Source: Halobacteriales archaeon QS_4_66_20 (GTDB taxonomy: Archaea; Halobacteriota; Halobacteria; Halobacteriales; Haloarculaceae). From it: a stretch of 54,426 bases of DNA. Numbering within the stretch: the stretch's first letter is position 1; every line of letters starts with the position of its first letter. Of this stretch, positions 1 through 54,426 are shown one piece after another. A program made the translations under genes and the position numbers. The notes under the pieces are model-generated. The model was not told where the DNA came from, searched no databases, and worked only from the letters and a program-made list of their open reading frames with translations. Where the stretch lies: contig PXRK01000056.1 in assembly GCA_003021015.1 (NCBI GenBank), forward strand, positions 1 through 54,426, written 5' to 3'.

Positions 1-296
1 CTTGAGCAGCACCCATCGGACAGCCCGGGCCCATCGGCCCTCGGACCGGGATAGCGCGCCTGCTGAAGCGTCTTCGGGCAGTTCACTGCCCTCCTCTACT
101 GACACACGCTCGGTGCGGTCCATGTCCGCGGTAGGGTGCCCAGTCCAGAAAATCCACCGGTGCGACAGGCGAGGCTCTGGTAGCCGACTACATTTTCGTG
201 AGGGACTCGTCGGACGGCCGGCGAAGAAATATCACGTCCGAGTGGATATGAGCCGACGCTCACGACTGGCATCACGCGCCGCCCGGCGGCTGGCGA
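1..296. other. No supported gene at the left edge
   Basis: Open frames here are short or have the Arg/Pro-rich composition of shadow frames in GC-rich DNA. The stretch 232-247 reads TCACGTCCGAGTGGAT, which matches 13 of 16 positions of the right arm of the 110-bp repeat family found elsewhere in the window. No convincing left partner was found, so only a possible decayed arm can be noted. Confidence 0.4.
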
Positions 297-1526
297 TCAA
301 GACGGGCAGCTGCCGTCGCCGGTGCCGTCGTCACCGGAGTCGTAACCCAGCGCCGCCGCGACGTCGACCAGCCCGGCGCCCCCTTCGTTTTCCGCCAGCC
401 CGATGTCTTCGGCCGTGTCGAGCAGCCGCTGCCGGGCTTCGTCGTGGGCGTAGCCGTCGGCGGCCAGCTGTGCGGCGGCGCCGGCGACGTGGGGCGACGC
501 CATCGAGGTGCCGTCGAGGGTCTGGTACCCGCCGACGCTCGCCGAGCAGACGCCCGCTCCCGGGGCTGCGATGTCGACCTCCGGCCCCCGCGAGGAGAAC
601 CTCGCGAGCCCGTCCTCGACGGTGGTCGCCGAGACGGCGAGGAACTCCTCGTACGCCGCCGGGTAGCCCACCGAATCCGGCTGGCCGCGGTTGCCGGCAG
701 CGGCGACGGGGAGGACGCCCGCCTCCAGCGCGTACTCGCCGGCGGCCTGCAGCGCCGGCGACTCCTGTGGCGAGCCGAGGCTGAGGTTCACCACGTCCCA
801 GCCCTGGTCGGCGGCGTGGCGGATCGCCTCGGCGATTGCCGAGGTGCGACAGCCCCCGGTCGCGCCACAGACCTTCAGCGCGTGTAGCGTCGCGTCCGGC
901 GCCACGCCGACGACGCCGCTGTTGTCGTCCTCGGCGGCGACTGTTCCCGCGACGTGGCTGCCGTGGCCGCCGTCGTCGGACCACGGGTAGTTGCAGCCGT
1001 CGCCGGAACACTCCTCCCAGGCTCTGTGGGCGCCGTCGCCGTCCGGATCCGCCAGGCTCCCTTTGAGGTCTGGGTGGTCGTCGTCGATGCCGCCGTCGAT
1101 GACCCCGACGTCGGCGCCGTCGCCGGTCGCACCTTTGTCGTGGGCGACGTCGGCGTCGACGCGGTCGATCCCCCAGGGGAGCGTCTGGCCGGCGCCGTCC
1201 TGCTCGATCCCGCCGGCGGCCCCCCCGACGTGGTGCAGCCGCCGGTCGCGCTGGACGAACGCGACGTCGTCGCGGGAGCGCAGCGAATCCCTGCGGGCTT
1301 TCGAGAACACCCCACAGACCAGCGTCATCGGGGTGAGATCGGTGAGATCGATCAGCGCGTGCTGGACGTCCGAGACGGACGCGGCGGCGGCGACGCCGTC
1401 GTCGTCGACGGTACCGACGATGTACTCGTCCATCCGGTCGTAGACGGCTGCCCCGACCCCGATGCCGAGCGCGCCCGCGGCGGCGCTTTTGAGCACGTCC
1501 CGGCGCGACCACTGCCGCTTGACCAT
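297..1526 (-). CDS. Tat-exported subtilisin-like serine protease (S8 family, halolysin-like)
   Basis: An extracellular endopeptidase of about 409 residues. The N-terminus carries a twin-arginine motif (SRRDVLK, residues 7-13) followed by a hydrophobic Ala/Gly stretch, which points to export in folded form. A short propeptide region follows. The catalytic triad is visible in order: Asp in GVIDGGIDDDHPDL, His in GGHGSHVAGTVAA, and Ser in DGTSMASPHVAGAA. The oxyanion Asn lies in VAAAGNRG. The C-terminal domain found in longer halolysins is missing, because the protein ends about 60 residues after the catalytic Ser with an acidic tail. The ATG at 1526 is preceded by an AT-rich box at 1549-1556, a spacing that fits a leaderless transcript. 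No neighbour shares an obvious operon. The substrate cannot be deduced. Confidence 0.95.
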   Translation of the reverse strand: MVKRQWSRRDVLKSAAAGALGIGVGAAVYDRMDEYIVGTVDDDGVAAAASVSDVQHALIDLTDLTPMTLVCGVFSKARRDSLRSRDDVAFVQRDRRLHHVGGAAGGIEQDGAGQTLPWGIDRVDADVAHDKGATGDGADVGVIDGGIDDDHPDLKGSLADPDGDGAHRAWEECSGDGCNYPWSDDGGHGSHVAGTVAAEDDNSGVVGVAPDATLHALKVCGATGGCRTSAIAEAIRHAADQGWDVVNLSLGSPQESPALQAAGEYALEAGVLPVAAAGNRGQPDSVGYPAAYEEFLAVSATTVEDGLARFSSRGPEVDIAAPGAGVCSASVGGYQTLDGTSMASPHVAGAAAQLAADGYAHDEARQRLLDTAEDIGLAENEGGAGLVDVAAALGYDSGDDGTGDGSCPS

Positions 1527-1548
1527 ACGATACCTGTTGTCGAGCAGG

Positions 1549-1556
1549 AAAATAAA
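1549..1556 (-). promoter_or_regulatory. Putative TATA box of the subtilase gene
   Basis: On the minus strand this reads TTTATTTT, 23-30 nt upstream of the protease ATG. That is the archaeal TATA-to-start distance expected for a leaderless mRNA. Assigned by eye. Confidence 0.5.
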
Positions 1557-1739
1557 GGTTTGACGTCTGTCTCTCGGTGACGTGTATTTTGAGATGCCCG
1601 GACGGCGGCGGCACGACGGGGACGATTCATAGCAGTCACGATCACCTCGTGTAGATATATAGCCCCGGGTGGACGGTGTGTGAAGCAGTTATCTACTGCG
1701 AACGGCTATGCACAAGCCCTCCCTTTGTAGACGTAGAGG

Positions 1740-2069
1740 ATGAGTCAGCACGACATCGGATCTGGCCAATCGGACGAGAGCACAGCAAGTCAGCGCGTAG
1801 TTTCGGCAGTAGCCGACGCACGCGAAAAATCTTCGTTAGAACTTCCGCCTCTCTATGAGGTGGTCGATCCCGATGCATTGGACAGCCTCTTCGATTCTTC
1901 CCGATCCAGCGGCAAGGGCGGTCCCGGCCGTGTGGTTTTCATGTTCGATGAATGTGAAGTCGTCGTCCACAGTGACGGCGAGGTCGATGCTACTGCGATG
2001 GACGTACGAACACCGACGCCGTCCACTCCCACTATCGAGCAGGACGAGTCGGAACTGATGCAGGAGTAG
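1740..2069 (+). CDS. HalOD1 output-domain protein
   Basis: A soluble protein of 109 residues. Residues about 20-90 follow the HalOD1 pattern seen in many haloarchaeal small regulators: an initial helix (SQRVVSAVADAREKSSLELP), the PPLYEVVDPDALDSLFD stretch, and a C-terminal beta hairpin GRVVFMFDECEVVVHSDGEV. The domain is thought to be a signalling output module, but its partner is unknown. It starts with ATG 26 bp after a T-rich stretch and lies divergently from the subtilase. The next gene (2130) is on the same strand 60 bp away and might be cotranscribed. The family assignment comes from remembered sequence pattern, so the function remains open. Confidence 0.8.
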   Translation: MSQHDIGSGQSDESTASQRVVSAVADAREKSSLELPPLYEVVDPDALDSLFDSSRSSGKGGPGRVVFMFDECEVVVHSDGEVDATAMDVRTPTPSTPTIEQDESELMQE

Positions 2070-2129
2070 ATGCGATCGTAGCTTGCGGATGTGACGCGTC
2101 GAAAAGCGCAGTATGGAACTCAGTCAGCT

Positions 2130-2339
2130 ATGCGAGACAACAAGCAGGAAAACACTACTGACGCGACTCAGAATGGCTCTACGGAGAGAGCTGATGAGCC
2201 GCAAGTCTGTGCGAACTGTGGGGAGGAGATCGAGACTGAGGAGTGGCATCCGCTCGTTACACAGACGGATGACGATGGAAGGTTCCGTGTGTACGCATTC
2301 TGTGATGAGAACTGTCGGGACAACTGGAAAGACGACTGA
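2130..2339 (+). CDS. Small zinc-ribbon protein (TRASH/DUF7576-like)
   Basis: About 69 residues. Residues 1-25 are a polar, disordered leader. The core has CANCGEE and CDENC, a Cys2...Cys2 arrangement typical of a small treble-clef or zinc ribbon, with W-H-P and aromatic residues between the knuckles. An in-frame start at 2091 exists, but the ATG at 2130 (MRDNKQEN) gives the usual length of such haloarchaeal proteins and is preferred. The function is unknown; metal binding is inferred from the four cysteines. Confidence 0.7.
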   Translation: MRDNKQENTTDATQNGSTERADEPQVCANCGEEIETEEWHPLVTQTDDDGRFRVYAFCDENCRDNWKDD

Positions 2340-2358
2340 TCGGGTCGTTCGTCAGCTA

Positions 2359-2378
2359 CCAACGACTGAAGTCGTTGG
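2359..2378. repeat. Short hairpin resembling an IS200/IS605-type end
   Basis: A perfect 8-bp stem with a TGAA loop (CCAACGAC-TGAA-GTCGTTGG), followed by GCTTGTCAGTGGGAC. Hairpins of the form ACGACTGAAGTCGT...GGCTT commonly mark the ends of haloarchaeal IS200/IS605 elements. No transposase is nearby, so this would be a relic. The rest of 2379-2596 shows no gene. Confidence 0.35.
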
Positions 2379-2596
2379 CTTGTCAGTGGGACTCCCGAGT
2401 GTCGCGCCCCCTTACTCGAACGTCCCACGTCCCTGACTGTCTACTCAGGGATGTTCTCAGGCGACAGTCGAGCGGGGAGTCGGAGGGACTCGATCAGCAT
2501 CCCCTGACTCCGGGGCTGGCTGACGGACAGCCCGTCCCACCGACCGCTTCTGGGCCTGTGGGACGTATCTTCGTGTTCGGTTCGGAGTCTCACGGA

Positions 2597-5524
2597 TTAC
2601 TCCTCGTCGAAGAGAAGCCCCAACAGTTTCCGCTCGCCAGCCCTGATGTGGCGGCTCACTGTCGGTTGGGACACGTCCAGCATCTCCGCCAGTTCCTGGG
2701 CAGTCGTTGCCCGTGGTGATTCGAAGAAACCGGATACGTATGCTGTTTTCAGGATTTCATCCTGGCGCTCGGTCAGCTGCGACCGGAACTCCGCTTTGAA
2801 CTCCTGCTGGGTCTTGATCGGCTCATCGACCTCTCGCCGGCCCACGAGTTCGACATTCTCATACCGCGCCTCGAACATCTCGACGAACGACCGGATATTA
2901 CTCGCTGGCGGGACACGAATCACCGCATATGCCTCGTCACCGGTAGCCGTCAACGTCTGCGGCATCGCCCCGCGATCAAGTAAGGCCGAGAAGAACGCAG
3001 AATCACGTAACTGGGTCTCGAACAGCGGTTCGCCCTCCCGATCACTCACCAAAATAAGGTCCTCGATCTCGGACGACTCCTCGCCGAACGCCAGCACCGC
3101 TTCCGACGGAACCCCGCGGGTCGTAAAGAAAATCCCCGGTGATTCGTCCGCCCGCTGCACAATATTCTCGAATTCGAACTGCCCGTCATGCTCGGCGGCA
3201 AACTGGAATAGCGGCGGATTACCGTTCCGTAACTCCAGCGCCAGTTCCACCGACAGCTCACTCACCAGCGCCCGTTTCCGTTCCAGTGCATTCAACGCAT
3301 ACCCAACCGTTTCGCCGAGTTCTGTCAGTACTGTTTCCTCCATCTGGTTGAACACATCCGGTTCATCGGCGTACAACGTGAGCACGCCGTACAAGGTGTC
3401 CTGATAGACGAGCGGGACAGCGATACTGGCCTGAAAACCGAGGTCAAGCGCGGTTTGCTCCCACGACTCGAACGGCGGATCCGCAGCGAGATTGTTCTCC
3501 ACCTGTGTCTCCCGTGTCCGCACCGCGGCCCCGGTCGGATCGTCACTGTCTGCGTCCCCGTCGGCGGTCACTGTAGCTGTCTCCAGAAAGCTCTCCTTAA
3601 CACCAGCCCAGGCATCCGGTGTGATGTCACTTGTCACGGTATCGTGGGTACCAATCCACGCGAACCGGTACGCCTCGGCGTCAGCGAGCCGATCACAGAC
3701 CGCCTGTACGACCTCTTCCCGCGTGGACGCTTGAATCAACTCCGTCGTAATCCCCCGGATAGTGGAGTTGATCCGCTGGACCCGTTCCAGGGCTGCCGTC
3801 CGCTCGGCAAGGGTATCCCGTTGCTCCCGCACTGTTTGCTCCCGTGCCACGCGATCCAGTGCTGACCGCGTATTTGCCACCAGCATCCGGGCGAGGGACA
3901 GGTCGGTGTCCGAGAATGCGTCCGTGGTTGTTGCCCCACTGAGAAAGACGCCATGCTCTCCGACCGGGAAAATCATCACACTCCGCAGCGCCGTCTCAGA
4001 CGCGGAGACGTCAGCCTGGGCCGGGAGGTCATCGTACACTCTCTCCGACTGTTCACTGAAGACCTGCCAGGAGAGCCCCCGTTCTGACCTGGACAGCGAC
4101 TCCTCGTCGATCAGATCCGGCATTGCCGACGTCTGGGCTGTATACTGCAGCTGTCCGTGTTCCTCATCGTACAGTGCAATCGCTATCAACGGGAACGACA
4201 ACGTCTCACGAGCTGTCTCGATGATGAGATCGCTGACGGCCTGTTCCGTCTCGGCATCTGTCAGGTTCTGCGATAGTTCGTTGAGTGTGACCAACCGGTC
4301 GTTGTGTCGTCGACGCTGTGTAATATCTTCGAAAGTCAGGACGACGCGCTCGATCGCTTCCGTCTGGTCGAACAGTGGTACGCCGTTGACGGAGATCCAA
4401 ATCCGCTCGCCGTCCGGCCGTGCAATCCTGAAGTCGGCGTCGAACACCGGCTCCTCTGACGCAACGATCCGATTGAACGGCATCTCTTCTGCTGGAATCG
4501 GCTCACCCGCTTCATCAACAATCCCGAAAAGCGGGGACTCACTCGGCAGGTCATCGAGTTCGTCCTGCGTCCGGCCCACCAGCTGTTCTCCCCGTTCGTT
4601 CAAGAAAGATATCTCCCCGTCGCATGTGAGGACCAGCACACCGACCGGGCTCGTCTCGAAAATTCGCTCCCGGAGGTGGTGTTCCTGCCGCAGATCTTCC
4701 TGTAGCTGCTTTCGTTCCGTGATATCTTCGAAGGCGAAGATCACGCCGGCCGTACTCCCGGCTGGATCGGGAAGGGGTGCCCCGTTCACGGAGAGCCAGA
4801 TCTGCTCCCCATCGGCACGCGTAATCTGCTGTTCCACGGCATAGATCGGCTCACCGGTCGATACGACCTCCCGGAAGATGTTCTCTGCAGGGAGCGCGCC
4901 CTCAGGAGCGGTGGCCTCGAACGCCTGTTCATCGTATGCGAACTCGGACAACGCTTCCTGTGAGAAGCCGAGGATCTCGCCAGCGTGCCGATTTGCCGAC
5001 GAAATCTGACCGTCGGCGTCGACGACAACAATTCCTACAGGGCTTGTCTCGACAATCCGATCCCGCAGGTCCCGTTCCTCGCGGAGTTCGTCACCGCGTT
5101 GTTCGGCTTCTCGTGTCCGGGAGAAGGCCCGCCCCTGGTACAGACCCATGCCCAAGCCGGCAATGCTCCCGAGTGCCGTGGCCAGCGGGATGGTAAACCA
5201 CGGATTGTCCAGGCCATTGGGAGAGATTGCCTCGATCATCGCCACCACAGCGGCCATCACCCCGAATCCGCCGAACACCCATACCACGATCCGTGGATAC
5301 ACATCTGGATGGAGGTCCATTTTCGGCACGCGGTAGCCACCGTACAGAAGGACAGTTCCGGGTACACCGACCATGGCAAACCGCCCGATAACTTCGGCCA
5401 GGCCCGCGTTCGTCACCAGCGGGAAAACCGCCAGTGCGACAGCTATCCCGATATACAGCCCGCCGAGTACCGAGATAACGCGGAGCGCACCAATACGGGA
5501 GATGAAGCGATACCAACGACTCAT
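2597..5524 (-). CDS. Membrane-anchored PAS-PAS-GAF-GAF bacterioopsin-activator (Bat) type HTH_10 regulator
   Basis: A 975-residue sensor-regulator. Residues about 12-135 hold four predicted membrane segments. Two PAS domains follow (about 155-275 and 285-400), each ending in FEDIT, the usual PAC end. Two GAF domains follow at about 405-560 and 590-745; the second contains AYRFAWIGTHD, typical of Bat-type proteins. Next comes the Bat-associated domain (about 750-900) and a C-terminal HTH_10 (LTERQDEILKTAYVSGFFE, then DVSQPTVSRHIRAGERKLL). There is no kinase domain, so sensing and DNA binding are in one chain. Relatives include Bat, which responds to light and oxygen through bop regulation. The ligands and target genes here are unknown. 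The gene stands alone on its strand. Confidence 0.9.
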   Translation of the reverse strand: MSRWYRFISRIGALRVISVLGGLYIGIAVALAVFPLVTNAGLAEVIGRFAMVGVPGTVLLYGGYRVPKMDLHPDVYPRIVVWVFGGFGVMAAVVAMIEAISPNGLDNPWFTIPLATALGSIAGLGMGLYQGRAFSRTREAEQRGDELREERDLRDRIVETSPVGIVVVDADGQISSANRHAGEILGFSQEALSEFAYDEQAFEATAPEGALPAENIFREVVSTGEPIYAVEQQITRADGEQIWLSVNGAPLPDPAGSTAGVIFAFEDITERKQLQEDLRQEHHLRERIFETSPVGVLVLTCDGEISFLNERGEQLVGRTQDELDDLPSESPLFGIVDEAGEPIPAEEMPFNRIVASEEPVFDADFRIARPDGERIWISVNGVPLFDQTEAIERVVLTFEDITQRRRHNDRLVTLNELSQNLTDAETEQAVSDLIIETARETLSFPLIAIALYDEEHGQLQYTAQTSAMPDLIDEESLSRSERGLSWQVFSEQSERVYDDLPAQADVSASETALRSVMIFPVGEHGVFLSGATTTDAFSDTDLSLARMLVANTRSALDRVAREQTVREQRDTLAERTAALERVQRINSTIRGITTELIQASTREEVVQAVCDRLADAEAYRFAWIGTHDTVTSDITPDAWAGVKESFLETATVTADGDADSDDPTGAAVRTRETQVENNLAADPPFESWEQTALDLGFQASIAVPLVYQDTLYGVLTLYADEPDVFNQMEETVLTELGETVGYALNALERKRALVSELSVELALELRNGNPPLFQFAAEHDGQFEFENIVQRADESPGIFFTTRGVPSEAVLAFGEESSEIEDLILVSDREGEPLFETQLRDSAFFSALLDRGAMPQTLTATGDEAYAVIRVPPASNIRSFVEMFEARYENVELVGRREVDEPIKTQQEFKAEFRSQLTERQDEILKTAYVSGFFESPRATTAQELAEMLDVSQPTVSRHIRAGERKLLGLLFDEE

Positions 5525-5565
5525 TATGTGACGTTGAACACCTCCATAAAGTTAGTAGATGCGGT

Positions 5566-5581
5566 ATACAGTCAGACGTGA
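5566..5581. repeat. Solo arm of the 110-bp repeat family
   Basis: Reads ATACAGTCAGACGTGA, one substitution from the arm of the element at 8924-9034 (ATACAGCCAGACGTGA). No partner arm lies 110 bp away on either side, where coding sequence is intact. It abuts the stop codon of the membrane-protein gene at 5583. Probably a truncated copy. Confidence 0.6.
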
Positions 5582-5582
5582 T

Positions 5583-6131
5583 TCACTCGTATTCGAGCTC
5601 CTTCTCCCCGGCCCCCGACGCGTCGTCGGCAGCTGTCTCCTCGACTGTGGCCGACTCGTCGGTCGCTTCCTGGACGGACTCGATTTCGTCTTCGGCAGAC
5701 TCGGTCAGCGGGGCCACGCCGAGGTCGCTGATGTCGGTCGATCCGGAGTCGGGCTCCTCGACAGTCTCTGTGAGGCCGTCGCGCAGGTCGTCGCCGAAGT
5801 GGGCGCCGAACGCGCCGACGGCGAAGCTGAGAGCGACCGACACCAGCAGTGTCAGCGGGTTGATCGCCGCGAGCCCGGCTACCGCGGCGCCGATCCCACT
5901 CCCGACGAACGGCCCCGCGGCAAGCACGCCGAGTCCGGCGATAACGCCGGCGAGGCCCCCCTCCAGAACCGGGCGCTTCTCGACGGCGAGGCCGGCGACG
6001 AACGCACCGGCGAGCGTCCCGGCGTAGGCGCCGACGACGGGGACGAACGCCAGCCCCGCGGCTGTGCCGAGGCTGACGGTCACGAGCGCGAGGGCGAACG
6101 CTACGGGCGAGAACCGGGGTTCGTCGCTCAC
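5583..6131 (-). CDS. Gly/Ala-rich multi-pass membrane protein with acidic tail (DUF5518-like)
   Basis: About 182 residues from a GTG start (VSDEPRFSP). A longer frame to 6197 exists, but its extra 22 residues are basic and untypical. Residues about 8-120 contain four hydrophobic, Gly/Ala-rich segments separated by short turns, resembling small haloarchaeal proteins of the DUF5518 type. The last 65 residues are strongly acidic (ESVQEATDESATVEE) and probably cytoplasmic. No enzymatic motif is visible. Its function and partners are unknown. Confidence 0.65.
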   Translation of the reverse strand: MSDEPRFSPVAFALALVTVSLGTAAGLAFVPVVGAYAGTLAGAFVAGLAVEKRPVLEGGLAGVIAGLGVLAAGPFVGSGIGAAVAGLAAINPLTLLVSVALSFAVGAFGAHFGDDLRDGLTETVEEPDSGSTDISDLGVAPLTESAEDEIESVQEATDESATVEETAADDASGAGEKELEYE

Positions 6132-6283
6132 AGGTGTACCGTCTCCCGGTGTGGCAATGTGTTTTTTGCCGGGCTGGCATCCGGAACGGCGAACCATAGC
6201 GCCGACCGCTCGCCGTCACCTCACCCTGACTGTAACGCCTCGACCGGCACGCGGATCAGTCGGTCGTCGTCCGACCCTGCCTA

Positions 6284-6393
6284 ATACTGTCGGACGTAAC
6301 TCTGTGTCACATCGTGACACTCTCCTGGCTGTATTCGCACGGTTGAACGGCTGAACGTGACGCGTGACTCCACGAAATTACGTCCGACAGTAT
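6284..6393. repeat. 110-bp inverted-repeat element, copy B
   Basis: The left arm 6284-6299 ATACTGTCGGACGTAA is the exact reverse complement of the right arm 6378-6393. CTCTGT follows the left arm, as in several other copies. The inside also holds a small palindrome (TGTCACATCGTGACA). No open frame is present. The right edge joins directly onto the sugar-dehydrogenase remnant. Confidence 0.85.
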
Positions 6394-6520
6394 CACCACG
6401 GCCGTTGGTGTTGCTGGTGGTGAGGTAGACGTACAGGTACCGGTTCTCCTCGAAGTTGGGGTGGAGCGCGATCCCGAGCAGGCCGCCCTCGCCGAGCAGC
6501 GGCTCGTCCAGGTCGTCGAT
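6394..6520 (-). pseudogene. Remnant of a PQQ-type glucose/sorbosone dehydrogenase (GSDH fold)
   Basis: The minus strand of 6394-6520 translates without a stop to about 40 residues containing EPLLGEGGLLGIALHPNF and EENRYLYVYLT. This is the highly recognisable first blade motif of the GSDH family of secreted sugar dehydrogenases. Full proteins are about 400-450 residues; nothing else of the gene remains. The fragment is boxed between element B (ending 6393) and another arm-like sequence TACTGTCGGACTAGT at 6528-6542. Deletion between repeat copies probably removed the rest. Confidence 0.75.
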
Positions 6521-6527
6521 TCATCGC

Positions 6528-6542
6528 TACTGTCGGACTAGT
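6528..6542. repeat. Partial arm of the 110-bp repeat family
   Basis: Reads TACTGTCGGACTAGT. Its first 11 bases match the arm of element B, and it sits on the far side of the sugar-dehydrogenase remnant. No partner arm was found. Confidence 0.5.
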
Positions 6543-6652
6543 CAGGCGGAACGCCGATAAACGACAGGATAGGGGAGGCTGGCGGCGTTGCGGTGTGAGT
6601 TCCGTTGGCGGGCGGCTATTCAGAGTAGTTTCTGGAGCAGGATTGACCAGCG

Positions 6653-6977
6653 TTTCGAACAGCATGAAAGCCCCGAGGCGCTCGCCGGCTGCGACTCGTT
6701 GCGCTCCTCGCTTCGCTGCGGTGCTTACGTCGTCTCGCTCGGCGAGCGCCTCGCCCCTTTCAGTCCCGCCCGACGTGGCATTCCAGGCCGGGCGGGACTG
6801 AAAGGGGCCGCCTGTTCGATCCATCCCGGACGACGTAAGCACCGCAGTGAGCGGAGTGAACGAGGAGCGCAGCGAGTGTCCCGCGAACGGAGTGAGCGGG
6901 ACGTCGAGAGACGAGCGCAGCGAGTCTCTCGGAACCCGGATGGTCGAACAGGCGGGGGCTTTCATGCTGTTTCAAAC
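6653..6977. repeat. Nested multi-stem palindromic element of about 325 bp
   Basis: At least three nested inverted repeats share one centre near 6780. The outer pair is 6653-6675 with 6955-6977 (23 bp, two or three mismatches; core CAGCATGAAAGCCCC). The middle pair is 6716-6734 with 6829-6847 (19 bp, perfect). The inner pair is 6754-6772 with 6789-6807 (19 bp, perfect, core CTTTCAGTCCCGCCC, 16-nt loop). A further pair links about 6807-6829 with 6935-6955. The right half carries direct repeats of GAGCGCAGCGAG. No gene is supported. The element ends about 75 bp before the PIN-ATPase gene and could affect its expression. Confidence 0.75.
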
Positions 6978-7050
6978 TCCGATACCACATCCGAATACTA
7001 CTACCAGCCAGTATCCGGGGCCTTATCAACGATCACACGAAAGGTCGCAC

Positions 7051-8916
7051 ATGGAACTCGTCCCGGACACGAGCGTGATCATCGACGGGCGGATCTCGGA
7101 GCGGGTCGACGCCGGCGAGTTCGCCGGCGCGACCGTCGTGATCCCCGAGGCAGTCGTGGGCGAACTCGAAGCGCAGGCCAACGACGGCCGCGAGACCGGC
7201 TGGGAGGGGCTCGAGGAGCTCCAGCGGCTGGTCGCGCTCGACGAAGCGGGCGAGATCACCGTCGAGTACGTCGGTCGGCGGCCCGAGGCCCTGGAGAAGC
7301 GTGACGCCGGCGAGGGCGAGATCGACGCGCTCATCCGGGGCGTCGCCACCGACCGCGCGGCGACGCTCCTGACGAGCGACGATGTCCAGGCAGAGGTCGC
7401 AGAGGCAAAGGGGTTCGAGGTGACGTACATCGAACCCGAGACGCGCACGGTCGATGAACTCGCCATCGAGGAGTTTTTCGACGAGGAGACGATGAGCCTC
7501 CACCTCAAGGTCGGCGTCGCGGCGATGGCAAAGCGGGGCAGCGTCGGCGAGATGCGCTACGAGACGATCGGCGAGGAGCCGCTGACCGAGACCGCACTCC
7601 GGGAGTACGCCGCCGATGTCGAGGAGGCGGCCCGCCACCACCCCGAGGGGTTCGTCGAACTCGACGAGCCCGGGATGACGATCATCCAGTACCGCGAGTA
7701 CCGGATCGCCATCGCGCGGCCGCCGTTCAGCGACGGTCTGGAGATCACGGCGGTCCGGCCGATCATCCAGACGACGCTCGAGGACTACGAGTACGCCAAC
7801 GACCTCCGGGATCGGCTGCTCGAACGCCAGCGCGGCGTCCTCATCTCGGGGTCGCCCGGCGCCGGCAAGTCGACGTTCGCCCAGGCGGTCGCGGGCTTCC
7901 TCTCGGAATCGGGCTACGCGGTCAAAACGATGGAGAAACCCCGCGACCTGCAGGTCGGGCCCGAAATTACGCAGTACACCGCGCTGGACGGCCGGATGGA
8001 CAAGACCGCCGACTCGCTTTTGATGGTGCGGCCGGACTACACCATCTACGACGAGGTGCGCAAGACCCACGACTTCGAGGTGTTCGCGGACATGCGCCTC
8101 GCGGGCGTGGGGATGGTCGGCGTCGTCCACGCGACACGCGCAATCGACGCCCTCCAGCGGCTGATCGGCCGCGTCGAACTGGGGCTGATCCCGCAGGTCG
8201 TCGACACCGTCGTCTACATCGAGGCCGGCCAGGTCGCGAAGGTGTACGACGTCGTCACCGAGGTCAAGGTGCCGGAGGGGCTGATGGAGGAGGACCTCGC
8301 CCGGCCGGTGATCATGGTCCGGGACTTCGAGACCAACCGGCCCGAGTACGAGATCTACACGTTCAATCAGCAGGTCGTGACGGTGCCCGTCGGCGACGCC
8401 GACGGCGGGGGCGACGACTCGGGCGTCGACCGGATCGCCAAAAAGGAGATCGAACGGGAGATCCGCTCGGTCGCCCGCGGCCACGTCGAGGTCGACCTCC
8501 GCGGGCCCAACACCGCTGTCGTCTGGGTCGAGGAGAGCGACATCTCGTCGGTCATCGGCAAGGGCGGCGGCCGCATCTCCGACATCGAGGACCGGCTGGG
8601 CATCGACATCGACGTCCGGACGTTCGACGAACGCGAGGGCGGTCGCGGCGGCTCCGGCGGTGGTGCCTCCGGCGGCGGCCCCGGCGCGAGCGTCCGGGGG
8701 ACGGCCGTCACGCCGGAGGGGACCAGCCGCCACGTCGTCATCCCCCTGGACGGCCACGCCGGCGAGACCGTCGAGGTCCAGGCCGACGGCGAGTACCTCT
8801 TCACCGCGACGGTCTCCCGGGGCGGCGAGATCCAGGTGTCCCGCGGCAGCGCCATCGCCGAGGAACTGGAACGCGCGATCGACCACGGCCGGACGATCAC
8901 TGTCGTCCCGTCCTGA
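7051..8916 (+). CDS. PINc-ATPase-KH protein (PINc/VapC-family ATPase)
   Basis: About 621 residues. The N-terminus is a PIN nuclease domain (VPDTSVIIDGR with the first acidic residues; GEGEIDALI and LLTSDD supply further conserved acids). A secretion-type P-loop ATPase follows, with Walker A GSPGAGKST near residue 268 and a Walker-B-like stretch MVRPDYTIYDEVRK. Near residue 500 is a KH domain with the loop IGKGGGRISDIEDRLG, and a small beta domain ends the protein. This architecture is conserved in archaea, and a role in RNA processing or ribosome-linked quality control is inferred. The start at 7051 (MELVPDTS) is chosen because upstream in-frame codons lie in the palindromic repeat. Element D begins 8 bp after the stop. 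Confidence 0.92.
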   Translation: MELVPDTSVIIDGRISERVDAGEFAGATVVIPEAVVGELEAQANDGRETGWEGLEELQRLVALDEAGEITVEYVGRRPEALEKRDAGEGEIDALIRGVATDRAATLLTSDDVQAEVAEAKGFEVTYIEPETRTVDELAIEEFFDEETMSLHLKVGVAAMAKRGSVGEMRYETIGEEPLTETALREYAADVEEAARHHPEGFVELDEPGMTIIQYREYRIAIARPPFSDGLEITAVRPIIQTTLEDYEYANDLRDRLLERQRGVLISGSPGAGKSTFAQAVAGFLSESGYAVKTMEKPRDLQVGPEITQYTALDGRMDKTADSLLMVRPDYTIYDEVRKTHDFEVFADMRLAGVGMVGVVHATRAIDALQRLIGRVELGLIPQVVDTVVYIEAGQVAKVYDVVTEVKVPEGLMEEDLARPVIMVRDFETNRPEYEIYTFNQQVVTVPVGDADGGGDDSGVDRIAKKEIEREIRSVARGHVEVDLRGPNTAVVWVEESDISSVIGKGGGRISDIEDRLGIDIDVRTFDEREGGRGGSGGGASGGGPGASVRGTAVTPEGTSRHVVIPLDGHAGETVEVQADGEYLFTATVSRGGEIQVSRGSAIAEELERAIDHGRTITVVPS

Positions 8917-8923
8917 ACCTGCT

Positions 8924-9034
8924 TTACAGCCAGACGTGCTTCTGTCACGCCATGCCGTGCCACACCCCGTTCGTCGTGGCGTGACACAGTTGATGTACTG
9001 TCGTGGCACTGGACAGAGTCACGTCTGGCTGTAT
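8924..9034. repeat. 111-bp inverted-repeat element, copy D
   Basis: The left arm 8924-8939 TTACAGCCAGACGTGC pairs with the right arm 9019-9034 TCACGTCTGGCTGTAT; 14 consecutive bases are exactly complementary. TCTGT flanks both arms on the inside. An inner inverted repeat (TGTCACGCCA with TGGCGTGACA) adds a second hairpin. The element follows the PIN-ATPase stop and lies 65 bp beyond the 3' end of hisS, so it sits between two convergent genes. Confidence 0.85.
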
Positions 9035-9098
9035 AGGAGACAGTCATCGTTGTCGTCGTTGGAACCTCAGAGCGGACTTTCGGCTGAAGACCGGCAGG

Positions 9099-10403
9099 TC
9101 ATTCGTAATCGTCGAACGTCGGCCGGTCGTAGTCGTCGGGGAACTCCTCGACGGGCACCTGGATCTGATCGCCGCTGTCCATGTCTTTCAGCGTGACCTC
9201 GTCGTTTTCGAGGTCTCGCTCGCCGACGATGACCACGGTTTCGGCGTTGATCGAGTCAGCGTAGTCGAGCTGGGCGCTGAAACTCCGGCCTGCCACGTCC
9301 GTCTCGACAACGTGACCCTCGCTGCGCAGGGTGCGGGCGAGACTCGCAGCCTCGGCCCGGACGTCACCGACCGTGAGCACGTAGTAGTCGGTCGTAAACG
9401 CCTCCTCGGGCCAGACGCCGGCGCGCTGACAGAGCAGCGAGAGGGGGGCGTGCCCGGGTGCGACGCCGACCGCTGGCGTCGGCTGGCCGCCAAAGCCCTC
9501 GATGAGGTCGTCGTACCGGCCGCCGCCGAAGACGGAGCGGGACATCTCGCCCGTCGAGTCGAAACACTCGAAGACGACGCCGGTGTAGTAGTCCAGCCCC
9601 CGCGCGGTCGTCAGCGAGAGGTCGCAGTACTCCCGGACGCCGAAGTCGTCGGTCGCGGCCAGCACCGCCTGGAGGTTCCCGACGGCCGCCTCGACGCGGT
9701 CGGTGCCAGCGAACGCGATCAGTTCGTCGAGGTCCGCCTCGGCAGTCATCAGGAGGTCGTCGAACTCGATCGCCTGCGATCCGGTGAGGCCGGCGTCAGT
9801 CAGCAGCCGGACGTACTCGTCGCGGTCGACTTTCTCGCGCTTGTCGACCGCCCGGATCGCCTCGCGGGTGTCGACGTCGGCGTCGAAGGAGTCGAGCAAT
9901 CCTCCCAGAATGTCCCGGTGGGAGACGCGGAACTCGAAGTCGGACGCGGAGAGCCCGAGGTCGGTGAGCGCGTCGGCGGCGACCGTCAGAATCTCGGCGT
10001 CGGCGGTCGGCTCGCTGGAGCCGAAGATGTCGACGTTGGTCTGGTAGAACTCCCGGAAGCGGCCCTGCTGGGGTTCCTCGTAGCGCCAGAACGGGCGGGT
10101 CGACACCCACTTGATCGGCTTCGAGAGCGCCTGCTGTTTGGCGACGACCATGCGTGCGACCGTCGGGGTGAGTTCGGGCGTCAGCGCCACCTCGCGGCCG
10201 CCCTTGTCCTCGAAGGCGTACAGCTCCTCGACGATCCCCTCGCCGCTTTTCTCGACGTACATCTCCGTCGGTTCCAGCGCCGGCGTTCCGATCTCCCGGA
10301 ACCCGTAGCGCTTGGCCGTCCCCTCTACCGTGTCCACCACCTGCCGTCGCGACTGCATCTCCTCGGGATAGAAATCGCGGAACCCCTTGATGCGCTCGTA
10401 CAT
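9099..10403 (-). CDS. hisS: Histidine-tRNA ligase
   Basis: Class II aminoacyl-tRNA synthetase that charges tRNA-His in the cytoplasm, 434 residues as expected. Motif 1 lies near IGTPALEPTEMYVEKSGEG. ALTPELTPTVARMV and the motif 2 loop WRYEEPQQGRFREFYQ are canonical. The histidine-specific motif is RGLDYYTGVVFE, and motif 3 is GGGRYDDLIEGFGG. An anticodon-binding domain forms the C-terminus. The start MYERIKGFRDF at 10403 is the conserved HisRS start; the longer frame is not. The gene is bracketed by elements D (8924-9034) and E (10432-10541), so its promoter region includes or abuts element E. Confidence 0.97.
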   Translation of the reverse strand: MYERIKGFRDFYPEEMQSRRQVVDTVEGTAKRYGFREIGTPALEPTEMYVEKSGEGIVEELYAFEDKGGREVALTPELTPTVARMVVAKQQALSKPIKWVSTRPFWRYEEPQQGRFREFYQTNVDIFGSSEPTADAEILTVAADALTDLGLSASDFEFRVSHRDILGGLLDSFDADVDTREAIRAVDKREKVDRDEYVRLLTDAGLTGSQAIEFDDLLMTAEADLDELIAFAGTDRVEAAVGNLQAVLAATDDFGVREYCDLSLTTARGLDYYTGVVFECFDSTGEMSRSVFGGGRYDDLIEGFGGQPTPAVGVAPGHAPLSLLCQRAGVWPEEAFTTDYYVLTVGDVRAEAASLARTLRSEGHVVETDVAGRSFSAQLDYADSINAETVVIVGERDLENDEVTLKDMDSGDQIQVPVEEFPDDYDRPTFDDYE

Positions 10404-10431
10404 ACCCCGCCGTTTGAGCAGGGGGCGCTTG

Positions 10432-10541
10432 ATACTGTCGGACGTGAGTACGTGGAGATCTCTACTCTGTAACCGTGCTGAAATGGATGAACACACCGGT
10501 TTGGGTGCCTTGCCGTTCCACAGAGTCACGTCCGGGTGTAT
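10432..10541. repeat. 110-bp inverted-repeat element, copy E
   Basis: The left arm 10432-10447 ATACTGTCGGACGTGA faces the right arm 10526-10541 TCACGTCCGGGTGTAT. Thirteen of 16 positions pair; the mismatches form one block at positions 5-7. ACAGAG precedes the right arm, which is the conserved inner hexamer in reverse. It starts 28 bp upstream of the hisS ATG. Confidence 0.8.
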
Positions 10542-10627
10542 AGGCCTACGTAGCTCTCAATCGGTCTACGCCCGGACGCGTAGCAATATTATAATCGCTT
10601 AAGCAGCACTCGGCTGATCCCCCGCCT

Positions 10628-11410
10628 ATGACGGGGATCGATACGACACAGCGACAGGAGGTGTTCGACCGGGCGCGTGCGTGTCTGCGGACCGAGCGGC
10701 GGCGGACCATCGACGAGCAGGAGGCGTTTGGAGTTTTCGAGAGCCAGGTCCGGACGCTCGAGGGACAGTCCAGAGCCCGCCAGGCGGACGTCGCAGAGGT
10801 CCAGTTAGCGGTGGGCAGGTCCGCGCGGGGGCTGCAGGCAGTCCGGGAAGCGTACGAGACGACGGTCATGGCCGTCCCGCACTACGAGGAGGAGTACGAC
10901 GAGTCGTTCGAAACACACGTTCAGGCGGAGTTTGGGCCCGAGATTGCGGCCCTGTTGTGCCAGGGTCGCGCCCTCGATGGCCAGTCCAAGCGTGCGGTGC
11001 TGGCCGCCGCTGCCCAGGCCCAGGAGTCCCGCAGTCAACTCCTCGACGCACTGGACGACGAGCAGGACTCCTTCGAGGACCTGACCGCCGAACTCCGCTC
11101 GGTGCTGGAGGAACTGCCGGAGTACCACGAGGCCACCTACGCTGACCTGTCGTTCGGGGCGCTGGACGCGTACCGCACCCGGCTGACAGTCCTCGAAGAG
11201 AAGTGCAGCGCCGTCGTCGACCGCCGCCAGGCGACGCTGGTCGACCAGCGGCAGGACCTCGCACTGCCGATCGACGGCCCGGACGTCCCGACGTTCGTCT
11301 ACCAGACGCTCGACGTGCGGTACCCGATCGTCGCGACGGCGGCTGACCTCCTCGACCACGTCCAGTCTCTGCGCCGTGACGTCGAACGCGCCCTCAGTTA
11401 CTCGGGATGA
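10628..11410 (+). CDS. Acidic helical/coiled-coil protein (DUF7260-like), function unknown
   Basis: 260 residues, almost entirely predicted helix with regular charged heptads. No signal peptide, membrane segment or catalytic motif is seen. The sequence resembles haloarchaeal hypothetical proteins with an RARACLRTERRRTIDEQEAF start. Such proteins are found in accessory regions and lack a known role. The ATG at 10628 follows an AT-rich stretch (AATATTATAATCGC, about 35 bp upstream) that can serve as TATA box. The 3' end runs into the decayed flavoenzyme remnant, so the gene may have been placed here by rearrangement. Confidence 0.7.
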   Translation: MTGIDTTQRQEVFDRARACLRTERRRTIDEQEAFGVFESQVRTLEGQSRARQADVAEVQLAVGRSARGLQAVREAYETTVMAVPHYEEEYDESFETHVQAEFGPEIAALLCQGRALDGQSKRAVLAAAAQAQESRSQLLDALDDEQDSFEDLTAELRSVLEELPEYHEATYADLSFGALDAYRTRLTVLEEKCSAVVDRRQATLVDQRQDLALPIDGPDVPTFVYQTLDVRYPIVATAADLLDHVQSLRRDVERALSYSG

Positions 11411-11441
11411 GTTACAACGGCTTCTCACGGAGACCGCCGAA

Positions 11442-11669
11442 CCAGGCTATCGGAACTATTGGAAGTCCGATTACCTCGCCAGGCTGCCGAACGAGGCAAT
11501 CGACACCGTCGTCGACCACCGGGCGTGGGCGCAAGCACTTTCGACGGCGATGGAGTCCTACACCACCGACGGCGTCTACGTGAACTTCCTCTCACAGGAG
11601 GGCGAGGGTCGAGTTGAGGCGGCCTACGGCGACAACTACGACCGGCTTGCGGCGGTCAAAGCCGAGTAT
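11442..11669 (+). pseudogene. C-terminal remnant of an FAD-linked (berberine-bridge type) oxidoreductase
   Basis: This frame encodes YRNYWKSDYLARLPNEAI and then YVNFLSQEGEGRVEAAYG with YDRLAAVKAEY. That is the BBE domain ending of FAD-binding oxidoreductases of the 6-hydroxynicotine oxidase/berberine bridge type. Intact proteins have about 460 residues and end a few residues later with a DPxNLFRxNQNI-like segment, which is missing here. The N-terminal FAD domain is absent too: upstream lies the coiled-coil gene in another frame. The open frame continues to 11765, but that tail is unrelated sequence. Confidence 0.75.
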
Positions 11670-11823
11670 GAAACAGCTGGTAGGACGGACGGGCTGACGT
11701 GTCAATGCTCACGCCCGACTCCACTACCCAACATTAATTATCCCTACACTGAAACGACACTGTAATGATCGAAGGCGAAACCACCCGGACACACGACCTT
11801 CACGACGGTCGAGGTGAGCGCCC

Positions 11824-12183
11824 GTGGGCCTGAAGAAGACGGTCTACAAGGCGTTGGGAGTCGCTTGGTTTTTTGTGGTATTCGGCGGGGTGATATACGT
11901 CGATCTGGGGCGGGCTGAACCCTGGCTGTCCGTCTCGGACATTCCCGGTGGCATGACAGGGGGGATGGCCATTGGAGTCGTCCTCTTTGCAGTCGGGGTG
12001 GTAGTCCTCAACTCCCGCATCACGCGGATCGAGCGAGCCGAGTGGCGGGAAGTCGGGCGAGAGGCAGGTCTCCGCCCCGCTGGCGACGGCAGAGACACGG
12101 ACGAGACGGAACTCACGGGCACCATCGACGGCCGCACCGTCTCCGCTGGCTACGAGAAGGTCAATGTGGGGGACGAGGAATGA
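11824..12183 (+). CDS. N-terminal half of a split haloarchaeal membrane protein
   Basis: 119 residues from a GTG start (MGLKKTVYKALG). Two membrane segments lie at about 10-28 and 45-65. A cytoplasmic region follows with WREVGREAGL and then TGTIDGRTVSAGYEKV. Full-length relatives are one chain of about 280 residues in which this part runs directly into a second domain. Here the frame stops just after the first strand of that domain, and the second domain continues in the next gene through an ATGA overlap at 12180-12183. A single frameshift would restore one protein. Whether both halves are made and assemble is unknown. Confidence 0.6.
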   Translation: MGLKKTVYKALGVAWFFVVFGGVIYVDLGRAEPWLSVSDIPGGMTGGMAIGVVLFAVGVVVLNSRITRIERAEWREVGREAGLRPAGDGRDTDETELTGTIDGRTVSAGYEKVNVGDEE

Positions 12184-12716
12184 GTTTCCTCTGGTTTACA
12201 TACGTCGACGCAGAACTGACAGCGCAGGCCGAGGAGGGGGTGGTCGTCGGCAACCCCGGTGGCAGGGACCACAGGAGACACGAAAACGTCGACTTCGACC
12301 GGTTCGCCGAGACCGTCTCCGACATAGAGGGTCTTTTCGCCACAACGACGGACGATCTGTTCGTGATGGGGACATCGACAGCGACCGTGCAAGCCGTCGC
12401 CGACGTGTCCTCCGAGGAGGCCCTCCGCGCGAGTGAGGACCTCAACGTCGTTGCCGTCGGTAACGCCTCCAGCGTAGTTGCGGCGTGGACGGAGGCAATC
12501 AACAGAGGATTGGAATGGGAGGGGAGTTGGAAGGCAGAGAACTCGGTGGACAACCTCGTCGACGATGTCCCAGGCGACGCCGCGACGGTCACAGTCGAGA
12601 CGCGGGGGCAAGATAGAATCCGGGACGGGGACGAACTCCGCCGATTGGCCGAGGAGGCCGTCTCGATTGCCGACGCGTTCGAAGGGGCGACCGCTCGCAT
12701 GCCGCCGTCCGGATAG
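12180..12716 (+). CDS. C-terminal half of the same split protein
   Basis: 178 residues, starting with ATG at 12180 that overlaps the upstream TGA, so translation could be coupled. FTYVDAELTAQAEEGVVVG continues the domain begun in the upstream gene. DDLFVMGTSTATVQAVADV, VVAVGNASSVVAAW and PGDAATVTVETRG follow the pattern of the soluble C-terminal domain of the full-length relatives. The composition is acidic and no catalytic motif is seen. It is either a real two-gene arrangement, an early pseudogene, or a sequence error; read-level data would tell. The function is unknown. Confidence 0.6.
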   Translation: MSFLWFTYVDAELTAQAEEGVVVGNPGGRDHRRHENVDFDRFAETVSDIEGLFATTTDDLFVMGTSTATVQAVADVSSEEALRASEDLNVVAVGNASSVVAAWTEAINRGLEWEGSWKAENSVDNLVDDVPGDAATVTVETRGQDRIRDGDELRRLAEEAVSIADAFEGATARMPPSG

Positions 12717-12816
12717 CGGGCCCCTCGTTCGAACCGTGCCCCCCGTCCTCACACGGCAACCGCTGATATATAGGTTCGTAATTTCAATATAGTCTGCCTT
12801 TTGTATCTATATCGCT

Positions 12817-12825
12817 ATTATAAAC
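12817..12825 (+). promoter_or_regulatory. Putative TATA box of the phnDCE operon
   Basis: ATTATAAAC in a strongly AT-rich 80-bp stretch (about 12765-12830), 34-42 nt upstream of the phnD ATG. Predicts a short leader. Assigned by eye. Confidence 0.5.
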
Positions 12826-12858
12826 GCTATTTCCGTGCCACGTGCGTGATTCAAGCGG

Positions 12859-14025
12859 ATGACGGAGAAAAACTCCGAGAGGCGGCGAACAAGGCGGACA
12901 TTCCTGGCAACTACCGGCGTGCTGGGCGCCGGTTTCCTCGCAGGCTGTACCGGCGACGACGACAGTGGGAACGGCAACGGCGGCAACGGAACGGAGAACG
13001 GCGGCGACAACGGAACGGAGAACGGCGGCGACAACGGAACGGAGAACGGCGGCGACAACGAAACGGAAAACGGCGGTAGCGACACAGAAAACGGCGGCAG
13101 CGACACGGAAAACGGCGACGACGGTGGGACGACCGGCGATGGCCCCACGGAGCTGACCTTCATCCTGAACCCCGCACAGGCGGACGTCGAGATCACCGAG
13201 CAGTACCGGCCGATCTTCGAGTACCTGGAGTCGGAGCTGCCGGTCACGATCGAACCGCTTCGTGCGTCGAGCTACGCGGCGACGTTCCAGAACCTCCGCT
13301 CGGGTCGTGGCGAACTCGCGGACACCTCGCCGTCGGCCGCGATCGCCGGGCAGGACATCCTCGACGTGGTCGGAATCCGGGTCGCGTTCGGTTCGGACAA
13401 GTACTTCTCGCTGATCACGACGACGCCGGACAGCGGCGTCGAGCAGCTGACCGACATCCAGGGCCAGGAGATGGCGATGGGGTCGACGCTCTCGGTTTCG
13501 GGCACGCTCGCGCCCCTGACGATGCTCAAGGACGCGGGGCTCGACATCGGCACGGCACCGGACGGCGACCCGCCGGACTTCACGCCGCGGTACTCCGACC
13601 ACTCGACGGCCCGCGACCAGCTGATCAACGACCCGTCGATTGTCGCCGCGTCGACCGGCGCGTTTTCGACGGCGCCGCACGTCCCCCAGGAGCAGTTCGA
13701 CGAGATGTCACAGGACTTCGTCGAAATTTCCTCCGAGTACGAGGGCGCCGGCAGCGCGACTGACGAGGCTCAACTCGACCTGCTCGCGGTCTCGGACCCG
13801 CTGCCGCGGGCGCCGATCATGGCCCGCTCGGACTGGGAGGATCCGGTCCGGTCCGACGTCGAAGAGACCCTCCTGAACGCACCTTCGGAAGCGTTCCAGC
13901 ACGGCGACGACTACGAGGGCGAAGAACTCTGGTTCAGCGACGTCGTCCCCGGCTCGGCCGAGGACTACGAGCCGATCCAGCAGATTCTCGACGAACTCGC
14001 GATCGAATTCAAAGACCTTTCTTGA
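12859..14025 (+). CDS. phnD: PhnD-type phosphonate/phosphite-binding lipoprotein
   Basis: Substrate-binding protein of an ABC importer, 388 residues. The leader has a twin-arginine stretch (RRRTRRTFLAT) and a lipobox LAGC at about residue 34, so it should be Tat-exported and lipid-anchored. A Gly/Asn/Glu linker of about 60 residues made of 24-bp DNA repeats follows. The binding domain (LTFILNPAQADVEITEQYRP onward) has the PhnD-family pattern, including SYAATFQNLRSGRGELADTS and ATSTGAFS-like loops. It is first in the phnD-phnC-phnE operon (23 bp to phnC). The likely ligand is phosphonate or another reduced phosphorus oxyanion; no C-P lyase gene lies nearby. Confidence 0.9.
   Translation: MTEKNSERRRTRRTFLATTGVLGAGFLAGCTGDDDSGNGNGGNGTENGGDNGTENGGDNGTENGGDNETENGGSDTENGGSDTENGDDGGTTGDGPTELTFILNPAQADVEITEQYRPIFEYLESELPVTIEPLRASSYAATFQNLRSGRGELADTSPSAAIAGQDILDVVGIRVAFGSDKYFSLITTTPDSGVEQLTDIQGQEMAMGSTLSVSGTLAPLTMLKDAGLDIGTAPDGDPPDFTPRYSDHSTARDQLINDPSIVAASTGAFSTAPHVPQEQFDEMSQDFVEISSEYEGAGSATDEAQLDLLAVSDPLPRAPIMARSDWEDPVRSDVEETLLNAPSEAFQHGDDYEGEELWFSDVVPGSAEDYEPIQQILDELAIEFKDLS
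12985..13122 (+). repeat. In-frame 24-bp tandem repeats in phnD linker
   Basis: Three perfect 24-bp units begin at 12985, 13009 and 13033. A diverged fourth follows at 13057, and then 21-bp variants. They encode a repeated Asn-Gly-Thr-Glu-Asn-Gly-Gly-Asp block, the flexible spacer between lipid anchor and binding domain. Copy number probably varies by slippage. Confidence 0.9.
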
Positions 14026-14048
14026 CTGGCTGATCCCCCTCTACGTAT

Positions 14049-14834
14049 ATGAGCAAAATCGTCGTCGACAACCTGCGCAAGGAGTACGGGGAGACCGTGG
14101 CACTGGACGACGTCTCCTTCGAGGTTCCGGCGGGCGAGTTCGTCATCATTCTCGGCGTGTCGGGCTCCGGCAAATCGACGCTGTTGCGGTGTATGGCGGG
14201 GCTCACCGAGCCGACGGCCGGCGAGGTGCGCATCAACGAGGACCGGGTGACCGGCGCGAAAGACGAGATCGCGATGATCTTCCAGCAACACAACATCATC
14301 GGTGACATGACTGCCTACTCGAACGCGCTCTCGGGCTCGATGAGCCGCAGCCGGTTTTTCGAGAGCCTCCTCCAGCTCCAGGAGCCCGACGAGAAGTACC
14401 GGGCGCTGACGGCGCTGGAGACCGTGGGACTGCTCGATGAAGCCCAGCAGAAAGCCCGGAGTATGAGCGGCGGCCAGCAACAGCGGGTCGGCGTCGCCCG
14501 CGCGCTGGTCCAGGAGCCGGAGGTGCTGCTGGCCGACGAGCCGGTCGCCAGCCTCGACCCCGGCAGCTCACAGGAGGTGATGGGTTATCTCCGCGACGCG
14601 GCACGCGAGCGGAACCTGACCGGGTTCGTCAGCCTCCACCAGGTGAACCTCGCCCGCAAGTTCGGCGAGCGATTCATCGGCCTCCGGAACGGGAAGAAGG
14701 TGTTCGACGGCTACCGCGACGAACTCACCATCGACGTTGTCGACGACATCTACGGCGACATCGACACCGAGGGGATGTTCGTCGGTGGCGACGACGCCGC
14801 AGCTGACACGACGACTGGGGAGGCCCAGCCGTGA
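14049..14834 (+). CDS. phnC: PhnC-type ABC transporter ATP-binding subunit
   Basis: 261 residues; the motor subunit of the importer on the inner face of the membrane. Walker A is GVSGSGKST, the Q-loop is IFQQHNIIGDMTAYSNAL (the PhnC-typical spacing), the signature is MSGGQQQRV, Walker B is VLLADEPVASLDP, and the H-loop is VSLHQVNLA. The signature and Q-loop neighbourhood are those of the phosphonate (PhnC) group. The acidic tail of about 20 residues is haloarchaea-like. It overlaps phnE by 4 bp (GTGA), so the two are translationally coupled. Confidence 0.93.
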   Translation: MSKIVVDNLRKEYGETVALDDVSFEVPAGEFVIILGVSGSGKSTLLRCMAGLTEPTAGEVRINEDRVTGAKDEIAMIFQQHNIIGDMTAYSNALSGSMSRSRFFESLLQLQEPDEKYRALTALETVGLLDEAQQKARSMSGGQQQRVGVARALVQEPEVLLADEPVASLDPGSSQEVMGYLRDAARERNLTGFVSLHQVNLARKFGERFIGLRNGKKVFDGYRDELTIDVVDDIYGDIDTEGMFVGGDDAAADTTTGEAQP

Positions 14835-15901
14835 GCGAGGCACCGGCGGACGCCTCCGGGGCGGCGTCGGACTCGGCGACGGAATCCGAACCGCCCACCG
14901 AGGCGATCGGCGAGACGTTCGAGCGCATCAAGCAGACGCGGCGGCGGCGAGCGATCGGTGGCGTCTCGCTGATCCTGTTTATCGGCTTCCTGTTCGTCCA
15001 GGCGCTGAGCGCGGCAGGGCTGCTCGACGAGAACTTCCAGGTCGATTTCTTCCTCCAGTCCCTCCAGGACTTCTTCCCGATCACCGAGTACGCGTTCGGC
15101 ATTCCCTTCCTCGACTTCGGGCGGTACTTTTCGTTCATCCAGGAGCGGAACCTGCTGTACGATCCCGAGATTGGGCGGCTCCTGTTCAACTGGCCCCCAC
15201 AGCTGCGGGAGTTCTTTTTCCAGGAACTGGGTATCTTCGCCATCTTCGGCGAGGCGGGGATCACGCTCGCAATGGGCATCGCTGGCACGATCCTCGGGTT
15301 CCCGCTCGCGCTGTTTTTCGGCGTGATGGGCTCCGAGCGCGTGACGCCGTTCCCGTTCAACTTCATCTTCCGCGGGACGATGTCGCTGATCCGGTCGATC
15401 CCGGCCCTGGTGTGGGCGCTGATCCTCGTCCCGCTGGCCGGGCTCGGCCCGCCCTCGGCAGTGCTGGCGATCGCCGTCGACACGATCGGCAACCTCGGGC
15501 GGCTGTTCGTCGACGAACTCGAGGAGATTCAGGACGGCCCAATCGAGGCGATGCGGACGACCGGTGCGAGCGGGCCACAGACGATCATCTTCGGAATGTT
15601 GAGCCAGGTGAAAACCTCCTTCATCGCCTGGACGCTGTACATCCTGGAGATCAACGTCCGGATCGCCGTCTCGCTGGGCGTCATCGGCGCCGGCGGCCTC
15701 GGACAGGTGCTGGAGGTCCAGCAGGGGCTGTTCCAGTTCACCAACATGATGGCCGTGCTGCTGTGCATCTTCCTGGTCATCATCTCCGTCGAACTGTTCA
15801 GCCAGCGGCTCCGCGCCCGCCTGCGTGCCGACGAGAAGCGGAGCTGGAGTGAGCTGATCTTCGGGTTCCCACAGCGGATGACCGACTCGCTGCTGAAGTG
15901 A
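14831..15901 (+). CDS. phnE: PhnE-type ABC transporter permease
   Basis: 356 residues from GTG at 14831. An acidic N-terminal stretch of about 25 residues precedes a first membrane span (IGGVSLILFIGFLFVQAL). A long extracytoplasmic region and about five more spans follow. The cytoplasmic EAA loop reads DGPIEAMRTTGASGPQTIIFG, and GVIGAGGLG is the conserved PhnE ending motif. It completes the phnDCE importer. No second permease is present, so a homodimer is likely. Confidence 0.92.
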   Translation: MSEAPADASGAASDSATESEPPTEAIGETFERIKQTRRRRAIGGVSLILFIGFLFVQALSAAGLLDENFQVDFFLQSLQDFFPITEYAFGIPFLDFGRYFSFIQERNLLYDPEIGRLLFNWPPQLREFFFQELGIFAIFGEAGITLAMGIAGTILGFPLALFFGVMGSERVTPFPFNFIFRGTMSLIRSIPALVWALILVPLAGLGPPSAVLAIAVDTIGNLGRLFVDELEEIQDGPIEAMRTTGASGPQTIIFGMLSQVKTSFIAWTLYILEINVRIAVSLGVIGAGGLGQVLEVQQGLFQFTNMMAVLLCIFLVIISVELFSQRLRARLRADEKRSWSELIFGFPQRMTDSLLK

Positions 15902-15914
15902 GCGCCGGCGCCGG

Positions 15915-16040
15915 TCAGGCACCGTTCCTGCGTTCGATCTCCCGCACTGCCGCCAGCAACTGCTCGTGGGACAGCGAGGCCTGCGCGGAGCCGACCCGCC
16001 GGAGGTCGCCGTGGATGTATGCAGCGTGGTTTCGGGTCCG
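15915..16040 (-). pseudogene. Possible short gene remnant downstream of the metallophosphoesterase
   Basis: On the minus strand a frame ending at 15915 reads RNHAAYIHGDLRRVGSAQAS followed by LSHEQLLAAVREIERRNGA. Its composition and codon use look like a genuine haloarchaeal C-terminus rather than a shadow frame. No start codon or upstream domain was found, and the frame runs into the end of the metallophosphoesterase gene in another frame. It may be a broken gene tail. Confidence 0.3.
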
Positions 16041-16044
16041 GCCG

Positions 16045-17085
16045 TCAGTTGCGGGCCGATGGGACGGCGGGCCCGTCCGCAACGGCGCGTGGCTCCCACT
16101 CCTCGACCACGGGGAACCGCCCGAAGTAGCCGTCGATGACCGCCGCCCGGACCGCGTCCCCGCGGCGATCGTCAGTGACGGCGAACTCGTAGGCTTCAGT
16201 CAGGCCGGCCTCGTCTGCCAGCGGCATGATCGAAACCGTCGTGCCGACGGCGTCGAAATGCAACAGCAGGTAGGCGGGCGGGAACGAACAGCCACTCGGC
16301 GCGCCGACCACGCCGAGCCCGCGGTAGGTGGTCGCGTACGGCCAGTGGGCGTGGCCGGTCACGACCAGCTCGACGCCCGCGTCGGCGAGCGCGTCAGCCG
16401 TCGCTGCCGGCTCCCGGAGGCGATACTGTGCCGCGGGACAGGCGGTGTCGACGGGCGCCGGGAGCGGTGCGAGCGCGTGGTGGACGACGGCGATCCGGGG
16501 CGCAGTGACGCCGTCGTTCGCGAGTCCTAAAAGGGCCGCCGCGTCGAGTCCACCCGCCACGGTATCGGTGCCGTCCGGGTGTGTACTGTCAAGCAGCGAC
16601 ACCGTCGTACCGCCGACCTCCCTGGTCACCGGGTACTCGCCGCCGGCATACCGCTCGGCGAAGGCCGCAGCGGACGGTTCCCCGCCCGGATCGAGGTCAT
16701 GGTTTCCCGGGACGGCGAGCGTCGGGGCCGGCGCGGCCGAGAGCAGCTCATCGGCCAGTGCGAACTCCTCGGTCGCCCCGTCTTTCGTGAGATCGCCAGC
16801 GACGAGGAATCCGTCGACATCGAGCCGGTGTGCGTCCGCGACGGCCATCTGAAACCGTTGTTTCGTCCGGTGGTAGACGTTGAACGATCCGCGATCCGTC
16901 GGCGTCAGATGCGGATCAGCGACGACCGCGAGCGTCGTGCCACTCCCCCGCGGCCGGTCGAACCGGGCCAGTGTCGTCCCGCCGCCGGCCGGAAAGACCG
17001 ACTCACGCTGTTCGCTACCGCCCCCAGTCTCCGGTAGCTCCACCCGCCCGTTCCGTTCTCCCCCCCTCTCCGTGTCGGGTGCCAT
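16045..17085 (-). CDS. Calcineurin-like metallophosphoesterase
   Basis: 346 residues. The dinuclear metal-site motifs occur in order: ADPH, GDLTKDG, GNHD, VVHHAL and GHAHWP, so the enzyme should hydrolyse a phosphomono- or diester. About 45 disordered residues precede the domain, and no signal peptide is seen, so it is probably cytoplasmic. ATG at 17085 (MAPDTERGG) is preferred over an in-frame start 9 codons upstream. It is convergent with phnDCE, and an AT-rich box (AATATTATAC near 17129-17139) lies upstream. A role in processing imported phosphorus compounds is only suggested by position. Relatives act on cyclic nucleotides, nucleotides or glycerophosphodiesters. Confidence 0.85.
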   Translation of the reverse strand: MAPDTERGGERNGRVELPETGGGSEQRESVFPAGGGTTLARFDRPRGSGTTLAVVADPHLTPTDRGSFNVYHRTKQRFQMAVADAHRLDVDGFLVAGDLTKDGATEEFALADELLSAAPAPTLAVPGNHDLDPGGEPSAAAFAERYAGGEYPVTREVGGTTVSLLDSTHPDGTDTVAGGLDAAALLGLANDGVTAPRIAVVHHALAPLPAPVDTACPAAQYRLREPAATADALADAGVELVVTGHAHWPYATTYRGLGVVGAPSGCSFPPAYLLLHFDAVGTTVSIMPLADEAGLTEAYEFAVTDDRRGDAVRAAVIDGYFGRFPVVEEWEPRAVADGPAVPSARN

Positions 17086-17263
17086 CTGTACTTCCCCGTC
17101 GGTGCGCCACAATCAAAAAACTATCTAAAATATTATACTTTCGGCTGTGGATGCCTATAGAGGCGGACGTAGAGTGAGGGAGTAACGAGGGATTCCCGAC
17201 TTAAATGGCACCCCTCCGGGGACCGCAGTTTTTTGCCTATTCCGCGGGAACCGTCGCCTATCG

Positions 17264-18607
17264 ATGGCCGAGGAAACGGAGACGGAGACGCCGGACCTGT
17301 TCGATCCGTTCCGGCAGTTTTTCTCGTTCAGGCGCGATGTGCTCGTGCTCTCGCTGGCGATGTTCGCGTTCAGCCTCGGCTTCCAGATGACCAGCCGGTA
17401 CATCCCGCGGTACATGTCCGTGCTGGGCGCCGGCGGCCTGGCGATCGGTGCGTTCGGCACCGTCGGCAACATTATCAGTGCAAGCTACCCGTACCCGGGA
17501 GGTGCCATCTCCGACCGTATCGGGTCGCGGTACGCGCTCACGCTGTTCGGGCTGATCTCGAGCCTCGGATTCCTGTTCTGGCTGATCGCGCCGTCGCTGG
17601 GCGCCATCGCCGTCGCCGGCGTCACCATCGAGCCGTGGTTCTGGATCTTCGTCGGCCTCTTTCTGGCACAGGCCTGGAAGTCGTTCGGCCTCGGCGCGAC
17701 GTTCGCCATCGTCAAGCAGTCGGTCCCGCCGTCGCGGCTGGCCCGCGGGTTCGCCAGCACCGAGGTGTTCCGGCGGACAGCGTTTCTCATCGGGCCGCTA
17801 CTTGCGGCGGGCGTGCTCCACGTCGCCGCGGACTTCCAGGTCGGCTTTCAGGTGATTCTCGCCGTCGCGGTCGTCTTCGGCGTCGTCGCGACGACCGTCC
17901 AGCACTACCTTTACGAGGCCGAGGACACCTCGATCGGGAAGTCCTTCGAGGGGGTCGCGGAGATCAGGCGCGACCTCGCGGCGATGCCGGCCGAACTCCG
18001 GCCGCTTTTGGTCGCGGACACGTTCGTCCGCTTCGCTAACGGCATGGTGTACGTCTTTTTCGTGATCGTCGTCACCGAGTTCCTGCAGGTCGGGGTCGAT
18101 CTCGGCACGGTCAGACTGGATCCCGATACGTTCTTTGGCGTGTTGCTCGGCGTCGAGATGCTGATCGCACTGGTGTCGATGCCCGTGGCGGCGAAACTCG
18201 CGGAGTCGGTCGGGCTCAAGCCCGTCGTCGGCTTCGGGTTCTCGGTGTACGCCATCTTCCCTGTGTTGCTCATTCTCGCGCCGGCCAACGCCGTCATCGT
18301 GACGCTCCTCTTTGCATACTCGGGACTACGCTTTGCCGGCCTGCCGGCACACAAGGCGCTGATCGTCGGCCCCGCCGAGCGCGACACCGGCGGCCGCGTG
18401 GCTGGCTCGTACTACCTGATCCGGAACCTGATCGTGATCCCCAGCGCCGCCATCGGCGGGGCGATCTACGACGGGTTCTCCGTCCCCCGCACCGACCTGG
18501 CCTACGCCGGCAGCCCCACGCTCGCGTTCGCCATCGCAACCGTGATCGGCCTGATCGGGACGGTGTACTTCTTCCTGTTCGGCCGCGAGTTCGAGGCCTA
18601 CGAGTGA
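17264..18607 (+). CDS. Major facilitator superfamily transporter
   Basis: 447 residues with about 12 predicted membrane segments in two halves, separated by a charged central loop near residues 215-240 (EDTSIGKSFEGVAEIRRDL). The first cytoplasmic loop has GGAISDRIGSRYAL, the classic GxxxDRxGxR MFS motif A, and FVRFANGMVYVFFV follows the central loop. No signature allows the substrate to be named. ATG at 17264 gives a short acidic N-terminus. The stop codon TGA at 18605-18607 uses the first base of repeat element F, so the element starts exactly at the end of the gene. Confidence 0.9.
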   Translation: MAEETETETPDLFDPFRQFFSFRRDVLVLSLAMFAFSLGFQMTSRYIPRYMSVLGAGGLAIGAFGTVGNIISASYPYPGGAISDRIGSRYALTLFGLISSLGFLFWLIAPSLGAIAVAGVTIEPWFWIFVGLFLAQAWKSFGLGATFAIVKQSVPPSRLARGFASTEVFRRTAFLIGPLLAAGVLHVAADFQVGFQVILAVAVVFGVVATTVQHYLYEAEDTSIGKSFEGVAEIRRDLAAMPAELRPLLVADTFVRFANGMVYVFFVIVVTEFLQVGVDLGTVRLDPDTFFGVLLGVEMLIALVSMPVAAKLAESVGLKPVVGFGFSVYAIFPVLLILAPANAVIVTLLFAYSGLRFAGLPAHKALIVGPAERDTGGRVAGSYYLIRNLIVIPSAAIGGAIYDGFSVPRTDLAYAGSPTLAFAIATVIGLIGTVYFFLFGREFEAYE

Positions 18608-18716
18608 TACTGCCGGCTGTAACTACGTGAAGCGGTCCTGTCCGGAAGGTGAGGTTCTGGACGGTATTCAACCGAATATTGCCGAGGGATCTTGAAAGAA
18701 TTACAGCCGGCAGTAT
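18607..18716. repeat. 110-bp inverted-repeat element, copy F
   Basis: The left arm 18607-18622 ATACTGCCGGCTGTAA is exactly complementary to the right arm 18701-18716. The inner flanks TACGTGAA (left) and AAAGAA (right) are shared with the copy at 36031. Its first A is the last base of the MFS stop codon. Confidence 0.85.
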
Positions 18717-19035
18717 GAGCGTCGATGGGGAGCTAGCGGGATCCACGCGAGCAAGACTACGGCTGTGCCAGCTCGAAACGGGTAGATGGCACGGGGAAAT
18801 GGAGAAGTCGGCGGTCAGAGGCACGTGATGGTTTGAACTGGACACTGCCGGCAACATCAGGGAGCACTGGTGTCGGCGTTCTCCCGTGCCAGGTAGGAAC
18901 AGGATAGAACAGCTCTTAAGCGATGCTAGTTGTCGATCGTACCTGAACGGGGCGGTCAGTACTGCTCGGAGGCGACCGGTCGGCTACGTAGCCCGGAACG
19001 GACGCTATAAGGGTCCGCAGTCCTTCCGCTGGCGT
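18717..19035. other. Gap without a supported gene
   Basis: No frame with protein-like composition was found on either strand. ACACTGCCGGCAACAT at about 18842-18857 weakly recalls the arm of copy F. CGCTATAAGGGTCC at about 19003-19016, 20-30 nt before the next start, could be the promoter of the HAD gene. Confidence 0.5.
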
Positions 19036-19824
19036 ATGACACTGCGGGGAGCGATCGTCGACCTGGACGGGACGGTGTACCGGGGTGGGGACCTCGTGGA
19101 TGGCGCGGCGGCGGGGATCGACGCGCTCCGGGCGGCCGGCGCGAACGTGCTGTTCTTCTCGAACAATCCACTGAAGGACGGCGACGCATACCTCGATCAT
19201 CTCGCCGGCCTGGGGCTGGACGTCGAGGGGATGCAGGCCTGCTCTGCCGGCGTCGTCACCACCGAGTACCTCCAGGCCCACCACGCCGACGAGGAGATCC
19301 TGTTGATCGGCGACGACGGCCTCCGCGCTCAACTTCGCGCAGCAGACCTGTCGCTGACAACCGACCCCGACCAGTGCGATGTCCTCGTCGCCTCTTGGAC
19401 GGAGTCGTTCGACTACGGCGACATACAGACGGCACTCGACGCCGTCGGTCCGGACACCGTCTTCCTCGGTTCGGATCCAGACCGGACGTTCCCGATGGAA
19501 GACGGCAGGCTGGTCCCGGGATCTGGGGCGATCATCGGCGCGGTCGCGGCGGTCGTCGGTCGCGATCCGGACGCGATCCTGGGCAAGCCTTCCGAGGCGG
19601 CGCTATCGGCCGCGCTCGACCGCCTGGGCGCCTCACCCGAGGAGTGTCTCGTCGTCGGCGACCGCCTCGATACGGACCTCCGCATGGGCGACCGCGCCGG
19701 CATGACCACCGTCCTCACGCTGAGCGGCGTGACCGACCGGGCGGATATCGCCGACAGCGACACCGAGCCAGATTTCATTATCGAAACCCTCGGTGACATC
19801 GACGCGGTCCTCGCCGAACTGTAG
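19036..19824 (+). CDS. HAD-superfamily phosphatase, subfamily IIA (NagD-like)
   Basis: 262 residues. Motif I is DLDGTVYRG (nucleophile Asp and acid/base Asp), motif II is FFSNNPLKDG, the Lys motif is LGKPSEAAL, and motif III is VVGDRLDTDLRMGDRAGM. The large C2 cap between motifs II and III fits the NagD/p-nitrophenyl phosphatase group. It is a cytoplasmic Mg-dependent phosphatase. Relatives act on nucleotides, 2-phosphoglycolate or glycerol phosphate, and the substrate here is not known. ATG at 19036 begins directly with the first beta strand (MTLRGAIVDLDG). Confidence 0.92.
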   Translation: MTLRGAIVDLDGTVYRGGDLVDGAAAGIDALRAAGANVLFFSNNPLKDGDAYLDHLAGLGLDVEGMQACSAGVVTTEYLQAHHADEEILLIGDDGLRAQLRAADLSLTTDPDQCDVLVASWTESFDYGDIQTALDAVGPDTVFLGSDPDRTFPMEDGRLVPGSGAIIGAVAAVVGRDPDAILGKPSEAALSAALDRLGASPEECLVVGDRLDTDLRMGDRAGMTTVLTLSGVTDRADIADSDTEPDFIIETLGDIDAVLAEL

Positions 19825-19948
19825 CCCTCGGTTCTCGGGAGACCCAGCAGCTCCGGCCGAAGCGCCGTTCTGTCTTCGATAAACTAGAAACTCCGGTAAC
19901 GTTTTCCCCATACCAATCTTTTTCAGCGGTGTAGGAGAACCGTCTAAC

Positions 19949-20200
19949 ATGGTCGACAAAGACGACCTGCGTCAGCAGTTCATCGACGCGTTCGAAGGAG
20001 CAGATTATCCGATCAACAGCCCGATGGATCTGGTGCCGGCGCTGCCGAACGGGCCGGCAACATCGTTCGAATCGGGCGAGTTCTCGATGACGGCGATGGA
20101 GTTGAACTCCGAGCTGTCGGGTGCGGAGTTCCCCTACGATGACGTCGAGTCGTTCGTCGACGACGTGATGGAAGGGCTCGAGGACGAGGGCCACATTTAA
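19949..20200 (+). CDS. MTH865-like family protein
   Basis: 83 residues, highly acidic. FIDAFEGADYPINSPMDLVP and ALPNGPATSFESGEFSMTAM followed by the GAEFPYDDVESFVDDVM helix match the MTH865 family of small archaeal helical proteins of unknown function. A TTTTTC stretch about 30 nt upstream is a weak promoter candidate. The TnpB-associated sequences start within about 10 bp of its stop. Confidence 0.85.
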   Translation: MVDKDDLRQQFIDAFEGADYPINSPMDLVPALPNGPATSFESGEFSMTAMELNSELSGAEFPYDDVESFVDDVMEGLEDEGHI

Positions 20201-20208
20201 CTTTTGCA

Positions 20209-20260
20209 GGCTAAGTCCCGTCCTCAAGGAGCGACCAACAGGAGCGAGTAGGGCGGGGAT
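20209..20260 (+). repeat. TnpB right-end-like hairpin upstream of tnpB
   Basis: CCCGTCCT near 20217 pairs with AGGGCGGG near 20251, with GAGCGA and GGAGCGAGT between. This is the same layout as the hairpin at the 3' end of the tnpB gene (21591-21651), whose outer arms are CCCCTGCC and GGCAGGGG. A right-end (omega-RNA 3' end) signature upstream of tnpB suggests a scar of an earlier, deleted element into or beside which the present one inserted. Confidence 0.5.
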
Positions 20261-20320
20261 ACAGCCGTCCACTTCCTGATTTCCGAACATTCAAGTGATA
20301 TCCAACCAAACAAATTGGTA

Positions 20321-21637
20321 GTGGTTGAGGAGACGTTCAAGTACGCTGCAACGCCGGACGACGACGCGACAGCCACGGCTGCATGGAACGATATTCAAAC
20401 GTGTCGGGAAGTGTATAATCACGCTCTTACACAAGAGTATCGGCCACGTTCTGCTGGCGATAAACCATCCTATACGGAACTGCAAAACAAGCTCACCGGC
20501 GAATCTGGCTGGAAAGAGCGCTGGCCCGAGTGGCAAACTGTCTATTCGAAGTGCCTGCAAATGGCCGTCCGGCGCATCAAACAAAGCGAGAGCGTACTCG
20601 AATCGCTCCAAGACCGAGGCTACAAGGTCGGTCAACTGAAGTGGAAGAAACCAGACGAGTTTCGCAGCATTTGTTACAATCAGTCCGGTTTTGACGTGGA
20701 TAGTAACACGGGCCGAACTGACCACGCATGCGTGAACTTCAGTAAAATCGGTGACTTCCACATCAACTACCACCGACCACTCCCAGCTAACGCAGACATC
20801 ACACAAATCATCCTCAAGAAAGAAAAAACAGGTAGCTGGAGCGTCTGCATCGTCGTAGACTACGACCCGGGCTACCCGGAGAAGCCACCTGTCGAAGACA
20901 TTGAAGTTGAAGATACAGTTGGGATTGATCTCGGCATCACGAAGTTTATCCACGACTCGAACAATCACTCGTTCGAGTCACTCGACGAGCAACGAGATCG
21001 TGAACGCATCGACCGGCGTCACCGTGACCTATCCCGAAAAGAGTACGGCTCAAATAATTGGGAGAACGCCCGGCAAGCTCTTGCTCGGGCATATGAACGC
21101 TTGGATAATCGCCGTGAAGACTATCGGGAGAAACTCGCCCACGAATACACCACTCGGTACGACGCAGTATTCCTCGAAGACCTCGACGTGAAATCCATGA
21201 CGGAAGGGAACGGGAACAGTCGGAACGTGGCTGCGATGTCGTGGCGACAAACAATTCAGGCATTCAACCGTCACGGGAAGAAAAATAAGTGTCACGTTAT
21301 CGAAGTTCCGCCGGAAGGAACGACGAAACGCTGTTCGCAATGTGGGTGTAGCACGCAAAAGCCGTTGTGGGTGCGTGAACACTCGTGTCCAGCGTGCGGA
21401 TTCGAAGGTGACAGGGACTACAACGCAGCGCTAGAAATCAAGCGCCTTGGACTGGAGAAACTCGGAGTGGAAACCAATACGAAAGCAGTAGGTCAGGGCA
21501 TGGCCAAATCAACGCCTGCGGAGACTGCACTCCCTGGGGAGACTGAGGCGACAGCCGATGATGTGTCTCCAAAGCGCGTCGTTGAAACAGGAAGCCCCTG
21601 CCTCACGGAACGAACCGCGTCAGCGGTGAGTGAGTAG
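20321..21637 (+). CDS. tnpB: TnpB-type RNA-guided nuclease of an IS1341-like (IS200/IS605) element
   Basis: About 438 residues from GTG at 20321; a TTG two codons upstream is an alternative. The RuvC active site is complete: Asp in GIDLGITKF, Glu in FLEDLDVKSM, and Asp in GDRDYNAALEI. A zinc finger CSQCGC...CPACG lies between the last two. The N-terminal wedge-like region (YNHALTQEY) is present. TnpB proteins cut DNA guided by an RNA derived from the right end of the element. No tnpA transposase is present, so it moves in trans or is immobile. The last 15-20 codons run through the omega-RNA scaffold. Lower GC and softer codon use than its neighbours point to transfer. Confidence 0.93.
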   Translation: MVEETFKYAATPDDDATATAAWNDIQTCREVYNHALTQEYRPRSAGDKPSYTELQNKLTGESGWKERWPEWQTVYSKCLQMAVRRIKQSESVLESLQDRGYKVGQLKWKKPDEFRSICYNQSGFDVDSNTGRTDHACVNFSKIGDFHINYHRPLPANADITQIILKKEKTGSWSVCIVVDYDPGYPEKPPVEDIEVEDTVGIDLGITKFIHDSNNHSFESLDEQRDRERIDRRHRDLSRKEYGSNNWENARQALARAYERLDNRREDYREKLAHEYTTRYDAVFLEDLDVKSMTEGNGNSRNVAAMSWRQTIQAFNRHGKKNKCHVIEVPPEGTTKRCSQCGCSTQKPLWVREHSCPACGFEGDRDYNAALEIKRLGLEKLGVETNTKAVGQGMAKSTPAETALPGETEATADDVSPKRVVETGSPCLTERTASAVSE

Positions 21638-21651
21638 GCAGGGGTAGTTCA
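21591..21651 (+). ncRNA. Predicted omega-RNA 3' end / right end of the TnpB element
   Basis: CCCCTGCCTCAC pairs with GTGAGTAGGCAGGGG around an inner CCGCGTCAGCGG hairpin, and the sequence then ends GTAGTTCAC. In related haloarchaeal elements the guide portion begins just after this motif, so bases from about 21652 would be the guide. The RNA overlaps the tnpB 3' end. Confidence 0.6.
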
Positions 21652-21712
21652 CTCCTGCCGTGGGACGGCGGAAAGTAACACACTTGTATCAGCAACAGGT
21701 ATGAGAGCCTGC

Positions 21713-21814
21713 AGCCCTGTGGTGTAGTGGCCAATCATAGTGGCCTTTGGACACGTCCGGATTCGCGGATGTGGAAGACAGCCACTGACGCTGGTTCGAA
21801 TCCAGCCGGGGCTA
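21713..21814 (+). tRNA. tRNA-Gln (anticodon TTG) with a 29-nt intron
   Basis: The acceptor stem AGCCCTG pairs with CGGGGCT (one G-T pair), with discriminator A at 21814. The anticodon stem GTGGC (21740-21744) pairs with GCCAC (21781-21785). The loop CTTTGG-A contains anticodon TTG at 21747-21749. The T arm is GCTGG-TTCGAAT-CCAGC. An intron of about 29 nt (21751-21779) separates positions 37 and 38. It contains CACGTCCG pairing with CGGATGTG, giving the bulge-helix-bulge cleaved by the archaeal splicing endonuclease. The mature length is 73 nt without CCA. It lies about 60 bp after the TnpB element. Confidence 0.93.
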
Positions 21815-21899
21815 TTTTGCGAGGAGCGGACGCGACGAGCAAATAGGCCCCTGACTGCAGACGACCCGTTTCGTCAATGTATGTATGGCAATAACAACA

Positions 21900-21908
21900 A
21901 ATATTTAT
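21900..21908 (+). promoter_or_regulatory. Candidate TATA box of the RND exporter gene
   Basis: AATATTTAT in a local AT-rich stretch, 63-71 nt upstream of the GTG start. This would leave a leader of about 40 nt carrying AGGAG just before the start. Assigned by eye. Confidence 0.35.
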
Positions 21909-21970
21909 TCAGGATGGCCCATCGTTCGGACAAGAATGGTTACTGCGTCGAGCGATCGGAGTGATCAGGA

Positions 21971-24616
21971 GTGACGAACTTGCCGGAGCGGCTTGCCGAG
22001 GCGCTGGTCGACCACAGCAAAGTCGTCATCGTGATCATGCTGCTGGTGACCGCCGGGATGGCGGTCGGTGCCGGACAGGTCGACGACGAATCCGACCTGG
22101 ACCAGTTCGAGACCGGGTCGGACGCGCGCGCGGCACAGGAGTACATCCAGCAGAACTTCGAGGCGGAAGGACAGCAGGACGTGACGGTCATCCAGGTGAT
22201 CCAGCGGGGGGACAACGTCCTCGCGCGGGAGTCGGTGATACGCTCGCTGGAGCTCCAGCAGCAGATCATGGAGCGGGAGGAGATCGCGGGGACGCTCACC
22301 GAAGAGACCCCGATCCTGGGGATCGGCAACGTGCTGGCGCAGGCCCAGATCCAGCGCCAGTACGGCGAGGACGCCGACGGGAAGGACGGCGAGGACGCCG
22401 CCAGAAGCGGCGGCAGTCAGGAGATCACGATCCAGGACCAGATCGACGTGCTGTCAGCGATGAACGAGCAGGAGTACGAGGCACTCGTCCAAGAGGTGCT
22501 CTCGGAGGACGGCAACCGGCGGGCGCTCGCGCTGATGCCCTCGTCGTACGAGCCGGGGTCAACGACAGCGAAGGCTCACAACATGATCATCACCCAGCGG
22601 ACCGAGGGTGGAACCCCCGAGGGCCCCGAAGGGCTGGGTGAACAGGAGACCACCGCGCAGCTCGAACTGCGCGAACTCGCAAATCAGGAGGACGACCGGT
22701 ACACGGTGTTCGGTACCGGCATCATCACCGACGAGATCGACCGCTCGTTCAGCGACAGCTTCACAATCGTCGGACCGCTTGCGTTGCTGTTCGTGGTGGT
22801 GGCACTGACGGTCGCCTACCGCGACTTGCTGGACATCGTCCTCGGGGTAGTGGGAATCCTGGTCGTCCTCCTGTGGACGTTCGGGTTCATGGGCTGGGCC
22901 GGCATCACGTTCAACCAGCTGCTGATATCGGTCCCGGTGCTGTTGATCGGGTTATCGATCGACTACGCGATCCACGTGTTCATGCGCCACCGGGAGCACC
23001 GCAACGAGGAGACCGACGGGACGCCGGACGTCCGGGGGTCGATGAAGACCGCGCTGTTCGGCGTCGGCGTCGCCCTGGTGTGGGTGACGGCAACTGCGGC
23101 GATCGGGTTCCTCGCGAACCTCGTCAGCCCGATCGGCCCGCTGCAGGACTTCGGCCTGACGAGCGCGTTCGGGATCACTGCCGCGCTGTTCGTGTTCGGC
23201 GCCCTGATCCCGGCGCTGAAAGTCGAGATCGACGGCTTTCTCGAAGCCCGCGGTATCGACAGGCGCAAGCGGGCGTTCGGCACCGGCGGTTCGGCGTTCT
23301 CGGGCGTGCTGTCGACGGGCGCGAAGGCGGCCCGGCGCGCGCCGCTGGTCGTCATCGCGCTGGCGCTGTTGCTCTCGCTGGGCGGCGCCTACGGCGCCAC
23401 GCAGGTCGACACCACGTTCCAGCAGGAAGACTTCCTTGCCGAGTCGCCGCCTGCCTGGATGGACAACCTTCCCGAGCCGTTCGCGCCGGGCACCTACCAG
23501 GCCAAAGACGACCTGGCGTTCGTCCAGGCGAACTTCCAGCAGCAGGGTCAGGACGCGAGCTTGCTGATACAGGAGGACGTAACCGATCCGCAGACACTCG
23601 TCTGGGTTCAGGACGCGACCGAGCGGATCGGCTCGACGGAGTCGGCGTTCATTCTACCGAACGACCGGCCCGACATGCAGACGCCGCTGACGGTGATGCA
23701 GCAGACAGCGAGGTCGAACGACGAGTTCGCCGCCGCGTACCAGCAGGCCGACACTGACGGCGATGGGATCCCGGACCAGAACGTCGAGGCACTGTACGAT
23801 CAGCTGTTGACGGTCAATCCCGAGGCCTCGAACGTCATCTACCGGAACGAGGCCGGCGAGTACGAAGCGCTCCGTATGCAGATCGGTCTCAAGGGCGATG
23901 TCCTCGCCGCGACCGTCGCCGACGAGATGCGCGACGTCGCCGCCTCGGTGGAGGCCGACAGCGGCGGCCAGCTGGCGGTGGTCGCGACCGGCGACCCGAT
24001 CATCAGCAGCGACGTCGAGGACGCGCTGTTCGACACTGTCATCCAGAGCCTGCTGATCACGCTCGTGGCCGTGTTCCTGTTCCTGGCGGTCGCCTACCGG
24101 CTGACCGGCGACACCGCCAGCCTGGGGGTGGTGACGCTCCTGCCGGTGCTGTTCTCGGTGACGTGGATCCTCGGGACGATGTACCTTATCGGGATGCCGT
24201 TCAACGCGCTCACGGGGACGATCGCCGCGCTGACGATCGGGCTCGGGATCGCCTACAGCATTCACATCAGCTCCCGGTACACGCTCGAACTCGAGCGCCA
24301 GGGCGACGTCTGGGCGGCGATGGACACGACCGTCACCGGCACCGGCGGCGCGCTGCTGGGCAGTGCCGCCACCACCGTCGGCGGCTTCGGGACGCTCGCG
24401 CTGGCGATCCTCCCCGTGCTCCAGCAGTTCGGGATCATCACCGGCCTCACAATCATTTACGCCTTCCTGGCGAGCGTGCTCGTGCTCCCGTCGATGCTGG
24501 TGGTCTGGACCCGCTATCTCGGCCCCTCCGGGTACTTCCCGCCAGCGGACGAGGAGGTCGGCGGCCCCGATGCGACGGAGACGCCCGCCCCCGACGGCGG
24601 TCCGAGAGACGAGTAA
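21971..24616 (+). CDS. RND/MMPL-family (HAE3-like) membrane exporter
   Basis: 881 residues with the duplicated RND layout: one span, a large extracytoplasmic domain, a bundle of five spans, and then the same again. The first bundle contains LSIDYAIHVFMRHREHR with an intramembrane Asp. At the same place the second bundle has LGIAYSIHISSRYTLELER, where the Asp is replaced, as in many HAE3 proteins. Such carriers export lipids, hopanoids or hydrophobic compounds in bacteria; the archaeal substrate is unknown. GTG at 21971 is preceded by AGGAG, which overlaps the start. The acidic tail is haloarchaea-like. It is monocistronic or cotranscribed with the small gene at 24793. Confidence 0.9.
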   Translation: MTNLPERLAEALVDHSKVVIVIMLLVTAGMAVGAGQVDDESDLDQFETGSDARAAQEYIQQNFEAEGQQDVTVIQVIQRGDNVLARESVIRSLELQQQIMEREEIAGTLTEETPILGIGNVLAQAQIQRQYGEDADGKDGEDAARSGGSQEITIQDQIDVLSAMNEQEYEALVQEVLSEDGNRRALALMPSSYEPGSTTAKAHNMIITQRTEGGTPEGPEGLGEQETTAQLELRELANQEDDRYTVFGTGIITDEIDRSFSDSFTIVGPLALLFVVVALTVAYRDLLDIVLGVVGILVVLLWTFGFMGWAGITFNQLLISVPVLLIGLSIDYAIHVFMRHREHRNEETDGTPDVRGSMKTALFGVGVALVWVTATAAIGFLANLVSPIGPLQDFGLTSAFGITAALFVFGALIPALKVEIDGFLEARGIDRRKRAFGTGGSAFSGVLSTGAKAARRAPLVVIALALLLSLGGAYGATQVDTTFQQEDFLAESPPAWMDNLPEPFAPGTYQAKDDLAFVQANFQQQGQDASLLIQEDVTDPQTLVWVQDATERIGSTESAFILPNDRPDMQTPLTVMQQTARSNDEFAAAYQQADTDGDGIPDQNVEALYDQLLTVNPEASNVIYRNEAGEYEALRMQIGLKGDVLAATVADEMRDVAASVEADSGGQLAVVATGDPIISSDVEDALFDTVIQSLLITLVAVFLFLAVAYRLTGDTASLGVVTLLPVLFSVTWILGTMYLIGMPFNALTGTIAALTIGLGIAYSIHISSRYTLELERQGDVWAAMDTTVTGTGGALLGSAATTVGGFGTLALAILPVLQQFGIITGLTIIYAFLASVLVLPSMLVVWTRYLGPSGYFPPADEEVGGPDATETPAPDGGPRDE

Positions 24617-24674
24617 CTCCCGCTCGCGCTGACAGCCCTCCGGTTCGTCCGCTCCGTTCCCGCGATCTGTGCCT

Positions 24675-24722
24675 GGGTGATTGCTGTGAGTGTGTTCGGA
24701 ACCACATCACAACGGTAGTGGT
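24675..24722. repeat. Degenerate, shortened copy related to the element at 28446
   Basis: 24676-24707 matches the reverse complement of the 28446-28556 element (shared blocks TGATTG-TGTGAGT, TTCGG and ACCACATC). The opposite arm is reduced to TCACAAC at 24707-24713. Probably a partly deleted copy between the RND gene and the next gene. Confidence 0.45.
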
Positions 24723-24792
24723 TGCACTGGGCGTCCCGCCAGAGCGAGGCAAGGACGGCGGCCTTATGCGTCTGCGTCGTCAACGACCCGTC

Positions 24793-25038
24793 ATGATCAC
24801 CGGGATTCTCGACATGGTCCAGCGCCTCGGGGCCGTCGCGCTCGCGCTGACGATCGCCCTGCCGGGGCTGGACTTCCTGTTGCTGCGGGGTGACCTCTTC
24901 GTCGGCGGCGGCCTGCTCGCGCTCGCGGCGCTGGTGCTAGTCGTCTCCGAATCTGTCCGCTCGCCCTCCGACATCTCGACGTCCACCGCTCAGCGCGTCG
25001 TCGGAGCGATCGCAAAAGAGCAGGACGACGAGGAGTAG
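24793..25038 (+). CDS. Small two-span membrane protein (DUF7533-like)
   Basis: 81 residues. The hydrophobic segments at about 8-28 and 32-54 are joined by LRGDLFVG. A cytoplasmic tail has VSESVRSPSDISTSTAQRVV and an acidic end. This pattern recurs in a family of small haloarchaeal proteins without known function. The open frame extends far upstream, but its extra part is the shadow of the RND gene; ATG at 24793 is the natural start. Confidence 0.75.
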   Translation: MITGILDMVQRLGAVALALTIALPGLDFLLLRGDLFVGGGLLALAALVLVVSESVRSPSDISTSTAQRVVGAIAKEQDDEE

Positions 25039-25069
25039 CGCCCCCGTTCCGGCCTGCTGACTGCGACAG

Positions 25070-25765
25070 TTACTGCGTCGGCGCCTCGACGCCCAGTTCC
25101 GAGAGCAGCGTCCGCGCGGCCGCCGCCGAGGAGCCGGGTCCGCGAGCGGTAACGAGGTCGCCATCGACGGTGACGCTCGTGTCGTCATCGAGTTCGGCGT
25201 CCCAGTCGGCGCCCGCGGCATTCACCTCATCCTCGACCCAGTAGGGGAGCTTCCGGCCGTCGGGCATCCGGTCGTGGTCGTCGACGATGCCCTCCTCCCA
25301 CTCGTTGGGGAAGCCCGTGACCGACCGGCCCTCGACGAGGAACTCGCCGTCGCTGTCGCGGGCGAACGCCAGGATACCGACCGCGTGACAGACGACCAGC
25401 GCCGTCCCGTCCGCGCCCACGACGGCGTCTCGGAGCAGGCGCCGGGCGTCGCTGTCCTGGTTGACGTCCCACTCCGTGCCGTGGCCGCCGGGGAACACGA
25501 CCGCGTCGTAGTCGTCCGCGTCCTCGATGTCGACCGGGACCGGATCGTTCAGCCGCTCGTCGGTCTCGTGGACCTCGCGGACGTGCTCGGCTGTCTCCTC
25601 CCCGACGTTGTCGGGGTCTATGGAGCGCTCGTCGATCACCGGCGGGTCGCCGCTTGGTGTCGCGACGGTTACGTCGACGCCCGCCGCGTCGAGCGTCGTG
25701 AGCGGTTCGATACATTCCTCTCCCCAGTAGCCTTCCTCGCTGACGATAAACAGTGCTGACGTCAT
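25070..25765 (-). CDS. DJ-1/PfpI-family protein (class I glutamine amidotransferase-like)
   Basis: 231 residues. VVFPGGHGTEWDV supplies the conserved Gly/His/Glu region. The nucleophile elbow is ALVVCHAVGILAF, with Cys followed by His as in Hsp31/DJ-1 proteins. Relatives act as chaperones, glyoxalase III or deglycase-type enzymes, and a role in detoxifying reactive carbonyls is inferred. Either of two adjacent ATGs (25768 or 25765) can start it; upstream in-frame sequence is not conserved-looking. The C-terminal segment SSAAAARTLLSELG is typical. It stands alone between opposite-strand genes. Confidence 0.88.
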   Translation of the reverse strand: MTSALFIVSEEGYWGEECIEPLTTLDAAGVDVTVATPSGDPPVIDERSIDPDNVGEETAEHVREVHETDERLNDPVPVDIEDADDYDAVVFPGGHGTEWDVNQDSDARRLLRDAVVGADGTALVVCHAVGILAFARDSDGEFLVEGRSVTGFPNEWEEGIVDDHDRMPDGRKLPYWVEDEVNAAGADWDAELDDDTSVTVDGDLVTARGPGSSAAAARTLLSELGVEAPTQ

Positions 25766-25911
25766 CATCGTCGGTACGGTCTCGACGGTCAAAACCACAA
25801 CGGTGATGCCAAATCCAGCCGCCATTCCGGTGAAAGATTCTTCAGTAACTCGCCTTACAGAAATATCATTCAGATTAGGATTAAGGGGGAACAGCCCCTG
25901 GGTGTACATGT

Positions 25912-26160
25912 ATGAGAGGACTCCCAACCAACCCCCACGATTCGTTCGCTTCGCCGGCTGCCCAGGTCGCCGTTGGCTTCGCGATGGTGGCCGCAGTATT
26001 CGCGGTGCTGGTGGCGGTGGCCTACCCTGGCGTGGTCGTGGCGTTCGCTCTCGGCGCGCTCTCGGCGGTCACCGTGCGGCGCGCCGCCGGGCTGCTCGCT
26101 CGCTCCTCGGGGCTCTGCGTCCCCGGTACTGACATCTGCGTCCGGTGGGCCCGCTCCTGA
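25912..26160 (+). CDS. Small hydrophobic protein, hypothetical
   Basis: 82 residues. A polar N-terminus is followed by one long hydrophobic stretch (AVGFAMVAAVFAVLVAVAYP and VVVAFALGALSAV), probably two short spans, and a basic C-terminus with two Cys. No family was recognised. An AT-rich region with AATATCATTCAGATTAGG about 30-50 nt upstream supports a promoter. A shadow origin is less likely, since the opposite strand encodes only Arg-rich sequence. Confidence 0.5.
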   Translation: MRGLPTNPHDSFASPAAQVAVGFAMVAAVFAVLVAVAYPGVVVAFALGALSAVTVRRAAGLLARSSGLCVPGTDICVRWARS

Positions 26161-26225
26161 TACGGCCGGTCGAACCACCCCTGTTCCGTCTGCCCGTTTG
26201 CCTGTCTGCTCGTCTCGCTTCTCCG

Positions 26226-26939
26226 CTATGTTCTGATTTCGTCCCCGTACGCGCGCAGGTCGACCTCGAACGACCAGGCGTGCTCGTCCTGCTCGATCAG
26301 GTGGAGGTACGTGTCGGCCATCGCGTCGGGCGCGATGAGTTCGTCGTCCGCCCGCGGGACGTCGCTCTCTCCGGGGCCGGCGATGGCGCCGTCGACGACG
26401 ACGTAGGCGACGTGGACGCCCTGCGGGCCGAAGCGGTGGACCAGCGACTTCGCGAACCCGTACAGGGCGGGCCCCGCTGCGTCCCACGCCAGCAGGTTCC
26501 CGAACGCACGCCTGGCGATGGAGGTGCCGGTGAAGATGACCGTCCCGGTCCCCTCCGTCTCCCGGATGTCGCCGATGGCCTCCCGCGAAGCGTGGAATGC
26601 GCCGCGAACCACGACCTCGTACACCCGATCGAACGCCTCGGCGTCGACCTCGAAGAGGTGGCCCGGCGCCGGGACGCTCGGGTTGTAGATCAGCACGTCG
26701 ACCGGCCCGAACGCCTCCCGAACGCGCTCGAATCCCGCCTCGATGGCGGCCGGATCCGAGAGGTCCGTCGGGGCGGCGAGGGCCTCGTGACCCGCTGCCT
26801 CCAGCTCCGCTGCCAGTTCGTCCAGATACGACGCAGAGCGGGCGAACAGGCCGACGGCGTACCCCTCGGCTGCGAGCCGCCGTGCGACCGTCTCGCCGAA
26901 CCCCTCGCCGACGCCCGCGATCACTGCCGTGGCTGTCAT
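26226..26939 (-). CDS. Short-chain dehydrogenase/reductase
   Basis: 237 residues, Rossmann fold. The cofactor motif is GVGEGFGETVARRLA (TGxxxGxG-like), and YNPSVPAPG stands at the usual NNAG position. The Ser region is FTGTSIARR, and the catalytic Tyr and Lys are in YGFAKSLVHRF. The cofactor preference cannot be set with certainty. The ATG at 26939 (MTATAVIAGVG) starts directly with the first strand, so the 12 extra upstream residues are excluded. Its substrate is unknown. It is followed on the same strand by trpS 66 bp upstream, an unlikely functional link. Confidence 0.88.
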   Translation of the reverse strand: MTATAVIAGVGEGFGETVARRLAAEGYAVGLFARSASYLDELAAELEAAGHEALAAPTDLSDPAAIEAGFERVREAFGPVDVLIYNPSVPAPGHLFEVDAEAFDRVYEVVVRGAFHASREAIGDIRETEGTGTVIFTGTSIARRAFGNLLAWDAAGPALYGFAKSLVHRFGPQGVHVAYVVVDGAIAGPGESDVPRADDELIAPDAMADTYLHLIEQDEHAWSFEVDLRAYGDEIRT

Positions 26940-27005
26940 GGTGTCGCCTACGAAGGCACGGGGGAAGAAACTCACTACCGCGAGTCCCGATCGGGGGGTG
27001 TGGCG

Positions 27006-28178
27006 CTACCCGAGCCCGCCCTCGGGCAGCCCCACGCGCGAACGTGCCGTCGCCCGTTCCTCGTCGGTCAGCCGGAAGGGAGCGAGCTCCTCGTCGAGAT
27101 CACCAAGCGCGGCGCGGCGTTCCTGGTGGGACTCTAGGAAGTCGGCGATTGCCTCGGCGGCGATCTCCTTTAGTTCGCCGCTCAGGAGGGTGCCCTCGCG
27201 GTACTCGGCGGCGAGGCGCTCGACGCGCTCGTCAGAGTCCTCGAAGAAGGAGTGGAGCAACTGGTAGGGAACGTCGACCGACGGGTCGCCGCCGTGCTCG
27301 CGGTGCTCGGCGACGCTCGTGCGGCCGCCCGTGTAGGCGTGGGTCAGGATCTTCTCGCGGATCGTCTCGCGGTCGTCGGTCAGCAGCAGACTCGGCGCGT
27401 CCGCGGAGGAACTCATCTTCCCGGGTCCTTCGAGGCTCGGGAGGAATTTCGAGAGCAGCGCGCCCGGCTTGTCGACTGGGTAGCGTTCCTTCGCGGCGAC
27501 GTCCCGGCAGACCCGGACGTGGGGGTCCTGGTCGACGGCAATCGGTACCAGCGTCGGGTGCCGGCCCTCGACCAGCTGCGGGAGCAGCAGGTGGGTCGCC
27601 TGGACCGCCGGGTAGAAGGAGAGCCCGACGTTCTCGGGGTCGCCGTAAGTCGCGTCGACGGTCGCCTGCGTGATCTCGCCGGCGAAGGCGGTTGCGAGCG
27701 GGTAGACGACGTCGGCGTCGGCCGTGTCGATGACGATCCGCGTGCGCTCGGGGTCGAAGCCGACCGCGAGGACGTCCCGCAGGTTCTCGCAGGCGTGGTC
27801 GGTGATCTCCGCCAGCGACTGTTCCTTGAGGAAGTACTTCTCGTCGTCGGAGATGGGGACGTACACTGTCGTCCCGGCCCGCTCCTGCACGTACTTCGCG
27901 AAGTAGAAGGGGAAGACGTGGCCGACGTGCATCGGTCCGGAGGGGCCGCGGCCGGTGACGATCGAGTGGGGTTCGCCGGCGTCCGCGGCGGCGAGGAACG
28001 GGTCGAGATCCCGCTGGGCGTAGAAGACGCCGCGGCGGACCAGCGGGTGGACGGGGTCGGGGAACTTGGCGCGCTGTGCGTCTGTCAGTTCGTCCGCGCC
28101 GAACCGGTCGAGGAGTCGGTCGTAGTCGACCTCGCCCTCGACGGCGTACGGCGTGACGGTGAACTCGTCTGTCGACAT
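27006..28178 (-). CDS. trpS: Tryptophan-tRNA ligase (archaeal type)
   Basis: 390 residues, class I synthetase that charges tRNA-Trp. The HIGH-equivalent is GPSGPMHVGH and the KMSKS-equivalent is KMSSS. The archaeal/eukaryotic type is shown by SDDEKYFLKEQSL and AVDQDPHVRVCRDVA. The N-terminal extension before the Rossmann core (about 70 residues) is typical of the archaeal group. The start MSTDEFTV at 28178 is chosen over upstream in-frame codons, which lie in a GC-rich structured leader (28256-28333). Confidence 0.96.
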   Translation of the reverse strand: MSTDEFTVTPYAVEGEVDYDRLLDRFGADELTDAQRAKFPDPVHPLVRRGVFYAQRDLDPFLAAADAGEPHSIVTGRGPSGPMHVGHVFPFYFAKYVQERAGTTVYVPISDDEKYFLKEQSLAEITDHACENLRDVLAVGFDPERTRIVIDTADADVVYPLATAFAGEITQATVDATYGDPENVGLSFYPAVQATHLLLPQLVEGRHPTLVPIAVDQDPHVRVCRDVAAKERYPVDKPGALLSKFLPSLEGPGKMSSSADAPSLLLTDDRETIREKILTHAYTGGRTSVAEHREHGGDPSVDVPYQLLHSFFEDSDERVERLAAEYREGTLLSGELKEIAAEAIADFLESHQERRAALGDLDEELAPFRLTDEERATARSRVGLPEGGLG

Positions 28179-28255
28179 TGGTGTGGTGCTGTCGTCTTGG
28201 TTGGCTGTCTGTGAGCGACGCCATCGAGAAGGAGCAGGGAGCACCACCCCGGCGG

Positions 28256-28333
28256 GGGCGGGTGAGGCCCGTCACCGCCCGAACGCGATACTGTCCACTC
28301 CCGGAGGGATTGCCCAGCGCCAGCGACCGGGAG
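28256..28333 (-). promoter_or_regulatory. GC-rich two-hairpin region in the trpS leader
   Basis: Hairpin one is 28298-28333 (CTCCCGG...CCGGGAG). Hairpin two is 28256-28280 (GGGCGGTGA with TCACCGCCC around a 6-nt loop, allowing one bulge). On the minus strand, the trpS direction, hairpin one is followed by TGGACAG, reminiscent of an ACA box. A TTAAG box near 28370 could start a transcript through this region. It might be a structured 5' leader or a guide RNA; neither is proven. Confidence 0.35.
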
Positions 28334-28445
28334 CGGGCTGCATGTCCGGACGTAGCTGATAGCAGCCACTTAACCGTTGTTGTTCCGACCGGTCCGGAAG
28401 CCAGCGACGACGCCCGGTCCGCTGTGCCCCACCCACCACGCCTTT

Positions 28446-28556
28446 GTAGTGATTGTTGTGACTCGTTACCGCCGGGTATTCGCCAGACGCCAGTTTCGGG
28501 TCGTGAAACCGCCGCTACTGCGATGTGGTGCCGAAAATACTCACAACAATCACTAT
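28446..28556. repeat. 111-bp inverted-repeat element, diverged arm type
   Basis: The left arm 28446-28461 GTAGTGATTGTTGTGA pairs with the right arm 28541-28556 TCACAACAATCACTAT; 15 consecutive bases are complementary. The arm sequence differs from the ATACTGTCGGAC type, but length, the terminal ATA, inner GTGA and following CTC are the same. It lies 24 bp upstream of the ferredoxin start. Confidence 0.75.
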
Positions 28557-28580
28557 GATGGCTGCGATCCAACCGCCGGT

Positions 28581-28826
28581 ATGAGAGTCGAGTTCGACCG
28601 CGACACCTGTATCGGCATGTTTCAGTGCGTCCGCGAGTGGGAGGCCTTCGAGAAAGACGAGGCGGCCGGCAAGGCGGTCCTGGCCGACAGCGAGGAGCGC
28701 GAGGACGGCGTCTTCGTCCGCGAAGTCCCGGATTGCGCCGAGATGGACGCGAAGTTCGCGGCCCGCACCTGCCCGGTCGACGCCATCACCGTCTACGACG
28801 ACGACGGCGATCAGGTGATCCCCTGA
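28581..28826 (+). CDS. Small single-cluster ferredoxin
   Basis: 81 residues. Asp-rich and soluble. DRDTCIGMFQCVREW gives the first Cys and a second five residues later, and ARTCPVDAITVYD gives the last Cys in the typical C-P-V motif; one more Cys is in VPDCAEMD. This fits a [3Fe-4S]/[4Fe-4S] single-cluster ferredoxin of the type found next to oxidoreductases. It is an electron carrier of unknown partner. ATG at 28581 begins with the first beta strand (MRVEFDRD). Confidence 0.88.
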   Translation: MRVEFDRDTCIGMFQCVREWEAFEKDEAAGKAVLADSEEREDGVFVREVPDCAEMDAKFAARTCPVDAITVYDDDGDQVIP

Positions 28827-28865
28827 CCGGCCCGCGGGTCCTGGCTCCGCTCCCGGTCCATCACC

Positions 28866-28874
28866 ATTTTTATC
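28866..28874 (+). promoter_or_regulatory. Putative TATA box of the small membrane-protein gene
   Basis: ATTTTTATC, 23-31 nt upstream of ATG 28897, as expected for a leaderless haloarchaeal transcript. Assigned by eye. Confidence 0.5.
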
Positions 28875-28896
28875 GTCACCGCGCGAACGGCCGTGT

Positions 28897-28986
28897 ATGA
28901 GCCCCTCGACGAAGATCGTTCTCGCGACGGTCGGCATCTCACTCGTGATCGGCGTGGCGATGGTCGTGAACATGGCGCTGGTCTGA
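28897..28986 (+). CDS. 29-residue single-span membrane miniprotein
   Basis: Encodes only 29 residues: a short MSPSTK head, then one uninterrupted hydrophobic helix (VLATVGISLVIGVAMVVNMA). It is supported by a well-placed TATA box (28866-28874) and by an overlap of its TGA with the ATG of the next gene (TGATG at 28984-28988), so the two are translationally coupled. Its role is unknown; it may anchor or modulate a membrane complex. Confidence 0.65.
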   Translation: MSPSTKIVLATVGISLVIGVAMVVNMALV

Positions 28987-29762
28987 TGTTCAGCGAGCGC
29001 TCCCTGTCGCCGGCCGTCGCGGACATCCGCGCGGCGCACGCGCCGGACGCGCTCGTGCTCGACTGCGCGACCGACTTCGAGACGCTGCCCGCCGCGCAGG
29101 CCGAGGAGCTGGCGCTGGTGACCGACGCGCTGGAGCCCCAGTCCTACCCCGAGGAATGGCTCCCGCCGGACGCGCCGACGGTGCTCGAACGGTTCGCCGG
29201 CCCGGATCTCACGGTCGGCATGCCCGGCGACGGCAGCGTCGCCTGGACGCGCCAGACCGACCCGCCCGTCGTCCTCTGTAAGCCCCGTCTGGAGGGATCG
29301 CCCGCCGCCTTCACTGACTTCCTGGTCGCGGAGGCGCTCGTCCAGGTGGGGCTGGACGCCCCCGAACAGTTCCTGGGCTTGTTCGGCGAGGAGTACCCCG
29401 CGTTCGCCGACGCCACCCGCGACCACCTCTCGCCGGTCGAAACCTACCAGCTCGCGGCCGCCTGCTACGACGCCTACCTCGGGCTGCAGACCCGCGACAC
29501 CTTCGCCGACTGGGAGGGCGACCTGTTCGACGCGTGGCTCGACGCCGGAACGCGCCTCGAAGGCCGGCTCGAGGATCTCCCGACGGCCATCGCCCGGGGC
29601 GAGACGTCGTTCACCGACGGCGCCGAACTGGCCTGCAGCGCGATCAAACACGCCGGCGAGATCCCGCCGCCGTTCGACGCGCTCGACGCCGCGGTGTACC
29701 TCGATCACGGTCCCGCGTTCGCCGTCGAGTGGGCCGAGCGGACGGTCGACGCGCTGGCGTAG
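28986..29762 (+). CDS. Haloarchaeal protein of unknown function (DUF7089-like)
   Basis: 258 residues, acidic, soluble. The start ATG at 28986 overlaps the stop of the 29-residue protein. Conserved-looking blocks include YPEEWLPPDAPTVLERFAGP, PPVVLCKPRLEGSP and the helical segment YQLAAACYDAYLGLQTRDTF. No nucleotide-binding, metal or catalytic motif is evident. The family appears restricted to haloarchaea. It ends 1 bp before the end of the convergent epimerase gene. Confidence 0.8.
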   Translation: MFSERSLSPAVADIRAAHAPDALVLDCATDFETLPAAQAEELALVTDALEPQSYPEEWLPPDAPTVLERFAGPDLTVGMPGDGSVAWTRQTDPPVVLCKPRLEGSPAAFTDFLVAEALVQVGLDAPEQFLGLFGEEYPAFADATRDHLSPVETYQLAAACYDAYLGLQTRDTFADWEGDLFDAWLDAGTRLEGRLEDLPTAIARGETSFTDGAELACSAIKHAGEIPPPFDALDAAVYLDHGPAFAVEWAERTVDALA

Positions 29763-29763
29763 G

Positions 29764-30561
29764 TCACTCGTCGCGGGTCGCCCGCACCTGCGACCGGATC
29801 GACTCCTTCAGCGGCGTCGGGTCCTGCAACCGCAGGCCGCGGGCTGTCAACGACTGCGGCGACGGCGGCGACCGGTCGACCAGCGACAGGTCGGGCTCGC
29901 TGCCCGTCTCCGCCTCGACGACCGCCTGGATGAGTTCGCCCAGTTCGCGGTTGGTCGTGGTCCGGCCGGAGATCGGCGTGGGCGTCTCGACCGTGAGCGA
30001 GCCCGTGCCGAGTTCGATGAGCGTCGAACACAGATCCGCGACGTCGACGTAGGAGCGGCGGATCTCGCCGTTTCCCCAGACCTCGATCTCGCCCGCCAGC
30101 CCCTCCTCGATCATGTCCTGGGCCTGCCCGCGCGGCGCGTCCAGGCCGACCACGTTCGGAAACCGCACGGTCGTCACCTGCTCGTACTCGCTGACTGCCT
30201 GCTCGGCGAGGTCCTTCGAGCGCCCGTACCGGTTGAACTCCCCCGTCGCCGCGACGCTGGAGCCGAACACGACGGGAACGCCGGCGTCCCGCGCGGCAGC
30301 GACCACGTTGACCGTGCCCGCGACGTTGTTCTCGAAGAGATACTGCCAGTCGTCGACCCAGACGTCGGCCTCCGCGGCGAGGTGGTACACCAGATCGAAC
30401 TCGTGGTCGCTGAACAGGGACCGGACGCGATCAGCGTCCCTGATATCCTGTGCTGGATCCGCGGAGTGATCGAACCCGACGACGTCGTGGCCGGCGGCGG
30501 CGAGCTGATCGGCCAGTACACCGCCGATGTAGCCAGCGTGACCCGTGAGGAGGACCTGCAT
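29764..30561 (-). CDS. NAD-dependent epimerase/dehydratase (extended SDR)
   Basis: 265 residues. The dinucleotide motif is TGHAGYIGGVLADQLAAAG, and DIRDADRVRSLF and YHLAAEADVWV follow the usual extended-SDR order. The active-site Tyr and Lys are in YGRSKDLAE, with SSVAATG upstream. It probably acts on a nucleotide-activated sugar. At 265 residues it is shorter than UDP-glucose epimerases (about 310), mainly through a reduced C-terminal substrate domain. Its substrate is not predictable. The methyltransferase gene lies 50 bp upstream on the same strand, so the two may be an operon. Confidence 0.87.
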   Translation of the reverse strand: MQVLLTGHAGYIGGVLADQLAAAGHDVVGFDHSADPAQDIRDADRVRSLFSDHEFDLVYHLAAEADVWVDDWQYLFENNVAGTVNVVAAARDAGVPVVFGSSVAATGEFNRYGRSKDLAEQAVSEYEQVTTVRFPNVVGLDAPRGQAQDMIEEGLAGEIEVWGNGEIRRSYVDVADLCSTLIELGTGSLTVETPTPISGRTTTNRELGELIQAVVEAETGSEPDLSLVDRSPPSPQSLTARGLRLQDPTPLKESIRSQVRATRDE

Positions 30562-30611
30562 ACACTCCCTTCAGAGGCCAGCTATTCAATCCCCGGGATC
30601 GCGGGTGCACA

Positions 30612-31217
30612 CTACGCCCGGGCGATGGCGTCCATCCACTGCCCGATCGTGCCGACAGTCAGCACGTCGAACCCGGCCTCGATCAACAGCGATCGAAACT
30701 CCCCGGGCTCGTAGAACTCGAAGTGCCTGTCGGCCACCTCGCTGCCGGTCGGCTCGCGCTTCACCGAGATGTAGGCGCACCCGCCGTCCCGCAACAGCCG
30801 CTGCAGCGCTGCGGCAGTGTTCGGCGCCTGCTCCCGCGGCACGTGGTGGAACGATCCCGACGCCCAGATGCCGTCGAAGGAATCGCCCTCGAAGGGCAGC
30901 GAGCGCATGTCGCCGCGGACGAACGACGCCCGCGCCTGGCAGTCGGCGGCCACGTCGGCGGTCACCTCCACGAAGTGCTCGCGGGCTCGCCGGAGGAAGG
31001 ATGGGGTAACGTCGAACCCGACGACGTCGAGGCCACGCCGCGCGAACCCCGCCGTGTCGACGCCGGGGCCACACCCCAGGTCAAGCACGCGGCCGCCGTC
31101 CAGGTAGTCGAGAAACGGCCCGCCGTACGCCTCCAGCCCGGACTCCGAGAGGTACTTCTCGGCGTACGCCTCCGCATTGCCCTCGTAGGTCGCGAGCGTC
31201 CGCTCGACCTCGTCCAT
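30612..31217 (-). CDS. Class I SAM-dependent methyltransferase
   Basis: 201 residues. Motif I VLDLGCGPGVDTAGFARRG binds S-adenosylmethionine. VVGFDVTPSFLRRAREH, FVRGDMRSLPFEGDSFDGIW and LLRDGGCAYISVK supply the further Rossmann motifs of a UbiE/methyltransf_25 type protein. No membrane segment or specificity domain is seen, so the acceptor molecule is unknown. ATG at 31217 is followed by a short N-terminal helix. It is followed by the epimerase gene on the same strand. Confidence 0.88.
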   Translation of the reverse strand: MDEVERTLATYEGNAEAYAEKYLSESGLEAYGGPFLDYLDGGRVLDLGCGPGVDTAGFARRGLDVVGFDVTPSFLRRAREHFVEVTADVAADCQARASFVRGDMRSLPFEGDSFDGIWASGSFHHVPREQAPNTAAALQRLLRDGGCAYISVKREPTGSEVADRHFEFYEPGEFRSLLIEAGFDVLTVGTIGQWMDAIARA

Positions 31218-31526
31218 GGATGTGCCTCGGCAGGTCGGCGGTTAGCCGTTTCGAAGACTGGTGAGGGGCCAGGTCGAAAGTGCCGAGGAGAGCGTGGATG
31301 CGGTTTGTTGACACGGCTCCCGAACGTATTTCACCGTCTCTCGCGTCCCATCGAGTGCAATGTGCCGACACGCACACCGTGGCAACCGCGAGTCCGGCGT
31401 GGCTCGCGGCTGGGTTCCGCGATAGTCGTATCGCTGTTTCTGACCGTGTAGTTACCGTCACGTCCGAAACACTGCACAGCGACAGCGCCGGCCACTGTCG
31501 CCGCGACGGCGCCGCCGCGAACGGGG
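31218..31526. other. Divergent promoter gap without gene
   Basis: No protein-like frame was found. ACCGTCACGTCCGAAACACT near 31454-31473 shares ten bases with right arms of the 110-bp family, but no partner was found. The gap should hold promoters for the methyltransferase and the ProRS-like gene; no clear TATA box is visible. Confidence 0.4.
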
Positions 31527-32789
31527 GTGATCGCTGTGCGGCGTAGCGAGACGACGCTGTTCACCAGCCGGGAGGCGACCCACGACAACGACACCGTGGC
31601 GCTGACCCACCGGGCCGGCTTCGTCCGGCAGTTCGGGAGCGGACTGTACGGGTTCACCCCCACCGGCGAGCGCGTCCGCCAGCGGCTGATCGACGCCGTC
31701 GACGCCGAGCTGCGTGCCATCGGCGGCCAGCGGATCAGCCTCCCCCAGCTCAACCATAGCGGCATCTGGGAGCGAAGCGGCCGCTGGGGGAGCTTCGAGG
31801 GCGAGATGTTCACGTTCGAGAACCGCGACGGCAAGCGGCTGTGTCTTGCGCCCTCCCACGAGGAGGGGGTCGTCCACCTGGTCGACGGCGCCGTCCGCTC
31901 CTACGAGGATCTGCCCGCGCTGTACTACCAGGTGGGGAGGAAGCATCGCGACGATCACGCCCGCAACGGCCTCCTGCGGCTCAAGGAGTTCACGATGAAA
32001 GACGCCTACAGCCTCCACGCCGACGCCGACAGCCTCGACGAGACCTACGAGCGGGTCCGGGCGGCCTACGTCCGGCTCTTCGAAGCACTCGACCTGGCGT
32101 TCGTCGTCGCCGCCGCCGAGAACAGCGTCATGGGCGGCTCGGCCTCCGAGGAGTTCGTCGCTCCCGTCGAAACGGGGACGCTCGACCTCCGGCACTGTAC
32201 CGCCGAAGATTGCCGGTTCGGCGTCACCGACGAGTCGCCCGACTGGGCGTCGGTCGGCGGGATCTGTCCCGACTGCGGCGGCGACCTGATCGCCGGCGAG
32301 GGGATCGAGATCGGCCACGCCTTCAAGCTGGGGACGCGCTACGCCGACGCGATGGACCTCACCGTCGACAGTCCCGACGGCGACGAGTGGCGCGTCCACA
32401 TGGGGAGTTACGGGATCGGCATCGAACGGCTGCTCCACACGATCCTCGCACAGCAAAGCGACGATGCGGGCTGCCGGTGGCCCGATGGGATCGCCCCCTT
32501 CGGGGCGTCGATCGTCCCTCTCGCCTACGAGGGCGCGATCCGGAAGACGGCGGACCGGCTCTACCGCGAACTCGGCGCCGGCGAGACGCTGTTGTTCGAC
32601 GATCCCGGGCAAGCGATCGGCGAACGGTTCGCGGAGAGCGACCTGCTGGGCGTCCCCTGGAAGGTCGTGCTGGGCAACCAGTTCAGGGAGACCGGCGCGG
32701 TCGAACTGGAGCGCCGCGACGGGACGACCCGCTACGTCGACCCCGACGAGGTGGCCGCCGTGGTGTCCGGACCCCGATCCGGGGACTGA
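31527..32789 (+). CDS. Bacterial-type prolyl-tRNA synthetase-like protein lacking the editing domain
   Basis: 420 residues from GTG at 31527; a second GTG lies three codons later. Class II core: motif 1 region GQRISLPQLNHSGIWERSGR, motif 2 YYQVGRKHRDDHARNG, LKEFTMKDAYSLH, and motif 3 GSYGIGIERLL. An anticodon-binding domain ends the protein (WKVVLGNQFRETGAVELE). This is the bacterial ProRS layout, unlike the archaeal/eukaryotic ProRS expected in haloarchaea. The approximately 180-residue INS editing domain of long bacterial forms is replaced by a short linker with Cys residues (HCTAEDC and ICPDCGGD), perhaps a zinc ribbon. In motif 2 the canonical F-R-x-E is H-R-D-D, so charging activity is uncertain. 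Probably acquired by transfer. Confidence 0.85.
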   Translation: MIAVRRSETTLFTSREATHDNDTVALTHRAGFVRQFGSGLYGFTPTGERVRQRLIDAVDAELRAIGGQRISLPQLNHSGIWERSGRWGSFEGEMFTFENRDGKRLCLAPSHEEGVVHLVDGAVRSYEDLPALYYQVGRKHRDDHARNGLLRLKEFTMKDAYSLHADADSLDETYERVRAAYVRLFEALDLAFVVAAAENSVMGGSASEEFVAPVETGTLDLRHCTAEDCRFGVTDESPDWASVGGICPDCGGDLIAGEGIEIGHAFKLGTRYADAMDLTVDSPDGDEWRVHMGSYGIGIERLLHTILAQQSDDAGCRWPDGIAPFGASIVPLAYEGAIRKTADRLYRELGAGETLLFDDPGQAIGERFAESDLLGVPWKVVLGNQFRETGAVELERRDGTTRYVDPDEVAAVVSGPRSGD

Positions 32790-32948
32790 TAGTGAAAGCA
32801 AACGAAGACGGGCGCTCCTCCCCTCCCTACCGCTCGCTCGGCTCGCGCTTGAAGGAGGGGGCTCCGTGTCCTGCACCGCTACCGCAGAGCGGCGTGTACC
32901 GGGACAGTCCCTGGAGATTGGCCAGAACGTTCAAAATCAGGTGAATTT

Positions 32949-35291
32949 ATGGTGATGCACGATAGCTATCCGACAGTTCGGGGTGGCTCACCGGGGGTTG
33001 GTCAGTCGATGATACCGACATTCGATCCGCGGCTGCACGTCGCCTTTCTGGGTGGATCAGCCGTGCTGACCGGCTACTTCGCAGTGTACGCGATCCGGAA
33101 CCGGGACTCGCCCGGCGCGACGTGGCTCGCGGCGACGCTGGCGGCGACGACGCTGTGGACGGCCACCTACGCCGCCGGGCTGGTGACCCACGATCTGTCG
33201 ATCCGCCCGCTGTGGGAGTACGTCCAGTGGATCGGGTCGGCGTTTCTCCCCGTCTGTTTTCTCCTGTTCGCGCTGGAGTACACCGGCCACGACCGGGTCG
33301 TGACCCGCCGGAACGTCGCGCTGCTGTCGGCGGTGCCGGCGCTGGCGGTCGTGCTGGTCTGGACCAGCGAGTTCCACGGGCTCCTGTGGCTCTCGAACGA
33401 GCCGGTCGTCTCCGGCGGGCTGGTGACGATGGACGCCGAGTTCGGGCCGCTGTTCTGGCCGATCCTGCTGTACCTCTACGCGCTGGTGCTGGTCGGCGGC
33501 GTCCTGTTGCTCCGGCTGGCGGTGCTGTCCGACTACCTCTACACCGACCAGTCGATCCTGCTGTTCGTCGGGCTGGCGGTGCCGCTGGTCGGCAACGTCG
33601 CCGCCATCTTCTTCGAGACGTCGCCGCCCGGCTTCGACTTCACCCCCTACGGGTTCGTCGTCTGGGGGCTCGCGCTGACCGCGACGGTGTACCGCAACCG
33701 CCTGTTCCGGCTCGTCCCGGCGACCCGCCGGCTCGGGCGCAGCACCGCCATCCAGCAGCTGGAGGACGGCGTCGTCATCGTCGACGACGAGCGCCGGATC
33801 GTCTACCTCAACGAGGCGGCGGCGTCGATCCTCGACTGTTCGCCCGCCGCAGTCGTTGGCGACGATGTCGACTCGCTGTTAGGCGACCTCGCACTGGAGC
33901 TCGGTCCCGACACGCTCGCCGAGGGCGACGGCGCGACTGCCACGGACAGCGATGTCGCGGCAGTCGGGGCCGAGGGGTCGGTCGTCGGCGACGGGAAGGG
34001 GATCGCGGAAGTCGAGCGCGGGGGCCACTGCTACGAGGTCAGGGCCTCGACGATCACGGACCGCCGCGATCGGCGGCTGGGCCACACGCTCGTGCTCCAC
34101 GACGTGACCGCCCGGAACAGGCGAGAGCAGCGCCTCGCGAGCCAGCGCGACGAACTCGAACGGCTCAACGAGCTGAACAGTGCGATCCGCGGCGTCAACC
34201 AGGCACTGGTGTCGGCCACCTCCGAGGGGGAGGTCCACCGGGCGGTCTGTGAGTCGCTGGCCGACACCGGGCTGTACGCGGCCGCCTGCGGCGCCGATGT
34301 CCAGACCTGGAACGGCGACGCCGACCGCTGGATCTGCGCCGCGGACGACGACCCGACCGAGCCGACGCCCTTGACCACGGTGTCGCTGTCTCCCGATGAC
34401 GGGGAGGAGCGGGTGGCGCTCACGACCGACGCCGGCCCCGAAGCGGACGTCGCGGCCTGGACGGTCGTCCCGATCGTCTACGGCCGGACCGTCTACGGCG
34501 CGCTCGGCGTCCAGTCGGCCGGCGAGGGGGTGTCCGAGCGCGAGCGTGAGATCCTCGTCGAGGTCGGTGAGCTGGTGGGCCACGCCCTGGAGGCGATCGA
34601 GAACGAGCAGTTGCTCTCGACGGAGTCGGTCGTCGAGATCGAACTGGAGAGCGAGGACGAGAACGCGGTGCTGGCGGCGGCCTCGGCCGATGCGGGCTGC
34701 CGGCTCACGCTCGACGGGCTCGTCCCGTCAGTCGACGACGACGCACTGGCGTTCGTCGGTGTCGAGGGTGCGCCCGTCGAGCGCGTCCGCGAGGCGCTCG
34801 CCGACCGCGGTGTCGACGCCAGGACGGTCCGGGAGGGTGACGACGGGGGGCTGCTCGAACTGACGCTCCCGGAGCGGACGCTGCTTGGCACCCTCGACAG
34901 CACGAGCGCGAGCGTGACGAGCGCGAGCGCCGAGTCGGGGGCCGCGACCTACAAGGTGGAGCTGCTCTCGAACGCCGGGGTGCGGCGGCTGCTCGACCGC
35001 GTCGAGGCCGCGTTCCCGGACACCGCCCTGGAGGCCAAACGCGAGCGCACCCAGCCCGCCGAGTCGCTGGTAGGGAGCCTGGCGGAACACGACGACCAGC
35101 TCACCGACCGCCAGCAGGAGGCGCTGGAGGCCGCCTACCGGGCGGGCTACTTCGCCTGGCCCCGCGAGTCGACCGCCGAGGAGATCGCCGAGTCGTTCGG
35201 CGTCTCCCCCGCCACCCTCCACGGCCACCTCCGCAAGGCCGAACAGTCCGTCTTCGACCAGCTGTTCGAGGACGACGACGAACGGGGCTGA
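32949..35291 (+). CDS. 7TM-PAS-GAF Bat-type HTH_10 sensor-regulator
   Basis: 780 residues from ATG at 32949; an internal ATG at 33009 (MIPTFDP) is an equally good start. Residues about 25-250 form seven spans of the histidine-kinase N-terminal 7TM type. A PAS domain follows (STAIQQLEDGVVIVDDERR) with an acidic insertion, then a GAF domain (AVCESLADTGLYAAACG). Next come the Bat-associated region and a C-terminal HTH_10 (LTDRQQEALEAAYRAGYFAW, then GVSPATLHGHLRKAEQ). As in the gene at 2597 there is no kinase domain. It is a one-component membrane sensor with unknown signal. Its stop codon TGA at 35289-35291 shares its last base with a repeat arm. Confidence 0.88.
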   Translation: MVMHDSYPTVRGGSPGVGQSMIPTFDPRLHVAFLGGSAVLTGYFAVYAIRNRDSPGATWLAATLAATTLWTATYAAGLVTHDLSIRPLWEYVQWIGSAFLPVCFLLFALEYTGHDRVVTRRNVALLSAVPALAVVLVWTSEFHGLLWLSNEPVVSGGLVTMDAEFGPLFWPILLYLYALVLVGGVLLLRLAVLSDYLYTDQSILLFVGLAVPLVGNVAAIFFETSPPGFDFTPYGFVVWGLALTATVYRNRLFRLVPATRRLGRSTAIQQLEDGVVIVDDERRIVYLNEAAASILDCSPAAVVGDDVDSLLGDLALELGPDTLAEGDGATATDSDVAAVGAEGSVVGDGKGIAEVERGGHCYEVRASTITDRRDRRLGHTLVLHDVTARNRREQRLASQRDELERLNELNSAIRGVNQALVSATSEGEVHRAVCESLADTGLYAAACGADVQTWNGDADRWICAADDDPTEPTPLTTVSLSPDDGEERVALTTDAGPEADVAAWTVVPIVYGRTVYGALGVQSAGEGVSEREREILVEVGELVGHALEAIENEQLLSTESVVEIELESEDENAVLAAASADAGCRLTLDGLVPSVDDDALAFVGVEGAPVERVREALADRGVDARTVREGDDGGLLELTLPERTLLGTLDSTSASVTSASAESGAATYKVELLSNAGVRRLLDRVEAAFPDTALEAKRERTQPAESLVGSLAEHDDQLTDRQQEALEAAYRAGYFAWPRESTAEEIAESFGVSPATLHGHLRKAEQSVFDQLFEDDDERG

Positions 35292-35306
35292 TACTGTCGG
35301 ACGTGA
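35291..35306. repeat. Solo arm of the 110-bp repeat family
   Basis: ATACTGTCGGACGTGA, identical to the left arm of copy E. The first A completes the TGA stop of the sensor gene. No right arm occurs before the next gene, which starts at 35355, so the element is truncated. Confidence 0.75.
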
Positions 35307-35354
35307 TAGTGATTATCCGGAACACCTACCACAGCCACACCCCAACACAGGACA

Positions 35355-36119
35355 GTGAACTGCATCGCCCACCGGGGGTTCGCCGACGCATACCCCGAAA
35401 ACACCCGCACAGCCCTCCGCAAGGCCATCGGGGCGGGCGCGGACGGCGTCGAGGTTGACGTCCGGCGCTGTGGCTCGGGCGAACCGGTCGTCATCCACGA
35501 CGAGACGGTCGACCGGGTGACCGACCGGGCCGGCGCCGTCGCGGCGCTCACCCGGGCGGAACTCGCCGACTGCTCCGTCCTCGGTACCGGCGAGGGCGTG
35601 CCGACGCTGCAGGAGGTCTGCGATCTGCTGCCGGCAGACGTCCGCCTGCACCTCGAACTGAAGGAGGTCGGCGTCGCCGCCGACGCGGCCGCGCTGGCCG
35701 CCGAGTACCCGTTCGACCTGCTGGTCTCGTCGTTCGACCCCGACGCCCTCCGGGCGGCCGCCGGGGGAGCCGACGCCCCGCTGGCGTACCTGTTCGGCAG
35801 CGAGCGCCAGCTCCCGGGCGTGTCGCGGTTCCGCGACGGCCCCGGCGCGGCGCTGCGGACTGCCCAGGAACTTGGCTGTGCGGCGCTGAACCCTCACTGG
35901 CGCCACTGCGACGCGGCGTTCGTCGACCGCGCCCACGACGCGGGGCTGGCCGTCAACGCCTGGACGATCCGATCGCAGGAGGCTGCCGAGGCGGTCGCAG
36001 CCGCTGGCGTCGACGGGCTCATTGCCGACGATACTGGTGGCTGTACGTACGTGAACACTCGAATTGAGAATCCAGGCGGAACGGGTCTGTATCCGCAGAT
36101 AGCAGAGACTGGTGAGTAA
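35355..36119 (+). CDS. Glycerophosphodiester phosphodiesterase with element-derived C-terminus
   Basis: 254 residues from GTG at 35355. HRGFADAYPENT is the active-site start, with the His and Arg of the GDPD TIM barrel. EVDVRRCGSGEPVVIHDETV contains the metal-binding Glu and Asp and the second His, and LHLELKEVG contains a further Glu. The enzyme releases glycerol 3-phosphate from glycerophosphodiesters. The natural end should be near GVDGLIADD. From about residue 227 the frame runs into repeat element G (36031) and reads about 29 unrelated residues to TAA. The enzyme core is complete, so activity is probably kept. Confidence 0.9.
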   Translation: MNCIAHRGFADAYPENTRTALRKAIGAGADGVEVDVRRCGSGEPVVIHDETVDRVTDRAGAVAALTRAELADCSVLGTGEGVPTLQEVCDLLPADVRLHLELKEVGVAADAAALAAEYPFDLLVSSFDPDALRAAAGGADAPLAYLFGSERQLPGVSRFRDGPGAALRTAQELGCAALNPHWRHCDAAFVDRAHDAGLAVNAWTIRSQEAAEAVAAAGVDGLIADDTGGCTYVNTRIENPGGTGLYPQIAETGE

Positions 36120-36140
36120 AAGAATTACAGCCACCAGTAT
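36031..36140. repeat. 110-bp inverted-repeat element, copy G
   Basis: The left arm 36031-36045 ATACTGGTGGCTGTA is exactly complementary to the right arm 36126-36140. It lies inside the 3' end of the GDPD gene, and its last base supplies the final A of the TGA stop of the convergent cobalamin adenosyltransferase gene. Its interior matches the sequence at 52307-52378 closely. Confidence 0.88.
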
Positions 36141-36673
36141 CAGTACGTCGGGTGTTCCTCGGGGACGCCGTCGCGTTTGTTGACCACGCGTGCAAGCGTA
36201 AACAGCGCGTCAGAGAGCCGATTGAGGTAAACCACGGCCGTCTCGTTGGCGTCTGCCTCGGCGGCGAACGCGACCGCGCGGCGTTCGGCCCGGCGACAGA
36301 CCGCACGGGCGTGGTGGAGCCGCGACCCCATAGCGGAACCGCTGGGGAGGATGAACTGTTCCAGCGGGTCGAGTTCGTCGTCGTAGCCGTCGATCATCGC
36401 CTCTAGCTCCTCGACGTGGTCCTCGCGAACCCTGGGGTCGTCCTCGTCGGGCTCGGGGTTGGCGAAGTCCGCCTGCACCACGTGGAGGTGGTTCTGGATC
36501 GCCCGGAGCTGGTCGTCGACGTCGTCGTATTCCGTCGGCCGGACCGCCCCCAGGAGCGCGTTGACCTCGTCGACGCTGCCGTACGCCTCGATCCGCGGGC
36601 TTGCCTTCGAGACGCGGTCCATGTTCCGCAGATCCGTCTTCCCCTCGTCGCCGCGACCTGTGTAGATTTTCAT
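36140..36673 (-). CDS. PduO-type ATP:cob(I)alamin adenosyltransferase
   Basis: 177 residues. The start motif MKIYTGRGDEGKTDL is the ATP-binding signature of the family. SKASPRIEAYGSVDEVNALL, FILPSGSAMGSRLHHARAVC and RRAERRAVAFA with YLNRLSDALFTLARV are the conserved helices. It adds the adenosyl group to cobalamin, the last step of coenzyme B12 formation. The ATG at 36673 begins exactly at the motif; the longer frame is rejected. It is not beside other cobalamin genes here. Its stop TGA overlaps element G by one base. Confidence 0.95.
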   Translation of the reverse strand: MKIYTGRGDEGKTDLRNMDRVSKASPRIEAYGSVDEVNALLGAVRPTEYDDVDDQLRAIQNHLHVVQADFANPEPDEDDPRVREDHVEELEAMIDGYDDELDPLEQFILPSGSAMGSRLHHARAVCRRAERRAVAFAAEADANETAVVYLNRLSDALFTLARVVNKRDGVPEEHPTY

Positions 36674-36727
36674 GTCCGGCCCTCCGCCCGAGACGGACTT
36701 AACAGCGATGGTTGTTCCTGCGACCTG

Positions 36728-36747
36728 ATACTGTCGGACGGCTGTAT
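36728..36747. repeat. Collapsed 20-bp remnant of the repeat family
   Basis: ATACTGTCGGAC (a left-arm start as in copy E) is fused directly to GGCTGTAT, which with the following AGG matches the right end of copy D. The inside of the element is missing. It lies in the gap between the divergent adenosyltransferase and mutS genes. Confidence 0.6.
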
Positions 36748-36790
36748 AGGACCCGCAGTGTTTTAACCGGTGCCGCACAGAGGGTGTTGT

Positions 36791-39493
36791 ATGAGGGAGT
36801 CAGGGGGGATCGTCGGCGAGTTTTTCGACCTCAAATCGGACACGGACGCCGACCTGCTGGCGATGCAGTGTGGTGACTTCTACGAGTTCTTCGCCGCGGA
36901 CGCCGAAACCGTCGCGGAGGAACTCGATCTGAAAGTCTCCCAGAAGTCCTCGCACGGCTCCTCGTACCCGATGGCCGGTGTGCCGGTCGACGACCTGACG
37001 CCGTACCTGACCGCGCTGGTCGAGCGCGGCTACCGGGTCGCCGTCGCCGACCAGTACGAGGCCGACGGGGGCCACGCCCGCGAGGTCACCCGCGTGGTGA
37101 CCCCCGGGACCCACCTCGAAACGACGGACGCGGACGCCCAGTATCTCGCGGCCGTGGTCGAGGACGACGAGACATACGGCCTGGCGTTCGCCGACGTGAC
37201 CACAGGACAGTTCCGGGTGACGGACGTCAGCCGTGAGGACGCCCAGGAAGGACTGCTGACGGAACTGTACCGGTTCGATCCGGTCGAGATCCTGCCGGGG
37301 CCGGCGCTGCGGACGGACGACCGGCTGCTCGACCGTCTCCGGGACCGGACCGACGCCACCTTCACGCTCCACGCGACGGAGGCGTTCGCGCCCGGACGGG
37401 CCCGCCACAGGGTCCGCGAGCAGTTCGGCGCCGAAACCGTCGAGAGCGTCGGCGTCGCCGACAGCGAGGCGGCGGTCCGGGCCGCCGGTGCCGTCCTCTC
37501 GTACGTCGAGGAGACCGGCGCGGGGCTGCTCGCATCGATCACCCGGCTGCAGACCCACACCGCCGACGATCACGTCGAACTCGACGCGACCACCCAGCGC
37601 AACCTCGAACTGACCGAGACGATGAGCGGGGAGCGCTCGGGAAGCCTGCTCGCGACAGTCGATCACACCGTTACGAGCGCCGGCCGGCGGCTGCTCGCGG
37701 AGTGGCTGACCCGCCCCAGCGGCGACCGGTCGACGATCGAGCGGCGGGGGACGGCCGTCGGGGCGCTCGCGGAAGCCGCGATGGCCCGCGAACAGCTCCG
37801 GGAGACGCTCGACGGCGCCTACGACCTCGAACGGCTCGCCTCGAAGGCGGCGTCGGGCAGCGCCGACGCCCGTGACCTGCGGGCCGCCGCGGACACCCTC
37901 GGGCTGCTCGCAGCCCTGCGATCCGCCGTCGCGGAGGCCGAGCGACTCGCTGACTCGCCGCTCGCGGCGATCCTCGACCGGCCCGACGCGGAGGCAGCGG
38001 CCGATCTCGCCGCCGACCTCGACGCGGCTATCGTCCCCGATCCGCCGGGAACGATCACCCAGGGCGGGCTGATCCGCCAGGGGTACGACGCCGATCTCGA
38101 CGCGCTCGCCGAGGACCACGAGGCGGCGCTCTCGTGGATCGACACGCTCGACGAGCGCGTCAAACGCGAGCACGGGCTCACGCACGTGACGGTCGACCGG
38201 AACAAGACCGACGGCTACTACGTCCAGGTCGGCAACAGCGAGGCCGACCAGGTGCCCGACCGCTTCGAGAACATCAAGTCGCTGAAAAACAGCGAGCGGT
38301 TCACGACGGCGGAACTGGAGGAGCGCGAGCGCGAGATTCTCCGTCAGGAGGAACGGCGGTACGAACTGGAGCGAGAGCTGTTCGAGCAGTTGCGCGAGCG
38401 CGTCGCGGCGCACGCCGAACTGCTACAGTCGGTCGGGCACACGCTCGCCGAGACGGACGTGCTCGCGAGCTTCGCGGTCCACGCAGTGAACAACGACTGG
38501 ACGCGGCCGGAGCTGCACGGGGGGCAGGCGCTGGCCGTCGAGGCCGGCCGACACCCGGTCGTCGAGCAGACGGCGGAGTTCGTTCCCAACGACCTCCGGC
38601 TGGACGAGGACCGGCAGTTCCTGATCGTCACCGGGCCCAACATGAGCGGGAAGTCCACCTACATGCGCCAGGCGGCACTGATCACGCTGCTCGCGCAGGT
38701 GGGCAGTTTCGTTCCCGCGCGAAGCGCACGCGTCGGGATGGTCGACGGCATCTACACGCGCGTCGGCGCGCTGGACGAACTCGCGCAGGGCCGCTCGACG
38801 TTCATGGTCGAGATGCAGGAGCTGTCGAACATCCTCCACTCGGCGACCGAGGAGTCGCTGGTCATCCTCGACGAGGTCGGCCGCGGCACCGCCACCTACG
38901 ACGGCATCTCCATCGCCTGGGCCGCCACGGAGTACCTCCACAACACCGTCCGGGCGAAGACGCTGTTTGCAACACACTACCACGAACTGACGGCGCTGGC
39001 GGAGCATCTGGACCGCGTGCACAACGTCCACGTCGCGGCCGACGAGTCCGACGGCGAGGTGACGTTTTTGCGGACGGTCAGGGATGGGCCGACCGACAGG
39101 AGCTACGGCATCCACGTCGCGGACCTCGCGGGCGTGCCGGAGCCCGTCGTCGAGCGTTCGCGGGACGTGCTCGACCGGCTCCGCGAGGAGAAAGCGATCG
39201 AGGCGAAAGGTGGCGGCGGCGACCCCGTCCAGGCGGTGTTCGACGTCGGGAGCGGGGAGTTCCGCACGGAAGGGGCTACCCCGGAAACTGCGGATGGAGC
39301 CCGCGGGGAGACGGCCGCAGCGGACGGCAGCGGGCAGCGCCAGCCGGCGGACGACCTGCGGAGCCAGTTCGGCGAGGACGCGGGTGAGGTCCTCGACGCG
39401 CTCGCGGATGTCGACGTCAACGAGACACCGCCGGTCGAACTGCTGGGGAAACTCCGGGACTGGCAGGAGCGCATCGACGGGCCGAATAGCTGA
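36791..39493 (+). CDS. mutS: DNA mismatch repair protein MutS
   Basis: 900 residues, the usual MutS1 length. The mismatch-binding domain starts with QCGDFYEFF, which contains the Phe-x-Glu reading motif. The connector, core and clamp domains follow. The ATPase domain has Walker A TGPNMSGKSTYMRQA, Walker B LVILDEVGRGTATYDG and the dimer motif ATHYHELTALAEHL. A helix-turn-helix and an acidic linker (about residues 805-860) precede the terminal segment VDVNETPPVELLGKL. It recognises base mismatches as a dimer with MutL; mutL is not in the window. ATG at 36791 (MRESGGIVGEFF) fits the conserved start. Confidence 0.96.
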   Translation: MRESGGIVGEFFDLKSDTDADLLAMQCGDFYEFFAADAETVAEELDLKVSQKSSHGSSYPMAGVPVDDLTPYLTALVERGYRVAVADQYEADGGHAREVTRVVTPGTHLETTDADAQYLAAVVEDDETYGLAFADVTTGQFRVTDVSREDAQEGLLTELYRFDPVEILPGPALRTDDRLLDRLRDRTDATFTLHATEAFAPGRARHRVREQFGAETVESVGVADSEAAVRAAGAVLSYVEETGAGLLASITRLQTHTADDHVELDATTQRNLELTETMSGERSGSLLATVDHTVTSAGRRLLAEWLTRPSGDRSTIERRGTAVGALAEAAMAREQLRETLDGAYDLERLASKAASGSADARDLRAAADTLGLLAALRSAVAEAERLADSPLAAILDRPDAEAAADLAADLDAAIVPDPPGTITQGGLIRQGYDADLDALAEDHEAALSWIDTLDERVKREHGLTHVTVDRNKTDGYYVQVGNSEADQVPDRFENIKSLKNSERFTTAELEEREREILRQEERRYELERELFEQLRERVAAHAELLQSVGHTLAETDVLASFAVHAVNNDWTRPELHGGQALAVEAGRHPVVEQTAEFVPNDLRLDEDRQFLIVTGPNMSGKSTYMRQAALITLLAQVGSFVPARSARVGMVDGIYTRVGALDELAQGRSTFMVEMQELSNILHSATEESLVILDEVGRGTATYDGISIAWAATEYLHNTVRAKTLFATHYHELTALAEHLDRVHNVHVAADESDGEVTFLRTVRDGPTDRSYGIHVADLAGVPEPVVERSRDVLDRLREEKAIEAKGGGGDPVQAVFDVGSGEFRTEGATPETADGARGETAAADGSGQRQPADDLRSQFGEDAGEVLDALADVDVNETPPVELLGKLRDWQERIDGPNS

Positions 39494-39500
39494 CTGGCCG

Positions 39501-41654
39501 CTACTCGAGCGCCTCGTCGATCACGTCGCGGTGTGTGGCGATCGTTTCCGCATCAAGTCGCAGCGACGCGTCCCCGCCCTCGACCGAGAGTGCCCCTGAG
39601 TTGTCAGCACTCCCCAGCGCCGTCACGGGCGCGACGCCGTCGAACGCGCCTCTGACAGCCGCCGGATCAGTCGTCTCGACGACGACGCGGCCGGGCTGCT
39701 CGTTGCACAGCGCCGCGACCGGATCGTCAGTATCGAGCGACACCGTCGCTCCTGCATCCTCGTCTACCATCTCGGCAAGCGTCACGGCGAGGCCGCCGTG
39801 GCTGACGTCGTGGGTCGCGAGCGTCGCCTCGTGGTCGGCGACGGCAGCCAGCGTCTCGATCAGCGCCGCCGGATCCGCCGGCAGGGTCGGGAACCGGTCG
39901 CTGCCGCCGGTCTGCGCGAGCAGCTCAGAGCCGCCCAGGCGAGGCTCGGCCTCGCCCGCGAGCGGCAGGTCGCCGACGACGAGCAGTTCGCCCTCCCCCT
40001 CCAGGGTGAGCGTCGGGGCGTCGTACCCCTCCTTCGTGCCGACGAGTGCGAGCGTTGGCGTCGGCGGGATGGGCCCGGCGGGGGAGTCGTTGTACAGCGA
40101 GACGTTGCCGCCGACCACCGGCACGTCGAGCGTCGCACACATGTCCGCGAGGCCGTCGACGACGGCGGCGAAGCCGCCGTACACCTCGGGTTTCTCGGGG
40201 TTGCCGCCGTTGAGACAGTCGACGCCCGCGAGCGGCGTCGCGCCCTTGGCCGCGAGGTTCGTCGCGTTCTCCAGGGCGACCGCCCGGGCGCCGTCGTACG
40301 GCGCGGCGTCGGTCCAGTTGGGGTCGGCGCCGGCGGCGAACGCCAGCCCGACGCCGGCCTCCCGGACGGCGAGCAGCCCGGCGTCGTCGCCCGGCCGCAG
40401 CGCTGTCCGGACCTGGACCTCGTGGTCGTACTGGCGGTACACCCAGCGCTTCGAGGCGGTGTTCGGGCTCGACAGCACGGCCTCGGCTGCCGCGTCGACG
40501 TCGACGGCCGGCCTGTCGACGTCGGCTTCCGGCGGATCGTCCATCGGGAGGTCGTTCATCGGCGCGCCGTCGCCGAGGAACTCGGCGTCGACGTCGACGA
40601 CGGTCTCGCCCTCGAACGTGCAGACGTAGTTCCCGTCGGTCACCTCGCCGATGACCGAACAGCCGAGGTCGTACCGGTCAGCGACCGCCCGGATGCGGTC
40701 GACGTCGCCCGGCCGGACCTCGTAACACATCCGTTCCTGGGACTCAGAGAGGAGGATCTCCAGCGCGTTCATCCCGGGTTCGCGCTGGTGGACGGCGTCG
40801 AGTTCGATGCTCGCGCCCAGGCCGCCCTTGGCGACCATCTCGCTGCTGGCGCCGCCCAGGCCGGCGGCCCCGAGGTCCCGCGCCGACGCGATCAGGCCCT
40901 CGTCAAGGAGCTGTTCGTTGGCCTCGATCAGGAGCTTCTCGGTGTAGGGGTCGCCGACCTGGACGGCCGGGCGGTCCTCGGTTTCGGCGTCCGCCGAGAG
41001 GTCCTCGCTGGCGAAGGAGGCGCCGCCGAGGCCGTCGCGGCCGGTCGCGTTCCCGACGAGCACCAGCGTGTTGCCCGGCTGCTGGGCGGTGGCGGTCACC
41101 AGCCGGTCGGGGTCGTCGACGAGACCGACGCAGGCGACGTTCACCAGCGGGTTGCCCTCGTAGTCGTCGTGGAACGCGACGCTCCCTGTCACGGTGGGGA
41201 CGCCGATGCAGTTGGCGTAGTGGCTGATCCCCTCGACGACGCCCTCGAAGAGGTACCGGGAGTGATCGCTGTCGAACTCCCCGAAGTACAGGGAGTCGGC
41301 GAGCGCGATCGGGTAGGCACCCATCGAGAGCGTGTCACGGACGATGCCGCCGACGCCGGTGGCGGCGCCGTCGAACGGGTCGACGTAGGAGGGGTGGTTG
41401 TGGCTCTCGATCCCCATCGTGATGTACGCCTCCGAGTCGCCGTCGGCGGCCGGCAGCGAGACGACGGCGGCGTCGTCGCCAGGGCCGACGACCACCTGCT
41501 CGCCCTCGGAGTCGAAGGCGCTCAGCAGCGGCCACGAGGATCGGTAGGCACAGTGTTCGCTCCAGAGGTTCTCGAAGAGGGCGGCCTCCACGGCCGTGGG
41601 CTCCCGGCCGAGTTCCTCGACGACGAGTGTCCGGTCCGAGTCGGCAAGCGTCAT
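39501..41654 (-). CDS. purL: Phosphoribosylformylglycinamidine synthase subunit PurL
   Basis: 717 residues, the small-PurL form that needs PurS and PurQ (not in this window). It forms FGAM in purine synthesis using ATP and ammonia channelled from Pur[51 protein letters not shown] and [12 protein letters not shown] are diagnostic PurL motifs. The second AIRS-like half contains [11 protein letters not shown] and [14 protein letters not shown]. Start: ATG at 41654 (MTLADSDRT) is preferred; GTG at 41663 would add three residues. The stop lies 7 bp from the convergent mutS stop. Confidence 0.96.
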
Positions 41655-41764
41655 TTGAGCCACCTTGCGCGAGGGCGGCTAAATCGCTTTCCATGCGCGC
41701 GCAGGGGCGCAGGCGGGGACTGGAGAGAACAGCCAGGGACGAGCGGTGCGCCGCCGAACCAGTC

Positions 41765-41859
41765 ACACGGTCGTGCGCGACTCTGTCACAGGTCAGGGCG
41801 AGAAAGAAACAGTTAACAGTGCTGACGCGCTGAATCCGGGTGGGAACGCACGGCCGCAA
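41765..41859. repeat. Degenerate copy of the inverted-repeat family
   Basis: The left arm 41765-41780 ACACGGTCGTGCGCGA differs at two positions from the copy at 47189, and it is followed by the family hexamer CTCTGT. The facing sequence CGCACGGCCG (41847-41856) pairs with CGGTCGTGCG, nine of ten. The length is about 95 bp, so part of the inside was probably lost. It lies between purL and the S15 gene. Confidence 0.5.
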
Positions 41860-42018
41860 CTCTGACTCGCCGCCCGGTTGGGCGGCTCGGGATTGCGGTA
41901 GTGTCGACCGCCGACCGGCTGCTGTCGTCCGATGATGGGCGGGAGTCGCCCGGTCGGCGGACGCGTCCATCCCGGACGCGACACACACGGCGCGGTCTGT
42001 GCAGTTCCAGCGACAACT

Positions 42019-42480
42019 ATGGCACGAATGCACTCACGCCGCCGCGGCTCCTCCGGTTCGGAGCGACCGGCGGCAGACGACCCACCGGAGTGGAGCGACG
42101 TCGACGCCGATGCAGTCGAGGATCGCGTCGTCGAACTGGCAGAGGAGGGCCACAGCCCGAGCGAGATCGGGCTGGCCCTCCGCGACGAGGGCGTCCAGGG
42201 CACGCCCGTCCCGGACGTCAAGCTGGCGACCGGGAAGAAGGTGACCGAGATCCTCGAGGAACACGACGCCGATCCCGAGATTCCGGAGGACCTGCGCAAC
42301 CTGATGGCCAAGGCCGTCCGGCTGCGCGACCACCTTCAGGAGAACGGCACCGACTACCAGAACAAGCGCGCACTGCAGAACACCGAGTCGAAGATCCGCC
42401 GCCTGATCGACTACTACCGCGGCGACGAACTCGACGAGGAGTTCAGCTACAGCGTCGACGAGGCACGCGAACTGATCTAG
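42019..42480 (+). CDS. rps15: 30S ribosomal protein S15 (archaeal uS15)
   Basis: 153 residues. The start MARMHSRRRGSSGSERP is the typical archaeal/eukaryotic N-terminal extension. The helical core has LRNLMAKAVRLRDHLQEN and NKRALQNTESKIRRLIDYYR, which bind 16S rRNA helices 20-22. ATG at 42019 is the conserved start; the longer open frame includes upstream non-coding DNA. It is the first gene of the cluster S15 - DHH-like - Pcc1 - S3Ae. The stop abuts the next ATG directly (TAGATG). Confidence 0.97.
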   Translation: MARMHSRRRGSSGSERPAADDPPEWSDVDADAVEDRVVELAEEGHSPSEIGLALRDEGVQGTPVPDVKLATGKKVTEILEEHDADPEIPEDLRNLMAKAVRLRDHLQENGTDYQNKRALQNTESKIRRLIDYYRGDELDEEFSYSVDEARELI

Positions 42481-43641
42481 ATGTCCACGACCGGCCGTTC
42501 CGAGGCGGACGCCCCCGCTGCCAGCGACGTCGCTGGCCGGCTCGAGAGCGCCGCGTTCGTCCGCCTGCTCGCCGCACGGACGGCGGGTGGAGTCGCGGCC
42601 GCGGGGCTGCTCGCGGACGTGCTCGACGACTGTGGTGTCCCCTACCAGACCTCCGTCGTCGGCCTGCCGGCAGCTGCGACGAACGGGACGGACACAGACG
42701 TGACGCTCGCACTCGGTCGGCCGGCCGAAACGGGACAGACGGCAGTCGGCGCCGGCGGCGACCCTGCGGCAACTGCCGCGTACGACGTGGCGGCGGAACT
42801 CGGCTCGCCGGACCCGGTGCTGGCGCTGGCCGGCACCATCGGGAGCGGCCACCAGCCGGGCAGTGATCTGCTCGGCGACGTGACCGAGCGTGGCGTCGAG
42901 CGGCGGCCGGGGATTGCAGCCCCCGGGGTCGACCCGACAGACGCGCTGGCGCACTCGGCGCTCGTGCACGCGTCGTTCTCCGGCGACCGCGAGGCGGCAG
43001 CCGAGACGCTCGCCAGCCTGGAGTTGCCTGAAACGCTCGACGCGGACGCCCGCCAGCAGGTGGCATCCGCCGTCGCGCTTGCCGTCGCCGGCGACCAATC
43101 GGCGACAGAGCGCGGGACGCACGCGGTCGAACGGTTCCTGCGTCCGCTCGCGGGCGGGCCGTTCGGAACGGTCGGCGGTTTCGGCGACGTGCTCGCCGCG
43201 ACGGCGCGGGAGCGGCCCGGCCTCGCGACGATGCTCGCGCTCGGCGGCGGCGACACCGAGACGGCGCTGTCTGTCTGGCGCGACCACGGGACGCGAGCGC
43301 ACGAAGCAGTGAGGGAGGCCGCGACGGGCCGATACGACGGGCTGTACGTCGCCCGCGCGACGCCATCCGACGGGGCCACTCCCGTCGGAACGGTCGCCCG
43401 CCTCCTCTGTGCGTACCGCTCGCCCGAACCGGTCGTTCTCGTCGTCGCAGACGGCGTCGCCGAGGCGCGCGCAGCGGGCGTTGGACCCGATACCACAGAC
43501 CCAGCGGGGATCGGCCGGGCGATGGCCGAGGCAGCAGCGCAGGTCGGCGGCGACGGCGCAGGGACGGCCACTCGCGGCCGCGCGACGTACGACTGCTCGC
43601 CGACCGAGTTCGTCGCGGCGTTCAGGGAGGTGTTCCAGTGA
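42481..43641 (+). CDS. DHH/RecJ-like protein with degenerate catalytic motifs
   Basis: 386 residues. The fold order is that of RecJ/DHH phosphoesterases: FVRLLAARTAGGVAAAGLLA sits where active enzymes have an H-x-D-A-D-G motif, LALGRP where a D-x-G is expected, and a DHHA1-like C-terminal half follows (RYDGLYVARATP, GTVARLLCAY). All metal-binding Asp/His residues appear to be lost, so it is probably a non-catalytic structural protein, comparable in principle to Cdc45. It starts one base after the S15 stop and overlaps Pcc1 by 4 bp. This position in the S15-Pcc1-S3Ae cluster is typical of haloarchaea. Confidence 0.8.
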   Translation: MSTTGRSEADAPAASDVAGRLESAAFVRLLAARTAGGVAAAGLLADVLDDCGVPYQTSVVGLPAAATNGTDTDVTLALGRPAETGQTAVGAGGDPAATAAYDVAAELGSPDPVLALAGTIGSGHQPGSDLLGDVTERGVERRPGIAAPGVDPTDALAHSALVHASFSGDREAAAETLASLELPETLDADARQQVASAVALAVAGDQSATERGTHAVERFLRPLAGGPFGTVGGFGDVLAATARERPGLATMLALGGGDTETALSVWRDHGTRAHEAVREAATGRYDGLYVARATPSDGATPVGTVARLLCAYRSPEPVVLVVADGVAEARAAGVGPDTTDPAGIGRAMAEAAAQVGGDGAGTATRGRATYDCSPTEFVAAFREVFQ

Positions 43642-43901
43642 CGGACGACTCGCGTCGTGCGCGGCTCGAAACCTGCCACGGCGACGCGGGAACGGCGCGC
43701 CGGATCGCCGAGGCAGTCCGCCCGGACAACACGACAGAGATGGAGACAGTCCTCAACGACGACCGGATCGTCACGGAGATCAGCCGCGGGACGACCGGTG
43801 GTTTGCAGACGACTGTGGACGACTACGTGGTCAATCTCGCGACAGCGGCACAGCTTGCAACCGCGGACGGGGATCCGTCCACCGACACACACGACACATG
43901 A
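43638..43901 (+). CDS. pcc1: KEOPS complex subunit Pcc1
   Basis: 87 residues from GTG at 43638. AEAVRPDNTTEMETVLNDDR and IVTEISRGTTGGLQTTVDDY with VVNLATAAQLA are the Pcc1 pattern. It is the dimerisation subunit of KEOPS, which makes N6-threonylcarbamoyladenosine (t6A) in ANN-decoding tRNAs with Kae1, Bud32 and Cgi121; those are not in this window. It overlaps the upstream DHH-like gene (GTGA) and the S3Ae gene (ATGA), so translation is coupled across the cluster. Confidence 0.92.
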   Translation: MTDDSRRARLETCHGDAGTARRIAEAVRPDNTTEMETVLNDDRIVTEISRGTTGGLQTTVDDYVVNLATAAQLATADGDPSTDTHDT

Positions 43902-44521
43902 GCGAACGATCAGTCTCACGACAGAAGCAGCAAAAACAGTGGTACACAGTACAGGCTCCCGAGCAGTTCGACAGGGAGAAACTCGGCGAGACGCCAGCCG
44001 ACGAATCGGACAAGGTGCTCGGTCGCACGATCGAGACGACGCTGGGTGACATCCGAAACGACGCCAGCGGCAACAACACCAAACTCACGTTCAAGATCAC
44101 CGAGGTGGCCAGCGACACGGCCTACACCGAGTTCATCAAACACGAGATGACGCGGGACTACCTGCGGAGTCTCGTCCGCCGCGGCTCCTCGAAGATCGAG
44201 GCGTACGTCACGGTGCTGACCAGCGACGACTACCGCGTCCAGATCCAGCCCGTCGCGCTGACGACGAAGTCGGCCGACGAGAGCCAGGAGAAGGCGATCC
44301 GCCGCGAGATGATCGACCTGGTCGAGGACGCCGCCGCCGAGCGGACGTTCGACGACCTCGTCGACAGCGTCGTCGAGGGACGCCTCTCCTCGGCGATCTA
44401 CAACGAGACCAAGACCATCTACCCGCTCCGCCGGGTGGAGGTCCAGAAGCTGACTCTCGAGGCCCGGCCCGAGGAAGTCGCCGCCGAAGAGGAGACCAGC
44501 GTTGACGTCAGCGAGGACTGA
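43898..44521 (+). CDS. rps3ae: 30S ribosomal protein S3Ae (eS1)
   Basis: 207 residues. KQQKQWYTVQAPEQFDREKL, GRTIETTLGDI, HEMTRDYLRSLVRRGSSKIE and YPLRRVEVQKLTLEARP are conserved in archaeal eS1. It is a small-subunit protein near the mRNA exit. The ATG at 43898 overlaps the Pcc1 stop. It ends with an acidic tail. It is last in the translation-linked cluster and is followed by a transposon scar. Confidence 0.97.
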   Translation: MSERSVSRQKQQKQWYTVQAPEQFDREKLGETPADESDKVLGRTIETTLGDIRNDASGNNTKLTFKITEVASDTAYTEFIKHEMTRDYLRSLVRRGSSKIEAYVTVLTSDDYRVQIQPVALTTKSADESQEKAIRREMIDLVEDAAAERTFDDLVDSVVEGRLSSAIYNETKTIYPLRRVEVQKLTLEARPEEVAAEEETSVDVSED

Positions 44522-44550
44522 CCTCGATTCGCGCGTCGATTGACGTTTAG

Positions 44551-44590
44551 CAAGCGGAAGCCTCACCTTTCAGGGCGGGGAGGAAGTCAA
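44551..44590 (+). repeat. Orphan right end of a TnpB (IS200/IS605) element
   Basis: CAAGCGGAAGCCTCACC followed by TTTCAGGGCGGGGAGGAAGT is the typical 3' end (omega-RNA scaffold) of haloarchaeal TnpB elements. No tnpB gene remains, so this is a deletion scar; bases after about 44588 would be its guide. It lies 30 bp after the S3Ae stop. Confidence 0.65.
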
Positions 44591-44651
44591 GCTGACGACG
44601 CAGTCTTTCCGATGCGGCACGAACGACTGGAGTAGCGGCGCTGACGCCCCG

Positions 44652-47048
44652 TCACGTGTTGAACTCGATCCTGGCGACGGTGCCCTCGCCGTTCCGTTCG
44701 AACGCGAGCGTCGCGTCGGAGTAGTCGACCACGCGGTCGACGATCCACAGGCCGGCACCGCTGCCGTGTTCCAGCGCCGACTCGCCGTGTTTGTCGAGCA
44801 CGTCCACCTCGTAGTCCGGGATGCCGGGGCCGTTATCGGTGACTTCCAGAACCACGCGGTCGCCGTTCTGCGAGACGCTGATCTCGATGCGGGGCGTCGC
44901 GTCGGTGGCACCGTGCTCGATGCCGTTCTCGACGAGGTGGTGGATCGCGACCGGAAAGTTGGGGTGGACCAGCACCGAGGGCTCACCTTCGATGTTCGTC
45001 GTGACGTGGGCAGCGGGATACTCGCTTTGAATCTGCATCACGATGTCGTCGACGATTTCGGGGAGCGACAGTTCCTCGCGGCGGTCCCGGTTGGTGACGA
45101 TGTGGCGGATGTCCCGTGCGTGCTCCGCGGTCGACTGGAGGCTCGCGGAGCGGTCGATGATCCGCTGGGCGTTGGCGGCCACCTCGGCGTTGCCCTTCTG
45201 CTGGATCTCCCTGGCGAACCCCTGGATGATCGTGAGGACGTTCCGGATGTTGTGCCGGAGGATGCGGGCGAGCACCTGGTCGAGCAGTTCGAGTTCGCGC
45301 CGCCGGCTGGTCAGCCGCATCGTCGTCTCGACGTTCGCGCTCAGCGTCTCCAGGAGCCGCCGTTCCGGCTCGCCGAAGCTGTCGGTGTACGTCGAGCCGC
45401 TGATCAGCACGCCGAACTCGCCGATCGGGACGACGAGCTCCGACCTGATGACGCTGTCCTCGTTGTGGATCTCGTCGTGCTCGTCGATGTCCGGGACAAG
45501 CCGGATCTCCTTGTCCCGGAACGCCCGCCAGGCGATGCTACCGTCGTCGGTGTACGTCGGAATCTCCTCGAACAGGAACTGTGCCTTCTCGGTCGCTGCC
45601 AGCGGCACGAGCGCGTCCTGGCCCGCGTCGTACTCCCAGATCGCCGACAGCGGCATATCGAGTACATTCGGGATCCGGGACAGTACTGCCTCTGCGACCT
45701 CTTCGTGAGTGTCCGCTTCCAGCGTCTCCCGCGTAACGGCCTGGATCTCTTCCAGCCCCTCAGCACGCTGGGCCCGGTCGAGCGCGGTTTCGACTAGCGT
45801 CGCGAGTAGTCGCAGGAAATCGAGGTCGACCTCGTCGAATGCGTCAGGGTCGAGCGACGAGATCATGAACACGCCGTGTTTCCCCAGCGGCAGAACGATC
45901 AGGCTCCCCACGGGCATCGACCCGTCGGGAAGCTGGCCATCGTATGAGGCCGTGTCCTCGATCATCACCGGCTCGTCCGAGTCGTATGCCTGCCACACTA
46001 TGGTGTCGCGGTCGGTGTATGGCCCCGGCTCACCTTCGAGCTCGGACTCGACCTTCTCGTTGACTGCGACAGGGACCAGCGCCTCCTGGCTGCGATCGTA
46101 GAGGTGGAGGGCGACGATCGAGTCTCCGACCAGCTCCTCGGCCGCTGTCAGCGCCCGGCGACACACCGCCTCGCGGTTGCTGGCCGTGAAGATCCGTTCG
46201 GTTTCGTCGTAGAGCTGTTCGAGCCGGCGCTGCCTGGCCTTCTCGTCGGTGACGTCGACGTACATTGCGACGTGTTCGTGGGCGTCACCGGCCTCGATCG
46301 GCGCTCCCCTGAACAGAAACGTGCCCATCCCGTCTGCCGTCTTCCGCCGAACCTCCCTCGTCATCGTCCGGCCATCCCTGGCGTACTCGTCCAGGGATTT
46401 GGCCTCGTCGCGGGCCCGTTCGTCATCGGGAACGATCACGTCGTTGAGGTTCCGACCGACCACCTGTGAGGCGGGAAAGCCGAACGTCTCCTCGAAGGCC
46501 GCGTTGACCTGCTCGACGGTCGGCTCGCCGTCCCTGAAGACGGTGTGGACGACCGGTTCCTGGATCGTTTCGAACACGGCCTCGAACCGGTTGCGGTCCT
46601 CCCGAAGCGACGATTCGCTCCGCGTTCCGCGGCAGTTCTCCGCGAGTTTCTCGTTGACGGCACTCAGCGAGGCCACCAGTTGATCGTCGAACGTCTCCTC
46701 CTGGCCTGCGAGCACCAGCGCACCGAACAACGGGAGGGCCATCAGGCAGTAGCTCTCCCCTTCGTCCGAGCGGCCGCGAACCGGGAACTGCTGGTCAGGG
46801 GCCAGGTCGTGCAGTCGGTCGATGCCGGTGCTTAGGGCGCTCTCGGGCTCCGGCGTCGCCGGCATCGCCGTGACGAGCTGGTACGTGTCGTCGCTGGCGT
46901 GGTGTTCAAGCACTGCGCCGCCGGTGCAGTCGAGCTGTTCGACGTACGCCGAAAGGGCGCGCTCGACCGTCGCCCGGAGCGTTGTTCCTCGGCCGATCGC
47001 GAGCGAAATCTCGTACACCGCCTCGAGCTGCTCCCTGCTTTCGTTCAT
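44652..47048 (-). CDS. Multi-GAF/PAS histidine kinase
   Basis: 798 residues, no membrane segment. GAF 1 is at about 1-145, PAS at about 150-275 (FEAVFETIQEPVVHTVFRDG), GAF 2 at about 280-430, and GAF 3 at about 435-590. The H-box is LARILRHNIRNVLTIIQGF, with the phosphorylated His near residue 606. The ATPase domain has the N-box HHLVENGIEHGA, G1 VTDNGPGIP and G2 GSGAGLWIVDRVV. A cytoplasmic sensor kinase; no response regulator is adjacent, as is common in haloarchaea. The ATG at 47048 is followed by the helix MNESREQLEAVYEIS. The C-terminus is short, without receiver domain. Confidence 0.92.
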   Translation of the reverse strand: MNESREQLEAVYEISLAIGRGTTLRATVERALSAYVEQLDCTGGAVLEHHASDDTYQLVTAMPATPEPESALSTGIDRLHDLAPDQQFPVRGRSDEGESYCLMALPLFGALVLAGQEETFDDQLVASLSAVNEKLAENCRGTRSESSLREDRNRFEAVFETIQEPVVHTVFRDGEPTVEQVNAAFEETFGFPASQVVGRNLNDVIVPDDERARDEAKSLDEYARDGRTMTREVRRKTADGMGTFLFRGAPIEAGDAHEHVAMYVDVTDEKARQRRLEQLYDETERIFTASNREAVCRRALTAAEELVGDSIVALHLYDRSQEALVPVAVNEKVESELEGEPGPYTDRDTIVWQAYDSDEPVMIEDTASYDGQLPDGSMPVGSLIVLPLGKHGVFMISSLDPDAFDEVDLDFLRLLATLVETALDRAQRAEGLEEIQAVTRETLEADTHEEVAEAVLSRIPNVLDMPLSAIWEYDAGQDALVPLAATEKAQFLFEEIPTYTDDGSIAWRAFRDKEIRLVPDIDEHDEIHNEDSVIRSELVVPIGEFGVLISGSTYTDSFGEPERRLLETLSANVETTMRLTSRRRELELLDQVLARILRHNIRNVLTIIQGFAREIQQKGNAEVAANAQRIIDRSASLQSTAEHARDIRHIVTNRDRREELSLPEIVDDIVMQIQSEYPAAHVTTNIEGEPSVLVHPNFPVAIHHLVENGIEHGATDATPRIEISVSQNGDRVVLEVTDNGPGIPDYEVDVLDKHGESALEHGSGAGLWIVDRVVDYSDATLAFERNGEGTVARIEFNT

Positions 47049-47188
47049 GTATTCATCTCGACACCTGTCTATACGTCGCCACCCCAGAGTACATAGTACC
47101 TATAGGAAGCTACTGGTATACAAATGTGGCGACAATTTTACTATCTGTCTCTTTCAGAACAAATGTGCAATACAGTCGATAAATCGTC

Positions 47189-47299
47189 ATACGGTCGTGC
47201 GTGATTATTTTCAGCACTGGGGCCCAATAGTGTTGGTTTCACGGGTTGAAACGCCCAACACGCGATTCTATAGCGGTACAAAGTTACGCACGACCGTAT
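47189..47299. repeat. 111-bp inverted-repeat element, GTCGTGCG arm type
   Basis: The left arm 47189-47204 ATACGGTCGTGCGTGA faces the right arm 47284-47299 TTACGCACGACCGTAT; 15 of 16 pair and the exception would be G-U in RNA. The inside holds GGTTTCACGGGTTGAAACG, another small hairpin. It lies about 140 bp upstream of the kinase gene and 80 bp beyond the halocyanin gene. Confidence 0.82.
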
Positions 47300-47379
47300 C
47301 AGATCTTCTGTCCGGACGAGTACCTGGGGACGCCGGTCAGTCTGCCCACCGGAGGGCTAGTGGGCTCGGTCGCCAGCCG

Positions 47380-47802
47380 TTACTCACCGCGCTCTACGCG
47401 GACGGTCCCGACCATGCCCGCACTGAGGTGAGGGACGCAGAAGTAGTCGTACTGACCGGGAACGGTGAACTCGTGTTCGAACGTGTCACCCTGTTTCAAC
47501 ACGCCACCGTTGTCGCTTTCCCAGGCCTGCTCGGCCTCGGTCTGGCTGTCGAACCCTCCCGAGGCAAAAAACGACGCATCGTCGGGGTAGGCGTCCTGAA
47601 AGGCCGTGACGGTGTGGCCGTGAGAGCTGGTGTTTCGCCAGGTGACCGTCGTACCTGCGGTGACGGTTAGCTCCTCGGGTCTGAAGCTGTCGATGCTCAT
47701 CCCGACGTCGTACTCGCTGGCCCCGGCGCCACCGTCGAGACAGCCTGCGACGGCGACCGTGGTGCCAGCCCCGACAGTCGCGAGGAACGTCCGGCGATGC
47801 AT
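47380..47802 (-). CDS. Halocyanin-like type I copper lipoprotein
   Basis: 140 residues. MHRRTFLATVGAGTTVAVAGC has a short Tat signal (HRRTFL) and a lipobox Cys at residue 21, so it should be lipid-anchored outside the membrane. The cupredoxin fold carries copper ligands: His in SSHGHTVTAF, Cys and His in YFCVPHLSAGM, and the axial Met at its end. It is an electron carrier in respiratory or redox chains. The partner is unknown. Element 47849-47959 lies 46 bp upstream of the start. Confidence 0.92.
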   Translation of the reverse strand: MHRRTFLATVGAGTTVAVAGCLDGGAGASEYDVGMSIDSFRPEELTVTAGTTVTWRNTSSHGHTVTAFQDAYPDDASFFASGGFDSQTEAEQAWESDNGGVLKQGDTFEHEFTVPGQYDYFCVPHLSAGMVGTVRVERGE

Positions 47803-47848
47803 AGCTGACTCTCAGGATTGGACAGGTATATGGGTCGCGGTTTTTCTC

Positions 47849-47959
47849 ATACTGTCGGACGTGACTCTGTTAGACGTCAGGACAGGATATTTACGAGTAT
47901 CGACCGTGAGACCCCTGATTTGTGTCGAGATGGCGTACCCGAATCAGGCCCAGGTGTAT
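47849..47959. repeat. 111-bp element, copy with degenerate right arm
   Basis: The left arm 47849-47864 ATACTGTCGGACGTGA is followed by CTCTGT, the family consensus. At the expected distance 47944-47959 reads TCAGGCCCAGGTGTAT, which pairs at 10 of 16 positions and resembles the right arm of copy E (TCACGTCCGGGTGTAT). It is located in the divergent gap between halocyanin and ptsH. Confidence 0.6.
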
Positions 47960-48023
47960 CGAGACATCCCTGCCGGAACTGGACCGTCAGAACTTCTAAG
48001 ATGGTTCTGCACCATCACGGGGT

Positions 48024-48308
48024 ATGGAACGTACTATCACAGTGGTGCCCGAGGACGGGTTGCACGCGCGCCCGGCTTCGAAGTTCGTCCAGACGGCCGG
48101 CGGGTTCAATGCGACAGTGACAGTATCGCGAGCCGACGGGGACGGTTCGGAAGCCAGAGCGGACAGCATGCTCGCGGTGACGGGGCTTGGTGTGCGCGGC
48201 GGCGACGACGTGCGACTGGTCGCAGAGGGACCGGACGCCGAGGACGCACTCGATGCGCTGGAGGGCGTTCTGACAACCCCTGCGGATGAACTCGAGGACG
48301 ATGAGTGA
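48024..48308 (+). CDS. ptsH: Phosphocarrier protein HPr
   Basis: 94 residues. PEDGLHARPASKFVQ contains the phospho-accepting His14, and ADSMLAVTGLGVRGGDDV is the conserved second half. An acidic tail of about 10 residues (TPADELEDDE) is haloarchaeal. HPr takes phosphate from enzyme I and here most likely passes it to DhaM encoded nearby. It overlaps ptsI by 8 bp, so the pair is coupled. The ATG is at 48024. Confidence 0.95.
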   Translation: MERTITVVPEDGLHARPASKFVQTAGGFNATVTVSRADGDGSEARADSMLAVTGLGVRGGDDVRLVAEGPDAEDALDALEGVLTTPADELEDDE

Positions 48309-50004
48309 AGATCGGCTCGACGGGATCGGCGTAACGCCGATGAACGGCGTCGGGTCAGTCTGGTGGTTCGACGCCGGGATCGACCTGCCGTCAGACACGG
48401 GGGACCGCGATCCAGGCGAAGAACGCGAGCGATACGAAGCCGCCCGCTCGACCGTTGACGCGGCGCTGGCACAAGAGCGGAAGACGGTCGCCGAGCGTAT
48501 CGGCGAGGAGGAGGCAGCGGTGTTCGACGCCCACCGGCAGTTCCTGACCGACCCCGAAATCGAGGACGAGATCGAGGCACGCATCGCGGAGGGCACAGCG
48601 GCCGAACACGCCGTGAACGAGGCCTACGCCGCGGGCATCGAACGCTTAGAAGACATGGAGGGGATGATGGCCGAGCGTGCCGATGACCTGCGCGACGTTC
48701 GTGATCGGTTATTGCGTGCGCTGGTCGGCGAGCAGGACGACGGGGAATCGATCCCCGACGACGCAGTGGTCACAGCGGAACGGCTCACGCCGAGCGAGAC
48801 GGCGGGGCTCGACCCGGAGCGGATCGCGGGCATCGCGACCGTGACGGGCGGAGCGACCGCCCACGCCGCGATCATCGCCCGGTCGATGGGGTTGCCCGCT
48901 GTCGTCGGGATCGGCGAGGAACTCTCGGCTGTCGAGGCGGGGACGCGCGTGCTGGTGGACGGCGACAGCGGCGCCGTGGTCGTCGACCCGGACCGGGGGG
49001 CGGTCGAGCGCGCCAAAGCCCGCGAGACGGTGCCACCGATCATCGATCGCGTCGAGACTGCGGACGGGACGGGGATCGAGGTGGCCGCAAACGTCGGCAG
49101 CGCCGCCGAGGCGGAGGCGGCCGCGGCACAGGGCGCCGACGGCGTCGGCCTGTTCCGGACGGAGTTCCTGTTTCAGGACCGGCCAGCACCGCCGGACGAG
49201 GACGAGCAGCGAGCAGCCTACGAATCGGCGATGGCGTCGTTCGACCCGGCAGATCGCGTGATCGTGCGGACGCTGGATGTCGGGGGCGACAAACCCATCC
49301 CGTACCTGGATCTGGATCCCGAGGAGAACGGATTCATGGGGGCGCGCGGGATCCGGCTCTCGCTGCAGGAGCACGCTGACCTCTTCGAGACACAGCTATC
49401 GGCGCTACTGCGTGCCGCGGCCAGCGACGAGGGCGCGTCACTCGCAGTGATGGTTCCGATGGTCACGACAGCCGAGGAGGTCGAAGCGACACTCGATACG
49501 GTCGAGGCCGTCGCTGCGGATCTGTCCGACCGCGGCGTTGCTCACGATCGCCCCGAAATCGGCGTCATGGTCGAGACGCCAGCGGCCGCCGACATCGCGG
49601 ACGTGCTCGCCGACAGGGTCGACTTTCTCAGCATCGGGACCAACGACCTCGCGGGCTACGTGATGGCCGCGCGCCGTGACGCTGAGAGAGTCACAGCCCT
49701 CCACGACCCGTTGCACCCGGGGGTCGTCCGTGCGATCGACCGGACGGTCCGCCTCGGTCACGCGGGCGACGCGTGGGTCGGCATGTGCGGCGAGATGGCT
49801 GGCGATCCGCGGCTGACGCCACTGCTGCTGGGCCTCGGCCTGGACGAACTCTCGGCGAGCGCCGTCTCGATCCCGCGGCTCAAACGCCGCGTCCGCGAGG
49901 TCGACACGCGGGAGGCACGCGATCTCGCAGGGCGGGCCATAGACGCTGGGACGCTCGCGGAGGTCGAGAAGCTACTGGACGACCCGTCGGACCCGACCGA
50001 CTGA
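48301..50004 (+). CDS. ptsI: Phosphoenolpyruvate-protein phosphotransferase (PTS enzyme I)
   Basis: 567 residues. The active-site His lies in GGATAHAAIIARSMGLPAVVG. The PEP-binding barrel has GLFRTEFLF, MGARGIRLSL, PMVTTAEE, GVMVETPAAADIADVLA and FLSIGTNDLAGYV. The conserved Cys is in GMCGEMAGD. It starts the phosphorelay PEP - EI - HPr. ATG at 48301 (MSEDRLDGIGVTPM) overlaps the ptsH end. It converges with the dhaKLM operon, 24 bp between stops. No sugar-specific EII genes are in the window, which favours dihydroxyacetone as the acceptor. Confidence 0.96.
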   Translation: MSEDRLDGIGVTPMNGVGSVWWFDAGIDLPSDTGDRDPGEERERYEAARSTVDAALAQERKTVAERIGEEEAAVFDAHRQFLTDPEIEDEIEARIAEGTAAEHAVNEAYAAGIERLEDMEGMMAERADDLRDVRDRLLRALVGEQDDGESIPDDAVVTAERLTPSETAGLDPERIAGIATVTGGATAHAAIIARSMGLPAVVGIGEELSAVEAGTRVLVDGDSGAVVVDPDRGAVERAKARETVPPIIDRVETADGTGIEVAANVGSAAEAEAAAAQGADGVGLFRTEFLFQDRPAPPDEDEQRAAYESAMASFDPADRVIVRTLDVGGDKPIPYLDLDPEENGFMGARGIRLSLQEHADLFETQLSALLRAAASDEGASLAVMVPMVTTAEEVEATLDTVEAVAADLSDRGVAHDRPEIGVMVETPAAADIADVLADRVDFLSIGTNDLAGYVMAARRDAERVTALHDPLHPGVVRAIDRTVRLGHAGDAWVGMCGEMAGDPRLTPLLLGLGLDELSASAVSIPRLKRRVREVDTREARDLAGRAIDAGTLAEVEKLLDDPSDPTD

Positions 50005-50028
50005 TAGTGATCGGACTCGCGCCTTTCC

Positions 50029-50418
50029 TCAGTCCAGTTTGCGATACTCGCGTGCCTCTTCGGCCTTTTCGAGCACCGTCTCGACAGTGGTATCGCCGGA
50101 CGCTGCGGCGACGGCGGCGTTGAGCGCGCCCTCCAGCAGCGGTGCGTCCGCGATGCGAGCGTCGGTCTCGTCCTCGACGGCCTCGATTGCAATCTCCGCG
50201 TTCATGACCGCGCTGCCGAGGTCGACCAGGACCACCACGCCGTCGCCGTCGTCCGCCTCGCGTATCGCCGCCTCGATGTCGGGCGCGAGCGTCCCGATTC
50301 CGCCGTCCGGGCCGCCGCCGGCCGGGACGATTCCGGCGTCGCCGCCCATCTCGGTGGCTACCTCGGCGACCCCGTCCGCGGCACGCTCGCTGTGAGAGAC
50401 GACGACGATGCCGACCAT
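50029..50418 (-). CDS. dhaM: PTS-dependent dihydroxyacetone kinase, phosphotransferase subunit DhaM
   Basis: 129 residues. A single EIIA-Man-like domain: VGIVVVSHSERAADGVAEV has the phosphorylated His9, and VVVLVDLGSAVMNAEIAIE is the conserved core. Unlike Escherichia coli DhaM it lacks fused HPr and EI domains, which are supplied here by ptsH and ptsI. It transfers phosphate to the ADP bound in DhaL. Its start directly abuts the dhaL stop (50418/50419). Confidence 0.94.
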   Translation of the reverse strand: MVGIVVVSHSERAADGVAEVATEMGGDAGIVPAGGGPDGGIGTLAPDIEAAIREADDGDGVVVLVDLGSAVMNAEIAIEAVEDETDARIADAPLLEGALNAAVAAASGDTTVETVLEKAEEAREYRKLD

Positions 50419-51123
50419 CTACTCCTCCAGGTCCTCGTCAGGGATCGTCGGTGAGGTCGCGTCCCGGTCGACCTCGCCGTCGAGGTGCTCGGCGGCCACG
50501 TCGAGCAGTTCCTCCAGGATGTACAGCGTCGATGTGGCGCCCGGATCCTGGTGGCCGACCGACCGCCACCCCAGGTAGGAGGCCCGCCCTTTCCTCGCCC
50601 GCAGCGGGACGGTGTAGTTGACGCCACGTTCGGCGGCGTCGACGGCCTTCGACAGCGCCGTCAGCGGCGGCAGGTCGTCCTCCTCGATCGACTTCCTGTA
50701 GGTGTGGACCGCCGGCACCAGCGCGTCGACCATCGTCTTGTCCCCGGGGCGCGCGTCGCCGCGGTCCTGGACCGTCTCCAGGTACGTTTCGGCGAACTCG
50801 ATCGTCGCCTCCTCTGTGAGGCCCTCGGCCAGCGCCGCGCTGGCCTTCATGATCGAGCCGCCGTACAGCGGTCCGGACGCGCCCCCGACCTCCGAGATCA
50901 GCGCCGTCCCGACGGTCTTGACCACGTCGGCCGGAGTCGCGTCGTCCATGTCTTCGGTCTGGTCGCGTGCGGCAGCGAACCCGCGCGACATGTTCGCGCC
51001 GTGGTCGGCGTCCCCGACCGCCGAGTCGAGGTCCGTCAGGTGGTCCGTTTCGGCGTCGATGCGGTCAGCGATAGCGTCGACGGCGTCCAGTACGGCTGCA
51101 GTCTGTTCGTGTTCGTCTACCAT
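50419..51123 (-). CDS. dhaL: Dihydroxyacetone kinase ADP-binding subunit DhaL
   Basis: 234 residues. AVGDADHGANMSRGF contains the Asp residues that hold Mg-ADP. SEVGGASGPLYGGSIMKA and PGDKTMVDALVPA follow the DhaL pattern, with ARKGRASYLGWRSVGHQDPG at the end of the domain. The ADP stays bound and is rephosphorylated by DhaM. It is second in dhaK-dhaL-dhaM. The C-terminal acidic tail of about 20 residues is extra. Confidence 0.95.
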   Translation of the reverse strand: MVDEHEQTAAVLDAVDAIADRIDAETDHLTDLDSAVGDADHGANMSRGFAAARDQTEDMDDATPADVVKTVGTALISEVGGASGPLYGGSIMKASAALAEGLTEEATIEFAETYLETVQDRGDARPGDKTMVDALVPAVHTYRKSIEEDDLPPLTALSKAVDAAERGVNYTVPLRARKGRASYLGWRSVGHQDPGATSTLYILEELLDVAAEHLDGEVDRDATSPTIPDEDLEE

Positions 51124-51188
51124 GTGATCGTCACCTGTCTATCGTGCATTCGGTGGCTCGACACGGAACCGGACAGCGGTAGGCCCGG

Positions 51189-52187
51189 TCACTCGGATAC
51201 TGTCAGTGCGGGCGTCTCCGCCGGCGCCGAGAGCAGTTCCTTGATCTCGTCGTCGACGGCACAGACCGTGATCGAACAGCCCATCATGTCCAGCGAGGTC
51301 ATGTAGTCGCCGACCCACTGGTCCCAGACGTCGAGGTCGTGATCGTCCATCAGTTCCTGGAGCCGCCGGTTGACGACGTACAGCTCCGAGAGCGGCGTCC
51401 CCCCCATCCCGTTGACGATGGTGACGACCTCGGTGCCCGAATCGAGGTCCAGGTCCTCCAGGACCGCCTCGGTGAGGCGGTCGGTGATCTCGTCTGCGGG
51501 CATGTGGTCGACCCGTTCGGTGCCCGGTTCGCCGTGGATCCCGATCCCGAGTTCGATCTCCTCCTCCCCGAGGTCGAACGTGGGTTCGCCCTTCTCGGGC
51601 GTGACACACGAGGTCAGCGCCGTCCCCATCGTCCCGACGTTGTCGATGACCTTCTCGGCGACTCCGGCGACTTCCTCGAGATCACCGCCAGCCGCTGCTT
51701 TGGCGCCGGCGACCTTGTGCACGAGGATCGTCCCGCAAACGCCGCGGCGCCCGCTCGTGTAGAGTGAATCCTCGACGGCTACGTCGTCGTTGACGACGAC
51801 CTGCTCGACGTCGGCGCCCTCCATACCAGCCATGTCCGCAGCCGTATCGAAGTTCATCACGTCGCCCTCGTAGTTCTTGACGACGCAAAGGACGCCCTCT
51901 CCGCCGTCACATTCCTGTACCATCTCGCTCAACTGGTCCGCCGTCGGCGAGGTGAATATCTCCCCGGCCGCCGCCCCGTCCAACATGCCGTGGCCGACGA
52001 ATCCCGCGTGGGTCGGTTCGTGACCGCTTCCGCCACCGGAAACGATTCCGACTTTGCCGTTGATCGGTGCCCCGTCCCGAACGATCACTTCGTTCCCGTC
52101 CAACCGGCGGAGGCTGTCGTGTGCTTCGACCATGCCGTCGAGCATCTCGTCGACGACGTCTTCAGGCTCGTTGATAAGTTTCTTCAT
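51189..52187 (-). CDS. dhaK: Dihydroxyacetone kinase substrate-binding subunit DhaK
   Basis: 332 residues. VGIVSGGGSGHEPTHAGFVG binds the substrate phosphate side, and CVVKNYEGDVMNFDTAADM is typical. GIHGEPGTERV contains the His that forms a covalent hemiaminal with dihydroxyacetone. With DhaL and DhaM it makes dihydroxyacetone phosphate from DHA, e.g. overflow product of other halophiles such as Salinibacter. First gene of its operon; ATG at 52187 has a TATA-like box at 52212-52222. Confidence 0.96.
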   Translation of the reverse strand: MKKLINEPEDVVDEMLDGMVEAHDSLRRLDGNEVIVRDGAPINGKVGIVSGGGSGHEPTHAGFVGHGMLDGAAAGEIFTSPTADQLSEMVQECDGGEGVLCVVKNYEGDVMNFDTAADMAGMEGADVEQVVVNDDVAVEDSLYTSGRRGVCGTILVHKVAGAKAAAGGDLEEVAGVAEKVIDNVGTMGTALTSCVTPEKGEPTFDLGEEEIELGIGIHGEPGTERVDHMPADEITDRLTEAVLEDLDLDSGTEVVTIVNGMGGTPLSELYVVNRRLQELMDDHDLDVWDQWVGDYMTSLDMMGCSITVCAVDDEIKELLSAPAETPALTVSE

Positions 52188-52211
52188 GACCCGTGTTATT
52201 CATACGCACGA

Positions 52212-52222
52212 TATAGTAAAAA
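52212..52222 (-). promoter_or_regulatory. Putative TATA box of the dhaKLM operon
   Basis: On the minus strand this reads TTTTTACTATA, 25-35 nt upstream of the dhaK start, fitting a leaderless or very short-leader transcript. Assigned by eye. Confidence 0.5.
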
Positions 52223-52306
52223 TCTACCTTTCCGGTTCCAGGTCCGCTGCGAGCCGTTTCCGATCGAATTCTAGCTCGATGACACCACCGGTGCGGCTGG
52301 CTCCTC

Positions 52307-52483
52307 ATGCTGGTGGCTGTACGTACGTGAAACCTCGAATTGAGAATCCAGGCGGAACGGGTCTGTCTCCGCAGATTTTGCTTTCGTAAAGGCTCTTACC
52401 GAAGACAGTGAAACAGCGGAATCTATCGGGAGATTGGTGAGTGGGCCAGTGCAAGATGGAGGGCGCGTGTACAGCATCCAGAT
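52307..52483. repeat. Expanded, degenerate copy of element G
   Basis: 52307-52378 matches 36031-36101 with few changes (ATGCTGGTGGCTGTAC arm, then GTACGTGAA and GAATCCAGGCGG blocks). About 50 unrelated bases follow. GATTGGTGAG at 52431-52440 then resumes the match, and a weak right arm TACAGCATCCAGAT is at 52470-52483. It appears to be a copy of the same subtype with an insertion, in the gap between dhaK and the next gene. Confidence 0.6.
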
Positions 52484-52496
52484 CAAAGAGGAACAC

Positions 52497-52505
52497 TTAT
52501 TTTTT
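52497..52505 (+). promoter_or_regulatory. Putative TATA box of the membrane-protein gene at 52525
   Basis: TTATTTTTT, 20-28 nt upstream of ATG 52525, consistent with a leaderless start. It begins 14 bp after the weak right arm of the degenerate repeat copy. Assigned by eye. Confidence 0.45.
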
Positions 52506-52524
52506 GTCCCGTTATGGTCCATCC

Positions 52525-53196
52525 ATGGGAAGAACTAACACAGCACCGCCGAACTGGCTCGAATCAAGGACTCCAACCATCTTTCTCGTGGCTGGCGTCT
52601 GGTTCGTCGGCTACGCCGGGATCAAAGTGACCCGATTGGTGACGGATATCGCCGTGCCGGACGTGGTAAGCGTGTCGGTCGGAACTCTCGGCCTTCTCGT
52701 TTTGGCGTTTGGACTCCTCGGATTCTATCCACGGGTGCGTAGTGCCGCGCCGCGGCTGGCGCGTGCCGGTGTCGCGCTGACCGTGCTCTCGGGAGTTTGC
52801 TCCACCGCACTTCTTGTGGTCCTAATCGATCTTATGCTTGCGGTGGAGGGCCTTCCCGCCATCCCTGAGGAAACGGGCCAAGGCATTTTTCCCCCATCCT
52901 TGGGAGCCGTGCTGCTGTTCATAACGCTCTTCTCATTACTATTGGGGTTCCTCTTGTTTGGTGTCGCTAGCCTGCGGACTGGAGCGGTCCCGTTACGGGT
53001 TGCCTCTCTTTTGCTGGTACCGAGCATCATGTGGACCGCACTCTTCGTGATGCACGTGACAAGCGTCGATGGGACACTCATCGGAGTAATCGTCTATCCA
53101 CCCATCGCCGGGGCAGTATTTACAATCGGCTACCGTCTTCGAACCGAGAAGGCTTCTTGCGGGCACGCACCGTCTTCTGTCGACTCACCTGCGTGA
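52525..53196 (+). CDS. Six-span membrane protein of unknown function
   Basis: 223 residues, about six predicted spans (for instance IFLVAGVWFVGYAGI near residue 18, LGLLVLAFGLLGFYP, VLSGVCSTALLVVLIDLML and LLFITLFSLLLGFLLFGV). Short polar loops and a polar C-terminus with His and Cys follow. No transporter signature is recognised. The partial gene at 54332 begins with a similar N-terminal pattern (AVFVVAGVLYVGF), so two paralogues flank the regulator gene at 53208. GC content is lower than in the core genes, hinting at accessory origin. ATG at 52525 fits the promoter. Confidence 0.7.
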   Translation: MGRTNTAPPNWLESRTPTIFLVAGVWFVGYAGIKVTRLVTDIAVPDVVSVSVGTLGLLVLAFGLLGFYPRVRSAAPRLARAGVALTVLSGVCSTALLVVLIDLMLAVEGLPAIPEETGQGIFPPSLGAVLLFITLFSLLLGFLLFGVASLRTGAVPLRVASLLLVPSIMWTALFVMHVTSVDGTLIGVIVYPPIAGAVFTIGYRLRTEKASCGHAPSSVDSPA

Positions 53197-53207
53197 CTAC
53201 GGCCGAT

Positions 53208-54170
53208 TCAACAGCTACCCTCGGTCGTCTCTTCTCTCGTAATATCGACTACAGACAGGTCGTCGTCCACGGTCACAGTGAGAGTATCCTCGTCTACAGT
53301 GAACATATACCGAGCTTCAAACGGGCTGTCCGAAAGAATTGTCTCCTTGGCGGCGGCGTACGGATGAAAGTCCTCCGCAGCTATCGGGTCGACCCCGTTA
53401 TCGATCAGAAACGCCATCACCTCGGGACGGGTCAGGAGATAGCCGGCTACCCCTGATCGGATATCAAATGTACAGTTCGTACAGGTCACTGAGGCCTTAG
53501 CTTCGAACCGATTTCCACACGTGTCACATGTTCCCCCGCTCGCATCATGGGAATCGCAAACAACCACGGAGTAATCGACCCGCCCTGAACAGCGTGGACA
53601 GATTCCCCGGCTCGCCGCATGCATGGTCAGAGCAGTCCAGGCCTTGGAGACATCGTGTATCTCCCCGACGGTCCGTCCGTCGACGGCTGCCGGTGGTAGC
53701 GGTCGAAAGCCAAGATTCCCGGTCTCGGTGAATCGATCGTCTTCGAAGTCTTCCCCCCTGAATAGTCCTTGACACTCGGGGCAGTGCATCGCGACACGCT
53801 CTTGCTCGTAACCGACTTCTATGGGGGCCGAACAGAACGGGCACGGCCTATCCGTCCGAGTCAGCTCTCGTACGGGATCAGTTGTAACCGCTCCCGAGTG
53901 GATGGCTTCCAGCACGCGCTCGCCCGGACGCCTGAGAGCGTACCCCCCACCGACCTTGGCAACGAAGTGGCCGACGAGTTTGTCGAGATGGTAACTGAAG
54001 TTCGAGCGATCGTCGTATTCGATGCGTTCAAACAGATCCGAATACCCCACTTGCCCGTCTGCTTTGCCGAGCGCTTGCAGGATTTCGAATCGTGCTTGGT
54101 CTCCCAAGACCGCGAACACCTCCTCGGGTGATAACACCGTGTGTGCCTCTGTTCCCGTGTCGGTTGTCAT
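53208..54170 (-). CDS. ArsR-like winged-helix transcription regulator with zinc ribbons (DUF7351-like)
   Basis: 320 residues. The N-terminal winged helix (about 10-90) has VFAVLGDQARFEILQALGKA and YDDRSNFSYHLDKLVGHFV, the ArsR-like recognition helix. The middle and C-terminal part holds three Cys pairs of zinc-ribbon type: CPFCSAPI with CPECQGLF, CPRCSGRV, and CDTCGNRF with CTNCTFDI. A beta-rich end with DEDTLTVTVDDDLSVV follows. This architecture is common in haloarchaea; effector and targets are unknown. Start ATG at 54170 with TATA box at 54193-54201. It ends 11 bp from the convergent membrane-protein gene, a likely target. Confidence 0.88.
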   Translation of the reverse strand: MTTDTGTEAHTVLSPEEVFAVLGDQARFEILQALGKADGQVGYSDLFERIEYDDRSNFSYHLDKLVGHFVAKVGGGYALRRPGERVLEAIHSGAVTTDPVRELTRTDRPCPFCSAPIEVGYEQERVAMHCPECQGLFRGEDFEDDRFTETGNLGFRPLPPAAVDGRTVGEIHDVSKAWTALTMHAASRGICPRCSGRVDYSVVVCDSHDASGGTCDTCGNRFEAKASVTCTNCTFDIRSGVAGYLLTRPEVMAFLIDNGVDPIAAEDFHPYAAAKETILSDSPFEARYMFTVDEDTLTVTVDDDLSVVDITREETTEGSC

Positions 54171-54192
54171 GGCATCACGTACAGGCAGTGTA

Positions 54193-54201
54193 GATATAAA
54201 A
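54193..54201 (-). promoter_or_regulatory. Putative TATA box of the winged-helix regulator gene
   Basis: On the minus strand this reads TTTTATATC, 23-31 nt upstream of ATG 54170, fitting a leaderless transcript. Assigned by eye. Confidence 0.55.
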
Positions 54202-54331
54202 CCGAGCACTGTTCGATACTCCCTTACCGGTCGTACGTGGGAATTTAGTAGAGATGAAAACAGGTCAAATATATTAAAGTACAGTCATACGCCTTACAAT
54301 TATCACCATCGCCCTAATACATATTTTCGCC

Positions 54332-54426
54332 ATGTCAGCTACCAACACGATGTGGAAATCGCTCGAACAACGGAACGCAGCGGTCTTCGTCGTCGCTGGT
54401 GTTCTGTATGTCGGATTCGTCATCGT
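54332..54426 (+). CDS. Membrane protein, 5' part only (cut by window edge)
   Basis: 31 complete codons from ATG at 54332. MSATNTMWKSLEQRNAAVFV is followed by the hydrophobic VVAGVLYVGFVIV, so the first span begins before the edge. The N-terminal layout resembles the gene at 52525 (polar head, a charged residue pair, then FLVAGVWFVGYAG), suggesting a paralogue. The upstream region is AT-rich (AATATATTAAAG near 54267). Confidence 0.55.
   Translation, partial: MSATNTMWKSLEQRNAAVFVVAGVLYVGFVI

Follow-up and report, generated by a model that had tools for sequence, protein, structure and literature searches.

What are the eight short inverted-repeat sites of near-constant length that lie dispersed over this stretch of haloarchaeal DNA, and how did they get there? 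The stretch is the 54,426-nucleotide window (G000:C56:1-54426), where G000 denotes the window's own genome, a MAG of 2.89 Mb in 86 contigs that is 89% complete. A sequence-only reading of the window had proposed either a MITE superfamily or a structured RNA/terminator module. Our results support the former: the sites are very probably non-autonomous DNA transposons (MITEs) of one superfamily that spans several genera of Halobacteria and inserts at TNA with a 3-bp duplication, presumably with the help of a DDE-type transposase acting in trans. Elements of 108-109 bp (77-79 bp in other species) insert and duplicate 3 bp there, also within one another, and insertions lie between genes and, above expectation, exactly in stop codons. 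We propose that such a transposase would make a 3-nt staggered cut at TNA and that each subfamily of terminal inverted repeats (TIRs) would have been shaped by its own transposase lineage.

Eight elements in the window

All eight sites were confirmed in the sequence with the positions and lengths of 110 or 111 bp first assigned to them. The outermost A or T belongs to the target and not to the element, and the element proper runs from TAC to GTA over 108 or 109 bp. The eight sites form one superfamily of non-coding elements, and all are given here on the plus strand. Element 1 (6285..6392, 108 bp, TIR TACTGTCGGACGTAA) is flanked on the left by TAA, the stop of ORF 5559-6284, and on the right by TCA, the stop of the minus-strand ORF 6393-6965; both ORFs come from the ORF list only, the gene caller having chosen neither. 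The element is missing in G010 and G011, where the scar retains the end AGTAT and corresponds to a deletion through the 7-bp repeat GTCCGAC; these loci were therefore rejected as sites empty before insertion. Element 2 (8925..9033, 109 bp, TIR TACAGCCAGACGTGA) belongs to a TACA subfamily; most of the other copies in it have TA and not TNA as flanks. Mixed ends are found in element 3 (10433..10540, 108 bp), with TACTGTCGGACGTGA as the left and TACACCCGGACGTGA as the right TIR, and its site is filled in G010 too. Element 4 (18608..18715, 108 bp, TIR TACTGCCGGCTGTAA) lies between two copies of TGA, the left one being the stop codon of ORF 17264-18607, and its site is also filled in G011.

The flanks of element 5 (28447..28555, 109 bp, TIR TAGTGATTGTTGTGA) have decayed to TTG and TGA, while element 6 (36032..36139, 108 bp, TIR TACTGGTGGCTGTAA/C) has CGA on the left and, on the right, TCA as the stop of the minus-strand ORF 36140-36778. 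Element 7 (47190..47298, 109 bp, TIR TACGGTCGTGCGTRA) is flanked by TCA on both sides. Element 8 (47850..47958, 109 bp, flanks TCA/TCG), at first listed with a weak right arm, proved to be a diverged copy of its family, identical at 91 of 114 aligned positions to the complete copy G000:C67:93837-93947. A perfect duplication is kept by only two of the eight elements. A solo TIR (TACTGTCGGACGTGA, 35292..35306, plus strand) follows directly 3' of the TGA stop (35289-35291) of ORF 32949-35291 and continues as TAGTGATT...; it is a remnant, perhaps of a nested insertion. A second solo sequence, TACAGTCAGACGTGA (5567..5581, plus strand), agrees with the TACA subfamily at 14 of 15 positions. Our home-made gene caller placed one call (28377-28826) over element 5 and another (35355-36119) into element 6, and both were taken as spurious.

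Other repeats were met along the way. One further dispersed repeat occupies positions 6625-6975 of the window and contains several palindromes nested in one another (e.g. 6753-6808, 6665-6762 and 6713-6850). Pieces of it match at 77-93% in G000, G001, G008 and G011, and it presumably resembles the palindrome-rich PATE type. Another repeat, L043:2668-2766, measures 99 bp and lies close to where contig C9 ends; it recurs many times in G011, twice at a contig start (C140 and C160).

Insertion at TNA with a 3-bp duplication

In loci assigned to a genome, identical 3-bp flanks were found at 140 of 184 pairs of ends, all of them TNA (TGA 65, TCA 63, TAA 8, TTA 4), part of this set having been preselected by a requirement for T[CG]A or TNA in one flank. 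The selection-free figure is that for G000, where 70 copies of 100-115 bp comprised 50 with identical TNA flanks, 8 with TA/TA and 12 with neither. The wider target consensus is CTNAG, with C before TNA at 64-71% and G after it at 52-57% (77 and 56 distinct sites).

Three comparisons show the 3-bp duplication directly. The element at 87715-87793 of the Halomicrobium plasmid pHmuk01 is absent from the corresponding site of pLC1Hm-01, and the matches of its two flanks overlap there by exactly 3 bp; the insertion hit a stop codon that is re-formed by the duplication. Among six elements on the two Halomicrobium plasmids, this was the one clean free site, a second site was filled in both plasmids and four had no comparable site; the comparison covers, for pLC1Hm-01, the 3 of 12 BLAST places kept by the arm test. 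An overlap of exactly 3 was likewise obtained when a family-3 element interrupted by a nested element (L169:13297-13405) was compared with three uninterrupted copies of the host in G010, and the lengths of nested insertions add up accordingly (221 = 109 + 109 + 3 and, in G066, 218 = 107 + 108 + 3). The target duplications, the filled/empty comparisons and the nested insertions all support the reading as a MITE superfamily. The elements share the general features of MITEs, in that they are short and non-coding, have terminal inverted repeats, occur in many copies and show target-site duplication and insertion polymorphism.

An IS630-like duplication of TA only was considered for the main families and rejected, as the flanks match over TNA; for the TACA subfamily it is possible. 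None of 14 TACA copies had identical TNA flanks, and 8 of the 12 copies up to 115 bp were flanked by TA/TA, so that this subfamily probably uses a different cut. One family-1 element (L008) is also flanked by TA/TA, as an exception to the 3-bp rule.

Distribution across Halobacteria

Within the window's genus, the first search pattern matched in 8 of 18 genomes, with 67 copies in G010, 45 in G000, 25 in G011, 11 in G017, 8 in G008, 4 in G007, 2 in G005 and 1 in G001. A wider but still strict pattern (84-114 bp) matched in 13 of 391 sampled genomes of the class Halobacteria, representing 7 of 86 genera. Copy lengths among the matches listed were 106-111 bp, except in G086 (95 bp) and G153 (93 bp). 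Separate genera hold near-identical copies of their own, e.g. four in G096 that are alike across 80 displayed bases. A second length class of 77-79 bp occurs in the related species G001, G070 and G096 and also on plasmids of Haloarcula, Halomicrobium and Halostella. When six elements were used as queries against plasmids, three gave no match and one a partial match, and the remaining two matched 8 and 4 records. Carriage by viruses was rejected: three scans of viral contigs yielded 41 stretches with a single end-match, taken as chance, none of which had a TSD-matched partner.

The mobilizing enzyme

The observation that the window contains no transposase with such ends stands, and it extends to the 2.02 Mb read (overlaps included; all fetched sequence except viral contigs), which yielded no autonomous partner. 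These 2.02 Mb contain 11 pairs of TIRs, spaced 240-6000 bp and located at 7 places, and every place had at least one end from a complete short element. At two places (L162 and L016) both ends belong to complete short elements; those at L162 enclose an apparently sliding-clamp-like gene. A candidate autonomous unit of 1364 bp (C2:50134-51498) was rejected: its right end is part of a complete 109-bp element, and on the left it follows an ABC-transporter stop codon. Searches for transposase domains gave no match to PF13358 (IS630-type DDE) in G000, an 89%-complete MAG, and one match to PF01609, a 216-aa ORF at C40:59509 without recognizable ends of its own, for which a role as mobilizer is possible but has no support. 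Across four genomes, PF01609 had 44 matches, 30 of them with loci, and such ends were present at 0 of these 30. The defined target and the free site make the search for the mobilizing enzyme concrete.

Relation to known elements

By description, the closest known elements are the small mobile repeats (SMRs) of Haloquadratum, described by Dyall-Smith et al. (2011). In that account, SMR-A of Haloquadratum walsbyi comprises three families of ~110 bp without sequence similarity (HqIRS42, HqIRS43 and HqIRS55) in up to 54 copies, and SMR-B a single family of 80 bp (HqIRS41); they have prominent ITRs, lack a matching transposase and insert into other mobile elements, and their mobilization was called enigmatic in 2011, since neither a duplication nor a mobilizer was known (PMC3119063). 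Our elements share the two sizes, the prominent ITRs, the equal-length families without similarity, the high copy number, the insertion into mobile elements and the lack of a known transposase. That they are SMR-A and SMR-B, the published lack of a duplication being a matter of how boundaries were defined, is thus a serious possibility, to which we give somewhat less than an even chance. The paper states that SMRs make no target duplication and that SMR-A prefers near-terminal palindromes of PATEs or IS605-type elements (PMC3119063), whereas the elements described here duplicate a 3-bp TNA and lie in stop codons and intergenic sites, a comparison made by description only. Moreover, no such element was found in 46,000 of the 46,867 bases of the H. 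walsbyi plasmid PL47. Since the absence of a target duplication does not hold for our elements, membership in the SMRs is not claimed.

Several more distant systems offer partial likenesses. The pneumococcal RUP, ~107 bp long and linked to IS630, has a 2-bp TA target. RUP and the Correia elements of Neisseria resemble our elements in small size, TIRs, intergenic position, mutual nesting and mobilization in trans, but their target is the 2-bp TA, whereas here it is TNA and PF13358 had no matches in G000. The 2-bp TA duplication of IS630-derived MITEs is not seen in the main families and fits the TACA subfamily only. A 3-bp duplication of the TNA/TWA type is made by the IS1031 group of the IS5 family and by eukaryotic PIF/Harbinger MITEs, and in this respect both are similar; IS1031-type ends begin with GAG..., unlike the ends found here, for which no autonomous partner was identified. 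Nesting of RUP, BOX and SPRITE and a 204-bp Correia element are covered in a 2024 review of prokaryotic MITEs, which names Halobacterium and Haloquadratum among the archaea with MITEs and, in the part available to us, does not use the term SMR (PMC10969869). Titles and abstract openings in the open-access literature gave no other account of such elements in Halovenus, Haloarcula, Natronomonas or Halomicrobium, or as haloarchaeal MITEs. MITEs as a kind are known; new, within the literature searched, are the target rule, the landing in stop codons, the mismatch rule for the ends and the occurrence of two length classes across genera. Elements of SMR sizes are now documented from several genera: their 3-bp target is defined, named strains offer a free site, and their landing in stop codons spares genes.

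End mismatch, covarying stems and folding

To compare the two ends of each element, 161 copies were grouped into 28 end-clusters, detection having required agreement between ends at 12 or more of 15 positions. The inverted repeats of ~15 bp have the consensus TACNGNCGGNYGTRA; positions 1-15 agree between an element's two ends in 23-28 of the 28 clusters, while the letters vary between families. Position 16, which lies outside the detection range, agrees in none of the 28 clusters as against 32% expected from composition (p 2e-5 if the clusters are independent, which holds only partly). Agreement returns at positions 17 (21/28) and 21 (23/28), both mostly T.

Of 40 listed elements with a length of ~78 bp, 24 were picked and oriented by eye for an alignment, in which 14 of 25 pairs of the fold, including 8 of 10 pairs of the central stem, showed changes on both sides. 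The covariation score was 0.289, whereas shuffles gave 0.110 and slid controls no more than 0.100; it should be kept in mind that relatedness can beat shuffles and that the structure was read off the same sequences. Folded as single-strand DNA, eight elements gave z values of -3.4 to -8.2. The covariation of the central stem is not explained by binding of the ends, and a plain MITE accounts neither for the covariation of terminal and central palindromes between families nor for the difference at base 16.

Individual copies tell a different story from families. Between element 3 (10433) and its orthologue, 9 of 108 positions differ, among them uncompensated changes in the right arm, and the flanks differ at 11 and 7 of 300 positions; element 4 (18608) differs at 5 of 108 and its flanks at 9/300 and 28/305, as expected of neutral divergence. 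Judging from these sequences, single copies appear to be under no visible constraint by the host. Because they are not visibly kept, upkeep of the fold probably acts at the level of the spreading lineage, through transposition fitness or template-switch correction, and not on each insertion.

Quasi-palindrome correction, in which a polymerase switches templates, is an established mutational process, and it could have produced the covarying arms and central stem of otherwise plain MITEs without any selection on the fold. The lack of any sign of host constraint in the orthologous copies agrees with this explanation. Template switching should, however, also even out position 16, yet the ends differ there in 28 of 28 clusters while positions 17 and 21 mostly agree, and we consider it less likely than not. 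Somewhat less likely still is the idea that the elements are mobilized as folded DNA hairpins, either cruciform or single-stranded, by an undescribed transposase system of Halobacteria. Here a single recognized fold would comprise the 15-bp terminal stem, the covarying central stem and, to distinguish the two ends, an obligatory mismatch at base 16; this fold would join the ends of an element much too short for free bending and thereby fix its length. The mismatch between the ends and the covariation of the central stem provide testable predictions on how such small elements are recognized.

Stop codons and gene context

The genomic context of the MITEs was assessed on 362,905 bases for which genes had been called with our home-made caller; they contain 63 elements of 100-115 bp, of which the 40 with a perfect TGA or TCA duplication were counted. 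In 13 of these 40 the duplication coincides with the stop codon of a neighbouring gene; among the 1791 permitted TSA sites, all outside gene interiors, 156 are stop codons (binomial p 2e-5). Before the count, 3 of the 318 gene calls, each containing an element, had been discarded as spurious, so that the result that no element lies inside a gene is partly built in and not independent.

Annotated plasmids provided further examples, 4 of 9 being located at a stop when orthologues are counted once. The elements at 87715 and 208168 (Hmuk) directly follow the annotated stops of HMUK_RS15915 (87430-87714) and HMUK_RS16410 (ends 208167), the element at 70887 follows that of LC1Hm_RS16315 (ends 70886), and in Haloarcula hispanica HAH_RS18455, as well as in the CBA1115 orthologue, the annotated CDS ends directly 5' of the element. 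The remaining copies lie away from annotated stops: LC1Hm 185139 and 218860, the copy in Haloarcula marina, the other H. hispanica copy along with its orthologue in CBA1115, and Hmuk 119697, where the element and an annotated hypothetical gene overlap. In the simplest reading, insertions into stop codons are harmless and survive because the gene regains its stop through the duplicated TGA or TAA. The bias would then reflect insertions that do no harm and not necessarily a targeting mechanism.

The position of many elements directly 3' of stop codons and their strong hairpins (the z values of -3.4 to -8.2 above) would also suit the structured RNA/terminator module suggested at the outset, taken here as a structured RNA or a bidirectional terminator that the host maintains where genes end. 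We consider this very improbable. Rfam had no match at any element, convergent gene gaps are not enriched (9 of 40 elements vs 65 of 294 gaps, with neighbour orientation as genome-wide), the orthologue of element 3 carries uncompensated changes in its right arm, that of element 4 diverges neutrally, and the elements show 3-bp duplications and nesting. Two Rfam matches lie elsewhere in the window. Positions 41839-41904 match the S15-Halobacteria ribosomal protein leader (RF03143, 74.9 bits), and the 102 bases at 21713-21814, a tRNA match unreported by ARAGORN, are probably an intron-containing tRNA gene.

Length classes

Enrichment of the 110-111 bp length, on which the grouping of the sites had been made to depend, was checked with a pattern on the whole genome and without a motif on 362,905 bases of G000, and it was not refuted. 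A strict two-arm pattern that allowed 102-122 bp found 45 copies in G000, all of 109-113 bp, and none when reversed; the wider strict pattern found 119, again with none in the reversed control. The motif-free scan for inverted repeats gave 70 matches with an outer span, duplicated flank included, of 110-121 compared with 3 in one dinucleotide-shuffled control, a minority of the 70 being ordinary palindromes of coding sequence. Such coding palindromes do reach these lengths, but inverted repeats arising by chance in GC-rich DNA are already refuted as an explanation by both reversed controls and by the target duplications, and can be set aside with virtual certainty.

The length is less strictly fixed than first described. 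In 32 sequences from G000, G010, G011 and G005, 81 of 107 pairs measured 108 or 109 bp from TAC to GTA, with 88 more ends unpaired; shorter copies and the second length class exist beside them. A test for helical phasing of the lengths at 10.5 bp was not significant (p 0.24), a weak test in that the listed lengths 118 and 123 are compound pairs. Copies of 49, 53 and 57 bp (L175:516-564, L185:1889-1941 and L172:2229-2285) have intact ends and a duplicated TNA and are apparently internal deletions of the longer form; one copy in G001 measures only 34 bp (L211:1504-1537). The same genome also holds forms of 128 bp (L204:1504-1631 and L187:1388-1515), in which a hairpin-like insert of ~50 bp occupies the centre of the 78-bp form.
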